From assembly GCF_000317795.1 (NCBI RefSeq), contig NC_019791.1, forward strand, positions 682,001 to 746,000: a stretch of DNA of 64,000 bases. The letters run 5' to 3'. This document shows, one piece after another, positions 1 to 64,000 of the stretch; the stretch's first letter is position 1, and the number at the start of each line of letters is the position of its first letter. Below the pieces are notes generated by a model. That model worked only from the letters and a program-made list of their open reading frames with translations. It made no database searches and was not told the origin of the DNA. A program made the translations under genes and the position numbers. The stretch is from Caldisphaera lagunensis DSM 15908. GTDB lineage: Archaea; Thermoproteota; Thermoprotei_A; Sulfolobales; Acidilobaceae.

Positions 1-38
1 CAAGAAGAATACAATTATAGTAAAATATTGTGTCCTTA

Positions 39-476
39 TTATGATAGAATGAAGTTGTTATTAAATGAAAAAGCATGTTTTAAAATTTTTTTAACGTTGC
101 TATATGTATCTATTTTATCTATTTCTTCTCTTTTAAACCATTTGCCATTAATTAATGTTCCCCCTTTAAGCTTAACTAGGAATATTAAATCATAATGTAT
201 GTGAGTTTCATTGGGATATTTGACGATTTCATTCATAATTGCTAATGGTTTTGGTTCTTCTGTTGCTTCGTCTGTCGATAAATTGTTTTTCTCCCCATAA
301 ACTTCTACGTCAAGACCCGTTTCTTCTTTAAATTCTCTAATGGCAGCTTCCCTTGGTGTTTCATTAATTTCTACATGGCCACCTGGATATAACCACTTTT
401 TTAATTTTTCATGATACACAAGAAGTACCTCTTCGTTAACTATTAATATTCCTCCTGCAACAATACACTTCTTCGT
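39..476 (-). CDS. Nudix hydrolase, probable ACG start
   Basis: Nudix-family pyrophosphohydrolase. The Nudix box reads GGHVEINETPREAAIREFKEETG, with the catalytic REFKEE core near the N-terminal third. The first canonical codon in frame is GTG at 419, but that would remove the conserved first beta strand: the frame stays open upstream to a TAA at 480-482 and encodes CIVAGGILIVNEEVLLV, exactly what precedes the box in this family. No ATG, GTG or TTG exists there. ACG at 476, giving a start TKKCIVAGG, is my best candidate, with a weak GGCGAT five bases upstream. The substrate cannot be told; it could be a nucleotide or a sugar nucleotide. It is transcribed divergently from the antiporter gene. 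Confidence 0.75.
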   Translation of the reverse strand, partial: TKKCIVAGGILIVNEEVLLVYHEKLKKWLYPGGHVEINETPREAAIREFKEETGLDVEVYGEKNNLSTDEATEEPKPLAIMNEIVKYPNETHIHYDLIFLVKLKGGTLINGKWFKREEIDKIDTYSNVKKILKHAFSFNNNFILS

Positions 477-676
477 TTCTTATCGCCAAATGTTTTTAAT
501 GAAAATAAATTTTTATGCTTTATGGAAATTATATCTTATTTAATTAGAATAATTTTCAACTAAAAAATTCTTAACAAAAAGGTTAAATTGAAAATCATAT
601 TTAATAAAAGATCTTATTACGAGTCCTATAAATAAAAGATTTTAATCCTTACTTTTAAGTGTTTTTTGGAGTAAAG

Positions 677-1852
677 ATGTTAAGCGAGGTTATTTTAGCA
701 CTATTAGAAATATCATTATTAGTATTGTTTGCTGCATTAATGGGAAGCGTCGCTATTAGATTTAAATTCCCTAAGGTAGTCGGGGATTTATTGATAGGAA
801 TAATATTATCTCCATTTTTAATTGGAGGTTTTATAAACAAAATTATAGATGTAAATTTGTTCAGCATAAACAATTATTTGCTTTTGTTTTCAGAATTTTC
901 AGTAATTCTGCTTATCTATTCTATTGGGTTGGAGTCAGGTGTATCAGCTTTAAGATCATCAGGAATTTCAGGAATAATGGGAGCAATTTTTGGTGCAACG
1001 ATTCCTTTCATATTTGGAGCAATATTAATTAGATTTTTTGTTTCTTTTAGTGCTGCTTTAATCATTGGATCGGCCTTGGGCGCAACTAGTTTAGCTGTAG
1101 CTTCTTCTTTAATTAAGGAGACAAATTTAAAGGGTAATGGAGTTAATTTTATTTTAACTGCAGGATCTTTTGATGATGTCGTTTCTTTAATAATTTTATC
1201 TGTAGCTATAGCCATGAGCACTTTGAAAACTATAAGTTATGCTGATATATTAAGAACTATATTTTTCTATGGCATAGCATGGTTTATTATATTTGCAACA
1301 TCAGTTTTTATAATTCCAAAAATTTTTAATAATATTATAAAAGAAAAATATGTGTTTGAAGGATCATTAGTAATAATTTTTGCACTGACAGCTATTATGA
1401 CAACTCTTGGTTTTTCCCCAATTATAGCGGCATATATAGCTGGTGTAGCTATGGCTGAAAGTAATAAGGCCGCTAAATTAAGAGAAAATACAAACGCTTT
1501 GCTAGCTCTTTTTGGATCTATATTTTTTGTTACGATGGGGGCCCAAGTTAATTTAATAAAATTATCTTATTTCGGATTAATTTTTAGCTTATTTATAACA
1601 GCAATAGCAATAATTTTTAAAATATTAGGAATATATCCTTTCTCTTATTTAGCAACGAGAAGTCATAAATCAAGCTTAGCTATATCTATAGGTATGATCC
1701 CAAGAGGCGAAATAGGGCTAGCTGTTGCAAACATAGGTTTAACATATTCCATTATTAATGATGTAGAATTTTCATCTATAGTAATTATGTCCCTTTTGAC
1801 AACTATTTTAGGAGCCCTAATTTTTGGGAAAATATATCATTATATTAAATAA
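677..1852 (+). CDS. CPA2-type cation:proton antiporter (Kef/NapA-like)
   Basis: Integral membrane protein of about 390 residues made almost entirely of hydrophobic helices. The family signature GALGATSLAVASSLIKE-like segment is followed by AGSFDDVVSLI, the acidic pair in the ion-binding helix, so it is a monovalent cation:proton antiporter. There is no C-terminal TrkA nucleotide-binding domain, so it is the short form. I prefer ATG 677 because GGAG lies five bases upstream; an in-frame GTG at 659 would suit a leaderless transcript from the TATA-like TATAAATA at 628-635. Whether Na+ or K+ is transported cannot be read from the sequence. Confidence 0.85.
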   Translation: MLSEVILALLEISLLVLFAALMGSVAIRFKFPKVVGDLLIGIILSPFLIGGFINKIIDVNLFSINNYLLLFSEFSVILLIYSIGLESGVSALRSSGISGIMGAIFGATIPFIFGAILIRFFVSFSAALIIGSALGATSLAVASSLIKETNLKGNGVNFILTAGSFDDVVSLIILSVAIAMSTLKTISYADILRTIFFYGIAWFIIFATSVFIIPKIFNNIIKEKYVFEGSLVIIFALTAIMTTLGFSPIIAAYIAGVAMAESNKAAKLRENTNALLALFGSIFFVTMGAQVNLIKLSYFGLIFSLFITAIAIIFKILGIYPFSYLATRSHKSSLAISIGMIPRGEIGLAVANIGLTYSIINDVEFSSIVIMSLLTTILGALIFGKIYHYIK

Positions 1853-2073
1853 GAATTAGACATATTAAAATAAGAGTTCAAGTTTTGGTTATTATTAATT
1901 ATTTGTAAAATATATCATTATAAAATAAATGGAATTGTTATATTAAATTCTGTAAGATTTTGAAATATCAAGTATTCTTTCTATTATTTCTGAAAATGTA
2001 AAACGTATAAAAGCTTAAATATGAAAATAATATAAGGTTTTATAGATATAAATATTGTTGGGGATCAATAATT

Positions 2074-3309
2074 ATACCAATAAAAAAGACGCTGATTCCT
2101 ATAGGAGGATTAGGTACAAGACTTTACCCATTAACTGTTGATACTTCAAAGCCTATGGTTAGATTTTTAAATAATTTTCTAATAGATTATACCTTGTCTG
2201 AGCTTGCATATAGAGGTATTAATGAAGTTTTCTTGGGAGTTAGCGGTTATTATAATTATAGAGATGTTTATGATCATTTGGGAGAAAGGTTTAAGGTTAA
2301 AATAGATGGGGAAATCAAATCAATTAAATTGAGATATCAACCAAATGAAGATAGTATAGGAAATGCTCATTCTGTTAAAATAATGGCAGATTATTACGAT
2401 ATATATGATGATGTGCTTGTTTTTCAAGGAGATACTGTTGCTAGTATTAACGTTAATAATATATATAAATTTCATCAATCTAATGATGCATTTATGACAA
2501 TAGTCCTTAAGGAAATAGTAGAGCCAGAAAAGTTAAGACAATTCGGAGTTGCAAAGATTGATGAAAACATGAGGATCGAAAGCTTTGTTGAAAAGCCTAG
2601 CAATCCTAATGAATTACCATCAAGACTAGTCAATACTGGTATATATTTGTTATCAAGCGATTTTGTAAAATTTCTAAGATCATCAGAGTTTAATGAAATC
2701 CTTAAGCTAGGTAAAGGAGATTTTGGAAAAGATATTATACCTTATATAATCTCAAAGAATTATAAAGTTATGGGTTATGTAAGCAATAGTTATTGGTTTG
2801 ACGTAGGCACATTAGAAAGTTTTATGGAAGCATCATATTACCTTTTGAATAATTTAGATAAAGAGAGGCTTCATGTGGAAACTGAGTATAGAAATGTTTA
2901 TATGCAGGGCATGAGTAAGAGATCAAAGAATGATCATATAGAAATCATAGAAAAAATTGCAACGAACAAAATTATTGTTAGTGGAAAGAATTTAATAGGT
3001 AGGCATGTTAAAATAGGAGAAAATGTAAAATTATCATCGTCTATCATAGATAACTATACTGTGGTTGAAAATGATATGGAAATTTCTAATTCTATAGTTA
3101 TGGATAGGAGCTTATTGAAAACAGGCTCAATAATAAAGAACAGCATATTAGGTAGGCATGTTAAAATAGGAGAAAATGTAAAGATAATTAATAGTCATTT
3201 AGGAAATAATGTAATAATAGGCGATAATGCCGAATTAATAAATTCAAGCATTTGGCCTCATAGATCTATAGAGTCAAAATCTTCAATTGTTGATAGAAAA
3301 ATAATCTAA
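2074..3309 (+). CDS. NDP-sugar pyrophosphorylase with left-handed beta-helix domain; ATA start likely
   Basis: Sugar-1-phosphate nucleotidylyltransferase that makes an activated NDP-sugar for glycan or glycogen synthesis. The N-terminal nucleotidyltransferase domain has IPIGGLGTRLYPLT, the metal-binding aspartate in FQGDTVAS, and the FVEKP motif. The last about 130 residues are hexapeptide repeats (RHVKIGENVKL, NNVIIGDNAEL) that form a beta-helix, as in bifunctional archaeal enzymes. The only ATG near the start (2155) falls after the GGLGTR loop and cannot be right. The frame is open back to 2011 with no ATG, GTG or TTG; ATA 2074, seven bases after GGGGATC, gives IPIKKTLIPIGGLGTRL. Which sugar and nucleotide are used is unknown. 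Confidence 0.85.
   Translation: MPIKKTLIPIGGLGTRLYPLTVDTSKPMVRFLNNFLIDYTLSELAYRGINEVFLGVSGYYNYRDVYDHLGERFKVKIDGEIKSIKLRYQPNEDSIGNAHSVKIMADYYDIYDDVLVFQGDTVASINVNNIYKFHQSNDAFMTIVLKEIVEPEKLRQFGVAKIDENMRIESFVEKPSNPNELPSRLVNTGIYLLSSDFVKFLRSSEFNEILKLGKGDFGKDIIPYIISKNYKVMGYVSNSYWFDVGTLESFMEASYYLLNNLDKERLHVETEYRNVYMQGMSKRSKNDHIEIIEKIATNKIIVSGKNLIGRHVKIGENVKLSSSIIDNYTVVENDMEISNSIVMDRSLLKTGSIIKNSILGRHVKIGENVKIINSHLGNNVIIGDNAELINSSIWPHRSIESKSSIVDRKII
2996..3182 (+). repeat. 34-bp direct repeat in the beta-helix coding region
   Basis: Two identical 34-bp copies, 2996-3029 and 3149-3182, lie 153 bp (51 codons) apart in the same frame. Both encode a GRHVKIGENVK stretch of the hexapeptide domain. Exact identity including third positions suggests recent duplication or gene conversion rather than protein-level constraint. 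Confidence 0.9.
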
Positions 3310-3393
3310 ATTTTAAATAATTATTTATATGAAATATAGGAATAAATAATTTATATACAAATAAGAGTTTGAAATAATTATAGTGTTTTTGAT

Positions 3394-3558
3394 TTATTTT
3401 AATAAATTTGATAACATTTTACTTGCCTTTTCTGCAGCTTCGTCAACATTTTCTGCAGAAACATTAACTATAATGTTGCTATTCTTTTCTTTTAATCTGA
3501 ATCTATGTTCTCCGTTTAAAAAATATTCTTCAATTACTTCGAACTCATACTTTTGCAT
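3394..3558 (-). CDS. small conserved-looking protein, about 54 aa
   Basis: Short protein beginning MQKYEFEVIEEYF, with alternating charged and hydrophobic residues and an amphipathic C-terminal helix (AENVDEAAEKASKMLSNLLK). I do not recognise a named family; the beta-beta-alpha pattern with a C-terminal AxxVDEAxxKA helix resembles small single-domain archaeal proteins. The start at 3558 follows GGGTAATGGTA; the ATG at 3564 is an alternative. It is divergent from the aminotransferase gene, with AT-rich promoter-like sequence between them. Real by composition and start signal, function unknown. Confidence 0.55.
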   Translation of the reverse strand: MQKYEFEVIEEYFLNGEHRFRLKEKNSNIIVNVSAENVDEAAEKASKMLSNLLK

Positions 3559-3627
3559 TACCATTACCCAAATATATATAATATTCTTCAATTATATAAG
3601 ATTAACAGGAATGTAGGGTGGTTAAAT

Positions 3628-4974
3628 ATGGAAAGAGTACCAGATATTAAAGTTGAACCTCCAGGTCCAGAGGCAAGAAATGTAATTGAAAAAGACCAAA
3701 AATTATTGATGCAATCCTATGTTAGATGGTATCCTTTAGTAATAAAGACTGGGCATGGAGCTGTAGTAGAGGATGTTGATGGAAATAAATATATTGATAT
3801 GAATGCCGGCATTGCTGTTATGGCTTTAGGACATAATCATCCCAAGGTAGTTGAAGCAATAAAGCGTGAGGCGGAAAAGTTACAACATTATTCTTTAACG
3901 GACTTCTATTATGAGGAAGCAGTTACAAGTGCTGAAAAGTTGCTTTCAGTTGTACCAATAAAAAATGGAAAAGTTTTCTACACAAATAGTGGAACAGAGA
4001 GCATTGAGGGAGCGTTAAAAATAGCAAGATATTATCATGAAGGTAAAAGACAATATATTATAGCATTTTTGGGAGCATTTCACGGAAGGACTATGGGTTC
4101 ATTATCATTAACAGCAAGTAAGGCTCACTATAGAGAGCATTTTGCTCCTTTAGTCCCTGGTGTAATCCATGTACCTTATCCATATACTTATAGATGTCCA
4201 TTTAATACAGATGATCCAAAGGCTTGTGGAGAAGCTGTTTTGGGGTATATAGAGGATTGGATATTTACTAAGCTTGTAGAGCCCAGCGAAGTTGCAGCTA
4301 TATTTGTTGAACCAATTCAAGGGGAAGGAGGATATATTGTGCCTCCAGATAATTTCCTACCAGGCTTAAGAAAATTAGCTGATAAGTATAACATACTTTT
4401 AGTTGATGATGAGGTCCAATCAGGAATTGCTAGAACAGGTAAATGGTTTGCTATTGAAAATTGGAATGTTGTACCTGATATAATTGCTATGGCAAAGGCT
4501 ATAGGTGGAGGTTTGCCTTTAGGGGCTATTGTAGCAAAGGATAATGTTATGGATGCGATGAAAAAGGGAAGTCATGCTAATACATTTGGAGGTAACCCTA
4601 TAGCCTTAGCAGCAATGGAAGCTGTTATAGATACAATCAAAGAAGAGAAATTAACTGAAAGAGCAGCAAAGCTTGGTGATATGGTTTTAAGGTACTTTAA
4701 TGATCTTAAGGAAGAATTAGAAATAATTGGAGATGTAAGAGGAAAAGGTTTAATGATAGGTGTAGAATTAGTTAAGAATAAAAAGACTAAGGAGCCAGCA
4801 TCCAAAGAATTAGGTAGAATATTAGATAAATCTTTCAAGAAAGGGGTTTTAGTAATAGGCTCAGGGGTATCATCAATAAGAATTGCACCTCCCTTGGTAA
4901 TTGATGAAGATGTATTGGCAAGAGCTATTCAAATATTGGGAGATATATTAAAGGAAGAAAATAAAAATCTTTAA
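3628..4974 (+). CDS. class III PLP aminotransferase (GABA/ornithine aminotransferase or amino acid racemase branch)
   Basis: Fold-type I PLP enzyme of about 448 residues. It shows FTNSGTES-type substrate loop (FYTNSGTESIEGA), FVEPIQGEGGY, LLVDDEVQSGIARTGKWFA and the PLP-lysine segment AMAKAIGGGLPLGAI. The N-terminal KVEPPGPEAR motif is typical of archaeal members once called GABA aminotransferases, some of which turned out to be ornithine aminotransferases or broad amino acid racemases. Residue inspection cannot separate these. ATG 3628 is chosen because GGGTGG precedes it by about six bases; the upstream codons are not conserved-looking. A small winged-helix gene follows after 12 bases. Confidence 0.9.
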   Translation: MERVPDIKVEPPGPEARNVIEKDQKLLMQSYVRWYPLVIKTGHGAVVEDVDGNKYIDMNAGIAVMALGHNHPKVVEAIKREAEKLQHYSLTDFYYEEAVTSAEKLLSVVPIKNGKVFYTNSGTESIEGALKIARYYHEGKRQYIIAFLGAFHGRTMGSLSLTASKAHYREHFAPLVPGVIHVPYPYTYRCPFNTDDPKACGEAVLGYIEDWIFTKLVEPSEVAAIFVEPIQGEGGYIVPPDNFLPGLRKLADKYNILLVDDEVQSGIARTGKWFAIENWNVVPDIIAMAKAIGGGLPLGAIVAKDNVMDAMKKGSHANTFGGNPIALAAMEAVIDTIKEEKLTERAAKLGDMVLRYFNDLKEELEIIGDVRGKGLMIGVELVKNKKTKEPASKELGRILDKSFKKGVLVIGSGVSSIRIAPPLVIDEDVLARAIQILGDILKEENKNL

Positions 4975-4986
4975 AGAGGGAAGAAT

Positions 4987-5202
4987 TTGGATATAAATGA
5001 ATTAAAAAATAATATTTTATTTTTGTTGGAAAAGAACGATGAGTTAACTTTTGACGAAATTAAAAAAATGTTAAATTGGAGCGGAGATTCTAGGCCTTTG
5101 AGGAAAGCTTTATCAGAATTAGTAAGGGAATCAAAGGTGCAAAGAGTCCCAAATTATGAAAGAAGAAGAATGGTGTTTAAAAAGGGAAATAATAATGCAT
5201 AA
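4987..5202 (+). CDS. small winged-helix protein, 71 aa
   Basis: TTG start behind GAGGGAAGAA. The whole protein is a winged-helix fold: three helices (INELKNNILFLLEKND, TFDEIKKMLNW, PLRKALSELVRES) and a wing (KVQRVPNYERRRMVFKKG). It is probably a DNA-binding regulator or a structural winged-helix domain. It lies 12 bases after the aminotransferase stop and overlaps the next gene, so it is likely cotranscribed with both. Its target is unknown. Confidence 0.7.
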   Translation: MDINELKNNILFLLEKNDELTFDEIKKMLNWSGDSRPLRKALSELVRESKVQRVPNYERRRMVFKKGNNNA

Positions 5203-5386
5203 AATTCAAGGATTAAAAATAATTGGTATTATAGCCTTTACATTATCATTGTTATCATTTATATTATCAATTATAGCATTTTTTAAATTTAAATCTTATG
5301 ATTATTTAGGTATCTCATTCTTTTGGATTTTTATTTCATTGATCTCACTGCTATTAAGCAGAGTCTCCAATAATAGAGTAAGCTGA
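5195..5386 (+). CDS. small two-helix membrane protein
   Basis: Starts at ATG 5195, which overlaps the end of the winged-helix gene by eight bases. It has a short basic N-terminus (MHKIQGLK), two predicted membrane helices (about 9-29 and 36-55) and a short basic tail. I do not recognise the family. The longer reading from 5156 would run through the preceding gene and is not needed. Its 3' end overlaps the convergent winged-helix gene by 33 bases. Confidence 0.5.
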   Translation: MHKIQGLKIIGIIAFTLSLLSFILSIIAFFKFKSYDYLGISFFWIFISLISLLLSRVSNNRVS

Positions 5387-5569
5387 TGTTGAATACCTTT
5401 TTACATAACCCATTTTTTCTAGATGTTTCAATATTTTTCCTGATGTTTTATTTGATATCCCAAAATATCTTGAAAAGTCTTTTATAGTAATATACCTTTT
5501 ATTAAGTCTCTTTAATTCTTCAGCTATCAAATCTAAGTTTACTGTGACCTTTAAATAGCTTTTTCTCAT
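5354..5569 (-). CDS. winged-helix DNA-binding protein, 71 aa
   Basis: MRKSYLKVTVNLDLIAEELKR, then a classic helix-turn-helix (YITIKDFSRYFGISNKTSGKILKHLEKMGYVKRYS) and a short wing. This type of minimal winged helix is widespread in Crenarchaeota. I chose ATG 5569 because TGGTGAT lies a few bases upstream and the preceding codons give only low-complexity hydrophobic sequence. It is divergent from the gene at 5644, with about 75 bases between the two starts. The regulatory target is unknown. Confidence 0.7.
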   Translation of the reverse strand: MRKSYLKVTVNLDLIAEELKRLNKRYITIKDFSRYFGISNKTSGKILKHLEKMGYVKRYSTSAYSIIGDSA

Positions 5570-5643
5570 TATATCACCAAAATAAAGTAACCTTTTAAAT
5601 TTGCGAGCCCCAGAATAACAAATGTAAAAGAGGTGAAGTGAAA

Positions 5644-5940
5644 GTGACACAAAATAATAAAATATATACAAAATATAAAAAATTAATTGAGCTGTTAAAT
5701 TTAAGACAATTAGATGTATATAGAATTGTAAGTAAAGATGGTAAAATAAAGGAAATAGCAAGAATAATGGATCCTGTAACTAAAAAGGTTGTACAAGTTG
5801 ATCTAGGTACAGTTAGAGAATCATTAAATTACTTGGAATTTTTAAATAAAATAAAAGAAGGAGTTACAAAAGAAGGGATAAATATAAATGATAGAGTATG
5901 GAATAGTACGTTAAAATTAATAGAGAAGGCAGGCAAATAA
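5644..5940 (+). CDS. conserved-looking small protein, 98 aa
   Basis: MTQNNKIYTKYKKLIELLNLRQLDVYRIVSKDGKIKEIARIMDP... Basic N-terminus, then mixed helix and strand; the end (NDRVWNSTLKLIEKAGK) is amphipathic. I do not recognise a family, although the middle (RESLNYLEFLNKIKEG) could be a winged-helix recognition segment. GTG 5644 is preferred over GTG 5638 because GAGGTG at 5630-5635 leaves eight bases. It is divergent from the small winged-helix gene, which might regulate it; this is inference. Confidence 0.55.
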   Translation: MTQNNKIYTKYKKLIELLNLRQLDVYRIVSKDGKIKEIARIMDPVTKKVVQVDLGTVRESLNYLEFLNKIKEGVTKEGININDRVWNSTLKLIEKAGK

Positions 5941-5970
5941 ATATTAATTTTTGATTTATCTAGTAGAATT

Positions 5971-6006
5971 TTATACCATTGTTAACCGGGGAGTTAACAA
6001 TGATAA
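5971..6006. promoter_or_regulatory. strong GTTAAC inverted repeat
   Basis: CATTGTTAAC (5977-5986) and GTTAACAATG (5993-6002) form a perfect 10-bp stem with loop CGGGGA. A further TTAT/ATAA pairing (5971-5974 with 6003-6006) extends it after a two-base bulge. It sits between the stop at 5940 and the NifX-like start at 6091. It could be a terminator or processed RNA end of the upstream gene, or a dimeric-protein operator. Confidence 0.6.
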
Positions 6007-6090
6007 AATAATTCCATAAATTTTTAGAATTTTTTAACTAGCATTTAGATATATATACTTTAAAATTTCTTAGTTTAATGGGTATTAAAC

Positions 6091-6423
6091 ATGAGGATTG
6101 CTTTAGTATATGATGAGGAGCAAAACCTAAAGCCACTCGATGAAGGAGAAATTCTAGCAATAATTGATGAGGAACAAGAGGTAGTTGAGCAATACGAGAA
6201 TCCAGGATTTAAGATAGGAAAAGATGTTACAATGGATGCTATATTGCAGCTAGGCGCTCAGGCAGTTATTGTTAAGCAAGGCTATTTAGATCAGAAGTCT
6301 TATGATTTATCTAAAGGACACTTATCATATATGTTAATTAACAAATATGATACTTTAACTGATATTATTGAAAATTTAGATGATGTAAAGTCGAAAGCTA
6401 TTGATGAATTAACTCAATTCTAA
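6091..6423 (+). CDS. NifX/NifB-like (dinitrogenase Fe-Mo cofactor fold) domain protein
   Basis: 110-residue single-domain protein. MRIALVYDEEQNLKPLDEGEILAIIDEEQEVVEQYENPG is the beta strand layout of the NifX-like fold, and MDAILQLGAQAVIVKQGYLDQKSYDLSKG matches its later glycine-containing loop. Free-standing members occur in many archaea that do not fix nitrogen, so a cofactor or iron-sulfur trafficking role is only an inference. ATG 6091 has AT-rich sequence with a TATA-like ATATATACTTTAAAA about 30 bases upstream and no clear ribosome binding site, so it is probably leaderless. Confidence 0.6.
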   Translation: MRIALVYDEEQNLKPLDEGEILAIIDEEQEVVEQYENPGFKIGKDVTMDAILQLGAQAVIVKQGYLDQKSYDLSKGHLSYMLINKYDTLTDIIENLDDVKSKAIDELTQF

Positions 6424-6484
6424 GCATTTATTTTTATAGATAATTTTATTTTGTCCTGTTTTATAAATATATTAGGGTAAAATT

Positions 6485-7027
6485 ATGCACATGTTTAAGT
6501 TAAACAACACAGTCATATTAATAAAATTGGGTGATATAACTCAAGAAGAAGTTGAGGCTATTGTGAATCCAGCTAATTCATATCTAATTATGGGTGGAGG
6601 AGTTGCTGGTGCTATAAAAAAGAAAGGAGGAAAAATTATAGAAGAGGAAGCATTAAAATACTCTCCAATAGACATAGGGAAAGCAGTATTAACCAATGCA
6701 GGAAAGTTGAAAGCAAGATTTGTTATACATTCCCCTACAATGAAATATCCTGGTGAATTAACCAATGAAAATAATGTTAGGTCTTCAATAAAAGCAGCTT
6801 TAAAAATTGCATTAGAAAAGGGAATAAAATCTATAGCATTTCCTGGAATGGGTACTGGTGTTGGAGGTATTTCATATAATTTGGGTGCAAAAATTCTTAT
6901 AGAGGAGATAAAAGAATTTGTTGAAAAAAATGATCATTTTGAAATAATAGAAATTGTTGCATATGAAAAAGAATTTTATGATGAATTAGAAAAATATGCG
7001 GTTTCATTGCTAAGTAATAGGATATAA
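6485..7027 (+). CDS. macrodomain (ADP-ribose binding) protein
   Basis: 180-residue stand-alone macrodomain. Diagnostic segments are LGDITQEEVEAIVNPANSYLIMGGGVAGAIKKKGG (adenine/ribose pocket and glycine loop) and SIAFPGMGTGVGGISYNLGAKILIEEI (phosphate loop). Such proteins hydrolyse O-acetyl-ADP-ribose, ADP-ribosylated proteins or ADP-ribose 1-phosphate. ATG 6485 is the first start; the ATG at 6491 is equally possible. The next gene starts 32 bases downstream, so they may be cotranscribed. Confidence 0.9.
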   Translation: MHMFKLNNTVILIKLGDITQEEVEAIVNPANSYLIMGGGVAGAIKKKGGKIIEEEALKYSPIDIGKAVLTNAGKLKARFVIHSPTMKYPGELTNENNVRSSIKAALKIALEKGIKSIAFPGMGTGVGGISYNLGAKILIEEIKEFVEKNDHFEIIEIVAYEKEFYDELEKYAVSLLSNRI

Positions 7028-7058
7028 TAAATTTCAAATTTAATTGGTGGACTATAAC

Positions 7059-8192
7059 ATGGAGACAGATAAGAATTACAAGTTTAAATGTATAAAATGC
7101 GGTTTCGAATCATATGAAGAAGTATTAAAATGCCCAAGATGCGGAGGGCCGATCCAAATTGTTTATGATAATCTAGAATGGGTAATTGATTCAAAAATTC
7201 CATCTATGTGGAGATATAAAAGCTTACTTCCTAAATCTGATAAAATAATTAGTTTTAACGAGGGACTTACTCCTATAAGAAAAATTTTTGGTGTTTTGTG
7301 CAAATTAGAAACTAATAATCCAACAGGATTATATGCAGATAGGGCTTCATCAATCATAGTTTCTTCTTTTAAAAATAAAATAATAGAAACTAGATATGAA
7401 GAAGATTTTACTTTATCATTGGCCTATTATTCAAAGAAAGCTGGGATTAAATTAAAAGTAAACGTTATACCTGATAATGTAGACCCCCAAGATTTGATAA
7501 TAATAGCAAAACTAGGCTCTGATATATCGTTTATAAATGAAATGGAAAAAATGGAATTGGAATATGAAAACCCCTATACAATAGAAGGATTAAAAACAAT
7601 ATCATATGAAATTTATGAAAAAAATCCTAAAGTAGAAAAAATTTATGTCCCAGCGCAATCTGGAACATTGGTATATGCATTAAGTAAAGGATTTTATGAA
7701 ATAAAACAAATAAAAAAGGATTTTAATGAATACGAATTAATAGCAGTTAAACTCCGTCATAGTAATATACCAGAAATATTAAATTATTCCAAATACAAAA
7801 TAAAAATTTCTGAAGTATCATCTAAAGAAGCTTTAGAGTCTATGATACATTTGTCTAAAAAAGGGTTTAATTTAAAGCCATTGGCATCTTCAGCATATGC
7901 GTTGGCTAAAATTGAAGGTAATGGAATCTCCATTATAACAGGAAATAGAAAAATATCCATGCATGAGAGTAAAAAATATTCTGAATTAAAAAAAGACATA
8001 ATGAATATATTTTCTGATAATAAGAAAAGAACTGCATATGAAATTTGGTTGGAGCTTAATAAATATTCACTTAAAGGTATTTATAAATCATTAAATATGA
8101 TGGTAAACAATGGAGAATTATGTGAAGAACCTATATTAAGAGGAGAAAGGAAGATAAAGGTATATTGGAAATGTGAAGATTCTTTACTTTAG
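7059..8192 (+). CDS. threonine synthase-like pseudoenzyme fused to a C-terminal winged helix
   Basis: 377 residues. An N-terminal zinc ribbon (CIKCG at 11-15, CPRCGG at 25-30) and WRYKSLLP...NEGLTPI are those of threonine synthase. The PLP-lysine motif NPTGSFKDR of true enzymes reads NPTGLYADR here, with Ala93 in place of the lysine, and the PLP-phosphate loop STGNTSAS is replaced by RYEEDFTLS. It should therefore not work by PLP catalysis. The last about 65 residues (SELKKDIMNIFSDNKKRTAYEIWLELNK... to the end) look like a winged helix. A sensor or regulator role is inference. ATG 7059 follows GGTGG by eight bases. Confidence 0.75.
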   Translation: METDKNYKFKCIKCGFESYEEVLKCPRCGGPIQIVYDNLEWVIDSKIPSMWRYKSLLPKSDKIISFNEGLTPIRKIFGVLCKLETNNPTGLYADRASSIIVSSFKNKIIETRYEEDFTLSLAYYSKKAGIKLKVNVIPDNVDPQDLIIIAKLGSDISFINEMEKMELEYENPYTIEGLKTISYEIYEKNPKVEKIYVPAQSGTLVYALSKGFYEIKQIKKDFNEYELIAVKLRHSNIPEILNYSKYKIKISEVSSKEALESMIHLSKKGFNLKPLASSAYALAKIEGNGISIITGNRKISMHESKKYSELKKDIMNIFSDNKKRTAYEIWLELNKYSLKGIYKSLNMMVNNGELCEEPILRGERKIKVYWKCEDSLL

Positions 8193-8208
8193 ATTTTTAG
8201 AGATTAGA

Positions 8209-8886
8209 TTAGATATTAGAAATTTTTATTATATCACATAATGAATCGATTTTAATTGCATGATATTCTTTTAATAAGTTTTCATCTATTGGAACTATTA
8301 TGTCTCCTTTAGTTAAATAAATGGTTTTTATTCCAGCTTTACTAAAAGAGATAATATCATATATTGTATCTCCAACTGCAAATAAAATATCATTAGCATC
8401 TAGAGAGGATTTTTTTAAAGCGGCAAGTGTAGGTTCTGGATCAGGTTTACCCTTAATAACATCATCGCTTGAAATTAAAACATCTGGATTAATTTTTATT
8501 TTTTCTAATACTTTGATGGCAGTAATCCTTAAAGAAGACGTTACAACTAATATCTTAACGTTGTTTTGTTTTAGTTTATTGATAAGTTCAATAGCGCATG
8601 GCATAGGTTCAGCATATTTCATTATATAGGGGGCAAAAATAGAGTTCTTTACTTCTAATAATTTCTTTGCCATCTTATTTTTTAAATCGGGATCATTTAT
8701 CCCTGCTTGCTCTATCAATAATAATGCTATGTCCATTGCCCTTTTACCTAATAAATATTCCATATCAATATTTGAATTAAATCCGAGTTGTTTTAATGAA
8801 AGTTCCCATGCTATTTTATGTGCTTTGGCAGTGCTTGCTAGCGTACCATCTAAATCAAATATAGCCCCTTTCAATTTTACCCCCAT
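8209..8886 (-). CDS. HAD-superfamily phosphatase
   Basis: HAD hydrolase of about 225 residues with motif I FDLDGTLAST, motif II VVTSS, the motif III lysine in KGKPDPEPT and motif IV VGDTIYDIISF. The helical cap between motifs I and II puts it in the phosphoglycolate phosphatase / beta-phosphoglucomutase type (C1 cap). The substrate is not deducible. ATG 8886 is the first start; TTG 8874, with GGGGG five bases upstream, is a strong alternative that would begin MKGAIFDLDGT. It converges with the pseudoenzyme gene. Confidence 0.85.
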   Translation of the reverse strand: MGVKLKGAIFDLDGTLASTAKAHKIAWELSLKQLGFNSNIDMEYLLGKRAMDIALLLIEQAGINDPDLKNKMAKKLLEVKNSIFAPYIMKYAEPMPCAIELINKLKQNNVKILVVTSSLRITAIKVLEKIKINPDVLISSDDVIKGKPDPEPTLAALKKSSLDANDILFAVGDTIYDIISFSKAGIKTIYLTKGDIIVPIDENLLKEYHAIKIDSLCDIIKISNI

Positions 8887-8987
8887 AATATTATTGTATA
8901 AATAATATTATAAGCTTGGATTTTATTTTTTATTTATGTTAAAATTATTTAAGGGTTAATAAATTCAGATGTAAGTGAGTGTTAAAG

Positions 8988-9338
8988 ATGCCCAAAGAAA
9001 GAAAAAAGATGCTAAAGGGTATAATATCATTAATGATACTTAAGATATTATATGAAAAACCTGTTCATGGATATGAAATGAATAAGGAAATATCATTAAA
9101 AATAGGTGAAGAGCTATCTCCTGGATATATTTATGTTTTATTGAAGATTATGCTGAAGAAGGGATTAATTGTAGCTAAACAAGACAGCAATGTAAGAGGC
9201 CAAAGATTAACAGAGTATCGTATAACTGAAAAGGGAATAGAGTTTCTTAAAAAACATAAAAATGTATTAGAAAAAGGTAAGTCAATGATAGATGAAATAT
9301 TAGATACTATAAATAAGATTGAACAAAAATCAAGCTAG
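8988..9338 (+). CDS. PadR-family transcriptional regulator
   Basis: 116 residues with the PadR winged helix: ISLMILKILYEKPVHGYEMNKEI, then LSPGYIYVLLKIMLKKGLIV and wing YRITEKGIEFLKKH. The C-terminal helix (NVLEKGKSMIDEILDTINKIE) is the usual dimerisation helix. ATG 8988 is chosen because GTGAGTG precedes it. The stop overlaps the stop of the convergent aminotransferase by the palindrome CTAG. Effector and target are unknown; PadR proteins often regulate nearby transport or detoxification genes. Confidence 0.85.
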   Translation: MPKERKKMLKGIISLMILKILYEKPVHGYEMNKEISLKIGEELSPGYIYVLLKIMLKKGLIVAKQDSNVRGQRLTEYRITEKGIEFLKKHKNVLEKGKSMIDEILDTINKIEQKSS

Positions 9339-10489
9339 TGTTTCATCATTTCTTTAGCAGTTTCCCCAATTATTTTAATTCCTTCCCTTAGTTTGTCAAT
9401 GCTTGGATAACTAAAGTTAATCCTCATAGCATTTCCACCACTACCATCTGCAAAGAAGTTTCTACCTGGAACATATGCAACACCTTTGTTTATAGCAGTT
9501 GGTAGCATTTCTGTTGTATCAACACCTTTTGGTAAATAAACAAATGCAAACAAACCTCCCTTAGGTTTATACCATTCAGAACCTTTTGGCATGTATTCTT
9601 CTAATGCCTCTATTAATACATCTCTTTTCTTTCTATAAACTTTTCTTGCATTCTCTATTGTTTCATCAACAACCCCTTCCTTTATTGCATACATTGCAAT
9701 AAATTGAGAAAGAGTTGAAGGATTGATAGCTGTCATGGTAATTAATGATTCTATAGCATCTGTAATTGCTTTATTTGCTACTATATATCCTAGCCTTAAT
9801 CCTGGTGCAAGTATTTTACTAAATGTACCCATGTAGATTACTCTACCTTCAGTATCTAACGTCTTAAGGCTAGTAAATCTCTTATCTGTATCAAACACAA
9901 AGAAACCATATGGATCATCTTCAATTATTAGCAAATCATATTTATTTGCTATTTCTATTAAATGTTTCCTCCTTTCATCACTCATTATAACTCCTGTGGG
10001 ATTATGTGCTGTTGGATTTAAATATATGGCCTTAACCTTCTTTCTATTTTCAATTGCTTGCTTTAATTTTTCCTCTAAAGCATAGACATTGATTCCATCA
10101 ATGTCTATATCAATTGGTAAGATATTAGCCTTGATAAATCTTATTGTATTAAGAGCACCTACAAAAGTAGGCGATTCTGTAATTATGAAATCTTTATTGT
10201 TTAACAATGAAAAAAATGTATAATAAATACTAGAGGTACCTCCTGGAGTTAATATTAATTCTTCTTCATCATTTATTTTTATGCCTTTATTTATTAAAAA
10301 ATTTTTAACTGTTTCTTTAACATAGCTCAACCCTGTTGCTGGAGAATATTGTAAAACAGCTTCACCTTCCTGATTTATAAATTTATGGGATAGCTCCGAA
10401 ATTTTTTTATGCTGAAAAGGTTCCGGACCAGGATAACCAAAAGCCATATTTATTTTAATATCTGATGTAAGGGTTTCGTATATGTCCAT
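9335..10489 (-). CDS. class I aminotransferase, 2-aminoadipate/aromatic type (LysN/ARO8-like)
   Basis: 384-residue fold-type I PLP enzyme. It shows LTPGGTSSIYYTFFSLL, NPTAHNPTGVIMSDERR, IIEDDPYGFF and the PLP-lysine segment GTFSKILAPGLRLGYI. The wording of these motifs is that of the MocR/LysN-like subgroup, which includes 2-aminoadipate and aromatic aminotransferases in thermophiles. It could serve lysine, branched-chain or aromatic amino acid metabolism. No neighbour fixes the pathway. Its promoter lies in the AT-rich 10490-10560 region. Confidence 0.88.
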   Translation of the reverse strand: MDIYETLTSDIKINMAFGYPGPEPFQHKKISELSHKFINQEGEAVLQYSPATGLSYVKETVKNFLINKGIKINDEEELILTPGGTSSIYYTFFSLLNNKDFIITESPTFVGALNTIRFIKANILPIDIDIDGINVYALEEKLKQAIENRKKVKAIYLNPTAHNPTGVIMSDERRKHLIEIANKYDLLIIEDDPYGFFVFDTDKRFTSLKTLDTEGRVIYMGTFSKILAPGLRLGYIVANKAITDAIESLITMTAINPSTLSQFIAMYAIKEGVVDETIENARKVYRKKRDVLIEALEEYMPKGSEWYKPKGGLFAFVYLPKGVDTTEMLPTAINKGVAYVPGRNFFADGSGGNAMRINFSYPSIDKLREGIKIIGETAKEMMKH

Positions 10490-10646
10490 TCTTAGATCGC
10501 CTGTCTTTATTTCTAATCGTTAGAAGAGTATATAATTTTATAATTTTTATACAATAAATACTTAAAAGTTTTTAAAAGATCTTTATTCAAAATAAAAAAA
10601 TAATTTATATAAATAATTAACTTAAACTATTAATAAAATATATTTA

Positions 10647-12560
10647 TTAAATTCTGTTTAGAGTTGGTATACCTAACAAATTAAGACCTTCATCTAATAC
10701 ATTTTTGACAATTTCAACCAATAAGGCTTTTCCTTCTTTAATTCCATAATTGCTTTCATATATAACACTATCGTTTTCATACCATTGGTTAAATAAATCT
10801 GATAATGATATTAAGAAACTTAGAAGATCTTCAGGAGATAAATCATCTGCAGCTTTTGCAGCTATTAATGGATATTTTAACGATTTAATTAAAATTGATC
10901 TCCTTAATTTATTGCTTATGCTTCCATAATCGATATCGTTATAATTTATTTTTCCATGTTTTTCTAATATATTAAGCGCTCTAACATAAGTATATTGTAA
11001 ATATGGTCCGCTATTCTCTTTTAGATCTATAGCTTTTTTAACATCAAATGTTAATGGTTTTGAAGAGTTAAGTTGAACCATAGAAAACCTTAATGTGCCA
11101 ACAGATATTTTTTCTGCTATTTCTTTAGCCGTTTCATCATCTATATTTTGATTTCTAATTTTTAATTCCTCAATTGCCTTATTTTTTATTTCATCTAGTA
11201 CTTCATCTAATGTTACATACTCTCCCCTTCTTCCATGCATTGATTTTCCAGGCAACCTTACTATTTCATAATTATAATGAATCATATTAAGAGCTTCTTT
11301 TTTAAAACCTAAACCAAGTAAAGCAAGTCTAATTTGTAATTGGGGTAATTTCTGATCTGCTCCAATTACGTTAATTACTTTATCTGCACTCGTTTCTTTA
11401 AATTTAAAAATAGAATATGCAATATCTCTTGTTGTATATAATGTAGATCCATCGCTTCTTCTTATTATTAAAGGCGGTAATTCAAATCCCTTAGGCAATT
11501 TTAGTATTTTTGATATGTTTTCATCATTTTTTACAATTTCATTTATTATTAAAGGGATGTTGATTGCATCTGCATCTTTGAATTTCGTAAAATACTTATT
11601 ATTTTTAGCGATATTTACGATTTGATCAACTAAACCATTCCATACTAAATCGCTTTCCCAATCCATATTATCGAATTCTATAGATAATCTACTTAATGTC
11701 TCTATGAAACCATCTATTACACTTTTGGTCATATTTCTAATCAAACTCTTGTCTGGCTCAACACCTTTTTCATAATTTAACATCATGTTAGATATTTCTT
11801 TTTCTGGATCCGAAAGCGAAGTTAAACCTTCAAATAACTTATCGAATAAATTTCCTTGATCTTGAGATTTCAATCTAGCTAGAACAGAAGATAATTTTTC
11901 TGCTTCTTCTATGTCATTTTTCTTTTTTGCCTCCATCGCATCTAATGTTGTGCTGGAAACAGCATATACCCAACCAACAAGTTTGTCTGATTTTATGTTT
12001 AGCCTTTTTGACAATTCTGATGGGGTTTCATTTAATATTTTAAAACCAAGGGCTGCTATTATGACTTGTCTACCCATATCATCTATATAAAACCTTCTAT
12101 TAACTTTATGTCCTCTTGATTTTAAAATTCTGGAAAGTGTATCTCCTATGCATGCATTCCTTGCATGGCCCATATGTAAAGGATGAATTGGATTAGCACT
12201 TGTATGTTCAACAACTATACTTAATGGTTTATCAGTTATTTTAGTTTTAAAAGTCCCTCCATTTTTTATGTAATCAGCTGTTTTTTTGAACAGGTTTATC
12301 TCATCAAATTTTAAATTAAGGAACCCTGATTGAAGCTGGATATTAACTATATCTAGATTATTATCTCTTAATACTTCAACAATATCAGATATTAAGTTAT
12401 CTGCGTTATTCAAGAATCTTTTGATTGGAAAAGAGAAATCTGCGTATTCTTCCTTTACAGGTTCCATTAAAAATCTAAAAGCCTCTTCATGGCTGATTTT
12501 TAGATCGTTTGACAGAGTTGTAGTTATTGTATCTATCGTTTTAACAAGTGGATTATCCAT
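10647..12560 (-). CDS. argS: arginyl-tRNA synthetase
   Basis: 637-residue class Ia enzyme. The HIGH motif appears as HTSANPIHPLHMGHARNACIGD, and the second signature region as IRRSDGSTLYTTRDIAYSIFKF. In the KMSKS position there is MHGRRGEYVTL, as is normal for non-KMSK ArgRS. The N-terminal Add1 domain (about 1-100) and C-terminal anticodon domain (GPYLQYTYVRALNILEKHG...NQWYEN) are complete. ATG 12560 is preceded by GAGGAATAAAAT. It is an essential translation enzyme with no partner gene next to it. Confidence 0.96.
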   Translation of the reverse strand: MDNPLVKTIDTITTTLSNDLKISHEEAFRFLMEPVKEEYADFSFPIKRFLNNADNLISDIVEVLRDNNLDIVNIQLQSGFLNLKFDEINLFKKTADYIKNGGTFKTKITDKPLSIVVEHTSANPIHPLHMGHARNACIGDTLSRILKSRGHKVNRRFYIDDMGRQVIIAALGFKILNETPSELSKRLNIKSDKLVGWVYAVSSTTLDAMEAKKKNDIEEAEKLSSVLARLKSQDQGNLFDKLFEGLTSLSDPEKEISNMMLNYEKGVEPDKSLIRNMTKSVIDGFIETLSRLSIEFDNMDWESDLVWNGLVDQIVNIAKNNKYFTKFKDADAINIPLIINEIVKNDENISKILKLPKGFELPPLIIRRSDGSTLYTTRDIAYSIFKFKETSADKVINVIGADQKLPQLQIRLALLGLGFKKEALNMIHYNYEIVRLPGKSMHGRRGEYVTLDEVLDEIKNKAIEELKIRNQNIDDETAKEIAEKISVGTLRFSMVQLNSSKPLTFDVKKAIDLKENSGPYLQYTYVRALNILEKHGKINYNDIDYGSISNKLRRSILIKSLKYPLIAAKAADDLSPEDLLSFLISLSDLFNQWYENDSVIYESNYGIKEGKALLVEIVKNVLDEGLNLLGIPTLNRI

Positions 12561-12862
12561 ATTTTATTCCTCATTTTTAAAAATTATTATATAGTAAATA
12601 TAAACGTTATGTATAATAAATTTAATATAATTTTTATTTATGTTATCCTTCTTCTATGAAGGAAAAGCTTTTCATTTCTATTAGAATAAATTGTGACAAT
12701 TTTCTTCTTAATTTTTCTTCTACCATGTTCCTTACTAATGTTGCTTTTTACATAAAAAGGACAAAAAATAATAATCCTGTTTAAAATTAATGTATTATGA
12801 TTTTATTATAATATACCTTATATATTATATTTATACTACTCTCAGCCTAGTATATGGTAAGA
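12561..12862. other. non-coding stretch upstream of argS
   Basis: About 300 AT-rich bases between the divergent argS and NicO-like genes. The one clear element is a 6-bp hairpin, TCCTTC (12646-12651) and GAAGGA (12658-12663) around TTCTAT. Short open frames on the minus strand (ending at 12638) have no start codon or binding site, so I do not call them genes. The right-hand end holds the transporter promoter. Confidence 0.5.
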
Positions 12863-12912
12863 TTTATAAATGTGCACAAAATACATAATTTTTTGGAAAA
12901 ATGTGCACGGTG
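12863..12912 (+). promoter_or_regulatory. NicO-like gene promoter with repeated AAATGTGCAC
   Basis: TATA-like TTTATAAA at 12863-12870 predicts a transcription start near 12893. The decamer AAATGTGCAC occurs at 12868-12877 and again at 12899-12908, 31 bp (about three helical turns) apart, each containing the palindrome GTGCAC and flanking the predicted start. GGTGAT at 12909-12914 is the ribosome binding site. The layout suggests operators for a repressor, perhaps metal-responsive; that last step is inference. Confidence 0.55.
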
Positions 12913-12917
12913 ATAAA

Positions 12918-13811
12918 ATGAACTTCATCGAATTCATATTAAATCCATCTGGAGAATTAACACTAGTATCAATTATAGCAATTTCTTTTATATTGGGGAT
13001 ATTGCATGGAATTACGCCTGATGAGCATACATGGCCTATAACTTTTAGCTATGCAATAGGAAAATACAGCACTAAAGGAGGGTTGCTAGCAGGATTATTA
13101 TTTTCATTAGGATTTACAATACAGAGAGCCTTATTAACAACTATTGGTTACCTTGGATTAGCTAGAATTTATCAAGTTTATAATTTGGACGGACCGGTTT
13201 ATATAGCAGTTGGAATTGTAATGGCAATTGCAGGTTCATATGTATTGCATGGGAAATACGTGCATATACATCTAATACCATCTCATAGACATACAGAAAA
13301 GGCTGAAAGAGTTGAGATGCCAAAAGATGTACCATTAAAAATGACTATAATACATGGTTTAATAGCAGGTTTTGGGTTTGGAGCGTATGCTTCAATAATA
13401 ACTTTTGTATTAGCCCCTAAGGTTCCATCATTAATATATTCACCATTACCTGGACTATTTTTTGGTTTAGGAACTATGACAATGCAAATTATCTTAGGAG
13501 CATTTTTTGGAGGCATTATGAGGAAAATGGGATATAATGAAAACGATATAAAATTTGTAGGCACTAAAACAGCAGGAAATACCTTGTATTATGGAGGTAT
13601 TGCTTTTGCGTTAATTGGTTTGTTAGTTGTAATGATGCCTTCTATTGATAATTTTGCAATCTCTACGGGTATTCAAATTCCTAACTTAAATGCTATAGAT
13701 ATAGGATTTATATTAGTAATCTTCGTTGTAGGAGCAATAGGTATTGGTAGTCTTGTTAAAACAGTCTATGAGCTGAGAAAAGGAAAACTCAATGTTATTA
13801 ATAGGAAATAA
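12918..13811 (+). CDS. NicO/UreH-like metal transporter, probable nickel/cobalt
   Basis: About 297 residues with six or more membrane helices. The first helix ends in ILGILHGITPDEHTWPITFS, which resembles the HxxxxDHW metal motif of NicO/RcnA-type exporters and transporters. A histidine-rich stretch (LHGKYVHIHLIPSHRHTEK, near 118-136) follows at the usual place in a cytoplasmic loop. The second half repeats the pattern (IIHGLIAGFGFGAY). ATG 12918 has GGTGAT three bases upstream; the ATG at 12870 overlaps the TATA box and is rejected. Direction of transport and metal are not certain. Confidence 0.65.
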   Translation: MNFIEFILNPSGELTLVSIIAISFILGILHGITPDEHTWPITFSYAIGKYSTKGGLLAGLLFSLGFTIQRALLTTIGYLGLARIYQVYNLDGPVYIAVGIVMAIAGSYVLHGKYVHIHLIPSHRHTEKAERVEMPKDVPLKMTIIHGLIAGFGFGAYASIITFVLAPKVPSLIYSPLPGLFFGLGTMTMQIILGAFFGGIMRKMGYNENDIKFVGTKTAGNTLYYGGIAFALIGLLVVMMPSIDNFAISTGIQIPNLNAIDIGFILVIFVVGAIGIGSLVKTVYELRKGKLNVINRK

Positions 13812-13961
13812 TATTATGGATATTAATAGTTTCTAAATACTTAGAATTTAATAATCTTTAGGTTATTTTCACTAAAAATTAATTATTAAAGCCTTGAAAG
13901 TAAAAATTAATTTTCTACTGTTTTTATTTAGAGTGTGAGGATTGGAGCGTGAACAAATTTG

Positions 13962-14210
13962 ATGCACAAAAAATTATATAGAATATATTTCACAGAATTT
14001 GATGAAGAAAACTTTAGGAAGATCATTAATGCTTTAGAGGAAAAATACTCATCTCAAATAAATGTAATAAAATCAAATGTAATTGATGAATTCAGAGCTT
14101 TAGAGTTATACTTTGAAAAAGAAGGATATTCTGATGAAATAAAGAACTTAATATCTTCTCTAACAGGTACTCAATATGTTAGGGTAGATTATATAGATAC
14201 TACAAAATGA
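13962..14210 (+). CDS. hypothetical protein, 82 aa
   Basis: MHKKLYRIYFTEFDEENFRKIINALEEKYSSQINVIKSNVIDEFRALELYFEKEGYSDEIKNLISSLTG... has a beta-alpha-beta-beta-alpha pattern of ferredoxin-like folds. I do not know the family. It ends four bases before ileS starts, so the two are likely cotranscribed. ATG 13962 lies downstream of purine-rich TGAGGATTGGAG; TTG 13959 is just upstream and in frame. Confidence 0.6.
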   Translation: MHKKLYRIYFTEFDEENFRKIINALEEKYSSQINVIKSNVIDEFRALELYFEKEGYSDEIKNLISSLTGTQYVRVDYIDTTK

Positions 14211-14214
14211 GGTA

Positions 14215-17200
14215 ATGAAATTGATAATAGATGATAGATTAACTAAAGAGAAATATAACCAAAAAAATATAGAAGAATGGGTAAAGGGTTATTGGGAAAA
14301 GAATGATATATATAATAAAGTAAAGGAGAAAAGCAATAAATCAGAAAAGAAATTCTATTTCTTAGATGGTCCGCCTTACGCAAATGCAAATACAATACAT
14401 TTAGGTACATTATGGAATAAAGTATTGAAAGATACATTATTAAGATATTATAGAATGAGAGGATTTAATGTATGGGATAAGCCAGGATTTGATACCCATG
14501 GATTACCTATAGAAGTTATGATAGAAAAGCAACTAGGTTCTAATAATAAAAAAGATATAGTAAATAAAATAGGTGTTGATAATTTTATAAATAAGTGTTT
14601 AGCATTTGTAAAAGATAATATAAATGCGATGACAAAGGATTTTGAAGAAATAGGAGTATTTATGGATTGGAAAAATCCATATGTTACATATGACGACTCA
14701 TATATAGAATCGGGTTGGTATCTAATAAGAAAAGCCTACGAAAAAGGTTTACTTTATAAAGGAAGAAATGTATTGCATTGGTGTCCTAGATGTGAAACAA
14801 CTTTAGCTGATTATGAAGTTTCTGAATATAGGGAGTTGGAGGATCCATCAATCTATGTTAAGTTTAAAGTTAAAAACGAGAAAGATACATATTTATTAAT
14901 TTGGACTACAACTCCTTGGACATTACCAGCTAATGCTTTCGTTATGGCCCACCCAGATATAGACTATGTTATGATACAAACAGACAATGAAAAACTTATA
15001 TTATCTAAGGAAAGATTAGAAAAAGTTATTGAAGAAGCAAAAATTAAAGAATATGAGGTCGTAAAAACATTTAAAGGAAAGGAATTAGAAGGGCTTGAGT
15101 ATGAACATCCTCTTGAGGATCTCGTTAAAGCTCAAGCTGAACTTAAAAAATACCATAAAGTTGTTATGGCTCCTGAAGCCGTTGTGAGTGGTGAAGGTAC
15201 TGGATTAGTTCATTCAGCTCCTGGTCATGGAGAAATTGATTCTATAATAGGTAGTAAAATAGGAGCTCCATTAATGGGTCTAGTTAATGATCAAGGATTC
15301 ATGGTTGAGGAAGCAGGAAAATATGCAGGTTTATATTTTAGGACAGATGCGAACAATGAAATTTTAAAGGATTTAAAAGAAAGAAATGCATTATTGCATG
15401 CAGGCAAAATAAAGCACAGATATCCTGTATGTTGGAGATGTAAAACACCATTATTGTTAAAGGCAACAGATCAATGGTTCATAGCAGTATCAAAAATCAG
15501 AGACAAACTTATTGATGAAGCAAATAAAGTAGAGTGGGTACCCCAATGGGCAAAAGATAGATTTATGAACATAGTAGGTAATGTAAGAGATTGGGTTATA
15601 AGCAGACAAAGATTTTGGGGAGTTCCCCTACCAGTTTGGGAATGTGAAAATTGTCATCATTTAGAGGTTATTGGAGATGTTAATGATATAATAAAATTAG
15701 GCGGTAAGGTTCCCAAAAATTTACATAGACCATGGATTGATGAAGTTACATTAAAATGTCCTAAATGTGGAGGATCAATGAAGAGGGTAAGCGATGTATT
15801 AGATGTATGGTTCGATAGCGGTATAGCATTTTATGCAAGTTTAGGATATCCAAAAAACAAGGAATTATATGAGAAATTAAGTCCAGCAGACCTCATTTTA
15901 GAAGGTCATGATCAGACAAGAGGTTGGTTCTTTAGTTTATTAAGAAGTGGGGTTATAGGTTTTGAAAGCTCTCCTTATAAGAGAGTTCTGTTACATGGTT
16001 TTGTCTTAGATGAGCAAGGCAGGGAAATGCACAAATCACTTGGAAATTATGTTTCTTTTGAAGAATTAATGTCTAAACAACCTAGAGATGTAGTAAGATA
16101 TTACGTCTTACAAAACACAACATGGGAAGATTTGAAATTCTCATGGAAGGGAATGGAGCAAGCTTCAAGGAACTTTACAATATTATGGAATGTCTTTTCT
16201 TTTGCATCTATGTATATGAGCCTAGATAAATTTGATCCAACAAAAAATAAATTAAGTGAATTACCATTAGAAAATGAAGATAAATGGCTACTATCAAAAC
16301 TAAATAATCTAATAAGAGATTTTAATAAATATTATTCATCATTAGAAGTACATAACGCTGCTAGGATTTTAATGAACTTTATTGTAGAAGATGTAAGCCA
16401 TTGGTATCTAAAGATTATAAGAAAAAGAGTTTGGGAAGATGAAGATACACCAAGCAAAAGAGCTGCATATGCAACATTATATTATGTTTTAAAGAATTGG
16501 CTTATATTATCAACACCTATAATACCATATATAAGTGAATATCTATATCAAAACTTCATAAAAATAGCTGAGCCGGAATTACCTGAAAGCATCTCATTAC
16601 TTGATATCCCTGATCCAGATTTAAGTTTAATAGATGAAAATATTGAGTATAAAATGAATTTAGCTAAAATAGTTGTTGAAAACGTTTTATCTGCAAGAAT
16701 GCAAGCAGGTATTAAAATAAGACTACCAATAAAAAGTGTGATTATATCATCTCATGATAATAATCTAAGGGAAGTAATAAAAGATGTATTGCCATATATA
16801 AAAGAACTCGCAAATGTAAAAGAAATTCAAGTCGTTGGAAAAGAATTCTTTGAGCAGGCAAAAATTTACAAGCTAGAACCAAATTATAAAGAATTAGGTC
16901 CTTCATTTAAGAAATTCTTACCTATTATTGTAAAAGAAGTAAAGAACAAAGAAGAAGAAATAGGCCTGGGTTTAGTTAGAGATGGCTATTATAACTTAAA
17001 TGTTAATGGAGAAACTATTAAACTAGAGGCTAAGTATTTCAAGATTCAGGCAACATATCCAGAATGGTTAGAAGTAACAGAGTCTAATATAGGAATAATA
17101 GCAATTGATAAAAGAGTAAGCGAGGAAGAATACAAAGAAGGAACAGCAAGGGAAATAATAAGAAGAGTTCAATATATGAGAAAAGAAATGGGATTGCCTG

Positions 17201-17397
17201 TAGATGCTTATATTGAAACATGGATATATAGTGATGATAATGAATATTTATCAACTATTAAATCCTTGGAAGAATATATTAAAAATGAAACAAGAAGTAA
17301 ATCAATTAATTATAGCGAGCCTCCAAAAGATTCATACTCTAAGGATTGGGAGGTAGAAGAGAAACGGATAACAATAGGAATAAAAATAAGGCAATAA
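14215..17397 (+). CDS. ileS: isoleucyl-tRNA synthetase
   Basis: 1060-residue class Ia synthetase. It shows PPYANANTIHLGTLWNKVLKD (HIGH region), the CP1 editing domain with LIWTTTPWTLPAN and GTGLVHSAPGHGEID, VISRQRFWGVPLPVWEC, zinc cysteine pairs (CENCHH, CPKCGG), LDVWFDSGIAF and the KMSKS variant MHKSLGNYVS. WFDSG, GHDQTRGWFF and VSHWYLKIIR confirm IleRS rather than ValRS or LeuRS. ATG 14215 has GAGGT directly upstream. The Cas4-like gene overlaps its 3' end by up to 52 bases in another frame. Confidence 0.96.
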   Translation: MKLIIDDRLTKEKYNQKNIEEWVKGYWEKNDIYNKVKEKSNKSEKKFYFLDGPPYANANTIHLGTLWNKVLKDTLLRYYRMRGFNVWDKPGFDTHGLPIEVMIEKQLGSNNKKDIVNKIGVDNFINKCLAFVKDNINAMTKDFEEIGVFMDWKNPYVTYDDSYIESGWYLIRKAYEKGLLYKGRNVLHWCPRCETTLADYEVSEYRELEDPSIYVKFKVKNEKDTYLLIWTTTPWTLPANAFVMAHPDIDYVMIQTDNEKLILSKERLEKVIEEAKIKEYEVVKTFKGKELEGLEYEHPLEDLVKAQAELKKYHKVVMAPEAVVSGEGTGLVHSAPGHGEIDSIIGSKIGAPLMGLVNDQGFMVEEAGKYAGLYFRTDANNEILKDLKERNALLHAGKIKHRYPVCWRCKTPLLLKATDQWFIAVSKIRDKLIDEANKVEWVPQWAKDRFMNIVGNVRDWVISRQRFWGVPLPVWECENCHHLEVIGDVNDIIKLGGKVPKNLHRPWIDEVTLKCPKCGGSMKRVSDVLDVWFDSGIAFYASLGYPKNKELYEKLSPADLILEGHDQTRGWFFSLLRSGVIGFESSPYKRVLLHGFVLDEQGREMHKSLGNYVSFEELMSKQPRDVVRYYVLQNTTWEDLKFSWKGMEQASRNFTILWNVFSFASMYMSLDKFDPTKNKLSELPLENEDKWLLSKLNNLIRDFNKYYSSLEVHNAARILMNFIVEDVSHWYLKIIRKRVWEDEDTPSKRAAYATLYYVLKNWLILSTPIIPYISEYLYQNFIKIAEPELPESISLLDIPDPDLSLIDENIEYKMNLAKIVVENVLSARMQAGIKIRLPIKSVIISSHDNNLREVIKDVLPYIKELANVKEIQVVGKEFFEQAKIYKLEPNYKELGPSFKKFLPIIVKEVKNKEEEIGLGLVRDGYYNLNVNGETIKLEAKYFKIQATYPEWLEVTESNIGIIAIDKRVSEEEYKEGTAREIIRRVQYMRKEMGLPVDAYIETWIYSDDNEYLSTIKSLEEYIKNETRSKSINYSEPPKDSYSKDWEVEEKRITIGIKIRQ

Positions 17398-18017
17398 TAT
17401 ATCCAAGCGAACTGCATTCTTATTTTTATTGCCCAAGAGTATATTTCTTTGAAACCCATATGAAGAAAAAAAGAGGTTTTTTTAAAAGGGTAAGATTGTT
17501 TTTAGGTAGTCTTTTTCATTATACTTTTAGATTAAGAGATATAATAAAACACTATTCTTATGAAATTCCAATGGAAACAGATTTAGGGAGTGTAATAATT
17601 AGGGGTAGACCAGATGCATTTAAGATAAAGGAAAATTCTGCTTATGTTATTGAAAGGAAAAGCTCTAAACCTCCATACAAAGGGGCATGGATAAACGATA
17701 TTATGCAAGCAGTTGCTTATAGTGTGATACTTATTAGAGAAAAAGATTTAAAAAATGTTAAAATTGAGATTAAATATCCAAATAAGTCAAGAGTATTTGA
17801 TCTAAACTCTGAATTAACTTCTATGCTATTTAAAGCATTGGATGAAATGGTTTTGATCAAATATAATAACATATTGCCATACGCTAAAAGAGGAAATAGA
17901 TGCAATAAATGTCCATATAGGAATGAGTGCTTTTCATTAGATGAGGAATTAGAAAGCTATATTGATGATTTAATAGAGCCAGGGAAATGGATTGAGAATT
18001 TAAACCTTATTTCATGA
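17346..18017 (+). CDS. Cas4-like PD-(D/E)XK nuclease with four-cysteine cluster
   Basis: RecB/Cas4-family exonuclease. SELHSYFYCPRVYFFE carries the first cluster cysteine, CNKCPYRNECF the last three. The nuclease core is IIRGRPDAF (Asp) and VIERKSSKP (ExK), then a QAVAYSVIL helix. Cas4 proteins hold an iron-sulfur cluster and resect DNA ends. There is no CRISPR array or other cas gene in this window, so it is a stand-alone member, possibly in repair. The TTG at 17346 starts inside ileS without a usable binding site; ACG 17364, nine bases after GGGAGGT, is an attractive alternative start. Confidence 0.8.
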   Translation: MGGRRETDNNRNKNKAIIYPSELHSYFYCPRVYFFETHMKKKRGFFKRVRLFLGSLFHYTFRLRDIIKHYSYEIPMETDLGSVIIRGRPDAFKIKENSAYVIERKSSKPPYKGAWINDIMQAVAYSVILIREKDLKNVKIEIKYPNKSRVFDLNSELTSMLFKALDEMVLIKYNNILPYAKRGNRCNKCPYRNECFSLDEELESYIDDLIEPGKWIENLNLIS

Positions 18018-18103
18018 AAACTTAACTCATTAATATTATGGAGTCTCATTTAAGCTATTAAGATCTGAATTTTATCTTATGTATAGGGAATGGATGAATA
18101 AAT

Positions 18104-19036
18104 ATGTCATTGGATAATGATATAATTGAGAAAAAAGTATATGAAACTTATGCGCAAATAGCAACCGAATCAACAATGGTTAGAAATGTTAAAGAAGCTG
18201 TTAAAATACTGGAAAAGAATTATAAATTAATCATAAATGAAGACATAGTTAGGCTTGTATATGCATCATTTCTTAATGGTAGACCAGTTTTATTTGAAGG
18301 TCCACCCGGTACTGGGAAAACGGAGATAGGAGAAGCATTGTTAGAACTATGGAGTGGGAAAAAAGGATTTCTGTTACCTTGCAGTGAAAATTATGATGAA
18401 TATAAAGTTATAGGAGATTTTCATCCATTGATGGCAATGAAAATAGGCTTCACAGAAGAATCTTTTGTTCCTAGAATATTGCTTGCTGCAATGATATTAG
18501 ATGTAGGAGTATTGGTAGATGAGATAAGGAGAAGTAGTGATGAATTCCAAAACTTGCTTTTAGATATAATTGATAAAAGAAGAATTGTGGTTCCAGAATT
18601 AAAAAGGGTATTCAAATCAAAAGGATCAGGTTTTCAAGTTATATTAACAAGTAATCCTGAAGATGTAGCCCAAAATGAACTAAGCGATGCATTTTTGAGA
18701 AGGGTTATTAGAATAAAATTTGATTATCCTGATATAGAGACAGAAAGGAAGATTATTAAAATACGTTCATTTGATAAGCCATTAGTTTCGGAAGAATTAA
18801 TTAATTTAGTATTAAAGACAATTAACAAGTTAAGGAAAAGTAACTTATTACATAAACCAGGAACAGATGAATCAGTTTCTTGGGTGAAGCTTGCTCAATC
18901 TATTGCTAAGCTTGAGAATGAAGATGTTGTTAAAATAAAGCATATTAAGGAGGCTGCTACATCTCTTTTATCAAAAAGACAGGAGGATGAGGAATTAATT
19001 ACTTCAGTGATAAATGATGTCTTTTCAGAATATTAA
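18104..19036 (+). CDS. MoxR-family AAA+ ATPase
   Basis: 310 residues with Walker A FEGPPGTGKTEIGEALLE, Walker B ILDVGVLVDEIRRSSDEFQ, sensor 1 QVILTSNPEDVAQNELSDAFLRR and a C-terminal lid. MoxR ATPases work with VWA-domain proteins to mature or remodel metalloenzymes and complexes. The next gene encodes exactly such a VWA partner and overlaps this one by 23 bases, so the two form a translationally coupled pair. The client is unknown. Confidence 0.92.
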   Translation: MSLDNDIIEKKVYETYAQIATESTMVRNVKEAVKILEKNYKLIINEDIVRLVYASFLNGRPVLFEGPPGTGKTEIGEALLELWSGKKGFLLPCSENYDEYKVIGDFHPLMAMKIGFTEESFVPRILLAAMILDVGVLVDEIRRSSDEFQNLLLDIIDKRRIVVPELKRVFKSKGSGFQVILTSNPEDVAQNELSDAFLRRVIRIKFDYPDIETERKIIKIRSFDKPLVSEELINLVLKTINKLRKSNLLHKPGTDESVSWVKLAQSIAKLENEDVVKIKHIKEAATSLLSKRQEDEELITSVINDVFSEY

Positions 19037-20948
19037 TCAAAGTATTAATTTAGAGACCGCTCAGAAATATATTCCAATAATTGTAAGTAATTTAAGAAAT
19101 AAAGGAATAAAAGTAAGTGTTAGAGAATCAATATTAGTATCAAAAATTTTTGAGTCATATTTGTTATTGGATAGTAAAAAATCTGCAACCATAGACCAAT
19201 TTGAAAAAATAATGGAAAGCGTTATAGCAAAAAATGATTATGAGGAAAAATTAATTAAAATGACTTTAGAAGAATTGTTTTTCGGAAAGGAAGATTATAG
19301 GGATGAGATATATTTAGCATATGAAAAATTTAAAAATAAATTAATAGATAAAAATAAATTAGTGGGTCAACAATTAGGTGATTTCTATAAATTAATGGCA
19401 ATAGGAGGTTTAATTAAAAGAGGTAAATATTATAGAACAATTAATAAAGAAAAAATTGATCAAATTATAGAAAGTATGAATTTAGATAACAAAACATTAT
19501 TTAAAGAAAAATTAAATAATATATTAAAAAATTTAGATCCAGAAGAATACATAAAATTATTAAATAGTGATCTATTTTATGATAATTTAAAAAATTTGAG
19601 CTTAAATAAATTAATAAAAATTGCAGACTTTTTAAACAGGAGGCACCATAATAAGCCTTTAAATAAAGTTAAGGAAGTTATAAAAGAAAAGATAATAGAT
19701 TATAAAGGGGAAAATGAAAGATTATGGAAAACGCTTAGCTCAATTGGAATTCTTGATAAAGATCTACAAAAAGCCTTAGTTATAAAAGATCCATCATTAT
19801 CTAAAAAATCAAAGCTTGATATAAACGAGTTTAATGATTTAGATGAAAAAGATTTTTATAATGAAAAACAAAAAGTTTTATTAAATTATGTTAAAACTTC
19901 AGAAAATGAAGACACGATTAATGATTTCCTGAGCAAAGTAGAATTAAAGAATCTTTGGTCTTTAAATAAATCACCAATAAGAGGTGATAAAGGTAAGCTT
20001 ATTAGTGCAGCAATTTATTCTTCAAAAGCATATAGAGAAGCGATGGAATATGCTGAGAGTGGTAATGAAGGAAGAAAAAATATGGCTAAATATTATCTTC
20101 AAAAATCTAATGAATTGCTGCAAGGATTAGATAATATATCTTTAGGGAAAATTAATAAAGAGGAAACAGAAATATTTAACAATAATATTTCAAAAATTTT
20201 GGATTCATTAGAAATGGGGGAAATTCAACAAATTAAAGATATTGATTTGATTATGTACGTTGATATTCTTAGAAGTATTTATCGTAGATCTAATGATATA
20301 GTAAGGAGAAAAATAATAATTTATGCTAATAAATTTTTAGCTCATCTTATTTATATTAACGGCTTTAAACCTATACCAATTAAAAAGAAATATAGCATAA
20401 AACCAGGAAGATTAATGGTTAAAGAATCCGTAATTAATATGATTAGAAATAAAGAAGATTTTTTAATTTATAAAAGAAATGTAAAAACAAAACAAATAGG
20501 TCTTGCTTTAGATATAAGCGGTTCCATGTATAAATATTCTTCTTGGGCGTTAAGTGTAGCATCAATTTTTATACATAATATATCTAGGTTAGTTTTGTTT
20601 TCAACTAAAGCCATTTCTTATGATAAAATTAGCAAAAATGATGTAATAAAAATATTGCTAACGACAGAGTTTAAAGGTTATACTGATATTACAAATGCCT
20701 TAGAGCAATTCAATGACAAGAAGTTTAATAAAATAGTTATAATAACAGATTTAAAACAAACTGTAAAAAATGAAGATCCAGGTGTTAAAACTAATGAATT
20801 GATAAGAAAAGGAATGAAATTATTATTCTTAGTTCCTAACGACGTTGATAGAGATCAAGTTAATAACATACGCAATAATGGAGGAAATGTAAAGTTAGTT
20901 AATAATCCAGAACAATTAGCAAAAGAACTAATTAAACTATTAAGATAA
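19014..20948 (+). CDS. VWA-domain protein, partner of the MoxR ATPase
   Basis: 644 residues, very lysine and asparagine rich. The long N-terminal part (about 1-480) is helical and has no recognised domain. The C-terminal von Willebrand A domain starts at KQIGLALDISGSMYKYSSWA (MIDAS DxSxS) and continues with FKGYTDITNALEQF (MIDAS threonine region) and IVIITDLKQT. Overlapping start with the MoxR gene indicates coupling. The ATG at 19017 is an equal alternative. By analogy with CoxD/CoxE and MoxR/VWA pairs it is a chaperone for a metal enzyme or complex; which one is not shown. Confidence 0.82.
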   Translation: MMSFQNINQSINLETAQKYIPIIVSNLRNKGIKVSVRESILVSKIFESYLLLDSKKSATIDQFEKIMESVIAKNDYEEKLIKMTLEELFFGKEDYRDEIYLAYEKFKNKLIDKNKLVGQQLGDFYKLMAIGGLIKRGKYYRTINKEKIDQIIESMNLDNKTLFKEKLNNILKNLDPEEYIKLLNSDLFYDNLKNLSLNKLIKIADFLNRRHHNKPLNKVKEVIKEKIIDYKGENERLWKTLSSIGILDKDLQKALVIKDPSLSKKSKLDINEFNDLDEKDFYNEKQKVLLNYVKTSENEDTINDFLSKVELKNLWSLNKSPIRGDKGKLISAAIYSSKAYREAMEYAESGNEGRKNMAKYYLQKSNELLQGLDNISLGKINKEETEIFNNNISKILDSLEMGEIQQIKDIDLIMYVDILRSIYRRSNDIVRRKIIIYANKFLAHLIYINGFKPIPIKKKYSIKPGRLMVKESVINMIRNKEDFLIYKRNVKTKQIGLALDISGSMYKYSSWALSVASIFIHNISRLVLFSTKAISYDKISKNDVIKILLTTEFKGYTDITNALEQFNDKKFNKIVIITDLKQTVKNEDPGVKTNELIRKGMKLLFLVPNDVDRDQVNNIRNNGGNVKLVNNPEQLAKELIKLLR

Positions 20949-21022
20949 AGCATATGATTTTTATCAAATAATAAGAATTCCATTAAAATCATTTATCATA
21001 ATATAAGATGTGATTATTATAG

Positions 21023-22078
21023 TTAATATAGCTTTCCTAAAAATATGTTATCCTTATCTCTGATTATCTTAGTTTTTACTTTAGAACCAATCATCAAGTC
21101 TTCTTTTGAGATAATAGAAATTATTCTAATACAATTTTCATCAGTTGCTAGGTATTCATTTTTAAGCCATCCATTTCCAATTATGGTTGACTTAACTATA
21201 TCATTTACATGGAATGGTTTTTCCAGTTTGGCTGAATCTTTAAATCCTAACTCTTCAGGTTTTACTATAAGTCTATAATTATGTTTTTCTTGAAGAATCT
21301 TAAGCCATGAATAAAACTTTCCCCATGACCATACTTTTATTTTCTCGGGTTTCCTTCCGAAATGGTGTATTTCAAATTTTTGAATTAATATTCCGCTAGG
21401 ATAATTACTTTTTTCACCAGCATGATTCTCTTTTGCCCATTCTATAATTAGATCCATATCCTTTTCATTGATTTCAGGAATTACTACTGGAGTTAAAACT
21501 ATGTCTATGTTTGTTTCCTTTAGTATTTCTGATGCATTTTTTAAAATTTTATTTACATCATACCATTCTGTTCCTGATAGCTTTTTTGCATTTTCGGAAT
21601 TAATTGAATCAATACTCAAGTTAATTCTATTTAACCCTGCTTCTTCAAGTTTTTTTGCCAATTGAAGTGATAAAGATCCTCCATGAGTTTCTATAGAAAT
21701 AGTTTTAACATTTTTTATTTTTTTAATTAAAGAGATTAATTTTAATATCTTTGGATGTGAAATGGGTTCTCCAACACCATCTATTAATACTTCTATATCT
21801 TCATTTTTTACATTGGCTACATCATTAACCCATTCTGCAAGCCATTCTTCATTAACAATATATTCTGATTCTCTAAATTTAGAATTTGGTCCTGCATCAA
21901 CACTGCAAAATATGCAATTATGAAAACATAGGGTTGAAGGTCTTACTTGTAATACATTGGTACCTCTATCAATTATTCCAAAAGCAATATGCCCAATTAA
22001 TGGTATTGGTTTATTAATATAATATATTGGTCTTCCATAAAAGTTTGAAATTTTTTCTATTTTTGCATTGCATTTCAT
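21023..22078 (-). CDS. archaeal radical SAM protein with C-terminal TRAM-like segment
   Basis: 351 residues. The SAM cluster motif CFHNCIFC sits in VRPSTLCFHNCIFCSVD; GVGEPISHP is the SAM-binding GGE-like motif. The last about 60 residues (KPFHVNDIVKSTIIGNGWLKNEYLATDENCIRIIS...IGSKVKTKII) look like a small beta-barrel RNA-binding domain. It belongs to a conserved archaeal radical SAM group without an assigned reaction, as far as I know. It directly follows the tRNA-thiolation gene, with no gap, which points to RNA modification. ATG 22078 abuts the upstream stop. Confidence 0.8.
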   Translation of the reverse strand: MKCNAKIEKISNFYGRPIYYINKPIPLIGHIAFGIIDRGTNVLQVRPSTLCFHNCIFCSVDAGPNSKFRESEYIVNEEWLAEWVNDVANVKNEDIEVLIDGVGEPISHPKILKLISLIKKIKNVKTISIETHGGSLSLQLAKKLEEAGLNRINLSIDSINSENAKKLSGTEWYDVNKILKNASEILKETNIDIVLTPVVIPEINEKDMDLIIEWAKENHAGEKSNYPSGILIQKFEIHHFGRKPEKIKVWSWGKFYSWLKILQEKHNYRLIVKPEELGFKDSAKLEKPFHVNDIVKSTIIGNGWLKNEYLATDENCIRIISIISKEDLMIGSKVKTKIIRDKDNIFLGKLY

Positions 22079-23065
22079 TCACATCACTTTTTTAGGAACC
22101 TTAATCAAATAAGAAGGGTTAGAAATGCCAATGCTAGATAGCAGTTCGCATAGTTTGCATATATTTCTTCCTTTAGTAGTTGGTTCTCCACATTTTATGC
22201 ATCTGTTTAGTTTCGTTGCAACTTTATCTTGATGAATATATTCTAATAATATATCTAAAGTTTCCATGAATCTAATCAGAACCCCAGGATTTTCTCTTTC
22301 ATATTTATATAGTTCTCTTCTAACCTTTGCTCGAAGAGTTGGTGCTAGTTCTATATATGGGCACTCGGTTTGTTGTATATGAAAGTTTTTAATAAATGTA
22401 AAAGACGCATTTTCCCATTCATATATTTTTCTTAATGGTTTAATTCTTTTTACCAACATATCATCTTCTGTTATATTGATATTTGGGTGTTGTTTTAGTA
22501 AACTATTTATGTCACCTTTCATCAAATTGATCACTGCTGTTTGCGCTTCATCATCTAGATTATGGGCAGTTGCTAGCTTGGTTGCACCCATTTCTCTTGC
22601 ATAATAGTTCATGATCCTTCTTCTTGATGCACCACAATATGTACAAGGGGTAAATGAGTTTTTTGAATTTCTAGTTTTTTCATATATTTCATCCATGCTA
22701 TATCCTATATAATCTTTTATGCTTGTAACTATTACATCTACTCCATATTCTTTTGCTGTTTTGACTAGATATTTTGCATCTTCTTCTTTGTTATATCCAT
22801 GGATTCCTTCAATTATATTTAATCCTATTAGTTTATTAGATTTTGAAAAATAATTTCCTAGAACATCAAGCAACACATAGCCATCTTTTCCCCCACTTAG
22901 GGCCATCATTACGATATCATCACTTTTTATCATGTTCCATCTTTTTATTTCTTCTATTGCCCTATTCCTTACATCCTCTAAAAAACATTCTTTGCATAGC
23001 ATTTTGTTTGAGTGAGCTTGATATATTTCTGCTGGTCTTATACCACATTTGCTGCATAGTTTCAT
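22079..23065 (-). CDS. ttuA: tRNA 2-thiolation protein TtuA/Ncs6 family
   Basis: 328-residue adenine-nucleotide alpha-hydrolase. The ATP pyrophosphatase P-loop is MMALSGGKDGYVLLD; N-terminal zinc cysteines (CSKCGIRP, CKEC) and C-terminal ones (CIKCGEPTTKGRNICKLCE) form the two zinc fingers. FTPCTYCGASRRRIM holds the iron-sulfur/catalytic cysteine pair and TAHNLDDEAQT is conserved. These enzymes thiolate U54 (TtuA) or the wobble U34 (Ncs6) of tRNA, using a ubiquitin-like sulfur carrier. In thermophiles either is plausible. It is cotranscribed with the radical SAM gene. ATG 23065 has a TGAAC-rich leader. Confidence 0.88.
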   Translation of the reverse strand: MKLCSKCGIRPAEIYQAHSNKMLCKECFLEDVRNRAIEEIKRWNMIKSDDIVMMALSGGKDGYVLLDVLGNYFSKSNKLIGLNIIEGIHGYNKEEDAKYLVKTAKEYGVDVIVTSIKDYIGYSMDEIYEKTRNSKNSFTPCTYCGASRRRIMNYYAREMGATKLATAHNLDDEAQTAVINLMKGDINSLLKQHPNINITEDDMLVKRIKPLRKIYEWENASFTFIKNFHIQQTECPYIELAPTLRAKVRRELYKYERENPGVLIRFMETLDILLEYIHQDKVATKLNRCIKCGEPTTKGRNICKLCELLSSIGISNPSYLIKVPKKVM

Positions 23066-23291
23066 TTAGTTCACCGATTTCCTTATTTTCCTTGATCATT
23101 AGAATAAATTATAGCAAAAGAGTATTAACTTTTCTTTAGATTACAATTCTAGTGAAATAATGATATAGCATTCTAATATGATTTTAAGTTGAAAAATATA
23201 TTTTAAATTCGTTTATACGAATAGAGCTTTAAAATATATTATCTTAACTTTAAAATAAAACAATGGAAAGTAAAAAAGAAGGTGCGATAAC

Positions 23292-23780
23292 ACGTCATAT
23301 AAAATAGATGCAGCAGTCTTAGTATTATTGTTTGGTACACCTCCTAGAGTGTTAATGGTTAGAAAGAATTGTCTTGTCTCTGGTAGATTCTCATGTGATC
23401 TAGCTTTTCCTGGAGGACATATAAAAAAAGGTGAAACCTATATTGATGCAGCGTTAAGAGAAGCTTGGGAAGAGGCTAATGTATTTCCAAAATTTGTTAA
23501 AATTTTAGGTGTTATGGATGTTCATGAAACAGCTTCAAAACCAGTAGTTAAAGTTTTGCCTGTTATAGGAGCTTTAAATGGGCCTATAGATGCTAAACCT
23601 AAAGATACTGAAGTTGATTATGTTATATGGATACCTTTAGATTCTATTGGAGAACCAAGATTAGTTTTTCATCCTATAAGAGGATATGTATATGGATATA
23701 CATTACCAGGTAATCTGGTCATATGGGGTCTATCTTATAGGATAATAAATGATTTGAAAAGTAAATTTTGTAAAAGTTAA
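23292..23780 (+). CDS. Nudix hydrolase of the CoA-pyrophosphatase-like type, probable ACG start
   Basis: Nudix box FPGGHIKKGETYIDAALREAWEEANV is intact; the preceding LAFPGG is like that of NUDT7/8-type proteins. The first canonical codon, TTG 23328, cuts off the first beta strand. Upstream the frame encodes TSYKIDAAVLVLL and then reaches a stop at 23271 without any ATG, GTG or TTG. ACG 23292 lies seven bases after a clean GGTG (23281-23284), making it the best-supported non-standard start in the window. Substrate is not proven; CoA or a nucleotide is possible. Confidence 0.8.
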   Translation, partial: TSYKIDAAVLVLLFGTPPRVLMVRKNCLVSGRFSCDLAFPGGHIKKGETYIDAALREAWEEANVFPKFVKILGVMDVHETASKPVVKVLPVIGALNGPIDAKPKDTEVDYVIWIPLDSIGEPRLVFHPIRGYVYGYTLPGNLVIWGLSYRIINDLKSKFCKS

Positions 23781-23819
23781 ATTAGATTATAAAATCAATT
23801 AAAATGAGCAGATAATTAA

Positions 23820-26228
23820 TTATGGGAATTTAACTTTTAAATTATTAGAAATAAGCTTATATGAATTAATAAAGGTCTTATCCATATCTTCCTTTGATGA
23901 AATTATAGGTCTCAATATTCTGTTTCTTAAATAAATAAATTTGTTTTGCGCTTCCCAAAGGTATTCAATTGGGACATTTAATTCCATTGAAATCTCTAAT
24001 AACTGTTGTAAAGTGCTTATAGAGTTTATGTCTTTAGGATTGTCAATTAGGTTATCAATTTCTTTTTCTATCCTATTTCTAAGAATACTATGAACTAAAT
24101 CATCTATTTTAACTTCTAAATTTTTAGACCATTGAATTACTTGTCCCAATTTATTAAAATCTATAAATTCGGATTCCAGCATCTCTAAAAAAGATTTTTC
24201 TAATTCGTATTGTAATAAGATTTCAAATACTTTAGGATAGTTTAGATTAAGGCTTTTAACATATTCCATAACGGGGAGATAATTATTATATAAAATTTCA
24301 TAGTGTTTTGAAAGCTCTTCAATTGCAGATTCTAATACGTGATCCATAACAAATTTCTGATCATCCTTTAATAAGTTATTTAAATTATAATAATTAGGAT
24401 AAAAGGTTTTTTGTATTAAATCAATTATATCGGGAAGCAGACCTTTGCTGAATAATTCTTCCATGTTTTTGTCTAATTCAAAATAAGATTTTTGATCCAT
24501 AAGAATTTTTGCACCAGAATGTAAATTATACCAACCATAATATATTGAAGAAAACACTATTGGGGTGCTTCTCCACGTTATTTTAGATATTAATGTTGCT
24601 ATTCCATTAATAGCCCTTGCTCTTCCAAGTTCATATCTTTTGTATGGACCAATAATTATTTTATATGAATAATAATCGTTTTCATTTGGATAATTCTTAA
24701 AAAGTAGTCTCATTGCAAAGCTTGCTCCAATTTTTTCAGGAGGCATAAACGATGGTATAACTTCTCTTTCATATATATCTTTACCATTTCCATATCTTTG
24801 ATCATTTGATTTTGCATCCTTTAAAATTTCCAAGAATTTGTCTTCTATTTTTGTGTTTGATAGATCTTCAATTAATTGTATTACTCTTTTTGCGAATTTT
24901 AGTGACTGTATGGGTTCTGGCCTATATATATCTTCAAAGAACCATGCATCGCTTGATTGCATTAATATAGAATTTTTTACCAGTTCCATAAGTTTCAAAA
25001 AATTAATTGTATTGTTTTCATTCTCTTTTATAACATATTTATCTATAAAGGTAGAAACTTTTTCGGCATCGTAGTTATACATAACATCAATATAATCAAG
25101 TATAGCATTATTTATATCAGTAGAAACTTGTTGGCCTAATTTTTGAATTACATCCTCAACAATATCACTTAACCAATCTATAGATTTTCTTAATGGAACT
25201 CTCCATTCTTGATTCCATCCAGGCCTTATTTCTGATGCGCATCCACAATTTGATCTCCACCTTTCTATGCCATGTGGACAACTCCACGAAGTATTTTCAT
25301 TTATAATTACATCTAATCGGGGCCCATATGTTGAAAAATAATAGCTATAGTTAGTTATGTTAATACCATTTGATTCTATAATTGATAAAGCTTTTGCAAG
25401 TTCTTCTTCTCCCTTTGGCTTATGATGTCCATAAGTTTCTCCATCTGTTGCAATGCTTACTAGTTGTGGTGAATCAGAATTATCAAAAGACTCAATGAGC
25501 TTTCTCGCAAAAAGTTCTCCGCTTTTTAGGATTTCACCAAAAGCTACCAAACCGGATAGCCATCTATTATAAAATATTACCCCTATATTATTTCCTGAAG
25601 GTAATATAGCTCTATAAGTTATTTTAGTATTAAGCTTTTTCTCATTAACTTCTATGAACTCAGATCCGGATTTTATAGATTTAGCCTGATGAGGACTTAA
25701 AATAACAAATTTTATTCCATAATTAGAAAGAATTTCTAATGTTTGGTTGTCTACAGCAGCTTCTGGTAACCAAAAACCTTCTGGATATCTATCGTAGGTT
25801 TTTTCAAAGTATTTTATGCCCCAGTATATGGCTCTTTCCTTATTTTGTTTCGTTGATAAAGGAAGTATTATATGAGCATAAGGTTGAGCTATCGCGTTTC
25901 CATGACCAGAAAATTTAGATGCTGATTCCTTATCAGCTTCAATAATTAAATTGTACAACTTATTATATTTATTCTTTAAATATGAAAGAAGCAACGGGCC
26001 AAATGAAAAAGTAATTTTTTCATAGTTGTTAACTATATCTTCGATTAGATCATCATTTTTAAGTCTTGCATATGCATTAGAAAGATATGATTCTATGGTT
26101 ATTTTATCATTCCAATCATGGTAAGGCCTAGATGATATATCTAAATCAATTTCTAAAGTCCAAGGGTTGAAACGAGGTGGTTGATAAAAATGGCCAAATA
26201 TTGATATATACTTTTCATTATTGGTCAA
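23820..26228 (-). CDS. glycoside hydrolase family 57 protein with DUF3536-type C-terminus
   Basis: 802 residues, predicted cytoplasmic because there is no signal peptide. The N-terminal GH57 barrel starts ISIFGHFYQPPR (conserved HxHQP-like region) and holds SGHGNAIAQPYAHIILPL, YPEGFWLPEAAVD (catalytic glutamate region) and ATDGETYGHHKPKGEEEL. The C-terminal about 450 residues are helical, matching the DUF3536 part of long GH57 proteins. Such enzymes act on alpha-glucans or related glycans, perhaps glycogen. TTG 26228 has GGGGAAAAA directly upstream. Confidence 0.85.
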   Translation of the reverse strand: MTNNEKYISIFGHFYQPPRFNPWTLEIDLDISSRPYHDWNDKITIESYLSNAYARLKNDDLIEDIVNNYEKITFSFGPLLLSYLKNKYNKLYNLIIEADKESASKFSGHGNAIAQPYAHIILPLSTKQNKERAIYWGIKYFEKTYDRYPEGFWLPEAAVDNQTLEILSNYGIKFVILSPHQAKSIKSGSEFIEVNEKKLNTKITYRAILPSGNNIGVIFYNRWLSGLVAFGEILKSGELFARKLIESFDNSDSPQLVSIATDGETYGHHKPKGEEELAKALSIIESNGINITNYSYYFSTYGPRLDVIINENTSWSCPHGIERWRSNCGCASEIRPGWNQEWRVPLRKSIDWLSDIVEDVIQKLGQQVSTDINNAILDYIDVMYNYDAEKVSTFIDKYVIKENENNTINFLKLMELVKNSILMQSSDAWFFEDIYRPEPIQSLKFAKRVIQLIEDLSNTKIEDKFLEILKDAKSNDQRYGNGKDIYEREVIPSFMPPEKIGASFAMRLLFKNYPNENDYYSYKIIIGPYKRYELGRARAINGIATLISKITWRSTPIVFSSIYYGWYNLHSGAKILMDQKSYFELDKNMEELFSKGLLPDIIDLIQKTFYPNYYNLNNLLKDDQKFVMDHVLESAIEELSKHYEILYNNYLPVMEYVKSLNLNYPKVFEILLQYELEKSFLEMLESEFIDFNKLGQVIQWSKNLEVKIDDLVHSILRNRIEKEIDNLIDNPKDINSISTLQQLLEISMELNVPIEYLWEAQNKFIYLRNRILRPIISSKEDMDKTFINSYKLISNNLKVKFP

Positions 26229-26353
26229 TTTTTCCCCTAATAATATTAATCTAAAAATGGTTAAAAACAGTAGTGCTTAATCTAACATTTAATTTTTTAA
26301 TGCCATATATGATTAAGAATAATGTATAGAAAGTATCGCTTGAGGTGAATCGA

Positions 26354-26947
26354 TTGAGAAAAATAACTATATTTGATGTGTTTATGATAATACTTCCTTG
26401 GATTTTATGGTACTTTACCTTTGATGTATTTTATTCTCATTTTATATACGCAATGGCATTATCCGTTAGTGTTCTTGGAATTATTTCGTTAACTAGAAAA
26501 GAAGTTAGAGAAAAATACAAAAGCTGCAACGCTCTTTGCATTCTATTAGCTTTATTAATTGCAATAATACTTTATTTTGTTTTCTATGGTGGGAATATAG
26601 TATCAGCTAAATTGGGTTTAGAAGGTGAAGTTCTGTATGTATATGGATTGGTTCCAAAAGGATTGTTAAGTATCTTTCTTTTAGCTTTAATAGGAGTTAT
26701 GGAAGAAGCATATTGGAGAGGGTTATTACAACAAGTTATACTTGAGAAGAAATTAAATGTTAGCTGGTTATTTGCACCATTGTTTTATGGCTTCGTACAT
26801 TCTGTATCATTAAATTTAATTTTAGTTGTTGCAGCGTTAATAGTTGGATTGTTCTTATCATTTACCGCTGAAAAATTTGGATTGATAGCATCATCGATTG
26901 TTCATGTTGTGTGGATTTACTTCATGTTTTTAAAAATTTTATTATAA
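26354..26947 (+). CDS. CPBP-family intramembrane metalloprotease
   Basis: About 197 residues, with six or so membrane helices. The family motifs are GVMEEAYWRGLLQQ (metal-binding glutamates and arginine), FYGFVHSVS (histidine) and SSIVHVVW (second histidine). In eukaryotes relatives remove CAAX tails; in prokaryotes they serve in membrane protein processing or peptide immunity. Substrate here unknown. TTG 26354 is chosen because GAGGTGA at 26342-26348 is well spaced; the GTG at 26345 overlaps that site. Confidence 0.82.
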   Translation: MRKITIFDVFMIILPWILWYFTFDVFYSHFIYAMALSVSVLGIISLTRKEVREKYKSCNALCILLALLIAIILYFVFYGGNIVSAKLGLEGEVLYVYGLVPKGLLSIFLLALIGVMEEAYWRGLLQQVILEKKLNVSWLFAPLFYGFVHSVSLNLILVVAALIVGLFLSFTAEKFGLIASSIVHVVWIYFMFLKILL

Positions 26948-26951
26948 TTTT

Positions 26952-28511
26952 CTAACGTAGGGGTCCTAATATACCTTTTTGCCTTAAAATATTTGCTCTA
27001 TAGGTTGGAGTAATAGTTTTTGGATGATTAGCTTTAACCATGTCAATTCTCCTAACAGAAGTGTTGAGCGGCCATTGTTTTGGTTCATTTGGATTTCTTC
27101 TTGCAATATCTTCAATTTCTTTAAGTCTATTTGCAAACTTTTCTATATTTTCCTTAGTCTCGCTTTCTGTAAATTCTATCATCAAAGCTTCTTTTACTAT
27201 TAATGGGAAATAAATTGTTGGCGCATAAAATCCTGAATCTAGCAATCCTTTGCTTATATCTTCAGCAGTTACTCCTGTTTCTTCATGTAATGGTTCTGCA
27301 CTTAATACAACTTCATGTTTTCTAAACCTATTATTTCCATAAGGCAATGAGTATCCTTTAGAATTTTCCATTAGCTTTATGAAATAATTAGTATTTATTA
27401 CTGCTACTTCTCCAGCTTCTCTTAAACCTTGAGGGCCTAAAGTCAATATATATGTATAGGCCCAAATTAATTGTTGTACATTACCGAAAAATGATTTCAT
27501 AAGACCTGGACTATTTTTTCCAGGCCATTTTATTTTATACATTTTATCTTTTTTATCATATATAACTATAGGACCTGGTAATAAATCATGTAGCATAATG
27601 TCATCTTTTACTATGCGATCTTTTATACATAATGGACCTGAACCAGGACCTCCCCCACCATGAGGCGTTGAGAAAGTTTTATGTAAGTTTAGATGAGCCA
27701 TATCAAAGCCCATGTCTCCTGGTCTTGCTTTTCCTAAAATGCCATTTAAATTAGCGCCATCGTAGTATAGTAAACCATCTTTTTCATGAACCATTTTAGC
27801 TACATCTAGAATTTTTTCTTCAAATAATCCTAATGTGCTTGGATTTGTTAGCATTAAGCCTGCTGTTCTTTCATTTAATGAAGATAGAAATGCATTATAA
27901 TCCATATTTCCTGATTCATCTGTAGGTATTTCTATTGTTTTAAATCCTCCCATTGCAGCACTAGCTGGATTTGTTCCATGAGCAGAATCTGGAACAATTA
28001 TTTCATCCTTTAAATTAATATTTCCTTTTATTTCATGATATTTCCTTATCATCAAAACCCCGCTAAGTTCCCCTTGAGCTCCTGCAGCTGGATGCAAAGT
28101 ACAATAATCCATGCCTGTTATTAATGATAACCAATTTTGTAGTTCATACAATGCCTTTAACAATCCTTGAATTGTTGATTCTGGTTGTAAAGGATGGATA
28201 AAAGTGAGCCTCTTGTCAGATGATATTTTTAATGATAGTTTAGGATTGTATTTCATTGTGCAACTACCTAATGGAACTGGACCAGAATCAACTCCATATG
28301 CCATCTCAGATAATCTAGTGAAATGTCTTACAACTTCTATTTCGCTAACTTCTGGTAAATCAGGATCTTTTTCACGTTTTAGATTTTGGGGTATTGATAT
28401 TTCTCCTAAAATTTGCTTGAATTCTTCATTATTTTCCTTAAATCCAATGCCTTTTCTAGTATTTCCCAATTCATATATAAGTGGTTCATTCCAGTTAGCT
28501 TGCTTAAACAT
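26952..28511 (-). CDS. gcvPB: glycine dehydrogenase (decarboxylating) subunit 2
   Basis: 519-residue PLP subunit of the glycine cleavage P-protein. The PLP-lysine is in HLNLHKTFSTPHGGGGPGSGP; PVPLGSCTMKYNPK, DSAHGTNPASAAM and MLTNPSTLGLFE are diagnostic. Together with subunit 1 it decarboxylates glycine and passes the aminomethyl group to lipoyl GcvH. It starts one base inside the gcvPA stop, so the pair is translationally coupled. gcvT, gcvH and lipoamide dehydrogenase are not in this window. Confidence 0.95.
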   Translation of the reverse strand: MFKQANWNEPLIYELGNTRKGIGFKENNEEFKQILGEISIPQNLKREKDPDLPEVSEIEVVRHFTRLSEMAYGVDSGPVPLGSCTMKYNPKLSLKISSDKRLTFIHPLQPESTIQGLLKALYELQNWLSLITGMDYCTLHPAAGAQGELSGVLMIRKYHEIKGNINLKDEIIVPDSAHGTNPASAAMGGFKTIEIPTDESGNMDYNAFLSSLNERTAGLMLTNPSTLGLFEEKILDVAKMVHEKDGLLYYDGANLNGILGKARPGDMGFDMAHLNLHKTFSTPHGGGGPGSGPLCIKDRIVKDDIMLHDLLPGPIVIYDKKDKMYKIKWPGKNSPGLMKSFFGNVQQLIWAYTYILTLGPQGLREAGEVAVINTNYFIKLMENSKGYSLPYGNNRFRKHEVVLSAEPLHEETGVTAEDISKGLLDSGFYAPTIYFPLIVKEALMIEFTESETKENIEKFANRLKEIEDIARRNPNEPKQWPLNTSVRRIDMVKANHPKTITPTYRANILRQKGILGPLR

Positions 28512-29917
28512 TATAATCCCCCTAAGCTTTCTAGTTTATCTAAAAGAAAATCAATATCAGATTTGGAATGAACTTCAGTGAAACTCAATAAGCCCCATGA
28601 ACTTTTTGCCCATGTAACATACTGATTTAATGGTATTCCTAGCAAGATTCCATAATCAATTAGTTTACTTCTTATTTTTTCAAAGTCTGTATTAAAATCT
28701 ACAATGAAATCTCCAAAGAATTCCCCTTCAAACAAAGGAGATTTAAATCCAAGGCTATTTATTTTCTTTGCAGCGTAATGGCTTCTATACCAAATGGATT
28801 CTGCAACATCTTTCAAACCTTTTTTACCTAATAATGAAATATAGATCGCAGCTGTGATAGCGCTTAGAGAAGAGTTTGTCGTTATGTTGCTTGTTGCCTT
28901 AGATCTTCTTATATGTTGCTCTCTAGTTTGCATTATCATTGCAAATGCTTTAGAAGAGCCATCAATGGAAGTAGTCATGCCTATTAATCTTCCCGGCATT
29001 TGTTTTACATATTCTGCATTCCATTTTGTTGCAAATATTCCCAAATATGGTCCTCCAAAATTAAGCCCTAATCCTAATGGTTGCCCTTCTCCAACAGCTA
29101 TATCTGCATTAAGCTCTCCCGGCGTTTTGTATAGCATAAGGCTAAGTGGATTAACTCCCATAATAAATAATGCATTTTTTTCATGAGCTATTTCGCTAAT
29201 TGCCTTAGCATTTATATCAACAATTCCAGTATATTGATATGGATATTCCAGGTAAATTGCAGATACGTCATCTAATTTATTTTTTATATCTTCAATATCA
29301 GAATACCCAGTATTTGGATCAACTTTATAAGTTATTAGAGATATTTCATGAGGGGTTGTATAGGATTTTGCAACTGATAAGTGAAATGGATTTATTGTTT
29401 CTGGTATTAATATCTTTGATTTATCATTAATTCTCTTTGACATTAAAAATGCTTCCCCTAATGCGCTTGCCATGTCGTACATACTTGCATTGACTACTTC
29501 CATTTCCAATATATCTGATATTAAGCTCTGATATTCAAATAACATTTGTAATAATCCCTGGCTTATTTCAGGCTGATAAGGTGTATATGCTGTTAAGATC
29601 TCTCCTCTTTCAGCTAAGTATTGCACAGCTGCTGGAATATAATGGGGCCAAGCCCCACCTCCAATAAAAAGTTTTGATTTATCAAATATTTTATTGTTAT
29701 TTAAAACATCATCCATTATTTTTTCAACTTCGATTTGATCTAAGGGTCTCTTTTTCCCTATTTCAAGGCTATCCCATTTTTCTTCATTTATTAATACCTG
29801 CTTAGGGATATCATGATATAATTCCAATACATCTTTAACTCCAATATAATCCAACATCGCTTTTTTAATTTGTTCGTTACTATTAGGAATCCATTCATGC
29901 TCCACACTAATCCCCAT
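28511..29917 (-). CDS. gcvPA: glycine dehydrogenase (decarboxylating) subunit 1
   Basis: 468-residue partner of GcvPB. Conserved stretches include FIGGGAWPHYIPAAVQYL, TAYTPYQPEISQGLLQMLFEYQS, MYDMASALGEA and NFGGPYLGIFA. The split P-protein is the form common in archaea. ATG 29917 lies in an AT-rich region downstream of a TATA-like element; no strong binding site is seen. It is the first gene of a two-gene unit. Confidence 0.95.
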   Translation of the reverse strand: MGISVEHEWIPNSNEQIKKAMLDYIGVKDVLELYHDIPKQVLINEEKWDSLEIGKKRPLDQIEVEKIMDDVLNNNKIFDKSKLFIGGGAWPHYIPAAVQYLAERGEILTAYTPYQPEISQGLLQMLFEYQSLISDILEMEVVNASMYDMASALGEAFLMSKRINDKSKILIPETINPFHLSVAKSYTTPHEISLITYKVDPNTGYSDIEDIKNKLDDVSAIYLEYPYQYTGIVDINAKAISEIAHEKNALFIMGVNPLSLMLYKTPGELNADIAVGEGQPLGLGLNFGGPYLGIFATKWNAEYVKQMPGRLIGMTTSIDGSSKAFAMIMQTREQHIRRSKATSNITTNSSLSAITAAIYISLLGKKGLKDVAESIWYRSHYAAKKINSLGFKSPLFEGEFFGDFIVDFNTDFEKIRSKLIDYGILLGIPLNQYVTWAKSSWGLLSFTEVHSKSDIDFLLDKLESLGGL

Positions 29918-30048
29918 TGTATTAGTTTTTATTCAAAATAATAAAAATGCTTTGTTGCAAATATTGGCTCCATTACTTTTATTTTATTATTTTTAAGTTA
30001 TACAGCATAATATCTTAATATATTTTAATAAATATCAGAAATTTAAGA

Positions 30049-31935
30049 TTATTTGTTTAAAATAGATCTATTTCTCATAACATACCAAATTGCTATTAAT
30101 AAAACTATTATTATTATCCATGAAATAATCTCATCTAACTTGTTTGATGTATTTTGAGGTAAGTTGAGAATATCAATAATATACATAGAAGCTGACCAGG
30201 TTAAAGGCGAAGTTGTTGGTAAAGGATTTCCGTAATTAGGATCTATAGCTTCTGGTAGCAATCCATTCTGGGAATGATTATAAGCCCAGTTAAGCAAGTT
30301 TATTGCTCCAGTGATATTATTAATTTGTTCATAATAATATGCTAAAAATAAAGTAGTTATTATCCATGGGGGATTAGGAGCAGAGCTATCATATAATGAT
30401 TGAGAATAATGATAATCATCCCCTATAAAACGTGACAATCCTCCTAAAACAGTCAAATGGGCTATTTCTTGATTAACATCGCTATATGCCGTGTTAGATT
30501 CAGGTGATATGAAACCAAGGCTTAAAGGAAGTATTGTTGATGAATCAAATCTTGAATAAGCAGGGGATAAGATTATTTCTTGTGTGTTATTTATATATAA
30601 AACAGCTTTATTTAATGTTGGATAGAAATATTTACCATTCCAAAAATATTTTATTATGCTCTCATTAAGTAAATTTTCATAGTACTTTATCAAGCTATTA
30701 TTTATTCCTAGATATTGATAGATGAGAGAAGAATAATATAAACCTATGTCATCAATTGATTGGGTCCAAAAATTATATCCCATATTACTTTCCCAAACGC
30801 TTAAATCTTCAGGCATTAGATGAAACTTACTATTATTTATTTGGTTTATTTCATATTGTATTGTTTTATTTAATGCAGGAAGAACTGATGTAAGGAAACT
30901 ATAGTTATGAGTTATTTGAAAGTAATTATATACCCCTATTTGAAATAGACCAATACTATCTAGTTCAGGAATACCAAAACTTATATCAGGTTCTCCATTA
31001 TAAAAATTATATCTAGTATACCAATTATTACCGCTAAAAATGTTAGATTCCCAAATCCAATATTTATATGAGGAGTTCAAATGATTGCCATCTTGAAGTG
31101 CCATGGCTGCAAAGGAAGAATCTCTAAGCCAATTGTATAAATAAATGGGTGAAGGGGATGCTGCAAATTCGCCAGTTATGGGATTTTGACTATCTTTGAT
31201 AAAAAGCAATGACAAATAATAATCTGAAATTAAATTATTGCTAATTTCGAAATTTTTAATGTTTTTTGATTTATATAGCCAATTATTAACCTCATTATTA
31301 TTATAATTTATCAAATATTTAGGCTGATAATATTTTGAACCATTTATAGAAAATTCTAAATATCCATTGGTATTATACGATAATTCCAAAATTTTAGTAT
31401 TGTTTTCTATAATAATATTAGCTGTTCCATTAAAATATATATAAATAGATGGTGTACCATTAATAATTGCTTCATCTTTATAAATTGATATTGTATAATT
31501 AAGAGGAATATAAATAGAAGATTTTAAAATATTTTTAGGATATATTAAAACAAAAATTAAGTTTAAGTATGGTGGGGTCATAATATTTATAATTCCATTA
31601 TTTCCTTTAATTGTTATAGTGTTGTTTAAATTTAAGCTCGCATAGTATGATGGATATACATTAAAAGAAATGTTATATGGTAATATTCCGCTATTTCCAA
31701 AATAAATATTTTTTATTGATGCATTTGAATTCTGAAAACCGTTTAATGTACTGTTTGGTATTGGTATTCCAGTTGTTATTAATACATTAATAGTTTTCCA
31801 ATTACTTAACAACAAGTATGATGGATAATAGCTAAGTTCTCTATTATAAGTATATTGATCTGCTCTGGAAACATATATTATTGGACTTACTATTATAATT
31901 AATAATAGCAGTGTTAATATAACTTTTTTATTTAT
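30049..31935 (-). CDS. membrane-anchored GH15 glucoamylase-like protein, ATA start
   Basis: 628 residues. GH15 features: NWLRDSSFAAMALQDG near the middle, then IPELDSIGLFQIGVYNYF and EDLSVWESNMGYNFWTQSIDDIGL, containing the general acid and base region, and an (alpha/alpha)6 barrel to about 580. An N-terminal beta domain precedes it. C-terminal helix IIIIVLLIAIWYVM and RNRS anchor it outside the cell. The first canonical codon (TTG 31815) lacks any signal peptide, while the open frame upstream encodes NKKVILTLLLLIIIVSPIIYVSRA, an ideal one. It begins at ATA 31935, six bases after GAGGTGG; no ATG, GTG or TTG is available. It likely releases glucose from external starch or oligosaccharides. Confidence 0.78.
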   Translation of the reverse strand: MNKKVILTLLLLIIIVSPIIYVSRADQYTYNRELSYYPSYLLLSNWKTINVLITTGIPIPNSTLNGFQNSNASIKNIYFGNSGILPYNISFNVYPSYYASLNLNNTITIKGNNGIINIMTPPYLNLIFVLIYPKNILKSSIYIPLNYTISIYKDEAIINGTPSIYIYFNGTANIIIENNTKILELSYNTNGYLEFSINGSKYYQPKYLINYNNNEVNNWLYKSKNIKNFEISNNLISDYYLSLLFIKDSQNPITGEFAASPSPIYLYNWLRDSSFAAMALQDGNHLNSSYKYWIWESNIFSGNNWYTRYNFYNGEPDISFGIPELDSIGLFQIGVYNYFQITHNYSFLTSVLPALNKTIQYEINQINNSKFHLMPEDLSVWESNMGYNFWTQSIDDIGLYYSSLIYQYLGINNSLIKYYENLLNESIIKYFWNGKYFYPTLNKAVLYINNTQEIILSPAYSRFDSSTILPLSLGFISPESNTAYSDVNQEIAHLTVLGGLSRFIGDDYHYSQSLYDSSAPNPPWIITTLFLAYYYEQINNITGAINLLNWAYNHSQNGLLPEAIDPNYGNPLPTTSPLTWSASMYIIDILNLPQNTSNKLDEIISWIIIIVLLIAIWYVMRNRSILNK

Positions 31936-32093
31936 TTCCTTCCACCTCTTTTCACTTTGTTAAACAATACAATTTAAAATATTTAATTTTATTCTATAAA
32001 TTTTATCTTCGTGTTTAAATGAATATCTTAAATAATTTATGTACATGTAGAATTATATACTTTAGATATATATTATATTTATGGGGGAGAAAA

Positions 32094-33527
32094 TTGAAAG
32101 TATTATTAACTCTTCCCCCAGAAATCCATAATTTGGAAATTTATAGAGTAACAGGAATGAAAGCTCCTCCTTTAGGGTTACTAAGTATAGCAGCAGTATT
32201 GGAAAGGTATGGCCATAAAGTTGAGGTTATCGATAGCCCAACTCTTCAGCTTGATTTTAATTCATGGTTATCAAATATTAAAGCTATAAAACCAGATTTA
32301 ATAGGTATTTCTATTCAAACCCCTATGGCTCCAAAAGCATATAAAGCAGTTAAAATATTAAAAGAGGAATTTCCTGGTATACCAATAATAGCCGGAGGTA
32401 CCCATCCATCAGTAATGGTAGAAGAAGCACTAAGAGAAGGCTTTGATATAGTTGTTAGGGGGGAAGGGGAATATACAACATTAGAGTTAGTTAATTATTT
32501 AGAAAACAAAGGTTTTGAAAAATCTGGTTTAAGTGATATAGCAGGAATAGCATTTAATAACTATGGCAAAGTAGTTAAAACAAAAGATAGGCCTTTAATT
32601 CAAAATTTAGATGAGCTACCTTGGCCAGCAAGACATTTAGTTGATATAAACAAATACACATTGTTTAATAAAGATATAAATATAGCCCATATAATGGCAA
32701 GTAGAGGATGCCCTTATGGTTGTATTTATTGCATAACAAGTTATTACTGGGGAAGAAGGTATAGATATAGATCTGCACAAAATGTAGTTGATGAAATAAA
32801 ATACTTATATGAGAAATACCATACAAAAACAATTGTTTTCACAGATGATGAATTTACAGCAAATTGGAAGTTTGTAAGAGATTTCATTGATCTAATAAAA
32901 AAGAATAATCTTGACATTAGTTTTTCTTGTGGTACTAGGGTAGATTTAATAAATAAGGATTTGATGAAATTGCTCTATGATAATGGATGTAATGCATTAT
33001 ATTTTGGGGTTGAATCCGGTAGTCAAGATACATTAAATAAAATAGGAAAAAGAATAACGATAGAGCAGGCAAAAAAGGTGTTTTCATGGGCAAAAGAATT
33101 AAAGGGATTTACGACTGGTTCATTTATATTGGGTTTTCCATGGGAAACAATAGATGATATGAAAAATACTATCGATTTAGCTATAAAGCTTGATCCCAAT
33201 TATGCACAATTTACTGCATTAACCCCATATCCTGGAACCCCATTATACGATTTTGCAGTCAATAATAATTTAATTGTAGATCATAATTGGGAGCATTATA
33301 CAACAGTTAGACCTGTTATGAGAGGGTTTAATTTCACCACATCGGATCTCGGGAAGATGATTGTTTATGCTTATCGTAAGTTTTATGTGAGGTTTGGTTT
33401 TATGGCAAGGGAGGCAAAAGCAGGTAGATTTTTTGATTTATTCAAAATAATTACTAAAAATTTGATATTTTCTCCAGTTGAAAACAAAATTAAGAAAGTT
33501 TTTGAGCCTTTGAGGTGGGGTCAATGA
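32094..33527 (+). CDS. B12-binding radical SAM protein
   Basis: 477 residues. Residues 1-150 form a cobalamin-binding Rossmann domain (PPLGLLSIAAVLERYGHKVEVID, IAGGTHPSV, VVRGEGE). The radical SAM core follows, with cluster cysteines C206, C210 and C213 in RGCPYGCIYC, GVESGSQDTL and GFPWETIDDM. The family includes methylases, hopanoid C2-methylase and the GDGT ring synthases GrsA/GrsB, so a lipid-modifying role is possible but unproven. TTG 32094 follows GGGGGAG by four bases. ATGA overlap couples it to the next radical SAM gene. Confidence 0.8.
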   Translation: MKVLLTLPPEIHNLEIYRVTGMKAPPLGLLSIAAVLERYGHKVEVIDSPTLQLDFNSWLSNIKAIKPDLIGISIQTPMAPKAYKAVKILKEEFPGIPIIAGGTHPSVMVEEALREGFDIVVRGEGEYTTLELVNYLENKGFEKSGLSDIAGIAFNNYGKVVKTKDRPLIQNLDELPWPARHLVDINKYTLFNKDINIAHIMASRGCPYGCIYCITSYYWGRRYRYRSAQNVVDEIKYLYEKYHTKTIVFTDDEFTANWKFVRDFIDLIKKNNLDISFSCGTRVDLINKDLMKLLYDNGCNALYFGVESGSQDTLNKIGKRITIEQAKKVFSWAKELKGFTTGSFILGFPWETIDDMKNTIDLAIKLDPNYAQFTALTPYPGTPLYDFAVNNNLIVDHNWEHYTTVRPVMRGFNFTTSDLGKMIVYAYRKFYVRFGFMAREAKAGRFFDLFKIITKNLIFSPVENKIKKVFEPLRWGQ

Positions 33528-35047
33528 GCATGGATGCAGATTACTATTTGGATAAGGTTGATAATAAAAAAGGAGATATAGGCCATCTTTTAGCAGGAAT
33601 TAGGTTGCTTTTTAATAATCCTGCAACAAAATCAATGTTAAGAATAGCAACAAGGGATGTCAAAGTTAAATATGAAAATGGTGAAGTAAAAGAAGCACCA
33701 TTAATTTATCATGCTTTGTCAAAATTTGTTGGGGAAAACATATCAGAATGTCCATTATCTGCAAGGTTTTTAATTCCTATTATTGATAATATAATAAAGT
33801 TTGGCATTGAGATGCTTAATGGAGATATAGAAGCAACAAAAAAAGGAATATCAGATCCAGCAATAAGGAGAGGAGTAGCATTAGTTATGAAGGGAATAGG
33901 TTTATATGGAGTTACAGTTCCTCAAAAAATGCCTGCACCATTTCTAATTGTATGGAATATGACAAATATGTGTAATCTGAAATGTATGCATTGTTATCAA
34001 AGAGCTGGGAAACCAACGCCAGATGAGCTTACATTAGAAGAAAAATTAAACTTAATAGATCAATTAGATAAGGCAGGCGTTGCGTCTATAGCATTAAGCG
34101 GTGGAGAACCAACAATTCACCCAGATTATTATACTATAGTTAAGGAAATATCGAGAAGAGGTATTCATACAGGAACAGCAACGAACGGTTGGCTATTTTC
34201 CAATATTAATTATTTAGTCAAAGCTAAGGAAAGTGGTTTAAGATATGTTGAAGTTTCTTTAGATAGTGCAGACCCTAAAAAACATGATAAATTTAGGGGA
34301 GTCGATGGATCATGGGAAAGAGCTGTTAAAGCATTAGAGAATGCTGTAAAGCTAGGTATGGATCATGGTATGGCAGTTACTATTACAAAACTAAATTATA
34401 ATGAAGTTAAAGATCTTTTAGACTTAGCAGAAGAAATTGGTGTAAAGAGAGTCATATTCTTTAACTTTGTCCCAACAGGAAGAGGGAAAGAAAACTTATG
34501 GCTTGATTTAGACCCAGTTGAAAGAGAGAAATTTATGAGATATATTTATTCAGAAATGAAAAAGAGGGAAGGAATTCAAATAGTTAGTACTGCACCACAA
34601 TATGGAAGGATTGCATTGATTATGAGCCAAGGGAAAGAAATTGCTCCGACTCATTTTGCTGTATCTGGAGATCCAATAGTTAAGGCAGTTGCTGAATTTG
34701 TTGGCGGATGCGGGGCAGGAAGAATTTATGCTGCAATACAACCAAATGGGGATGTAGCTCCATGCGTATTTTTACCTTTAACTGTTGGGAACATAAGGCA
34801 AGAGAGTTTTTGGAAAATATGGACTACCAGCAAGGTATTTAATGATTTGAGAGATAGAAGTAAACTTAAAGGTTTTTGTAATGTATGCCCCTATAAAAAT
34901 ATATGTGGGGGGTGTAGAGCTAGGGCTTATGGATACTATAATGATTACTTAGCTCCTGATCCTGGATGCATTTATAATGTTAAAGATTGGAATAAATTAA
35001 AGCAAGAAACTCATGTTAAACTAAAAGAAGAAATCGCTAAGACTTAA
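33524..35047 (+). CDS. radical SAM/SPASM-domain protein
   Basis: 507 residues. An N-terminal helical region of about 130 residues precedes the SAM motif C150-NLK-C154-MH-C157. IALSGGEPTIHPDYY and EVSLDSADPKKHDKFRG are standard. The SPASM region has GGCGAGR, PNGDVAPCVFLP and CNVCPYKNICGGCRARAYG, so at least one auxiliary iron-sulfur cluster. Relatives mature peptides, haem or cofactors. The reaction is unknown. The ATGA overlap with the B12-radical SAM gene implies the two enzymes act in one pathway. GAGGTGGGG lies before ATG 33524. Confidence 0.85.
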   Translation: MSMDADYYLDKVDNKKGDIGHLLAGIRLLFNNPATKSMLRIATRDVKVKYENGEVKEAPLIYHALSKFVGENISECPLSARFLIPIIDNIIKFGIEMLNGDIEATKKGISDPAIRRGVALVMKGIGLYGVTVPQKMPAPFLIVWNMTNMCNLKCMHCYQRAGKPTPDELTLEEKLNLIDQLDKAGVASIALSGGEPTIHPDYYTIVKEISRRGIHTGTATNGWLFSNINYLVKAKESGLRYVEVSLDSADPKKHDKFRGVDGSWERAVKALENAVKLGMDHGMAVTITKLNYNEVKDLLDLAEEIGVKRVIFFNFVPTGRGKENLWLDLDPVEREKFMRYIYSEMKKREGIQIVSTAPQYGRIALIMSQGKEIAPTHFAVSGDPIVKAVAEFVGGCGAGRIYAAIQPNGDVAPCVFLPLTVGNIRQESFWKIWTTSKVFNDLRDRSKLKGFCNVCPYKNICGGCRARAYGYYNDYLAPDPGCIYNVKDWNKLKQETHVKLKEEIAKT

Positions 35048-36081
35048 ATTATGAGAAGATTTTCATATTCTTCTTTGCTTAATTTTAAATATGATGAAAT
35101 TACTATTGTTTTTAAGTTATTTACTTCTAGTTTAAGTAGTATAAGTGCTGCCGATATTAATGATGGAGAAAATGGATATGATTGGAACGTTGCTTCGGCT
35201 TTCCTTTTTGCTGATATATATGAGCTTTTTCTTATAGAATCCATTATTTCATTTTCTTTTCTCCCTTCGATTTTTAAATATTTGAATTGATCTCTTAAAG
35301 AAGTAGCTAACGCCATTGGGTCTCCTGATTCTCTTTCATAAATGTTACCTATCTTATTCCAAGATATATTACACGCCTTTATTTTCATGAAACTTGCTTC
35401 TACAACCCTAATTGGTATTTTTAATAAGGAAGATTGTATTAAACCTAAGGCAATTTTGCCTTCAATTATTGGGCAAAGAGTTTTTGATACAGCATCCTTA
35501 TCAATACTATTTAGTTTTGATATTGATTCTGAATATAAATTAGAGGTTGCGGCTAAGGAATACCAAGTTATTACACTTGCATCTTTTAATTCATTATAAA
35601 AAGTATATGCATCTTTTAACGAATTATAAATGTGTTTAAATTTAGATGAAATCTCTAAGTACCTTTGTACTCCAGCTAAGGAATCAGGCTCAGCAAGAAT
35701 TTTATTAAGAGAGCTTTGACTCCATAACAAAGAAATTAAAGTACTTTTGTTTACTTCTTTATTTTCAATAATACTCCTTAAAACTAAAAGTGAATCATTT
35801 ATTTCATCTTCTTTTGCAAAAGATAAAGTTAGATCCATTGCTTCGCTTGGTGTAAGAGCTGCAATTTCATCAATGGCCGAATAAAATCTCTTCATGATTT
35901 CTTTTTCAGCATCTTCAGGACTTTTTGTATCTGAAACACTTCTATATTTTGATTCCCTAAGAAACGCATATATATCAGATATTGGAGGGGACAACTCTCT
36001 TAATTTGTCTGATGGAATTAATGTAGACTTCAAATATCTTAACCTAGGTACAATTTTTGCATATGTTGAAGGAGAACCCAT
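35044..36081 (-). CDS. atpC: A-type ATP synthase subunit C (AC39/d-like)
   Basis: 345-residue helical protein. Start SPSTYAKIVPRLRYLKSTLI and spaced helices (DIYAFLRESKYR, LSLVLRSIIENK, ENLLII end) match the V/A-ATPase AC39/subunit C family, a central stalk component that links the rotor ring to the catalytic head. The coiled-coil gene directly upstream ends seven bases away. Other subunits are not in the window, so the ATP synthase genes are dispersed. Its stop is shared with the convergent SPASM gene by TTAA. Confidence 0.8.
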   Translation of the reverse strand: MGSPSTYAKIVPRLRYLKSTLIPSDKLRELSPPISDIYAFLRESKYRSVSDTKSPEDAEKEIMKRFYSAIDEIAALTPSEAMDLTLSFAKEDEINDSLLVLRSIIENKEVNKSTLISLLWSQSSLNKILAEPDSLAGVQRYLEISSKFKHIYNSLKDAYTFYNELKDASVITWYSLAATSNLYSESISKLNSIDKDAVSKTLCPIIEGKIALGLIQSSLLKIPIRVVEASFMKIKACNISWNKIGNIYERESGDPMALATSLRDQFKYLKIEGRKENEIMDSIRKSSYISAKRKAEATFQSYPFSPSLISAALILLKLEVNNLKTIVISSYLKLSKEEYENLLII

Positions 36082-36087
36082 TAAATT

Positions 36088-36432
36088 TCACCGTGATACG
36101 ATTTTCTTTATTTCCTCAAAAACTTCTTTTACCGCTTGATCATAGTTCTCTTTGCCTAATTTTTCAGATTTTTCTATCTCTTCTCTTTCCTTTTCCTTAT
36201 AAGCTTCTTCCAATTTCTTTACGCTTTCCTTATAAGCTTCTTCCAATTTCTTTACGCTTTCATCTAAAAGGTTTTTACTTTCTTGCCTTATCTGTTTTCC
36301 TAAACTATCAGCTAATTGAACTATAGAGCTTGATAATTCTTTAGATTCATTATTCAATTTCTTTAATGATTCTTCAAACCATGTAACTGTTTCTGCTAAT
36401 TTAGATATTTCAGACTTCGACACATAAGGCAC
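36088..36432 (-). CDS. coiled-coil stalk subunit, A-type ATP synthase H/G-like
   Basis: 114 residues, nearly all charged heptad coiled coil (SIVQLADSLGKQIRQESKNLL..., EKEREEIEKSEKLGKENYDQAVKEVFEEIKKIV). Length and position before subunit C fit the peripheral-stalk subunit H (AhaH). Assignment rests on context, since coiled coils resemble one another. It contains a perfect 33-bp tandem duplication (ESVKKLEEAYK twice). Confidence 0.6.
   Translation of the reverse strand: MPYVSKSEISKLAETVTWFEESLKKLNNESKELSSSIVQLADSLGKQIRQESKNLLDESVKKLEEAYKESVKKLEEAYKEKEREEIEKSEKLGKENYDQAVKEVFEEIKKIVSR
36192..36261 (-). repeat. 33-bp perfect tandem repeat in the coiled-coil gene
   Basis: Two identical 33-bp units (36195-36227 and 36228-36260), with a few matching flanking bases. 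Each encodes an 11-residue ESVKKLEEAYK period, a hendecad coiled-coil unit. Exact identity indicates recent slippage or duplication that keeps frame and coiled-coil register. Confidence 0.95.
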
Positions 36433-36460
36433 CCTTATCTAATATTAATCATGATAATGA

Positions 36461-37159
36461 ATGAGAGTAGAGGTTAAAAAATCTTATAGGGATCAATATA
36501 TAGGTGTGTATAATTTGGCTAAAATAAAGGTTTTAGGTGAAGAATTACCTATAGCAAGATATTTATTAAAAAAATTAAGAGATAAAAATACTTCATTATC
36601 AGAATTTAGGAAAGCTATGAGTAATGCAGGCAAAATATTAGCTATAGAAAGTTCTAGAGAATTAATGTGGAGACAAGAAAAGGTTATTACTCCTTTAAAT
36701 CAGGAAGCAGTAGAACTTGAGTTAATAAATCAGCCATTGCTTGTAGGGATTCTAGGTGCAGCCTTACCATTAATGGAGGGATTTATTGATATATATCCTG
36801 ATGCGCCAATAGGCTTAGTTGCTGCAAAAAGAAATGAAATTTATGGATCAATAAATATAGATATATATTATAAAAGGTTACCTGAAAGATATGATGAAAT
36901 TGCTTATCTTATTGATCCTATGCTTGCAACAGGGAAGACTATGGATAAAGTAATCGATGAATTATATAAACGTGGAATTAAGAAAATTATAATTGCATCA
37001 GTTATTTCATCAAAACCAGGAATCAACTATTTATTGTCCTTATATGATAACTTAGTCATATATTCTCTTTCAATTGATAATAATTTGGATGATAATTTCT
37101 TTATTATTCCAGGATTAGGTGATGCAGGGGATAGAGGTTTAGGTATTGAACCTCATTAA
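36461..37159 (+). CDS. upp: uracil phosphoribosyltransferase
   Basis: 232 residues. The PRPP-binding motif is AYLIDPMLATGKTMDKVIDEL, and the uracil loop is FFIIPGLGDAGDRGLGIEPH at the C-terminus. The early segment RKAMSNAGKILAIE and PIGLVAAKRNE fit UPRTase. It salvages uracil to UMP in the cytoplasm. It starts at ATG 36461, close to the divergent ATP synthase gene with about 29 bases between starts. Confidence 0.93.
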   Translation: MRVEVKKSYRDQYIGVYNLAKIKVLGEELPIARYLLKKLRDKNTSLSEFRKAMSNAGKILAIESSRELMWRQEKVITPLNQEAVELELINQPLLVGILGAALPLMEGFIDIYPDAPIGLVAAKRNEIYGSINIDIYYKRLPERYDEIAYLIDPMLATGKTMDKVIDELYKRGIKKIIIASVISSKPGINYLLSLYDNLVIYSLSIDNNLDDNFFIIPGLGDAGDRGLGIEPH

Positions 37160-37283
37160 TTTTAATCAAATGTTATCTAATTATAGGAGATAATATATAA
37201 TATTAGATGTGTGATATTTTGTTTTTATTATTAGATATTGCTAATAGGATATTGGCAAAATAGAATATTCACAGAAAAATTAC

Positions 37284-37739
37284 TTAGCTACTCCCAGCAA
37301 CCAAAAGCTTTGCAGCATTTGGATCATATACCCAATCTTTATTCAATTTACCAACTTTTTTATAATAATTTGAAAGCCTTCTAATCTTGCTTTCAGTAAA
37401 TATTAAACCTCTCATGCTTGTCTTATCTTTAGGATGTTCATTCAAATGCCTCCTCAAATTAACTGCTTTCCTTATTAAATTAAACAGATCTTCAGGTATT
37501 TTTGGTGATAAATTCTTTTCTTCTAAAACCTTACCTACCTTTTTTCCTATAATTGGTTTAACAAGGGGTATTCCAAATTGATCCCTTAAAACCAATCCTA
37601 TTTGAGAAGGTGTGTATCCCTTCTTAGCAAGCTCTTCTATTATCATTTCTACTTCTTGCTGTGAATAAGTAATCCAATTTGCTGTAAACGTTGAAGGCCT
37701 TATGGAATGTGACTTACCTCTCCTGCTATTCTTATGCAT
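37284..37739 (-). CDS. rps15: 30S ribosomal protein uS15
   Basis: 151 residues in the archaeal/eukaryal long form: [14 protein letters not shown] start, [33 protein letters not shown], then [28 protein letters not shown]-like end with [16 protein letters not shown]. It binds the central domain of 16S rRNA. ATG 37739; promoter probably in 37750-37800 with TATA-like TTATAAGATAATAAACC. Confidence 0.95.
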
Positions 37740-37838
37740 ATTAAATCACTCTTCCCTCATTCAAACTTTCCACTTAGCTATAATTATAATAGTGAGAGGG
37801 ATTTTTATACTTTATAAGATAATAAACCTTTTATAAGA

Positions 37839-38876
37839 TTAGAGGGATTCAATAAGATTTTTATAATTATTTATGTTTAATGTTAGTTTTCCAACTTCAA
37901 TTCTATTTATTTTACTATCATATTCTGTTATCAAAACAGCATTATCATTAATGATTTTGTATATCAAACCAAAGTATTGATTACCATCGGGAGATTCGAT
38001 TCCAGCAATAGATCCAGGAAAGAGATTTTCTTTGTTGGTTATATTTATTTCATTTAAGTTTATAATTCTTTTCCTTGATGATAAAATGCATTGTGATATT
38101 AATCTATCTCTATTTTCTTTTCTTTCATATCTGCTCTTTTCTTTGTTAAATAGTTTATTAACCTGGATTATTTTTATGTTGTTTAAATTGGTTATTTCAT
38201 AATTCAGGTCTATAGAAATTACTGCATCTATATCAATATTTTGTATTAAGGATAGTTTTAGTTTAATAGCTTCTTCATTTACCAAACCATCAGTGTCTAT
38301 AATTAAGTTATCATCTTTCCCCAATTTTTCTATACATTCAATATATTTTTGTTTGTTATGAAATGAACTTATATCGCCCACGAAACATGATTTAACATTT
38401 GCTATAGATCCTTTCCAACCTGGTATATATGGTGGATCAATTTCAGCAGTGCTAACAAATGTAGGACAATAAACCTCATTTTGGCCCAGGTCAGCACTCA
38501 TGATTTTTGCTCTTATTCCTTTAGAATAAAACCTATTTATTAAGAATGCAGCTAGGGTACTTTTACCTGAATCAGTGGGACCTATTATTAAAATTTTTCT
38601 CTTCTCAAAAATTTCATTATAAATTTTCTCAAAAATTTCATTAGTTTTACTTTCAACTTTTACAATATTTTTAGATGAGGGATTTATATTAAGGCATGCG
38701 TTGTTTGCTTTAATTGGTATTGATCTACCTATTGGAACTATTATTTTCTTATTAATTTTCTTATTTATATCAAATCCCAATATTTCTACTTCACCATTAA
38801 TTATCACAACGCTTGATGGTCCTAACAAAATATAGGATCCATCAAATTTTTCACAATTCATTTTTATTTTTCCCAT
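37839..38876 (-). CDS. Clp1/Grc3-type polynucleotide 5'-hydroxyl kinase
   Basis: About 345 residues. P-loop ILIIGPTDSGKSTLAAFLIN (Walker A), MSADLGQNEVYCPTFVS (typical of Clp1/Grc3 nucleotide-binding region) and NLIIDTDGLV (Walker B). An N-terminal beta domain and a small C-terminal domain complete the architecture. Archaeal members phosphorylate 5'-OH RNA and DNA ends, useful in RNA repair and possibly in processing tRNA introns such as the one nearby. ATG 38876 is chosen; ATG 38861, after GGGAAAA, is possible; the ATG-like start at 38909 seems too early. Confidence 0.85.
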   Translation of the reverse strand: MGKIKMNCEKFDGSYILLGPSSVVIINGEVEILGFDINKKINKKIIVPIGRSIPIKANNACLNINPSSKNIVKVESKTNEIFEKIYNEIFEKRKILIIGPTDSGKSTLAAFLINRFYSKGIRAKIMSADLGQNEVYCPTFVSTAEIDPPYIPGWKGSIANVKSCFVGDISSFHNKQKYIECIEKLGKDDNLIIDTDGLVNEEAIKLKLSLIQNIDIDAVISIDLNYEITNLNNIKIIQVNKLFNKEKSRYERKENRDRLISQCILSSRKRIINLNEINITNKENLFPGSIAGIESPDGNQYFGLIYKIINDNAVLITEYDSKINRIEVGKLTLNINNYKNLIESL

Positions 38877-38931
38877 TAATAATTTAATTAGGCCCTTTTT
38901 AAAGATCAAATAAACCGGTTTCTTTTCGTCC

Positions 38932-38955
38932 TAGAGGTTGAGGGTTTCACCTCTA
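38932..38955. other. hairpin in the intergenic region before tRNA-Asp
   Basis: TAGAGGT (38932-38938) and ACCTCTA (38949-38955) form a 7-bp stem with loop TGAGGGTTTC. Nearby CCTA/TAGG could add an outer closure. It lies in the 250-base gap between the Clp1-like gene and the tRNA, and stands out from AT-rich surroundings. It may be a leader structure of the kinase mRNA or a small RNA. Confidence 0.35.
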
Positions 38956-39130
38956 ATAATTATCTAGGAGATTTGTTCAACTATTCGTTAACTCGAGGCT
39001 TTCAATAAACTACTCTTTTTTACAATTAAGATTTTATAAACTTTTAATTTACTAAGATTAAGAAAAATTTGGTTTTAAGGTTCGAGAAGAAAATTTAAAT
39101 AACGATTCCTTTATCTTTTATAGAAGGCGA

Positions 39131-39236
39131 GCCGCGGTCGTATAGTCTGGCCTAGTATGCGGGCCTGTCAAGAGTAATGTGAGAAAAATCTCACAGATAG
39201 CCCGTGACCCGGGTTCAAATCCCGGCCGCGGCGCCA
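39131..39236 (+). tRNA. tRNA-Asp (GTC) with a 28-nt intron
   Basis: Acceptor GCCGCGG (39131-39137) pairs with CCGCGGC (39226-39232). T-arm CCGGG TTCAAAT CCCGG is perfect. Anticodon stem CGGGC (39160-39164) pairs with GCCCG (39200-39204), anticodon GTC at 39167-39169. The intron 39171-39198 sits at the canonical position 37/38 and holds a TGTGAG/CTCACA hairpin, consistent with the bulge-helix-bulge splice structure. Discriminator G 39233 is followed by an encoded CCA. TATA-like AATTTAAATAACG lies about 40 bases upstream. Confidence 0.95.
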
Positions 39237-39355
39237 TAACTATTGTTTAATTCATGTTTATTCATTATTTCAAAACGTTAAGAAATTTGAAAGTAATAAC
39301 AGCCTTAACCCTTTATAAGTGTTATATTAGTTATTAAGATTAATGGTGAAAATGC

Positions 39356-39664
39356 TTGTCAACAATAATAAAAGATATTTTAGTATATTTCGAAGAACAA
39401 GGCCCCATGTCTCCAGGAGATGTAGCACAAAAATTAAATGTACCAAGATACAAGGTGTTAGCAACTATACAATGTCTATCTGAATTAGGCTTTCTTGAAT
39501 CATTATATTCTAGGGGTAGCTATAAAATATATCAAATAAGTCTTTTAGGAAAAAATGCGTTGGAAAGACTAAAGTCTGAAGAGTCATTAAGAGATATATT
39601 AGAGGAAAGTCTTATGAATGAGAATCTTTTAAAAAATAATGAAAAAGGAAAAGCTGAAGCTTAA
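39356..39664 (+). CDS. winged-helix transcriptional regulator
   Basis: 102 residues: STIIKDILVYFEEQGPMSPGDVAQKLNVPRYKVLATIQCLSELGFLESLYSRGSYKIYQIS is a MarR/ArsR-like winged helix, with a helical C-terminus (LGKNALERLKSEESLRDILEE). TTG 39356 follows GGTGA by six bases. Its stop overlaps the stop of the convergent gene by TTAA. Target unknown. Confidence 0.75.
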   Translation: MSTIIKDILVYFEEQGPMSPGDVAQKLNVPRYKVLATIQCLSELGFLESLYSRGSYKIYQISLLGKNALERLKSEESLRDILEESLMNENLLKNNEKGKAEA

Positions 39665-40020
39665 CTTGGTAAGAACTTTGGAATCTCTTCAATGTTTATA
39701 ATTGGAATTGCTATCCAACCTGGCTTTATTTTGTCTGATACTTCGACTTTTTCACCAGTTTCATCTGTCCTTATTAATACATATTTTGCTTTTTCAGGAT
39801 TTAGATCTTCAGCAATTTCACAGTAATATACAAGGGGTACTCCATAATATTTATAATAATCTTTATATGTTGCTTGAACAAAATATGTTGACTTGCCATT
39901 TTTCATAAGCCTATAAATTGGCATTAGTATCATGTGGGCTGCCATCGATGATGCTAATCTAGCCAAGTCATTAATTGAACTGACCTTTATTAAAAATACT
40001 TCATCAATTTTCTCTTCCAT
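39661..40020 (-). CDS. conserved-looking crenarchaeal protein, 119 aa
   Basis: MEEKIDEVFLIKVSSINDLARLASSMAAHMILMPIYRLMKNGKSTYFVQATYKDYYKYYGVPLVYYCEIAEDLNPEKAKYVLIRTDETGEKVEVSDKIKPGWIAIPIINIE. It reads as a soluble alpha/beta domain without known motifs. I think it belongs to a crenarchaeal-restricted family, but cannot name it. ATG 40020 lies behind GTGG(A)AAAA. Function unknown. Confidence 0.6.
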   Translation of the reverse strand: MEEKIDEVFLIKVSSINDLARLASSMAAHMILMPIYRLMKNGKSTYFVQATYKDYYKYYGVPLVYYCEIAEDLNPEKAKYVLIRTDETGEKVEVSDKIKPGWIAIPIINIEEIPKFLPS

Positions 40021-40097
40021 TTTTCCACCTAAATATATAAAAAGACTAATAAATTAAAAGTCTAATTTTGTATATAAACAATTTATCGATGTATTTG

Positions 40098-40721
40098 TTA
40101 CATAAAATCTATTAAGTTTTTATGTTTATTCCCTATAATTTTACTTGCTGTTTTTATATCATCTCTTAATAATTCTTTTAGTTCTGGCTTATAGAGAGCA
40201 GCTGCTGGATGATATGTTGAAAGAATCTTAATTTTTGTACCATTAAACATAACTTCTCTAATTTTTTTCCTTTCCTTTTCTAACCCTTCCCACTCATAAT
40301 TAAATATTATTGAAATTGCCTCTCCAGCCGTCCTTCCTAAAGTTAAAATTAATTCAGGTTTAACAATATTTATTTCCTCAATAAGATAGGGTAAACATGA
40401 ACTAACTTCTTCCTTATTAGGGGTTCTATTATTAGGAGGTCTACATTTAACTACGTTAGTAATGTATACCTCATCTCTTTTTATATTATTCTCATTTAAT
40501 AATGAATCTAAGAGTTTTCCTGCAAGACCAACGAATGGTATTCCTTCAAGGTCTTCATTTCTACCAGGAGCTTCTCCTATTAGCATAATTTTTGTATTGA
40601 TATTTCCATTTCCCAACACAACATTTGTTCTACTTAAATGTAAAGGACATTTTTTGCATGATTTTATTAGTTCATTTAAATTACTAATTTTGATTCTTTT
40701 ATCATCTTGCATTATTATCAC
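40098..40721 (-). CDS. udg: uracil-DNA glycosylase, family 4
   Basis: 207 residues. Motif A GEAPGRNEDLEGIPFVGLAGKLLD, motif B STYHPAAALYKPEL. The four iron-sulfur cysteines are in SCKKCPL, VKCRPPNNRTP and SSCLPYL. Family 4 enzymes remove uracil from DNA, important at high temperature. GTG 40721 overlaps the cupin stop by one base; ATG 40712 is an alternative start. The cupin gene upstream is likely cotranscribed. Confidence 0.93.
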   Translation of the reverse strand: MIIMQDDKRIKISNLNELIKSCKKCPLHLSRTNVVLGNGNINTKIMLIGEAPGRNEDLEGIPFVGLAGKLLDSLLNENNIKRDEVYITNVVKCRPPNNRTPNKEEVSSCLPYLIEEINIVKPELILTLGRTAGEAISIIFNYEWEGLEKERKKIREVMFNGTKIKILSTYHPAAALYKPELKELLRDDIKTASKIIGNKHKNLIDFM

Positions 40722-41116
40722 TAATATTCTACAGGCTTGTCTACTTCATTAGCTGTAGGCTTTGACGGTATTATACATATAAATCTAAGTTCTGAATCAG
40801 CCCAATATTCATGCTCTGCATTTGGAGGAATAAATAAAAAGTTCCCTTCCTCAACATTGTATATTTTTGAGCCGATCCTAACCCTACCTTTCCCTTCTAC
40901 AATAAATATTTCATGTTCCCATGGATGAAAATGCGAATTTATATGACCTCCTGGTTCCATCCTAAACAATCTCATGAAGAAATTATTTGCACCATCATCA
41001 TCTGTTAATAACCATCTTATATATGATTTTTGAGCTTGATCCTCTGGCAATTTTTCTTCTTCTATTTCATAAAATTTTTTGATTACTGGCTTTATGTTGT
41101 TCAAAATTTTCACCAT
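40721..41116 (-). CDS. cupin-domain protein
   Basis: 131 residues. Cupin motif 1 is GGHINSHFHPWEHEIFIVEGKGRVRIG (metal-binding HxH and E), motif 2 is GNFLFIPPNAEHEYWA. A small single beta-barrel, probably binding a metal ion. Substrate unknown. Translation may start at GTG 41113 or TTG 41104, where GGTGAAAATT could serve as a binding site. It directly precedes the UDG gene. Confidence 0.8.
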   Translation of the reverse strand: MVKILNNIKPVIKKFYEIEEEKLPEDQAQKSYIRWLLTDDDGANNFFMRLFRMEPGGHINSHFHPWEHEIFIVEGKGRVRIGSKIYNVEEGNFLFIPPNAEHEYWADSELRFICIIPSKPTANEVDKPVEY

Positions 41117-41169
41117 TTTTTAATATTACTAAAAGAATAAAAGTCTTAACAAATATTTTAATTATAAAA

Positions 41170-43089
41170 TTAATAATATATTTTTTTATAAATTCTTGTT
41201 ATATAAGTCATAGCAATGAGAAAACCTATGGCTAATCCTAAAATTAAATATATTGCGTAAAAACCATAGTTTATTGTATTATTTGAAGCATTTATTAATA
41301 TTAAATTAGAAGAATTGCCTTGATTTAGTGAAATTTCTCCTAGATACCAAATTAATGAATCTATAACAGCTGTTTCCATTATATTTAACGCACTTGCAGG
41401 ACTTGAATTAATGATTTGATTTGCATATCTCATATAAGAGCTATCAATTGAGCTTTGTAATCCTCTTGATGCCAGTTCTGAAGATATAAGGCTAAATTCA
41501 TTTTGCAATTCATTTGCATATTTGATTGTTATTAAGGAATAATTTGTTCCTGTTATTATAAATATAATGTTTAAAGAGTTTTGTAACGCGTCTTCATAAA
41601 CTCCAATCGCTGCAGTATAGTATCCTTTGCTCAAAAGATTATTTGCATCAGATATAAGATAATTCAGATTGTTTTCTATAGCACTTAATAGTTGTGCATC
41701 TGCAATATCACCTATTGAAGTATATTGACTTATATAATAATCAATCAAGGAATCTGCATAATTGATTGCTGTACTTGTATAAGATGAAGCAGAATTTGCT
41801 GTTGATATTATAAGTTCTGGAGTAATAAATGGTGGTGTGCTATTTGATAAAACTGCAGCATCTGCCCATGAAATAGCACTTTCTATTCTTGCCTCAGAAT
41901 AAGCTAAATTTTGAGCTATGGTTATTAAAGAAGTATTTATTATGGTAGATGATACACTTTTCATATACTCAGCGTTGTAAATTGCATCAGCTATTCTACT
42001 AAATGCTGTTGCCATAAGTTCTTGTGAATATAGTGTGTTTAACCCGGAAATACTAATAAGCTTTGATTCAAGGGTATTAGCCTGGTTTATTATATTCTGC
42101 GATACATTATTTATAAAGCTTGAAATGTAATTACCTGATTTTAAAGAAATTTTATACAGCCATATAGTATAATTTACTGTTAAAGCATTGTAATAAGCTG
42201 TAAAGGCATAGCTTGCAGATGCATACGGATCTACATTTACAAGGTCTTGAGCTAATTTAAGGTTAGTTTCGGTATAGTTTATTATTTGTACCAAATTTAA
42301 AATCAATATTGTCTGATTGCTAATTGTATTTATTGTAGAATTTATTTGCTTTAATATAATTTCTGATTGATTTATGAATTCCTTAGATGCATTTTTCATA
42401 GCCAGCTCAAATTCAACATCTTTAGTAATATTTATGCTTATATTATATGGAGCAGTTTTAAATATTGCATTAGAAGCCATTAATATGCCTGATACAGGAA
42501 TAAACTTTTCACAATAAGATACTCCTCCAGATATTAAATTTCCCATAGGAAAGGCTAAAGTCAAATTATGTGAAGTTGCTGCTGAGCATTTATATGATAG
42601 CCCTCCAATAGGTCCAGATAAACCTGAAGGACTTACTGCTCCTGTTATTGCATAATTATGAAGTATTGAAGTATTTAATCCGGTTGCTAAGCCATAGGTT
42701 GCAAGCATTACTCCAAAACTTCCACTAGGTCCTGAAACTGATCCAGAAGTATTTATGAAAACCTTTAGATTATAATCTTTATAATCAAGTCCTGCATAAA
42801 GCATTGCTACCATATATGCCATTTGCATGCTATACAAAGTAGAACTTTGTACTTGGCCATTGTTATCTACTGTGACTTGGCCATTACCTGGATATGATAA
42901 AGTAATTGTTGTATTTATAACTAGTCCACTATTATTACCTTCAACTGCCGGTAAGTAAAGCCAAGTTGATCTTGACCATTGTGATTGTTGAAAACTGGTT
43001 ATTTGCTGTGCATATATTGGAGAAATTGTAAATAGTATTACAAAACTAATAATTAATGAAGATATAATCATCAAATTTTTCCTTTTCAA
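41170..43089 (-). CDS. secreted membrane-anchored Lon-like (S16) serine protease
   Basis: 639 residues. Signal peptide 1-27 (MIISSLIISFVILFTISPIYA). Residues about 50-200 form the Lon proteolytic domain: SGSVSGPSGSFGVMLA puts the catalytic serine at 122, and LSGPIGGLSYKCSAA the lysine at 167. Their 45-residue spacing is close to that in Lon (Ser679/Lys722 in E. coli). There is no ATPase domain. A long helical part (250-610) with many Asn-X-Ser/Thr sites follows, then a C-terminal helix YAIYLILGLAIGFLIAMTYI and basic tail. It should sit on the outer face of the membrane. TTG 43089 has GGAGGGGG upstream. Confidence 0.82.
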   Translation of the reverse strand: MKRKNLMIISSLIISFVILFTISPIYAQQITSFQQSQWSRSTWLYLPAVEGNNSGLVINTTITLSYPGNGQVTVDNNGQVQSSTLYSMQMAYMVAMLYAGLDYKDYNLKVFINTSGSVSGPSGSFGVMLATYGLATGLNTSILHNYAITGAVSPSGLSGPIGGLSYKCSAATSHNLTLAFPMGNLISGGVSYCEKFIPVSGILMASNAIFKTAPYNISINITKDVEFELAMKNASKEFINQSEIILKQINSTINTISNQTILILNLVQIINYTETNLKLAQDLVNVDPYASASYAFTAYYNALTVNYTIWLYKISLKSGNYISSFINNVSQNIINQANTLESKLISISGLNTLYSQELMATAFSRIADAIYNAEYMKSVSSTIINTSLITIAQNLAYSEARIESAISWADAAVLSNSTPPFITPELIISTANSASSYTSTAINYADSLIDYYISQYTSIGDIADAQLLSAIENNLNYLISDANNLLSKGYYTAAIGVYEDALQNSLNIIFIITGTNYSLITIKYANELQNEFSLISSELASRGLQSSIDSSYMRYANQIINSSPASALNIMETAVIDSLIWYLGEISLNQGNSSNLILINASNNTINYGFYAIYLILGLAIGFLIAMTYITRIYKKIYY

Positions 43090-43149
43090 TTTTAACCCCC
43101 TCCGAACACTATATATTTGGAGAGAGTTTTAACTTTGTGGTGAGAGGAT

Positions 43150-43665
43150 TTGGGTGGTAGGAAGCAAAATAAGCTTAAGGAGGAACAAGTGGATCAAAAG
43201 GCATCTACTACAAAAGATATAAAGGTAGTTGCAACTCAAGTGATAACAAAGGATAGAGTAATTCAAAATCCAAAGCTTTTGTCTTTGCTTTATCTAATTT
43301 CCCAATTGGGAATGGTTCATGAAAGGACACTACAAATTGTTGTTGCTGAACTTAAAAATAAGGGAGTTGATCTCGGTTATCAATTCAGCCAACTTGGTAA
43401 CGATCCTTACAGTGCAGCTCTTAAAAATGATATAGTTGCATTGTTATACACAGGCCTTGCTGAAGCTGAGCCTAGATACAGAAAAATAAGAGTAACAGGA
43501 GATGGAAAAGAGGTTTTAGAAAAGGCAGATTCAATAAAACCATTCCAAGATTCTTTAAACAAGATTTTAAATGAAATAAAAAACAAGGCTTCAATGGTTG
43601 ATGCTGAAATAGATTTTGAAATCAGAAAAGTAAATAAACTTTCAGCCAAAAAAATAAGAAAATAA
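43150..43665 (+). CDS. hypothetical protein with possible winged-helix core
   Basis: 171 residues: a basic, disordered start (MGGRKQNKLKEEQVDQKAS), a helical region PKLLSLLYLISQLGMVHERTLQIVVAELKNKGVDLGYQF, a strand-rich segment (RYRKIRVTGDGKEVLEKAD) and a lysine-rich tail. The order suggests a winged-helix-like DNA-binding domain of a crenarchaeal family, but I cannot name it. TTG 43150 is preceded by GGTGAGAGGAT. It is divergent from the protease gene, with about 60 bases between starts. Confidence 0.6.
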   Translation: MGGRKQNKLKEEQVDQKASTTKDIKVVATQVITKDRVIQNPKLLSLLYLISQLGMVHERTLQIVVAELKNKGVDLGYQFSQLGNDPYSAALKNDIVALLYTGLAEAEPRYRKIRVTGDGKEVLEKADSIKPFQDSLNKILNEIKNKASMVDAEIDFEIRKVNKLSAKKIRK

Positions 43666-43763
43666 TTTATTTTTGTTTATTTTTAAATATTTGAGGTTTT
43701 TAAGGATATAAACTTAGTATGTAATCTTAACCTCTTATTACATTTTAATTAATTATAAAAAGA

Positions 43764-44150
43764 ATGGTGCAACGTTTAATGACAAAATATGTACATCTTC
43801 TTGGAAAAGAATCAAGACAAAAAATAATAGAAATATTGGCAGATGAAAGAGGAGTAAGAGAACTTGCTAACGAACTTGATATAACTCCAGCTGCAGTTAG
43901 CAAATATTTATCTGGTTTAACTCATCCATCAGATTTAGTTATTGAAAGAGCTATAAAAATAGCTAATGAAGATGAAATAAGGAAGATAGCAAAAATAGTT
44001 GAGGAAGAGTTTATTGAAGGTTTAACAAGCTTTGTTGAATGGAGTGTTGATAAAGGTGTTTTAGATACTAGGTTTTATAGAAGATTAAATGATATAACGG
44101 CAAAAGTTGGTTTAGTAACCTTAAGTCAAAGAGATTTGAATGCTTCTTAA
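43764..44150 (+). CDS. helix-turn-helix regulator (XRE-like)
   Basis: 128 residues. A helix-turn-helix (SRQKIIEILADERGVRELANELDITPAAVSKYLSGLTHPSDLVIERAIKIA) is followed by a helical domain (EIRKIAKIVEEEFIEGLTSFVEWSVDKGVLDTRFYRRLNDITAKVGL). The ATG at 43779 is an alternative start. The stop is shared with the gap gene through TTAA. Could regulate the neighbouring glycolytic operon, but no operator is seen. Confidence 0.75.
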   Translation: MVQRLMTKYVHLLGKESRQKIIEILADERGVRELANELDITPAAVSKYLSGLTHPSDLVIERAIKIANEDEIRKIAKIVEEEFIEGLTSFVEWSVDKGVLDTRFYRRLNDITAKVGLVTLSQRDLNAS

Positions 44151-45178
44151 TAAAGTATCTTGTTTATACCAAGCTTCTTATCGGTCTTATTAATTGATTC
44201 CATTTTTGAAGACAGCTCTAATGAAGCTCTAATTGCATCTATGTTTTCTGGTACAACTATTGATTCTTGGTGAACAGCCTGGAAGAACTGAACTTCGTTA
44301 TCATCAACAGTTATTGAATCTTTAAATACTACTAGCTCGTTAATATCACCTCTTTCCTTACTTAGTCTTGCGGAATCTATAATTTGGGATGTACTTTGTA
44401 TTCCAGAGATTGCGCTATCTACTAGAATTATTCTTGGAGAGTTCATTAATGCCTCTAATATATCATTTTTTTCAACCTTATTAGAAAATCTTATGGTAAC
44501 ATGATGTACATGCATTAATGTAGTAGGTACTACAACAGCAGCAGTTGAAATGTTTATCCAAGGAATGACTGTTTTAACATCTAATGCATGATGACTTGGC
44601 AATCCAACAGGATTTAAAACAATTGAATTTATTGGTCCTTTTTTTATTTCCTGTGGATCTGCTCCCCTTCTTATTAATACTGCATTTACTTTTTCTATCT
44701 TTGATAAATTACTTAAAGCACATATGCTTCTTAATAAACCTGTTGTATTACAAGATACAACTCTAATGCTCTTCTTACCATAAGCCTCATCATAATTGCA
44801 TAATGCATTAAATGATATATCCGCTATATTAGCTTCTTCACCTCCTTGAAATATAGAATTAATACCGTATTTATTGTATAACTTTTTGTAGTTTTCTCCA
44901 ACACCATCAGGGGTTGCGTCAACTATTATATCTGATTCTTTTATTAGATCTTCTATTGTTCCATATACCTCTATACCTTTTTTCTTAAATTCATTAGCGT
45001 CTTCTTTATCTATGGTATAGATATTCATTCCCATCCTTTTGGCAAATAAAGCATTGTAATCAGGCTTTATCTTAACAATGCCTGAAACCACCATGTCATC
45101 TTGTTTGTTTATCGCTATGGCAACCCTTTTGCCTATTGTGCCAAATCCATTTATTGCAACTTTAACTTTGCTTTTCAT
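44147..45178 (-). CDS. gap: type II glyceraldehyde-3-phosphate dehydrogenase (archaeal)
   Basis: 343 residues. NAD(P)-binding start VAINGFGTIGKRVAIAI, catalytic cysteine in VVSCNTTGLLRSI, and DATPDGVGENYKKLY, MHVHHVTIRF; these are the archaeal GAPDH hallmarks. It works in gluconeogenesis or glycolysis next to phosphoglycerate kinase. The ATG at 45178 overlaps the pgk stop by four bases, so translation is coupled. Confidence 0.95.
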   Translation of the reverse strand: MKSKVKVAINGFGTIGKRVAIAINKQDDMVVSGIVKIKPDYNALFAKRMGMNIYTIDKEDANEFKKKGIEVYGTIEDLIKESDIIVDATPDGVGENYKKLYNKYGINSIFQGGEEANIADISFNALCNYDEAYGKKSIRVVSCNTTGLLRSICALSNLSKIEKVNAVLIRRGADPQEIKKGPINSIVLNPVGLPSHHALDVKTVIPWINISTAAVVVPTTLMHVHHVTIRFSNKVEKNDILEALMNSPRIILVDSAISGIQSTSQIIDSARLSKERGDINELVVFKDSITVDDNEVQFFQAVHQESIVVPENIDAIRASLELSSKMESINKTDKKLGINKILY

Positions 45179-46422
45179 TGTTTCAACCCTTTAAAAAATT
45201 TTTCATATGATAATGCTAGAGCTTCTATTCCCGGCATAGGCTCTCCTGATAAGAAATAAACGACTGCTCCTCCTCCTGTGCTTATATAACCTATCCTTTT
45301 TCTTAGCATAGGTGGCAAATCATTTAGTATTGAAATGAAATGGCCTCCACCAAATATAACATACGCATTGCTATTAAGAGATTCGGTTGCTAATTTTATT
45401 GTACCATTTCTAAACCTTTCATCTTCTATTACTCCAGCTGGGCCCCTTAATATAATAGTCTTAGAATTCTTCAATAATTCATTATAATAATCTATAGTTT
45501 GTGGTCCAATATCTTTAGGAGAGCCCTTTATTTCTTTTGAGGAAACTACTTCTACATTACCATCAACATCTGATACAAAATCTTCAGGTAAGAAAATATT
45601 ATCATATTTTAAAAGCTCTTTTGCTTCAGGAATTAAGCTAGCAAATTTTTCTTCTATTATTTTTTCAGCTTTGCCTATATTATAACCTTTGGCTTTTAAT
45701 AATAAAAGAGCAACAAGACCCCCGGTTAATATGTTATCTATTTTTTTGGTTTTTATTAAATGATTCATTATTTTTATTGCATCTTTTAGTTTTGCTCCGC
45801 CTATAAACAAAGTAGACGGTCTTTCCCCATTAATTGCCTTACTTAATCCTTTGATCTCATCTTCCATAACTCTTCCTGCAACTGCTGGCATAACCAAGGG
45901 GAATCCGGCAATACTGGCTTGACTTCTATGAGCGCTGGCAAACGCGTCTCCTACATAATAATTAAACAGATGAGAGAGTTTTTTAACGAAATTTGTGTTC
46001 ATAAGTTGTTCAAAAGGCATCTCAATGTTTTCTTCTGATAAAAATCTAGTATTTTCTAAAACAAGAACTTCTCCAACCTCTAATGTTGCAATCCTTTTTC
46101 TAGCTTCTGGACCTATAATATCTCCAACAAATTCTACATTAAATCCTAATAGCTTTGATAGGATTTCAGTATGGCTTTTTAATGAAATAAAATCGCTCTC
46201 ACCAGGTCTTCCTTGATGGCTCATTATAACTACTTTTGATCCCAGTTCTACTAATTCTTTAATAGTTTTTATATGGGATCTAATTCTGCTCGTATCCATA
46301 ATAACATTATCTTTTATAGGCGAATTCATGTCTACTCTTAGCAATACTTTTTTATTTGTGAGATCAACATCTTCTATAGTTGCTATGTTTCTCTCATTAT
46401 AAGAAATAACCACTCCACTCAC
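45175..46422 (-). CDS. pgk: phosphoglycerate kinase
   Basis: 415 residues. VLLRVDMNSPI, RSHIKTIKEL, SHQGRPGESDF, GDAFASAHRSQASIAGFP, GGAKLKDAIKIM and the C-terminal STGGGAVVYFLSG are all present. Converts 1,3-bisphosphoglycerate and ADP to 3-phosphoglycerate and ATP. First gene of the pgk-gap unit, with its promoter in the AT-rich 46425-46500 gap that it shares with the divergent lactamase-fold gene. Confidence 0.96.
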   Translation of the reverse strand: MSGVVISYNERNIATIEDVDLTNKKVLLRVDMNSPIKDNVIMDTSRIRSHIKTIKELVELGSKVVIMSHQGRPGESDFISLKSHTEILSKLLGFNVEFVGDIIGPEARKRIATLEVGEVLVLENTRFLSEENIEMPFEQLMNTNFVKKLSHLFNYYVGDAFASAHRSQASIAGFPLVMPAVAGRVMEDEIKGLSKAINGERPSTLFIGGAKLKDAIKIMNHLIKTKKIDNILTGGLVALLLLKAKGYNIGKAEKIIEEKFASLIPEAKELLKYDNIFLPEDFVSDVDGNVEVVSSKEIKGSPKDIGPQTIDYYNELLKNSKTIILRGPAGVIEDERFRNGTIKLATESLNSNAYVIFGGGHFISILNDLPPMLRKRIGYISTGGGAVVYFLSGEPMPGIEALALSYEKFFKGLKQ

Positions 46423-46520
46423 CCATATTAACCCTGTGAAATATTAAAAAACTGAAATATAAAACTTTTTCCATATAATATATATTTTGGAGCATAATTT
46501 TAAAATAAATAGGGATTTAA

Positions 46521-47174
46521 TTGAATATACAATGGTGTGGAAATTCGTATTTTGTCATAAGGCATAATGATATAGAGATAGCTATAGACCCTCACGATGG
46601 TTATAGTCTTAATTTAAAGCCTTGTAAAATAAACGCTGATTATATAATAGTAACTCATAATCATTTTGATCATAATGCGGTAGAAATGGCTTATGGGGAT
46701 AAAACGAAAGAAGTTATTAGAAACTATTTAGGAAAAAAGAAAGTTAATGGTATTAGTTTTAATTTCTTTGAAGCATTCCATGATAATGCTAATGGTAAAC
46801 TTTATGGGAAAGTTATAATATTTAGATTAGATATTGAAAACATCAATTTAGGATATTTATCAGATATAGGAGAGAAGTATAATAATTCAATAAAGGAAAA
46901 ATTATATCCAACAGATGTTTTAATGATTCCAATAGGAGGTGTAACTACAATAAATTATGATGAAGCAATAGAATATATTGATAATTTGAAGCCTAAAATT
47001 GTTATTCCAATGCATTATTGGATTAAAGGGTCTGCAATACCTTATGATTCTATTAATAATTTTTTAAATAATGTTAAATATAAGGTTGTTGAAATTAATG
47101 AAAATAACATTGAAATAAGAAATGAGGACTTACCAAAAGAAACAGAAATATTTGTACTAAATTATAATTATTAA
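46521..47174 (+). CDS. metallo-beta-lactamase-fold hydrolase (UlaG-like)
   Basis: 217 residues. IAIDPHDGYS, then the metal-binding VTHNHFDHNAVEMAYG (HxHxDH), FFEAFHDNANG, GYLSDIGE, PIGGVTTINYDEAIEYIDNLKPKIVIPMHYW (final histidine). This is the small UlaG/DUF-type subgroup of metal-dependent hydrolases, whose substrates are mostly unknown. TTG 46521 is used; the upstream region AGGGATTTAA is a modest binding site. Confidence 0.82.
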   Translation: MNIQWCGNSYFVIRHNDIEIAIDPHDGYSLNLKPCKINADYIIVTHNHFDHNAVEMAYGDKTKEVIRNYLGKKKVNGISFNFFEAFHDNANGKLYGKVIIFRLDIENINLGYLSDIGEKYNNSIKEKLYPTDVLMIPIGGVTTINYDEAIEYIDNLKPKIVIPMHYWIKGSAIPYDSINNFLNNVKYKVVEINENNIEIRNEDLPKETEIFVLNYNY

Positions 47175-47201
47175 AAATTATTAACTATTAAAAATACTTA
47201 T

Positions 47202-47798
47202 TTATAATCTTTTTTCCCATAAATTTGTTAAATCATGTCTTTTTATTTCTCTCATCATCGATTCTAGCCTTTTATATACTGTGCTATGCATTCTTCCATC
47301 TATTAAAAGTTCAATTCCGTATTGTGCAATGGTTGCCCTATCATAATCCCCTATAACACCTATAAGATTATTTCCTATATGGATGGAAGTACCAGTTATT
47401 TCTTCTATTGTTCTTTTGGCTCTACCATCTTCTCCTATAATTCTTCCCATAACTCTTTTTATATGATTATTAGAATCTCCCACTTTAGATTTTATATCTA
47501 TTACGATTAAAACATTTTCCTCATCGAGTAGCTTTAATGCTTCTTCTTTAACAAATCCTATCGATAATGCTTGTATTATATCTTTTGCTTTCATCATGTC
47601 TGCAGGCGATGTGTTGTTATCTAACGGTTCAATAGTTATTAATGAGCTATTATTATCAATTTCTACCTTTACTTTTAATCTCTCTTCTATGTAATTTTTT
47701 ATTTCATTGAAATGCTTTAGGAAGATTTCTTTGTTTTCTGATGGTATCTGGGAATAGATTTTAACCCATTTTTCTATTCTTCCTTCTCTTCCAGACAT
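47202..47798 (-). CDS. KH-domain protein, archaeal Dim2/Pno1-like
   Basis: 198 residues with two KH domains. The second holds the functional GxxG loop in VMGRIIGEDGRAKRTIEEITGTSIHIGNNLIGVIGDYD. Archaeal relatives of Dim2/Pno1 bind the 3' end of 16S rRNA during small-subunit maturation. The gene overlaps the Rio1 kinase gene by 25 bases; Dim2, Rio1 and eIF1A together form a conserved archaeal ribosome-assembly operon. Confidence 0.88.
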   Translation of the reverse strand: MSGREGRIEKWVKIYSQIPSENKEIFLKHFNEIKNYIEERLKVKVEIDNNSSLITIEPLDNNTSPADMMKAKDIIQALSIGFVKEEALKLLDEENVLIVIDIKSKVGDSNNHIKRVMGRIIGEDGRAKRTIEEITGTSIHIGNNLIGVIGDYDRATIAQYGIELLIDGRMHSTVYKRLESMMREIKRHDLTNLWEKRL

Positions 47799-48556
47799 TT
47801 TAAAATCCCCTTTTCGTATTCTTCATATTCTTCGATTTCTATTAGTTTTGAAAAAAAGGAATATACGTTTTTCAAGTCTCTTTTAAGATATGACATAGCA
47901 TTTGGGTGGTTTATATCAACGGATTGCGATACATCTATTATATATGGTTTTGATTTCCAATACATGATATTATATTCACTTAAATCGGCATGAACTATTT
48001 TGGCATTACAAACCATTTTCATTATATTTTCTTTAGTGTCATGATAAATTTTTTCAATTTCTTCATCTTCTAATTCTTTATAAATTTCATTAATTAATGG
48101 CGCTCTATAACCATTTTCGCCTATAAATTCCATGACCAAAACATTACCTGATAATCCCAAAGGTTGAGGCACATTTATTCCATTTTTCTTCAATTTATCT
48201 AGATTGGTATATTCTTTTTTTGCCCATAAATAGATTAATGATCTAAACTTGTTAGGTATTGATTGGAATCTTGGATCGCCTGATATGTATTCCTTTATGC
48301 TTTTCCTAAACTCTGCAGCCGATGTTAAAAATATTTTTATTGCTATTTCCTCATTATTATAACTCTTTCCCCAATAAAGCTTAGATTCTTTTCCTGAGCT
48401 AAAAGACCCTTTTATTTCTTTTATAATTCTTTTGTTTATTAGCTTGTCTATATGATAATTTGTAAAAGAATCTAAAACCTCATCAACCGTTTTTACAATA
48501 TCTTCATCTTTTATTCTTTTCTCAACTTTTCCTTTTTCATCAAAATATCTTTTCAA
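47774..48556 (-). CDS. rio1: RIO1-type serine protein kinase
   Basis: 260 residues. P-loop substitute SSGKESKLYWGKSYNNEEIAIKIFL, catalytic loop IVHADLSEYNIMYW and metal-binding YIIDVSQSVDINHPNA are the RIO1 signatures. It acts in late 30S maturation. Overlaps eIF1A by four bases upstream and the KH gene by 25 bases downstream. Confidence 0.94.
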   Translation of the reverse strand: MKRYFDEKGKVEKRIKDEDIVKTVDEVLDSFTNYHIDKLINKRIIKEIKGSFSSGKESKLYWGKSYNNEEIAIKIFLTSAAEFRKSIKEYISGDPRFQSIPNKFRSLIYLWAKKEYTNLDKLKKNGINVPQPLGLSGNVLVMEFIGENGYRAPLINEIYKELEDEEIEKIYHDTKENIMKMVCNAKIVHADLSEYNIMYWKSKPYIIDVSQSVDINHPNAMSYLKRDLKNVYSFFSKLIEIEEYEEYEKGILKCLEEKEE

Positions 48557-48894
48557 CCACTTTCCTCTCCCAAGAGATCCTTAGAAAGAAGTCCTTTTTG
48601 AATCAATTCTCTTACTTCATTTTGTTGATATTTATGGACAACCTCTCCTTTCATATCTGAAGTTCCCCATGGAAGGAACAATATAGTATCCCCTTCATGT
48701 AACCAAATTCTTCTTCTCATTTTCCCGGGTATCCATGCTTTGTATTTGTTTCCGTCTGTACAAACGACTTCTAAAAATCCTGCTCCTATCACTTTTTGGA
48801 CTACACAAATCATGGTGCCTTCTTCATCATTCGGTAAAGGCATTTCCCCTTTAGAGTTATTGCTATTCTTTTGCTTAACCAAATTTATTTTCAT
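48553..48894 (-). CDS. eif1a: translation initiation factor aIF1A
   Basis: 113 residues. MICVVQKVIGAGFLEVVCTDGNKYKAWIPGKMRRRIWLHEGDTILFLPWGTSDMKGEVVHKY is the S1-like OB fold of eIF1A, with the short basic N-terminus and helical C-terminus. It promotes mRNA scanning/start selection on the small subunit. First gene of a three-gene operon with rio1 and the KH protein. Confidence 0.95.
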   Translation of the reverse strand: MKINLVKQKNSNNSKGEMPLPNDEEGTMICVVQKVIGAGFLEVVCTDGNKYKAWIPGKMRRRIWLHEGDTILFLPWGTSDMKGEVVHKYQQNEVRELIQKGLLSKDLLGEESG

Positions 48895-48966
48895 CTCCCT
48901 ATATATTTAGTATGAAATAGGTTATTTTAATTTTATGTAGTATATGATAACAAAACCTTTTTTCAT

Positions 48967-48999
48967 CCTCCTCACAAAAGACCCCCGTGAGGGCGGAGG
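48967..48999. other. GC-rich hairpin upstream of the aIF1A operon
   Basis: CCTCAC (48970-48975) pairs with GTGAGG (48987-48992); CCTCC (48967-48971) can alternatively pair with GGAGG (48995-48999). The loop has AAAAGACCCCC. This is the only GC-rich island in a 730-base AT-rich gap and so may be a structured RNA or the end of a lost mobile element; the decayed reading frame follows it. Confidence 0.35.
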
Positions 49000-49179
49000 T
49001 AGTTATAATGTAGCAGAATAAATGCCATTATAGAGATATTTTTATTATATATGATTCGAATTTTAAACCAAGATATAAAAATCACGCCATGGTTTTAAGT
49101 AATTGAATAATTTATGTATTCAAAGGATAATCTTCCTATATTTACTTCATTTATGATATCACTTAGAAACCCATTCCGT

Positions 49180-49474
49180 TAGGAGAGCGAATCATAAAAT
49201 GATAATTAGCAATAAAATTAAATCCTGGGTAATGTTTCCCATGAAATGTTGTTTTCCTGAAAGTATAGATAGAAGGCTGAACTAGCTTATGCCTTAATGA
49301 AAGGTATGAGTTGGATATACAAACACCCTAAAGAGGAAATGAAGGTATACCATGAAGGATATTAGAAAATCCAATCCCCGAAATGGTGAAGTAGTTTACA
49401 AAACATTACAAAATGATTTTTCGTTAGAATTAAAGCCTAGAATATTGGAAAAATCTACTAAAATCAAAATCTAG
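49180..49474 (+). pseudogene. decayed coding remnant, unidentified
   Basis: Inside the otherwise gene-free stretch 48895-49622, successive frames carry protein-like pieces: SWVMFPMKCCFPESIDRR (from about 49222), then, after a shift, AELAYALMKGMSWIYKHP followed by KEEMKVYHEG (about 49276-49364), then a 40-residue frame from ATG 49352 to TAG 49474. Stops and shifts separate them. It resembles a broken gene, possibly a transposase, but I cannot identify the family. The remaining bases on both sides show nothing more. Confidence 0.3.
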
Positions 49475-49622
49475 AAAAATATGTTTAAAGGATAAAAACT
49501 ATTAATTTGGCAAAAGATATTCATTGGAAATGAATGGTTTATATTCTATTATTAATGCATAATTAAATATAATTAAGAATAGGGTTCAGCTTACGAATTA
49601 ATTCATTTAATATTAATAATGA

Positions 49623-50819
49623 TTATAGCAAAGATATAAATCCGATAAACCCTCCTATAACAACCATTGCTGAAAGCACCCAATAAACTTTTAGTCTAAC
49701 ACCTTTTATTGGCTTTCCTTTCATAATTTTTTCATCAGAAATTAATCTACCTAAATAATATAAAGGAGGCGCTACTATTATTGTATAAATTACCATTAAT
49801 TCTAACATTAAATATATTAAATTTTTAGATATTAATACAATCAATATAGCAGGTAATGACTCTAAAGAGTAAATAATAATGTACCATTTATGTTTATTTA
49901 TATTTAAAGCTTCTAAGGCCCCCCATGCAGAAGCCATGGATATAACAACTAATGCCAAAAAACCAGATGCTATGAAACCAATCCCTAATAAATACAATAG
50001 ATTTGTATTAAAGCTAGTCAAAATTTTTTCAAATGTATAAGGATTTATGATACCATCTGAATTGATATTTGGATCAATTTTTGCAAGATTATAGCCAACA
50101 ATAACTGTTATAACCATTAAGATCTCAGATACAAGTGCTCCAATAAATGTTTCCAATCTTTCGTATTTTAGATTTTCTGTTTTTATTTTTTTTCTTGAGT
50201 CTGCTCCAGAATGGAAAAATAGCATCCAAGGCATAATAACAGCTCCAATACTTGCAGCTAATAAGAAATTGTAATTTTTGTTATTATAAGGTTGTATTGG
50301 ATTTAATCCATAAAATAATAATTCTTTTGAATTAATAGGGAACATTGTTGCAATCCAAATAGTTGCTACGACTAAAATAAAGCTTATTGGTATTAGAAAC
50401 ATTTCAGCATGTCTATACCTTTTGCTAGTTGCAACGGCTATATGAAATATAAATATAATTATTAGTCCAATTATTAATGGAATTCCCAATAATTGAAGGC
50501 CGATCCCTATACCTGCATATTCTACAACATATTCCAAAAAATCAGTTATTGTCATTGGTATTGATGCAATTATTGCTTGTTTTTTCCCAAATTTTTTTCT
50601 AATAGCCTCTCCTAATCCCATGCCAGATATTGTTCCTAATGTTCCTGCTGCATCCTGTATAAAGAATAGAGGAATTGTTAGTATTAACATTATAAATATC
50701 ATTCTGTATCCCCAAGCAATACCGGACTGCAGACCTTCTATTATCGATGCTACATCTACATCAGCTATCATTACTATCCATGCAGGTCCAAATGTTTTTA
50801 ATAGTTCTTTGTATTCCAT
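49623..50819 (-). CDS. NRAMP-family divalent metal transporter with altered metal site
   Basis: 398 residues, about 11 membrane helices. Helix 1 GPAWIVMIADVDVASIIEGLQSG aligns with the NRAMP metal motif DPGN, which here is DVAS (Asp22 kept, Asn to Ser). Helix 6 has GAVIMPWMLFFHSGADS, where most NRAMPs have MPH. FIQDAAGTLGTISGMGLGEAIRKKFG is also typical of the family. Mn2+/Fe2+ is the usual cargo, but the altered residues leave specificity open. ATG 50819 has GAGAGGATAAG upstream. A DtxR-like palindrome sits 40 bases before the start, arguing for metal-responsive control. Confidence 0.8.
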   Translation of the reverse strand: MEYKELLKTFGPAWIVMIADVDVASIIEGLQSGIAWGYRMIFIMLILTIPLFFIQDAAGTLGTISGMGLGEAIRKKFGKKQAIIASIPMTITDFLEYVVEYAGIGIGLQLLGIPLIIGLIIIFIFHIAVATSKRYRHAEMFLIPISFILVVATIWIATMFPINSKELLFYGLNPIQPYNNKNYNFLLAASIGAVIMPWMLFFHSGADSRKKIKTENLKYERLETFIGALVSEILMVITVIVGYNLAKIDPNINSDGIINPYTFEKILTSFNTNLLYLLGIGFIASGFLALVVISMASAWGALEALNINKHKWYIIIYSLESLPAILIVLISKNLIYLMLELMVIYTIIVAPPLYYLGRLISDEKIMKGKPIKGVRLKVYWVLSAMVVIGGFIGFISLL

Positions 50820-50858
50820 TCTTATCCTCTCATGTATAATTCACAATTTTAAAGTATT

Positions 50859-50874
50859 TTTAGGCAAGCCTAAA
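50859..50874 (-). promoter_or_regulatory. DtxR/MntR-like palindrome before the NRAMP-family gene
   Basis: TTTAGGC AA GCCTAAA has perfect 7-bp arms and resembles the DtxR/IdeR/archaeal MDR1-type operator TTAGGYnAnCCTAA. It lies 40 bases upstream of the NRAMP-family start, just upstream of a TATA-like CTTTAAAAT. A second inverted pair AATTTAG/CTAAATT lies at 50884-50903, also between this gene and the divergent tmk. Binding of a DtxR-family repressor is inference. Confidence 0.6.
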
Positions 50875-51002
50875 CTTTAAGGGAATTTAGATCTCCCTAA
50901 ATTCTGTATATGTAGTTATACCTTTTATATCTTTTATAAAAACACTGATAATCATAAAAAGAATTTAATAGGAGAACTATTATTTTATGCCCGGTGCAAA
51001 TA

Positions 51003-51653
51003 TTGGAAAAAGGTTTGCTAATAGCATTTGAAGGTATTGATGGTAGTGGATTAACTACACATTCAAAATTATTAAACGAGAAGTTAAACAAATTAGGATA
51101 TAAATCGATTTATACAAAGGAACCTACTAACAATGAGATTGGTATATTAATACAAAAAATTATTTTAGATAAAAATAAGAAATTGGATAACAATATAATT
51201 GCTCTATTATTTGCAGCGGATAGGCTTTATCATTTGATGTATGGTGATGGTGCAAATGAAGGAATTTTAAGCTATATCAGTAAAAATTATATTGTAATAT
51301 CAGATAGGTATAAATATTCTAATATGGCGTATCAAGGAGATGATATTAATTGGATAAGTCAATTAAACAAGTTTGCAATTGAGGCAGATATAATAATATA
51401 CTTAGATGTTCCGTTAGATGTGGCATTAAAAAGGATATCTATGAGGTCTTCGGTATCTATATTTGAAAATAAGATATTTTTAGAAAAAGTAAAGAACAGG
51501 TATAACGACATTTTAAGGTTGGCTAATAAGAATGGAGTAAAAGTAGTAGTTATTAATGAGATAGCTGATAATAATAGGGAGAAAAGCATAGATGAGGTAA
51601 GTGAAGAAATTTTAAAAAATATAATTAATATTTTAAGAAATTTTAAAAAATAA
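51003..51653 (+). CDS. tmk: thymidylate kinase-like protein lacking the P-loop lysine
   Basis: 216 residues. LIAFEGIDGSGLTTHSKLL is the dTMP kinase P-loop, but position 17 is leucine where almost all NMP kinases have lysine (GSGKT). The DRY motif SDRYKYSNMAYQGDD and YTKEPTNNEIG (substrate region) are intact, as is YLDVPLDVALKRI. So the fold and dTMP site are kept; ATP binding may use another residue. TTG 51003, six bases after GGTG, is preferred; GTG 50994 is possible. Whether the enzyme is active cannot be said. Confidence 0.8.
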   Translation: MEKGLLIAFEGIDGSGLTTHSKLLNEKLNKLGYKSIYTKEPTNNEIGILIQKIILDKNKKLDNNIIALLFAADRLYHLMYGDGANEGILSYISKNYIVISDRYKYSNMAYQGDDINWISQLNKFAIEADIIIYLDVPLDVALKRISMRSSVSIFENKIFLEKVKNRYNDILRLANKNGVKVVVINEIADNNREKSIDEVSEEILKNIINILRNFKK

Positions 51654-51725
51654 TTATAAATAAAATTTTTAAGGAATAGTAAAGCTTATATTTATCTTAA
51701 CGCGTTAAATTTTCGGGGATAAAGA

Positions 51726-52025
51726 TTGAATAAAGATAAGGCAACTGGAGCATTATTAATGGTCATATCTGTTGTCGTTATATTAGCATATTTAATAATA
51801 TTGTGGTATCCACCAATAGCAGCCAAGGCTGCATTAACATTACTCAAACTAACTGGCAGTATTGCGGTATTAGCTATATTCGCTATAATAGGATGGATAG
51901 GCTATACATTGGTAACAACCCCTCCGCCAAAGCCAATTGAAGAAATAGAGAAAGAGCTTGAAAAAGAATTAAAGGAAATAGAGAAGGAAACTAAAGAGGA
52001 AAGTCAAAAACAAGCCAATCCTTAA
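51726..52025 (+). CDS. small membrane protein with acidic cytoplasmic tail
   Basis: 99 residues: two membrane helices (about 8-28 and 38-62), a proline-rich linker TTPPPKP and a charged helix EEIEKELEKELKEIEKETKEESQ. The family is unknown to me, but the two-helix plus coiled-coil layout is seen in several crenarchaeal proteins. TTG 51726 follows GGGGATAAAGA. Confidence 0.6.
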   Translation: MNKDKATGALLMVISVVVILAYLIILWYPPIAAKAALTLLKLTGSIAVLAIFAIIGWIGYTLVTTPPPKPIEEIEKELEKELKEIEKETKEESQKQANP

Positions 52026-52257
52026 AAAAGATTATAAAAATAAATATTTCTATTGATAAGTTGAAAAATTTTGATTAAATATTTTTAAAGTAATTTGGAA
52101 TTTGGTATTAATATTTATTAAATTATGAAAAATTTATCTATTGATGACAACTTTTATAATTTGGCATCATGAATTAAAATTAGAGGTAGTATGCATAAAG
52201 TCTATAGGATTAGTTATTAACTAAATTTAATACGGTTAGGGTGAGGTGTAGGCTAAA

Positions 52258-53004
52258 ACGAACAAAATTCAAACTATATTGATCGTTGTTGTAATAGCCA
52301 TAGTTATTATAGGAGGTTTTTTAGCATTTAATAAGAGCAACAAAAATGTTACACCAACATCAACAAGCTCTATAACAACATCAACAACAAGTAGTAATTT
52401 AATAAGCGTTACACCTTTATTACCATATATTAATAGTCCTCTAGTTCCAACATATGGAAATCCTTCATCAAAATATTATTTATTTATAATTTATGATCCA
52501 GAATGTCCTTATTGTGCAATAGAATTTAATAATACATTACCATATTTATATTATCTAGCAAAAAATAATTATACAATGCTTGTTTTTGTAGGAATGCCCA
52601 TTCATCAATATTCATTAGAAATGATTGCTATGTTGGATTTAATTTATCAAAAATATGGTTTTACTCAATTTTACAAAATATTAGACAAAGATTATGCAAT
52701 ATATTATTATAATATACTATTATATGAAAACAATAAAACTTCTCAATTGCAAGTTCCAACTCCATATACAATCTATATGTTACTTAATCAAAGTAATTTA
52801 TCAATAAATTACAATGATATAAATTCTACAATGAAAGATGCTTATAATATTGCTGACTTGGCATATACTCAAGGTATAGATGCAACCCCTATGCTAATTA
52901 TTTATAATACAAATACAGGTAATACTATTAATCAATTTATAGGTTTATATTCACCAATAGAAATAGAAAGTTATTTAAATAAAACCCTAGGGGTCAGGCA
53001 GTGA
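52258..53004 (+). CDS. extracytoplasmic thioredoxin-fold (DsbA-like) protein, ACG start likely
   Basis: 248 residues. An N-terminal membrane anchor NKIQTILIVVVIAIVIIGGFLAF is followed by a Ser/Thr linker (TPTSTSSITTSTTSS) and a DsbA/thioredoxin domain with IYDPECPYCAIEF (CPYC) and a cis-Pro segment GIDATPMLIIYN near the end. The TTG at 52279 would delete the charged start of the anchor. ACG 52258, nine bases after GAGGTG, gives an ideal NKI... anchor; no other start codon exists back to the TAG at 52249. It likely folds disulfide proteins outside the cell. Its stop overlaps the next gene. Confidence 0.75.
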   Translation, partial: TNKIQTILIVVVIAIVIIGGFLAFNKSNKNVTPTSTSSITTSTTSSNLISVTPLLPYINSPLVPTYGNPSSKYYLFIIYDPECPYCAIEFNNTLPYLYYLAKNNYTMLVFVGMPIHQYSLEMIAMLDLIYQKYGFTQFYKILDKDYAIYYYNILLYENNKTSQLQVPTPYTIYMLLNQSNLSINYNDINSTMKDAYNIADLAYTQGIDATPMLIIYNTNTGNTINQFIGLYSPIEIESYLNKTLGVRQ

Positions 53005-53453
53005 AAGTAATAAAGCTAACCTATCCATTTGATGAAATATTTTTAATAAAAATAGATGATGTATCTATTGATAAAAAGCTGTTAGCGAATTTAACTAAAA
53101 AATTTCAGCCCTATACATTAATTTTTTCCACTCCTCATGATATAGAACCATGCGTTATAGCATTAGTTTATACATATGTATTAGAGGATATTAAATATGA
53201 TAGTAAGATTTCAAATATTTCGTTAAAAGCATTACTTTATTTAACTAAATCTAAACAAATATCTGATGCTATTGAGAGTTCGCGGAATTTTAATGGTCTT
53301 GCAATCGTATCCATTAATAAACAGGGTATAATTGATGCATTAAAAGAAATAGGTTATGAGATTGATAATATTGAAGAGGAAACATATAATTGTAAAAATT
53401 TGGATGGATTAACTGATATAACTGCATATAGATTAAATGAGCTTAATTTGTAA
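53001..53453 (+). CDS. KEOPS subunit Cgi121-like protein
   Basis: 150 residues. The middle segment ISNISLKALLYLTKSKQISDAIESSRNFNGLAIVSI matches the conserved NxSLExLxxLTxxRQIxxAI helix of Cgi121, followed by the C-terminal GIIDALKEIGYEID. Cgi121 recruits tRNA to the KEOPS complex that makes t6A at position 37. GTG 53001 overlaps the upstream stop by four bases, so the gene is translationally coupled to the DsbA-like gene. Identification is by pattern, not by certain homology. Confidence 0.65.
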   Translation: MKVIKLTYPFDEIFLIKIDDVSIDKKLLANLTKKFQPYTLIFSTPHDIEPCVIALVYTYVLEDIKYDSKISNISLKALLYLTKSKQISDAIESSRNFNGLAIVSINKQGIIDALKEIGYEIDNIEEETYNCKNLDGLTDITAYRLNELNL

Positions 53454-53590
53454 ATTATGAGAATTTTTATTTTTCATTTTTTATAATTAATTTGGTATTT
53501 AATTGAAAATTCTAATTAGAATTAGTTTAAATACAATTTAGTGGATTGGATTAGATAAACATAAATAATAAAAAGTAATATAATAATAAG

Positions 53591-53653
53591 TGCCTGTGAT
53601 TAGAAGCTGGCCGCTTCTGATAAATAATGAGGAGGGGCCAAAGCGATGAGGCA
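53591..53653 (+). ncRNA. C/D box small RNA candidate
   Basis: Terminal stem TGCC/GGCA (53591-53594, 53650-53653). C box GTGATTA (53596-53602), D' box CTGA (53617-53620), C' box ATAATGA (53624-53630) and D box ATGA (53646-53649); both C-type boxes match RTGATGA in six of seven positions and the D' to C' gap is three bases. Spacers of 14 and 15 bases fit archaeal C/D guides. By the D+5 rule the D' guide GCTGGCCGCTT would methylate a G in AAGCG of its target, the D guide GGCCAAAGCG a U in CGCUU. A TATA-like CATAAATAATAAAAAG lies about 25 bases upstream. Targets not identified. Confidence 0.65.
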
Positions 53654-53663
53654 TTTGCAAATA

Positions 53664-54548
53664 TTATTTATTAGAATTGCTTATTTTTTTAAATTTTTTT
53701 GGATTTATAAAATTAAAAATTTTTGTATAATCTGATTCATTTAAGCCAAAAATATCTGCTTGTTTAAATGTCTGTGCCGAAGTTCTGATTAAGGGTAAAA
53801 CTAAATTAGCATCAAAGGCTGCTGAGTTCGCATATTCCAAGTCTTTTGCTGCTAAAGAAATTTTAAATGATGTTGGATGATTCTCATTGATAATTCTATC
53901 TAAATATTTACCAACAAATTGCTTAAATATTGTATTTTCCATTATTTCTTTTACTTTTTCTTGGCTTATTCCATAGGCATCAGCTAAAGTTAGAGATTCA
54001 CTTAGTAATTGTATAGATGATATGAGCATAGAGTTATATATTAACTTTGCAATAGAAGCTTTGTAACTTTCTCCTTCTATTTCAATAATTTTTCCAGCCG
54101 ACATCAATATGCCCATAGAGTATCTTACACAATTCCTTTCTCCTGCAACTAGAAAAATTACATTTCCTTGAATCAAATCATGTGGATTTCCTATTATTGG
54201 AGCTTCAACATAACATGCACCAAGTTCTTTTAATTGTTTTGAGGCAACCATGCTTGCCTTCGGAGTAATTGTAGATGAATTTATAAATAATAATCCATCA
54301 GATCTCCTCATTTGCGAAATGATATCATATAATGCATTATCATCAGAAACCAATGTAATTGCTACATCGGCATTTTCAATAGCTCTCCATGGTGTTTCAT
54401 AAACAGTTGCATTTATTTTAGATGCAAGACTTTTTGCTTTATCAATAGTCCTATTCCATAAAAATATTGTAAATCCTGTATTTGCAAGCCTTTCTGCTAT
54501 CGCACTGCCCATATTCCCTGTTCCTAAAACTGCTATTCTTACTGTCAT
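53664..54548 (-). CDS. beta-hydroxyacid dehydrogenase family oxidoreductase
   Basis: 294 residues. NAD(P)-binding VLGTGNMGSAIAERLANTGFTIFLWNRT, then SSTITPKASMV and YVEAPIIGNPHDLIQGNVIFLVAG (in place of the usual DAPVSGGxxGAxxG), and the catalytic lysine in ASIAKLIYNSML. It belongs with 3-hydroxyisobutyrate/6-phosphogluconate-type dehydrogenases or glyoxylate reductases. The substrate loop differs from the best known members, so substrate is unknown. Confidence 0.85.
   Translation of the reverse strand: MTVRIAVLGTGNMGSAIAERLANTGFTIFLWNRTIDKAKSLASKINATVYETPWRAIENADVAITLVSDDNALYDIISQMRRSDGLLFINSSTITPKASMVASKQLKELGACYVEAPIIGNPHDLIQGNVIFLVAGERNCVRYSMGILMSAGKIIEIEGESYKASIAKLIYNSMLISSIQLLSESLTLADAYGISQEKVKEIMENTIFKQFVGKYLDRIINENHPTSFKISLAAKDLEYANSAAFDANLVLPLIRTSAQTFKQADIFGLNESDYTKIFNFINPKKFKKISNSNK
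53681..53700 (+). terminator. poly-T terminator for the sRNA candidate
   Basis: Two runs of seven T (53684-53690 and 53694-53700), about 30 bases past the sRNA end, are typical archaeal termination sequence. They overlap the coding end of the convergent dehydrogenase gene, so their purpose as terminator is inference. Confidence 0.35.
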
Positions 54549-54702
54549 AAGGGCTACCCATGATATTACTTATAACAATCTGAAATAATTAATGTTTCTA
54601 GAAATGTTTTTCATTAAAATTTTTCTTTTTAAATGTTTTATAATGAGTTATTTAATAAAATTAATTAAATTCTAATTAGTATATATAGATAGGAAATAAA
54701 AA

Positions 54703-55449
54703 ATGCCGGAAAAAGTATGCCCAGTTTGTGGAAGGTCTAGTAATGAAGTAGAATTTGTTGATAGATTCTGTAGAGATTGTTTTATTAAATATAAAGGTAT
54801 TGCTAAGATACCTGATAAGGTTGAATTCACATATTGTAATATTTGTGGATCATATAAATATTTGGGTCAATGGGTATCAGGATTAAATTCGTTAGAAGAA
54901 ACTTTGGATAGCTTTTTGAGAATTTATGTTACTGAAAAGATGAGGCCTGTAAATCCAATAAAAGAGATTTATATAAAAAATATAGAGTTTATGGAATCAA
55001 ATCAAAATTTTGTGAATGCAAGAATAACAATAGAAGGAATTTATAATAACTTGGTATTAAAAGAAGATAAATTACTAAGTATTCAACTTAATAAAACAAT
55101 ATGCCCAATATGTTCTTCCATTAAAACCCAAAGGGGTTATAATGCTATAATTCAAATCAGAGGATATCTTGGCAAAATTCCTCCAGATCTTTATGCTGAA
55201 GTTAAGAGAGAAATTACAGATATCATGAATAGATCAAGGGGAGAAATAATAAAAGTTGAAGAAATGAAAAACAATGGAATAGATCTATACATAAGGGATC
55301 ATAGTTATGCAAGATCTTTAGCTTTAAAATTTAAACAGGAATATATGGCAAAAACTATCGAGACTTACAAATTGATCGGAGTTAACAAAGATGGTTCAAG
55401 GAAAAGTAGACTATACATTTCAGTAAGAATAGGTGAACTATATCATTAA
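54703..55449 (+). CDS. NMD3-family ribosomal export/assembly protein
   Basis: 248 residues. Two zinc-binding pairs at the start (CPVCGR, CRDC) and one further (CNICGS, CPICSS) with KTQRGYNAIIQIRGYL and LYIRDHSYARSLALKFKQEY, which are NMD3 hallmarks. In eukaryotes NMD3 exports the 60S subunit; archaea have shorter forms, used in large-subunit biogenesis. ATG 54703 has GGAAATAAAAA upstream. Confidence 0.9.
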   Translation: MPEKVCPVCGRSSNEVEFVDRFCRDCFIKYKGIAKIPDKVEFTYCNICGSYKYLGQWVSGLNSLEETLDSFLRIYVTEKMRPVNPIKEIYIKNIEFMESNQNFVNARITIEGIYNNLVLKEDKLLSIQLNKTICPICSSIKTQRGYNAIIQIRGYLGKIPPDLYAEVKREITDIMNRSRGEIIKVEEMKNNGIDLYIRDHSYARSLALKFKQEYMAKTIETYKLIGVNKDGSRKSRLYISVRIGELYH

Positions 55450-55855
55450 GTAAGGGTAAAGATTTGTCAACTCACACTCTTTTATACTTCTTATTCCGTA
55501 GACCTTCAAAGCATAGCAGAGTTTATATCATGAAAACATTGTATTAGTAATAAGAAGAGTTTGTTTTTCACCTAAGATTTATGATTCCAAGTAGATGACC
55601 TAGCTTTTCAATCAAGGTATATTTTAGTATTGTGTTTAGTTGATGAGTTAAAAGATGAGAATAAGTTTTTAACTTATAATTCAAATAAATTTATTCGTTT
55701 AATAAATTATTATAATAATAATTGATTATAGATCTATTAAATATATAAAATTATCAATTTGTAAATAATAAACAAATCTAAAATTATTTATGTATTTTGC
55801 TTGAAACAGTATAGTTTAAGGATTTTAGTTTACTATTTAATAGTGGGGCACTAAG
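55450..55855. other. non-coding gap before the DNA polymerase gene
   Basis: About 400 AT-rich bases with no credible coding frame. A TTGATGA at 55639 resembles a C box but no D box accompanies it. The final 100 bases hold the polymerase promoter (AT-rich, TATA-like) and GTGGGGC shortly before its ATG. Nothing else stands out. Confidence 0.5.
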
Positions 55856-58255
55856 ATGGAAAATTTGCTTGCTTTTCAGCTTCTTGACATAAGCTATGAT
55901 ATAGTCAATAATACACCAATTATAACAATATGGGGAAGAGATTCTAATAATAAAAAAGTGTTATTAATAGATAAATCATTTAGGCCTTATTTTTATGTTC
56001 TATTAGATGATAAAGTAAATATAGATAGTGTTAAGGAAGATATTCAAAAACTTTCAAAGACTAGAAGTCCCATAGTAGGTATTGAAGAAGTTAATATGAA
56101 TTATATAGGTAGGCCTGCTAAGGTATTAAAAATAACCACAGTAATTCCCGAAAGTGTCAGGGAATATAGAGAAACAATAGCTAACATAGATGGGGTAAAA
56201 GAAGTTTTGGAAGCTGATATAAGGTTTTCATTTAGATATACACTAGACAAAAACCTATATCCAATGAGATGGTATAAGGTAAAAGTTAAAGCAATAGATA
56301 ACAAATTTAATTATAGAGTTGATGAAATTTATGAGATAGATAGTGATATATTAGAGGATGAAACAAGAATTAATGTTGATCCATTAGAAAATTTAAAAAT
56401 TATGGCATTTGATATAGAAGTTTATAATCCTCAAAGAACTCCTGATCCAAGCAAGGATCCAATAATACTTATTGCTATAAAATTTAATTATAGCAAGGAT
56501 CCAATAATACTTGAAGCAAAAGGTCACGATGATAGCCAACTATTGCATGATTTTATTGAACTGATTAGAAAAGAAGATCCAGATATAATTGTAGGATATA
56601 ATCAAAATAGATTCGATTGGCCATATATAATTGAACGCAGTAAAGTCTATAAAATAAAATTAGATATAGGGAGAAAAGCCGATTCAGCACCCAATCCAAG
56701 TGTTTTTGGCCACTATTCGATTCATGGAAGGCTAAATGTTGATCTATATGATTTTGCTGAAGAGCTACAAGAAATCAAATTTAAATCATTGGATGAGGTA
56801 GCTGATTATTTGGGGGTTATGCCTAAAGATAAAAGAGTTAACATAGACTGGTGGCTTATAGCACAATATTGGGATAATATGGATAAAAGAAGCACATTAA
56901 AGCAATATGCTATAGACGATGTAGAATCAACTTTAGGCCTTGCCTATAAATTCTTGCCTTTTGGGGCTCAATTAAGCATAATAAGCGGACTACCAATGGA
57001 TCAAGTAGTTGCAGCAAGTGTTGCATTTAGATTAGAAGCAAGACTTATGAGGGAAGCAAAGAAGAAAAATGAGTTAATGCCCAACAGGATTGAAAGAAAT
57101 ATAGAAACATATATAGGAGCAGTTGTTTTAAAGCCAGAACCTGGAATACATGAAAATGTAGCAGTTCTTGACTTTGCAAGTATGTATCCAAGTATTATGG
57201 TTAAATATAATATTGGACCTGATACTTTATTAAAAGATGGAGAAAATTGTAAAATAAGAAATAGAGCGCCAGAAGTAAATCATGAGTTTTGTTTTGATAG
57301 GCCTGCATTTATGAAGATGGTATTAGAAAGATTTTTAAAATGGAGAAGCGAAACTAAGAAGGCAATGAAATTATATAAAGAAGGATCTCCAGAATATAAT
57401 TTATTGAATGAAAGACAGAAAGCAATAAAGGTTTTAGCAAATGCTAGTTATGGCTATCTTGGATGGGGGGCCGCAAGGTGGTATTGTAGGGATTGCGCAG
57501 AAGCAATAACAGCATGGGGTAGAGATTTAATATCAAATACAATAAACTTTGCAAAATCTATAGGATTAAAGGTTTATTATGGAGATACTGATAGCGTTTT
57601 TGTTGATAATGATGAAGATAAAATAAATAAATTAATTAATTGGATAACTAATGAACTAGAGTTTGATATTAAGGTTGATAAAGTATATAAGAGAATATTC
57701 TTTACAGAAGCAAAGAAAAGGTATGCGGGATTATTGGATAATGGAAAAATAGATATTGTAGGATTTGAAGCCGTTAGAGGAGACTGGAGCGATTTGGCTA
57801 AAGAAGTACAATCAAATATTGCAGAGCTCATATTAAAAACAGGTGATCCTAAGAAAGCAATAGAATATATAAAAAGCATCATTGAAAGTCTTAAGAAAGG
57901 TGAAATACCTCTTGATAAATTAATTATTTGGAAAACTTTGACAAAAGAAATTAACGAATATGAGGCAGAAACCCCTCATGCTTATGCAGCAAAGCTAATG
58001 GAGAAAATGGGTTATAAAATAACACCAGGAAGTAAAGTTGGATTTGTAATAATAAAAGGCCCTGGTTCTATATCTAAAAAGGCAAGACCATATTTTATGA
58101 TTAAAGAATCAGACATAGATACAAATTATTATATTGACAAACAAATTATCCCCTCTGCTCTAAGAATACTTAGTTATTTTGGAATAACAGAAAAAGATTT
58201 GAAGGTTGGGACAAAACAACCTTCATTATTTGATTTTTTAGGTGACTCACGTTAA
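55856..58255 (+). CDS. polB: family B DNA polymerase
   Basis: 799 residues. Proofreading exonuclease: ExoI AFDIEVYNP, ExoII GYNQNRFDWPYI, ExoIII YAIDDVEST. Polymerase: motif A DFASMYPSIM, motif B KVLANASYGYLGW, motif C YGDTDSVFVD; all catalytic acids present. The length and plain domain layout fit the crenarchaeal replicative PolB-type (B2/B3-like) enzyme; I cannot rank paralogues without a search. The end LFDFLG can act as a PCNA-binding motif. Its stop overlaps dnaG by nine bases. Confidence 0.95.
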   Translation: MENLLAFQLLDISYDIVNNTPIITIWGRDSNNKKVLLIDKSFRPYFYVLLDDKVNIDSVKEDIQKLSKTRSPIVGIEEVNMNYIGRPAKVLKITTVIPESVREYRETIANIDGVKEVLEADIRFSFRYTLDKNLYPMRWYKVKVKAIDNKFNYRVDEIYEIDSDILEDETRINVDPLENLKIMAFDIEVYNPQRTPDPSKDPIILIAIKFNYSKDPIILEAKGHDDSQLLHDFIELIRKEDPDIIVGYNQNRFDWPYIIERSKVYKIKLDIGRKADSAPNPSVFGHYSIHGRLNVDLYDFAEELQEIKFKSLDEVADYLGVMPKDKRVNIDWWLIAQYWDNMDKRSTLKQYAIDDVESTLGLAYKFLPFGAQLSIISGLPMDQVVAASVAFRLEARLMREAKKKNELMPNRIERNIETYIGAVVLKPEPGIHENVAVLDFASMYPSIMVKYNIGPDTLLKDGENCKIRNRAPEVNHEFCFDRPAFMKMVLERFLKWRSETKKAMKLYKEGSPEYNLLNERQKAIKVLANASYGYLGWGAARWYCRDCAEAITAWGRDLISNTINFAKSIGLKVYYGDTDSVFVDNDEDKINKLINWITNELEFDIKVDKVYKRIFFTEAKKRYAGLLDNGKIDIVGFEAVRGDWSDLAKEVQSNIAELILKTGDPKKAIEYIKSIIESLKKGEIPLDKLIIWKTLTKEINEYEAETPHAYAAKLMEKMGYKITPGSKVGFVIIKGPGSISKKARPYFMIKESDIDTNYYIDKQIIPSALRILSYFGITEKDLKVGTKQPSLFDFLGDSR
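56450..56512 (+). repeat. 21-bp direct repeat in the polymerase exonuclease domain
   Basis: AGCAAGGATCCAATAATACTT occurs at 56450-56470 and 56492-56512, 42 bp (14 codons) apart in frame. Each copy encodes SKDPIIL, giving DPSKDPIILIAIKFNYSKDPIILEA just after ExoI. Identical codons suggest local duplication. Confidence 0.9.
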
Positions 58256-59524
58256 ATCGCTAAAAGTTGCGAATTTTACATCTCCTCTTTTAGATGATAT
58301 TTTGCTTCCTATTCTAGCACCGATAAGCAATACAATTCCTTTTTCTCCTGCTAAATCTAGAATTCTTTGAGTTATAATACCATCAAATATTATTGCATAC
58401 GCAGAATTTTGCTGAGCCGTGTCTAGCCATGTAAATAGATCTCTTACTTTTATTCTAGTTATTTCTTTCCAGTCCCTATCATAGATTATTGCTTCTAAAG
58501 TACCCTTAATGTTTTTTATATTATCTATAACCTGTTTTGGAACTACTAATTGTGAAACTAATTCATGTTTTTGCTCTACTTTTTCTTCTTGCACTACTTG
58601 TTGACTTGGTGTTTCTGGCTGTACAATTTCTTCCTTCTTTTCAATTTTTTGAGTTTCAGGAAGTGTTTGTTCATGTGCTGCCTCTGCTTCTTCCTTAGTT
58701 TCTTTTATACTTAGGAGTTGTTGTTTAACTGCTTCAGCTGGCATCATTTGTGATAATGCCCTCGCAATTTCTTTGCCAGTTAATTGCTCAACTTCCATAT
58801 CTTTTGGTGCTCTAGCAACGTAGTCTACATGAACCTGGTCTAGTAGATTTTTTAATATGAGGTCTCCACCTCTATCTCCATCTACAAATGCTATTACTTT
58901 TTTGTTTTTTGCCAGTTCAACTATTGTCTGAGGTACTTTCTCTCTAGCACCTTCTAGCGCAACAGTATTTGTATAGCCATATTTCATTAAATTAATTACA
59001 TCAGCCCTCCCTTCTACGATAATTATTGTATCTGCTTTCTCTACATCAGGACCAGCTGGCAGTCTTTCTTCTCCAATTTCTATCACTTTAGCTTGGACTT
59101 CGGGTTTTTGTGATATTTCTCTCAAAATCTCTTTTATATCAGGTTCTTGTTCTTTTACTCTTTGTAATAATTGTCTAGCTCTTTCAACTATTTTTTGTAG
59201 TTTTTCTATCCTCAGATCTTGTATATCATCTATTGTTATCCTACTAGTGTATGGGCCTACTCTATCAACGCTTTCAATCATGGCCGCTAATAAAACGGTT
59301 TCTACTCTATCTAAATTGCTCGGAATTTGCAATATACCTACTGATTTCGTTCCTTGGTATTTCATATCAATATGTACTCTGCCTATTTTATCTTTATTTT
59401 GTAATTGTTCTAAGTTAAACTCACTTCCTAGCAATCCTTCAGTTTGCCCAAATACTGCTCCAATTACATCGTGTTTGTCAACTCTACCGTCAACCTCGAA
59501 CGAAGCTTTAATTAAATACTTCAC
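58247..59524 (-). CDS. dnaG: archaeal DnaG primase-like protein
   Basis: About 425 residues. The start VKYLIKASFEVDGRVDKHDVIGAVFGQTEGLLG is the archaeal DnaG N-terminus. Toprim domain: TIIIVEGRADVINLMKYGY and IAFVDGDRGGDLILKNLLDQ. In archaea DnaG associates with the exosome and may also prime DNA. GTG 59524 with GGGTG six bases upstream gives the conserved start. An ATG at 59614 in the same frame would add 30 poorly conserved residues encoded by the leader repeats, so I do not favour it. It converges with polB. Confidence 0.92.
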   Translation of the reverse strand: MKYLIKASFEVDGRVDKHDVIGAVFGQTEGLLGSEFNLEQLQNKDKIGRVHIDMKYQGTKSVGILQIPSNLDRVETVLLAAMIESVDRVGPYTSRITIDDIQDLRIEKLQKIVERARQLLQRVKEQEPDIKEILREISQKPEVQAKVIEIGEERLPAGPDVEKADTIIIVEGRADVINLMKYGYTNTVALEGAREKVPQTIVELAKNKKVIAFVDGDRGGDLILKNLLDQVHVDYVARAPKDMEVEQLTGKEIARALSQMMPAEAVKQQLLSIKETKEEAEAAHEQTLPETQKIEKKEEIVQPETPSQQVVQEEKVEQKHELVSQLVVPKQVIDNIKNIKGTLEAIIYDRDWKEITRIKVRDLFTWLDTAQQNSAYAIIFDGIITQRILDLAGEKGIVLLIGARIGSKISSKRGDVKFATFSDLT

Positions 59525-59538
59525 TTTTTGCACCCTTT

Positions 59539-59593
59539 TTGGAGGTATACCAGATTGGAGGTATACCAGAAATATGATTTGCTGGTATACCTC
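59539..59593 (-). promoter_or_regulatory. dnaG leader repeats with alternative hairpins
   Basis: On the plus strand, a perfect 16-bp tandem repeat TTGGAGGTATACCAGA (59539-59554, 59555-59570) is followed by the inverted copy CTGGTATACCTC (59582-59593). In the dnaG mRNA the promoter-proximal arm can pair over 12 bp with either downstream copy, giving two exclusive hairpins with loops of 12 and 28 bases. All three contain the palindrome GGTATACC, spaced 16 and 24 bp, so a DNA-binding protein could also use them. It lies between the TATA-like element near 59650 and GTG 59524. Confidence 0.75.
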
Positions 59594-59673
59594 AGTAGGG
59601 CTATCTCGCCCCATTCACCAATATTGCTATTTCTCTCAGAGCATATAAATTTATAAAAATTTTTAATTAAAAA

Positions 59674-60777
59674 TTATCTTGTTATTCCTTTTAAGATCTC
59701 TTGAGCTAATTCTTTTATATCATCTTTTTCAAATAATTTTCTAACAGGCTTTAACATTTCTATTAATGAGTTAGCTGTTGCTGTTTTTAAATCAAGAGGA
59801 TGAACCTTTCCATTAGCATACTCATTTTCTAATTCATTGTATTTTTCAAATATAATTGTTCCACCATATTTTTCAGGTCTTTCTATAACAAGCTTAAAAC
59901 CGTTTTGGGGAAATAGAAGATATTTGTTTATATCTAATATGGGATTAAATTCCGTTTGTCTTGGAGGACAATATGCATTCATTATTTTATTCTTTATATC
60001 TTCTTCACTGTCATTAACAAATATTGCAGTATTTGGTTTTGACTTGCTCATTTTATAGCTTGCAGCTTGTTCATCTATTTCTCCAGTCTCCATTCTTTTG
60101 CCTCCATCTAAGCCTGTCAATATTGGCGTATGCAATCCAATTGGTTTCTTTGCATTAATTTTTTCTGCAATTTCCCTTGCCAAAACATGTGCTTTCCTTT
60201 GATCTAAGCCACCTAATGCTATATCTAAATCCATGTATATTATATCGCTAACCTGCATAGCTGGGTAAATTAATTTTGATGTATCTAAATCCGCTTCATC
60301 CATATTTCTACCCATTATTGTTAAAGCCCTCTTCATTCTAGCTAGGCTTGTCATTTTCATTACTTTTATTACCAGTGCCCAATAATCTTTATCTCTAGCC
60401 ATTTTTTCTGCATCAACAAAATTTATCTTATCAACCTGTACGTTTAATGCCTTCATAACATCTCTAGTTAATCTTGCAGCTTTTCTAATGAGCTCCATGT
60501 TACCTCCTAGTTTATCGTTTATCATTGCATGCCATGTAGCCTCAAGCAAATTAAATTCGACACCTGCATCAATTAAATCCTTTACCTTATTCATCCATAC
60601 GATCCATCCTAGATGGGGTAAACCGCTCGGCTCGAAACCCAAGTATCCTTTCATTTTGATTCCATTTTCTATTTTCTCTTTTAATTCATTTTCAGTTAAC
60701 ACTTCTGCTAAATTTTTCTTTATTAATTCAAATTTCTCATAGGCATCCAAAAATTTTTGCACCTCTCTTATTTTCAT
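59674..60777 (-). CDS. tyrS: tyrosyl-tRNA synthetase
   Basis: 367 residues. GYLGFEPSGLPHLGWIVWMNKVKD (HIGH region), YPAMQVSDIIYMDLDIALGGLDQRKAHVLAREIAEK (tyrosine site) and the KMSKS loop SYKMSKSKPN. The size and motifs are the archaeal TyrRS type. It adds tyrosine to tRNA-Tyr. Transcribed toward dnaG, with about 60 bases between. Confidence 0.95.
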   Translation of the reverse strand: MKIREVQKFLDAYEKFELIKKNLAEVLTENELKEKIENGIKMKGYLGFEPSGLPHLGWIVWMNKVKDLIDAGVEFNLLEATWHAMINDKLGGNMELIRKAARLTRDVMKALNVQVDKINFVDAEKMARDKDYWALVIKVMKMTSLARMKRALTIMGRNMDEADLDTSKLIYPAMQVSDIIYMDLDIALGGLDQRKAHVLAREIAEKINAKKPIGLHTPILTGLDGGKRMETGEIDEQAASYKMSKSKPNTAIFVNDSEEDIKNKIMNAYCPPRQTEFNPILDINKYLLFPQNGFKLVIERPEKYGGTIIFEKYNELENEYANGKVHPLDLKTATANSLIEMLKPVRKLFEKDDIKELAQEILKGITR

Positions 60778-60809
60778 ATTTGTTATTATTAGAAGTTAAA
60801 TAAAAATTT

Positions 60810-62051
60810 TTAAGGTATTTTGGCTCTCTCGAACTCAATACCCCCATTTATTGGTTTTGTTGCATCAATACCCATTTTTGATGTTAAACCATCTTTAGCG
60901 CTAGGATCAAGGGTTGAACCTCTTGCATTATTTACAATTACCAAGTTTTTATCTGCTTGAAATCTTGTTGCTATGGCCCACTCAACATCATTGATATCAT
61001 ATATATTGATATCAGGGTCTACAACAACTACATGTTTTAAGCTTGGATGAGCAGAAAATGCTGCTAATATGGCATTTTTTGCATCTCCATCATGATTTTT
61101 TTCTATAGAAATTATTGCATGTAACCACCCTCCACTATTATAGGTGAGGTTAACGCCATGGACCTTCGGAACTACTTTAGATACTGCATTATATATACTA
61201 GCTTCTCTTGGAAATCCCATTAATACAGCATGCTCATATCCACCTGGTAAAATAATATGACTGGTTTCATCAGGATTTACATAAACCTTATTTGCAATTA
61301 GTATTGGTTGCTTTCTTACTTTATCATATCCCCCCATAGCTTCAACAAATGGTCCTTCGTCAGCCATTTTTTCAGATATGAAGCCTTCAATTATAGCCCC
61401 AGTTCCATAGGGTATAGGATTTTTATGAATTGGAGAATTATAAACCTCAAGACTTCCCAAAATGTTTGAAGCAGCTTCTAATTCAAAGTATCCTAAAGGT
61501 GGAGAATGAGAGGATGCTAAAACTATAGCTGGATGAACACCAATAATAACGGTAACTGGAAGCATTTCTCCATGCTTTAAAGCTTCATTGTATAAATAAT
61601 ATAGATGTCTTGGAACTATTCTAACAGCTGCCTCTTTTTCATTTAATAGCATTATTCTATGTATGCTTGCATTACATATACCTTCATAGCAAGATATTAT
61701 TATAGAACTGGTTAAATAATATCCTCCATCTTTTTCGTAAAATTTAACGAAAGGTAGATCTTTTAGGCTACCTTCTTTTAATTTTGGTTCTCCAACAAAT
61801 TTTAATTCACCCTTTTTTGAAAAAGAATCCAATAATTTGTTATATGCTTCTTCAACATTATTAACATGCAAAGCCTTTAATACCTTTTCTTTAGAATCAA
61901 CGACATTACCTGAACTTATTTGCATTACATTTTCTACATGAAAAGTTTGTGCGGTTTTTGATCCCTGTTTTGATTTTAAAATTTTAGATACCTCAAAGTC
62001 TCTAGATAATTTTCCGCAATATTCGCTACCAACTTCATCAATAAATCTCAT
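60810..62051 (-). CDS. UbiD-family decarboxylase, possible anhydromevalonate-phosphate decarboxylase
   Basis: About 413 residues. MRFIDEVGSEYCGKLSRDFEVSKIL, ASIHRIMLLNEKEAAVRIVPRHLYYLY (ENxxxxRxxP-like prenyl-FMN region, with N, R), PVTVIIGVHPAIVLASSHSPPLGYFELEAAS and GPFVEAMGGYD fit UbiD. Crenarchaea use such a protein in the archaeal mevalonate pathway to make isopentenyl phosphate, and this length matches. ATG 62051 lies in the TAATG overlap with the upstream gene; ATG 62066 is also in frame. A prenyl-FMN cofactor is expected. Confidence 0.8.
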   Translation of the reverse strand: MRFIDEVGSEYCGKLSRDFEVSKILKSKQGSKTAQTFHVENVMQISSGNVVDSKEKVLKALHVNNVEEAYNKLLDSFSKKGELKFVGEPKLKEGSLKDLPFVKFYEKDGGYYLTSSIIISCYEGICNASIHRIMLLNEKEAAVRIVPRHLYYLYNEALKHGEMLPVTVIIGVHPAIVLASSHSPPLGYFELEAASNILGSLEVYNSPIHKNPIPYGTGAIIEGFISEKMADEGPFVEAMGGYDKVRKQPILIANKVYVNPDETSHIILPGGYEHAVLMGFPREASIYNAVSKVVPKVHGVNLTYNSGGWLHAIISIEKNHDGDAKNAILAAFSAHPSLKHVVVVDPDINIYDINDVEWAIATRFQADKNLVIVNNARGSTLDPSAKDGLTSKMGIDATKPINGGIEFERAKIP

Positions 62052-62677
62052 TAATGATCCATCCAATTTCTACTCCCTCTCAAAGCTATAACCATAGCGG
62101 ATCTTACATCTTTATCCTTAAATATCTTGAATATAGGAGTTTTTGGCATGTTTTTTGCCACATCATCTTCCCTTACTATTTTATATGAAAGACCATTTTT
62201 TATGAGAGAATTTCCTGCGGTTATCCAGCCTTCACCAGAACCAAGTATTACTTCCTTATTAATATGAGGAATTTTTTCTAATTCCTTCTTAATTGTATTA
62301 CCTATGGTATTGCAGGAGACTTTACCTTCACCTATAATTAATCCATCCCCTAAAATTACATAACCACATGAAATGCCTGGGTCTATCCCAACTATTACAT
62401 GATCAAATTTACTTTTTGGATAAACTATTGCTTTGAATAATGCGACTTCTGGATCTTCTTCGTATATTACATTTTTAAGGTGTTCTATGTTTTTATAATA
62501 CACATCATATTCTGGCGTATTTTTTAATGGAGATATTATTACACTAGTTTCAGAATTTATGTAGTCATTAATTATTATTATTCCTTGTTTTTCAAGAAGT
62601 TCTTTTTTACTTTTTATAATCTTTATAGCCTTATAATCTCCCCTTAGGCACATTATTATTCTATTTGTCGAATTCAT
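62051..62677 (-). CDS. RNase H-fold (RuvC-like) protein, uncharacterised
   Basis: 208 residues. VIVGIDPGISCGYVILGDGLIIGEGKV is a first catalytic-strand motif of RuvC/RNase H-like nucleases with Asp in IDPG; LGSGEGWITAG supplies a possible second acid and KDVRSAMVIALRG a third. The first 90 residues are a separate alpha/beta domain. It may be a nuclease or a fold relative without activity. Cotranscribed with the UbiD gene through TAATG. GGTGT precedes ATG 62677. Confidence 0.6.
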   Translation of the reverse strand: MNSTNRIIMCLRGDYKAIKIIKSKKELLEKQGIIIINDYINSETSVIISPLKNTPEYDVYYKNIEHLKNVIYEEDPEVALFKAIVYPKSKFDHVIVGIDPGISCGYVILGDGLIIGEGKVSCNTIGNTIKKELEKIPHINKEVILGSGEGWITAGNSLIKNGLSYKIVREDDVAKNMPKTPIFKIFKDKDVRSAMVIALRGSRNWMDH

Positions 62678-62778
62678 ACACCTCTATCATCTTCATTTAT
62701 TTAATAACAAATAAGAAGTTAATTAATTTTTATACTTAAAAATTCCTCGAAATAAGATATTTATAATTAAAATTTTAA

Positions 62779-63732
62779 TTATAAATTAAACTTCTTTATT
62801 TGAGATGGAGGATTTATTGCAATACTCGCAGCCCCATATAATACCTGGTCATCACCAAATGTGCACATCTTTATTTCTGGAACTCCCAACGCACTAAACA
62901 TGGGTATGTATTTAATTAAATATGGCTTTATAAGATCCTCATTATAAAGGTAAATACTACCTCCTATGTATATAACTTCAGGATCATATGCGGCTATTAT
63001 ATTTGATATACCAGCAGCATGTATTATGTTTAAGAAATCTACTAAAGACTTGGAAAATTCATCATTTTTTCTCGCTAAATCATAGAGTTTTTCTGGAGTC
63101 AAATTGTTTTCTTTGGCTAAAAAATATCCTTCAGATTCTTTACCTTTCCATTCATTTGCAAACTCTTTAGCAACCTTAGGTATATTTTTGCCTCCTGCAT
63201 ATGCTTCCCAATGACCTATCTTACCACAACCACAAACTAAATTTGAATCAAATTTAACTAGGCTATGACCCATTTCATGTGAATTACCTCTTCTACCTAC
63301 GATTAAATTTCCATCAATTATTGCCCCAACTCCAATGCCTGAGCTCATAGTAATATATACTAAATCATTTTTATTCTTTGCATCTCCAAGGATTTTTTCA
63401 GCCCATACTGCAGCCATGGCATCATTTGCTATATATACATCTTTATGGAATTCATTAACTAGAGGGTCTCTTAAAGGAATATTTTTAAGGCCTAAATTTG
63501 GTGCAAGCTCTATAATTCCTTTCTTTAAATTCAATGGTCCTATTGTTCCAATACCAATAGATTGAAAGTCCCTATTTGGGGATAACTCATTTATCATCTT
63601 TATTATTGATTTTGAAATTGAGTTTGGATCATCTCTAGGAGTTTTTACTTTTATTTCGTTAATTTTAGAATTATTTTCGAATAATGCCACCCTCAAATTT
63701 GTTGCTCCTATATCAATTGCTATTACCTTCAT
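62779..63732 (-). CDS. glk: ROK-family glucokinase/hexokinase
   Basis: 317 residues. IDIGATNLRVALFE (phosphate 1), IGTIGPLNLKKG, NDAMAAVWAEKILGDA, MSSGIGVGAIIDGNLIVGRRGNSHEMGHSLV and the CGCGKIGHWEAYAGG zinc site define a ROK sugar kinase. Crenarchaeal members use ATP with broad hexose range. It would feed glucose released by the GH15 and GH57 enzymes into glycolysis. ATG 63732. Confidence 0.92.
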   Translation of the reverse strand: MKVIAIDIGATNLRVALFENNSKINEIKVKTPRDDPNSISKSIIKMINELSPNRDFQSIGIGTIGPLNLKKGIIELAPNLGLKNIPLRDPLVNEFHKDVYIANDAMAAVWAEKILGDAKNKNDLVYITMSSGIGVGAIIDGNLIVGRRGNSHEMGHSLVKFDSNLVCGCGKIGHWEAYAGGKNIPKVAKEFANEWKGKESEGYFLAKENNLTPEKLYDLARKNDEFSKSLVDFLNIIHAAGISNIIAAYDPEVIYIGGSIYLYNEDLIKPYLIKYIPMFSALGVPEIKMCTFGDDQVLYGAASIAINPPSQIKKFNL

Positions 63733-63898
63733 ATTTTTCTCCTAGAAAAATTGGTTTAGATTAGATTTTAAAAACAATTGTGATATAATTTTTTATTTTT
63801 ATTAAAATTAGTTTTTAATATATATATTCGACAATAAAAGTTTAAGTATTCATCTAAGAATACAATTTAGTGGTAAAAAAGTGGAGTTGGTGATCTAA

Positions 63899-64000
63899 AT
63901 GTCGGAAGAATCCCAAAAAGAAAAGGAATTGATATTGATTCCACCTTTGGTAAAATATTTATCCCAATTGGCAGAAAAAGATCCTATAGCATTTTGGGAA
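63899..64000 (+). CDS. unidentified protein, truncated by the window end
   Basis: 34 residues only: MSEESQKEKELILIPP followed by LVKYLSQLAEKDPIAFWE. GGTGATC lies four bases before the ATG, and a TATA-like TTTTAATATATATATTCG is upstream. The DPIAFWE ending recalls the N-terminus of acyl-CoA or acetyl-CoA synthetases, which often have a DPxxFW motif, but this is weak. The rest lies beyond 64000. Confidence 0.5.
   Translation, partial: MSEESQKEKELILIPPLVKYLSQLAEKDPIAFWE

Follow-up and report, generated by a model that had tools for sequence, protein, structure and literature searches.

Which codons initiate translation in five genes whose reading frames contain no ATG, GTG, or TTG back to the preceding stop codon? 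This question is raised by the window analyzed here, a stretch of 64,000 nucleotides corresponding to positions 682001-746000 of the 1,546,846-base single-contig genome of Caldisphaera, a heat-loving archaeon (G000; G+C content, 30%). In the following, ATG, GTG, and TTG are called canonical start codons, and any other codon is called non-canonical; to our knowledge, ACG is not among the start codons of NCBI table 11. An earlier note on this DNA stated that the five frames lack canonical codons and that the genes start at ACG or ATA. The former statement was confirmed by reading and by a script: the first canonical codon after the upstream stop is at +19, +28 (counted from 2071), +12, +40, and +7 in genes 1-5, respectively. 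The latter holds for the three ACG codons (genes 1, 3, and 5), which are conserved across species, but the ATA at 2074 (gene 2) is not conserved and the ATA at 31935 (gene 4) is a weaker case.

Genomes and definitions

The closest named relatives of G000 are Acidilobaceae archaeon UBA158 (G004), a sister species, and Caldisphaera sp. KMA_Bin23 (G001). Protein identity between G000 and its two congeners was 82-91% at one locus, and the assemblies of the congeners are independent of that of G000. Two more distant species (G002 and G003) were compared for gene 5. From UBA158, 735 kb, about half of the genome, entered the comparison. Long open reading frames were used to train a dicodon model, which called 1487 genes in G000. 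The SD register is counted from an anchor, the mRNA base that aligns with the first position of GGAGGTGATC.

ACG starts of genes 1, 3, and 5

The features of these genes, in window coordinates, are as follows.

39..476, minus strand: gene 1, Nudix hydrolase, from the ACG start to the stop (Pfam PF00293, E=2e-15)
474..476, minus strand: ACG start codon of gene 1
482..487, minus strand: weak SD of gene 1, GGCGAT, register 14
23280..23284, plus strand: SD of gene 3, AGGTG, register 14 to the ACG
23292..23780, plus strand: gene 3, Nudix hydrolase, read from ACG 23292 (Pfam PF00293, E=2e-15)
52243..52248, plus strand: SD of gene 5, GAGGTG, register 16
52258..53004, plus strand: gene 5, membrane-anchored thioredoxin-like protein with an N-terminal membrane segment, read from ACG 52258 (Pfam PF13098, E=2e-6)

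The ACG of gene 1 is shared with UBA158, and KMA_Bin23 has ATG at the same position. The ACG codons of genes 3 and 5 are found in G000, UBA158, and KMA_Bin23; at the start position of gene 5, the more distant G002 and G003 have ATG. The ribosome-binding sites are retained as well. GGCGAT of gene 1 is conserved in UBA158 (ccGGCGATgaaacACG), again at register 14. AGGTG of gene 3 is conserved in UBA158 at register 15 and is also present upstream of the ACG in KMA_Bin23. The register of gene 5 in UBA158 is 15.

In UBA158, the first canonical codon of gene 1 is about 80 codons in, past the Nudix region. Over the 80 codons upstream of it, there are 18 synonymous and 13 non-synonymous codon differences between the two species. 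Codon conservation, coding constraint, and SD spacing strongly support the near-cognate initiation that had been proposed for genes 1, 3, and 5, and these three ACG starts are solid cases.

In place of the near-cognate codon, ATG is found in the gene 1 ortholog of KMA_Bin23 and in the gene 5 orthologs of G002 and G003. The reverse exchange is seen in another gene of the window, in whose UBA158 counterpart the next in-frame canonical codon after the ATA is at +15.

36461..37159, plus strand: uracil phosphoribosyltransferase-like gene (named from sequence, without a domain search), ATG in G000 and ATA at the same position in UBA158

ATA codons of genes 2 and 4

Comparison with the relatives, the check suggested in the earlier note, recovered the same ACG in genes 1, 3, and 5 but not the ATA codons of genes 2 and 4. 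Neither ATA is conserved among the relatives compared.

2060..2066, plus strand: SD-like GGGGATC of gene 2, 7/10 matches to GGAGGTGATC, register 14 to ATT 2071
2071..3309, plus strand: gene 2, NDP-sugar pyrophosphorylase-like, best read from ATT 2071 (Pfam PF00483, E=5e-44)
2074..2076, plus strand: ATA proposed earlier as the start of gene 2; ACA in UBA158, ACT in KMA_Bin23
30049..31935, minus strand: gene 4, secreted or membrane glycosyl hydrolase 15-like (Pfam PF00723, weak, E=9e-8)
31933-31935, minus strand: proposed ATA start of gene 4, register 14 from a strong GAGGTG
31943..31948, minus strand: GAGGTG of gene 4, either the SD for ATA 31935 or the site of an ancestral GTG start that is now out of frame

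A non-canonical start of gene 2 is supported by 8 synonymous versus 2 non-synonymous differences in the 32 codons ahead of the first canonical codon. The codon is most likely ATT 2071, not ATA 2074: position 2071 is ATT in G000 and UBA158 and ATC in KMA_Bin23, in which AGGTGA stands in place of GGGGATC. The codon at 2074 is ATA, ACA, and ACT in the three species. The ATA at 2068 is conserved as well, yet its register is 11. The exact start codon of gene 2 is ambiguous.

In gene 4, the relatives begin with ATG, both in UBA158, where it is three codons upstream of the ATA, and in KMA_Bin23. The GTG homologous to the ATG start of UBA158 sits one base out of frame in G000. Near-cognate initiation at ATA 31935 is possible, as is a 1-nt indel, either real or a sequencing error. 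A GH15-like paralog of gene 4 in UBA158 (locus L164, contig C75, 181-1245) contains five in-frame stops and is a decayed copy.

Genome-wide survey of shared non-canonical starts

The survey covered 628 reciprocal-best orthologs in the 735 kb of UBA158, of which 586 were testable. BLOSUM scoring of upstream conservation, used alone, returned 274 hits, most of which were conserved promoters or short leaders. When synonymous differences ahead of the first canonical codon were scored against non-synonymous ones, 27 entries were left, which were then inspected. A conserved-SD screen combined with the synonymous scoring added gene 5. The frequency survey called for in the earlier note thereby gave about 8 of the 586 testable pairs (1.4%) as non-canonical in both G000 and UBA158, and up to 1.7% when CTG cases are included. 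The cases are listed below in genome coordinates.

682476, minus strand: gene 1, ACG
705292, plus strand: gene 3, ACG
734258, plus strand: gene 5, ACG
860712-861359, plus strand: UppS, undecaprenyl-diphosphate synthase, ACG (Pfam E=1e-52)
1262641: membrane protein, ACG
105457-106602, plus strand: AroC, chorismate synthase, ATC (Pfam E=2e-123)
684071, plus strand: gene 2, ATT
679791-680540, minus strand: ABC transporter ATPase, GTT at 680540, exact codon uncertain
860608 (minus strand) and 1504084: possible shared CTG starts, canonical codon 11-12 codons downstream
776557: aldehyde dehydrogenase, ACG in G000 only, first canonical codon at +91
1385533: ATT after GAGGTGA, in G000 only

The same near-cognate codon, or ATG, is found at the start position in relatives for genes 1, 3, and 5, UppS, AroC, and the membrane protein at 1262641. 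The genes show no obvious common pathway.

Four of the eight solid cases lie in the window, versus 57 of the 618 reciprocal-best pairs in the set before final filtering (p ~0.004, a post hoc test, as the window was picked because of the five genes). Judged post hoc, such starts are much denser in the window than in the genome as a whole. The ABC ATPase lies about 1.5 kb outside the window; together with genes 1 and 2, it would bring the number of non-canonical starts in a stretch of about 3.5 kb to three.

Several entries were rejected on inspection. At 1248797, the UBA158 protein extends upstream, probably a case of a truncated copy; at 1145249, the upstream conservation is promoter-like; at 485808, an SD and ATG are present; and at 1252934, the upstream frames differ. 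The entries at 1270501 and 1320560 were graded neither convincing nor rejected. A list of non-canonical codons at SD spacing in the two species, made without filters, was discarded as well, being dominated by SD-like words inside genes.

Downstream starts would delete motifs of UppS, AroC, and the ABC ATPase

UppS has ACG in G000, UBA158, and KMA_Bin23, that is, in all three species where the pattern was found. In UBA158, its first canonical codon is 55 codons after the ACG, past the HIGIIPDGNRRWA motif, and 18 synonymous versus 8 non-synonymous differences are observed upstream of the first canonical codon. The divergent neighbour of UppS (860608, minus strand) may begin at CTG.

AroC has ATC after GAGGTGA in both G000 and UBA158. 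The first canonical codon is at +5 in G000 and at +34 in UBA158, where it is past GNSLGRIF..TTFGESHG (GNSxG...TTFGESHG). Upstream of it, 9 differences are synonymous and 2 are non-synonymous. A test for the ACG pattern in AroC of other relatives found none.

The ABC ATPase frame contains no canonical codon for 24 codons in G000 and for 75 codons in UBA158, in which the first one is past Walker A (GPSGVGKST). The upstream differences are 22 synonymous versus 3 non-synonymous. GTT GGA ACA GTT is conserved after GGGGCGGATGA, and the start is probably GTT.

The motifs lost by an internal start are parts that these families need. An upstream codon must be used, because an internal start would take essential parts from UppS and, in UBA158, from AroC, the ABC ATPase, and the gene 1 product. 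Conserved genes that must start outside AUG, GUG, and UUG number at least six, and two of them encode biosynthetic enzymes whose active sites are well known.

SD spacing and codon statistics

In the G000 genome, SD-led ATG, TTG, and GTG starts peak at register 12-15. The SDs of the near-cognate genes lie at this canonical-start register: the 12 preferred non-canonical sites in G000 have register 14 (n=9), 13 (n=2), or 16 (n=1). The SDs of gene 1 and UppS are imperfect.

Gene bodies contain 2.8 ACG, 41 ATT, and 61 ATA per 1000 codons. Because ATT and ATA are such common codons here, finding one of them correctly spaced counts for less than finding ACG or ATC. Among in-frame ACGs before the first canonical start, 5 of 29 have an SD at 12-16 bases, versus 2.5% for all codons (6.9-fold enrichment, Fisher p = 7e-4, in a test that also counts the window genes from which the question arose). 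ACG is the most SD-enriched near-cognate codon in this region. A genome-wide count of SD plus codon, without conservation, showed no clear ACG excess, owing to background.

Probable initiation at near-cognate codons and its alternatives

ARAGORN gave three tRNAs with a CAT anticodon in the G000 genome, one initiator-like and two others. Two of the three are plain, one of these being initiator-like with an unchanged CTCATAA loop, and the third is intron-bearing and labelled Ala. No second or altered initiator tRNA was recognized by ARAGORN in this genome. A threonine tRNA for ACG, with what we read as a CGT anticodon, is intron-bearing and labelled Ser. In the aIF1 gene (genome 1127155), an ATG stands in frame where the N-terminus is expected, and a non-canonical start of this fidelity-factor gene is not indicated. 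With normal tRNAs and the ATG of aIF1, neither a code change nor autoregulation of aIF1 through its own start is indicated.

The upstream coding constraint, the conserved codons, the fixed SD register, and the initiator-like tRNA with its unchanged CAT anticodon are direct observations. They make it very likely that these genes use SD-assisted near-cognate initiation by Met-tRNAi, kept over the divergence of the genus and probably of low yield. SD pairing would set the 30S subunit on the mRNA with the near-cognate triplet in its P site, at the usual spacing. The ordinary Met-tRNAi would pair with one mismatch, at position 2 for ACG and at position 3 for AUU or AUC. The start codons used would be mainly ACG, also ATC and ATT, and probably GTT and CTG. 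The product would be a full-length protein starting with Met. We infer initiation at exactly that codon, insertion of Met, and a reduced yield; the yield is probably low because aIF1 destabilizes complexes on non-AUG codons, as reported for Sulfolobus and Pyrococcus (PMC6237735, PMC8211752).

Initiation at the downstream canonical codons, with the upstream conservation being non-coding (promoter or RNA), is improbable. Conserved promoters can mimic coding extensions, and a few hits, such as genome 1145249, look so. However, the upstream differences are mostly synonymous, orthologs of other species have ATG at the ACG position, and a downstream start would leave out catalytic or nucleotide-binding motifs of UppS, AroC, the ABC ATPase, and the gene 1 product.

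Conversion of ACG to AUG by C-to-U editing of the mRNA, as in plant organelles, seems highly improbable. Although mutation toward A/T would favour ATA, ACG is the commonest non-canonical start and outnumbers ATA in this AT-rich genome, while being rare in gene bodies; this would fit editing, but it suggests instead that ACG is better tolerated than ATA as a start, editing being much less likely. The ATC, ATT, CTG, and GTT starts would be left unexplained by editing, and archaea are not known to us to edit C to U in their mRNAs.

That the true codons are ATG and that the G000 sequence or assembly is wrong at the starts is an extremely unlikely explanation of the set. In gene 4, a GTG start would be regained by a single-base difference from UBA158 beside A-rich runs (GGAAATAAATAAAAAAG), and for this gene an error is possible. 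The earlier argument against sequencing error is upheld for genes 1, 3, and 5: for these and UppS, two or three assemblies, made independently and from different species, show the ACG, which refutes error for the ACG genes, and the ATC of AroC is present in two assemblies.

That ACG is read as a start by an unusual initiator tRNA or through a local change of the code has next to no probability: no support for it was found in the tRNA set described above, and a code change is not indicated because the initiator anticodon loop is unchanged and ACG is read by the CGT tRNA.

Relation to known systems

The probable near-cognate initiation in Caldisphaera has its best parallels in bacterial infC and sigR. 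infC starts with AUU in E. coli and with AUC in Streptomyces, Streptomyces sigR starts with GTC, and such starts are repressed by IF3 (PMC5472188). As in Caldisphaera, these are conserved starts other than ATG, GTG, and TTG that gene callers missed, AUC and AUU are used, and the putative GUU of the ABC ATPase would resemble the GUC of sigR (PMC5472188). Unlike them, the Caldisphaera set comprises many unrelated metabolic genes, is dominated by ACG, and would depend on aIF1, aIF1A, and aIF2, not IF3. The Caldisphaera aIF1 gene itself has ATG available, and IF3-type regulation is hypothetical here. It is conceivable, but rather doubtful, that these near-cognate genes are regulated as a group, in which ACG, AUC, AUU, and GUU starts would be kept by selection across Caldisphaera through aIF1-dependent stringency as an archaeal counterpart of IF3 with infC and sigR; C-to-U editing of ACG would be the extreme version.

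The in vitro systems with aIF1 contain the same machinery, and near-cognate starts in Caldisphaera would be limited by aIF1; those studies used test mRNAs, and their available text names no natural gene starting with ACG or AUC (PMC6237735, PMC8211752). The natural mRNAs described here make archaeal start-codon stringency directly testable.

A review names, in its available text, only AUG, GUG, and UUG as starts (PMC7531240). In a study of start-codon switches among close relatives, including archaea, 61,358 ancestral AUG codons gave 2 CUG and 1 AUU, and ACG is absent from its text; that study relies on gene starts as already assigned, and cases like those in Caldisphaera would escape it (PMC5622118). 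A full-text literature search, mostly of non-subscription papers, returned nothing pertinent on ACG or other near-cognate starts in archaea. ACG and GUC starts have reportedly been studied in haloarchaea. In bacteria, single cases are known; the literature searched contained no conserved set dominated by ACG in a crenarchaeal genus. Standard gene finders would clip the N-termini of these proteins, and in genomes of this kind, gene finding restricted to ATG, GTG, and TTG misplaces perhaps 1-2% of protein starts.

Two other tRNA genes

It should be mentioned that an intron-bearing tRNA reported by ARAGORN as 'Stop(tta)' (genome 1463030-1463141, plus strand) has the loop CTTTTAA, which fits tRNA-Lys(TTT) better; this tRNA is probably no suppressor. 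In the window, an intron-bearing tRNA-Asp(GTC) at 39131-39236 (plus strand) was missed by the default scan and was found by an intron-permitting scan.

Follow-up and report, generated by a model that had tools for sequence, protein, structure and literature searches.

The gene at 7059-8192 of the window (the whole 64-kb stretch of DNA that was analyzed) very likely encodes an archaeal one-component transcription factor for vitamin B6 supply. It also seems probable, with somewhat less assurance, that this archaeal phylum independently evolved a B6 sensor from a dead threonine synthase. In this view a single ancestor, lysine-less and fused to a winged helix, would have given rise to two or more regulator lineages with different operators, which jointly mark pdxST and several previously unrecognised importers of B6 (ECF S component, APC permease, MFS carrier, ABC binding protein). 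We searched for homologues in turn in 60 relatives, 229 genomes of the class and 300 genomes of the phylum. The features of the gene and of its upstream region were as follows.

6091-6423, plus strand: upstream ORF of 110 aa; stays near the regulator in four same-genus genomes
6485-7027, plus strand: upstream ORF of 180 aa, candidate macrodomain-like protein (by eye); stops 31 bp upstream of the regulator ATG
7059-8192, plus strand: gene of the putative regulator, lysine-less and threonine-synthase-like, 377 aa, ATG start (ORF call and homology searches)
7089-7142, plus strand: zinc ribbon with Cys11, Cys14, Cys25 and Cys28 (near-invariant in 46 orthologues)
7200-7952, plus strand: PLP fold type II core, threonine-synthase-like, residues 48-298 (PF00291, Foldseek)
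7335-7337, plus strand: codon GCA of Ala93, which takes the place of the PLP Schiff-base lysine (alignment with ThrC rows)
7395-7409, plus strand: YEEDF, residues 113-117, in place of the STGNT loop of ThrC (alignment)
7653-7670, plus strand: AQSGTL, residues 199-204, in place of the GNAGN phosphate loop of ThrC (alignment)
7938-7940, plus strand: Thr294, at the retained pyridine-nitrogen contact position (Thr in 44 of 46 orthologues)
7983-8171, plus strand: predicted winged helix, residues 309-371 (AlphaFold2, Foldseek, homology to the winged helix of group B)

The original prediction described a zinc ribbon, a threonine-synthase fold and an NPTG...DR context, and we found all of them: the motif reads NPTG-x-Y-A-D-R and the four cysteines are in place. 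Fold type II homology to threonine synthase was detected with both Pfam (PALP domain, PF00291, E = 5e-19) and Foldseek. The top NCBIfam matches were threonine synthases, all far under their cut-offs (for PRK05638, 118 bits vs the curated cut-off of 421), and the core is approximately 60 residues shorter than that of ThrC. The upstream 180-aa ORF is possibly co-transcribed with the regulator. The ORF pair at 6091-7027 was found near the regulator in several same-genus genomes, and no link of this pair to B6 was seen.

We compared residues in 46 orthologues of the window protein, 22 rows of a second lysine-less group (group B, described below) and 12 canonical ThrC rows, including ThrC of the window's own genome. 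The Schiff-base position holds lysine in 12/12 canonical rows and Ala93 in the window protein. In the orthologues it is A, S, T, V, M or G (46/46). The claim that the PLP lysine is replaced by Ala93 was therefore borne out, and orthologues retaining the lysine were looked for and amounted to 0 of 46. Both cofactor loops are changed, STGNT of ThrC to YEEDF and GNAGN to QSGTL, in agreement with the predicted loss of the PLP-phosphate loop; Gly202 and Leu204 within AQSGTL are invariant. The kept ThrC positions are Lys82, Asn87, Asp94, Arg95, Ser120, Tyr124, Lys179, Thr180 and Thr294, the last being the position that touches the pyridine nitrogen in ThrC. Arg95, Lys179 and Glu176 are invariant core residues in the window group. 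Since these core residues are retained beside the lost lysine and loops, the pocket is remodelled and not destroyed. PLP itself may not be the ligand, because both PLP loops are changed in this orthologue group.

The C-terminal domain was analyzed in an AlphaFold2 model of the window protein built on 46 orthologues (pLDDT 90.8, pTM 0.88). The model ends in three helices followed by two strands (H309-320, H326-333, H338-350, E354-361, E364-371), with the conserved sequence TAYEIW...YTLRGVYKAL. With the whole model as a query, threonine synthases ranked first (Foldseek, E = 3e-17). Among the top Foldseek matches of the isolated C-terminal domain, almost all had a winged-helix fold (PadR, YodB, TFE, Fur; probability 1.00, best TM 0.75-0.78). 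The PadR profile PF03551 did not match the window protein, gave E = 0.04 in two orthologues and E = 1.6e-11 in a group B member (L051). A sequence search of the PDB with the winged helix alone as a query returned matches too weak to use. The claim of a winged helix at the C-terminus thus agrees with the predicted structure, and a different fold of this domain, which would have spoken against the claim, was not seen.

We found approximately 49 full or near-full orthologues in the class, distributed over many families, and further ones outside it. In all of these approximately 49 the lysine is missing while the winged helix is present. They form a single group in the tree (SH-aLRT 100), separate from ThrC and from group B; the core-domain tree does not fix where some members of group B branch with respect to ThrC. 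One scan of the genome contigs returned only one close relative. In addition, divergent lysine-less members (L213-L225; families f25 and f34) carry mostly NPTG-x-[FYI]-[MY]-DR and score about 290-330 bits. In those of families f25 and f34 we looked for pdxS linkage and for the operator motif and saw neither.

Group B comprises proteins of 430-480 aa in which R, L, I, F or Y replaces the lysine in 22/22 rows (loci include L049:7401-8705, L193:4057-5364 and L190:3803-5182). The PLP loops are largely retained in this group. Its members reach PRK05638 scores of 695 (L049) and 699 bits, above the cut-off given before, and the NCBI label 'threonine synthase' on the PRK05638 group looks wrong. The winged helices of group B and of the window group are homologous (hhalign 97.9%, E = 5e-13), which favours a single ancestral fusion. 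Further, in 13 of 23 loci the group B gene directly adjoins a gene of the ECF S family that also occurs behind the operator described below, and in most of these a palindrome TTAAAG-N6-CTTTAA lies approximately 43-61 bp before the S gene. The loci with this candidate second operator are L192, L194, L195, L193, L049, L199, L201 and L203. It is difficult to account for two lysine-less lineages beside one transporter family unless both have a role in B6.

Neighbour clustering placed PdxS and PdxT, the subunits of PLP synthase, beside 8 of the 17 first loci. Among the 229 genomes of the class, the regulator lies within approximately 5 kb of pdxS in 30 of the 36 that have both. The genes usually share one operon, arranged either as pdxS-pdxT-REG or as REG-pdxS-pdxT, with gaps mostly below 60 bp. 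There were 14 regulator genomes without pdxS, including the window's own and complete Acidilobus-like ones. One genome (G138) has a second, frame-broken copy of the regulator (L118:4022-5967) beside a weak PdxT-like ORF with no pdxS nearby, and holds an intact copy elsewhere (L094).

Next to the TATA box, 54-61 bp ahead of pdxS, there is a near-perfect palindrome, TATTGAACGTTCAATA. It was first noticed by eye upstream of pdxS and tested afterwards; the scans were pattern searches. The exact 13-mer WTTGAACGTTCAA was present in 27 of 229 genomes, namely in 24 of 50 with the regulator and in 3 of 179 others (Fisher p = 1e-15, a value which overstates independence because the genomes are related). 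With the relaxed pattern YTGAACGTTCAR we detected 43 sites in the 50 regulator genomes vs 5 for the reversed control. By our count, 40 of the 43 sites are at candidate genes for B6 supply or, in one case (G128), just ahead of the regulator gene itself, and three are at neither. Sites in G133 (C20:62235), G059 (C84:5762), G140 (C98:4435), G210 and G214 are not at a B6 gene and were rejected as chance occurrences.

In operons of the order REG-pdxS-pdxT the site is between REG and pdxS (G034, G083, G116, G124). The site thus lies before pdxS in either operon order, and its position is tied to pdxS and not to the regulator. Genomes with an unlinked regulator (G156, G161, G166) likewise have the site ahead of pdxS. 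In 49 aligned promoters the site is mostly at -54 to -61 from the start codon, with the TATA box at a fixed spacing, so a bound protein would touch the BRE/TATA region. Such a placement is compatible with a repressor that blocks TFB/TBP and also with an activator bound next to the BRE on its upstream side. Outside the class, the operator accompanies pdxS in two further families; the regulator, pdxS and TGAACGTTCA occur together in G379, G352 and G397. No recognisable site was detected in some regulator genomes (G042, G138, G162). In one genome of family f7 (G193) the palindrome precedes a truncated pdxS (L132:3840) and the regulator was not detected.

In the window's own genome, a search with a 14-mer allowing 2 mismatches gave 9 matches, no better than the 11 of the control. 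The useful sites in this genome came from orthologous promoters and the relaxed 12-mer. No site beyond chance was observed within the 64-kb window, which makes control of its own promoter or of its neighbours by the regulator improbable here.

Other sites precede several types of transporter genes. In two genomes without pdxS (G043, G129) and also in G166, a site lies before the gene of an ECF S component, with the genes of the matching ATPase and membrane partner next in line. Seven genomes, five of the same genus (the window's own included) and two Acidilobus-like, have a site before an APC-type permease; in the own genome this is the gene at L187:2236-3609 (about C1:114735-116108), with the site TTGAACGTTTAA at -57. 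An MFS transporter near a class V aminotransferase is preceded by a site in the own genome, in two same-genus and in three Acidilobus-like genomes. In the own genome the MFS transporter (C1:887152-888366) and the adjacent transaminase-like gene form a cluster (L175:1253-3694, C1:887152-889593). The best NCBIfam match of this class V aminotransferase is pyridoxamine--pyruvate transaminase (E = 5e-80), at 269 bits and under the NCBI cut-off of 600. Three genomes have a site before an ABC solute-binding protein.

The ECF S, APC and MFS families carry many different substrates. It is plausible, given the shared operator and the one pathway gene, that B6 is the substrate of the ECF, APC, MFS and ABC transporters. 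The APC-type permease is a candidate importer of B6 for an organism whose genome has no PLP synthase, and the MFS transporter with the transaminase-like gene a candidate B6 salvage cluster. HmpT, an ECF transporter, was described as carrying pyridoxamine (PMC4860826), and a PLP-importing ABC system was described in Actinobacillus (PMC8427247); because these two are known, the ECF and ABC types are plausible for B6.

We propose that a threonine-synthase-like dimer with no PLP chemistry left would serve as the sensor, its likeliest ligand being PLP or a different B6 vitamer, bound with no Schiff base. The dimer's pair of C-terminal winged helices would grip the two TTGAAC half-sites of TATTGAACGTTCAATA. 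As the operator adjoins the BRE on its upstream side and overlaps part of it, a few bases ahead of the TATA box, the bound protein would have to affect loading of TBP/TFB. Binding would most likely depend on the B6 level, so that pdxST or B6 import genes are expressed only under B6 shortage. For the window's own organism, in which pdxS is absent, we predict as targets the APC-type permease (C1:114735-116099) and the MFS transporter beside the transaminase-like gene. We slightly favour repression by the B6-bound protein over activation by the B6-free protein. Either sign is possible, since the apo form of bacterial PdxR activates pdxST and PLP cancels the activation (PMC5320631). The suggestion in the original prediction that an enzyme fold was reused as a ligand-sensing transcription factor is supported by the evidence. 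The pdxST operon context, the conserved operator and the transporters behind the same operator point to vitamin B6. Among the three ligands it named, PLP is favoured by the regulon, while nothing points to threonine or homoserine phosphate.

An unlikely but serious alternative is that the same transcription factor, set in the same operons, senses threonine, O-phosphohomoserine, another amino acid or a substrate of PdxST; the reason for its control over B6 genes would then be that PLP enzymes work in amino-acid metabolism. Descent of the fold from threonine synthase would agree with this, as would the invariance of Arg95, Lys179 and Glu176 while the PLP loops are altered in the window group. 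However, we observed no recurrent threonine or homoserine gene beside the regulator in the compared neighbourhoods and none behind the examined sites; a regulator of threonine was rejected. Further, genomes without pdxS keep the site at transporters near a gene similar to a B6-vitamer transaminase, and group B largely retains the PLP loops, both of which argue for B6 sensing.

It is considerably less probable that the palindrome is the target of an unlinked transcription factor, with the pseudoenzyme as its PLP-sensing partner. Fold type II enzymes are known as partners of regulators, as CysK is of CymR in Bacillus. However, every intact orthologue has a winged helix of its own, presence of the palindrome tracks presence of the regulator gene, and among the compared loci pdxST has no other HTH gene as a recurrent neighbour.

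The own-genome gene could also be a decaying relic left after loss of pdxST, as this genome has no pdxS and the gene is away from any pdxST neighbourhood. We consider this very improbable: the ORF is intact, it is 86, 69 and 54% identical to three same-genus copies with which it shares the invariant residues, and the permease and MFS promoters keep their sites at -57 and -58, respectively, across the genus. A protein that is still an enzyme, either threonine synthase or another PLP lyase working without the usual lysine, is hardly credible and was rejected, as against the NCBI naming of group B and the conservation of much of the core stand the loss of lysine in 46/46 of the window group and 22/22 of group B, the change of both cofactor loops in the window group and an intact, lysine-bearing ThrC in the own genome (L002, C1:1021835). 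A random fusion was likewise rejected.

The one-component B6 regulator therefore remains the preferred reading, and the window protein family is probably a new family of transcription factors derived from PLP enzymes. The literature searched contained neither a threonine-synthase-like regulator nor an archaeal regulator of B6 or PLP supply, in line with the earlier statement that no regulator of such design is described. MocR factors were reported absent from Archaea (PMC5320631), and B6 transporters were called an unsolved puzzle in most prokaryotes (PMC9997740). If our reading is true, it fills the gap of an archaeal regulator of PLP supply, gives testable candidates for the missing B6 transporters, corrects the 'threonine synthase' label on part of the family and shows that a PLP enzyme fold became a transcription factor a second, independent time.

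With ThrC the window protein shares a homologous core (NPTG, DR, EG.KT, Thr294), a ThrC-type zinc ribbon and the best Foldseek matches, but the Schiff-base lysine is replaced, the loops are changed, the core is shortened, a winged helix is added and the gene lies in a B6-gene context. Group B is similarly lysine-less, of the same fold and with a homologous C-terminal winged helix; in contrast, it largely keeps the PLP loops, neighbours an ECF transporter and not pdxST, and has another operator. The winged helix of the window protein is closest to PadR by fold, and that of group B also by Pfam. PadR dimerises through its own C-terminal helices, whereas in the window protein the enzyme fold would be the sensor. 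The nearest functional parallel is MocR/PdxR, which in bacteria controls pdxST together with B6 salvage and transport genes (PMC5320631). Both systems combine a PLP-enzyme fold fused to a winged helix with linkage to B6 genes and a conserved operator. However, the MocR sensor is a fold type I aminotransferase with an N-terminal GntR winged helix, while the window protein is of fold type II, lysine-less, with a zinc ribbon and a C-terminal, PadR-like winged helix. The window family is thus an independent invention and not a homologue of MocR/PdxR.
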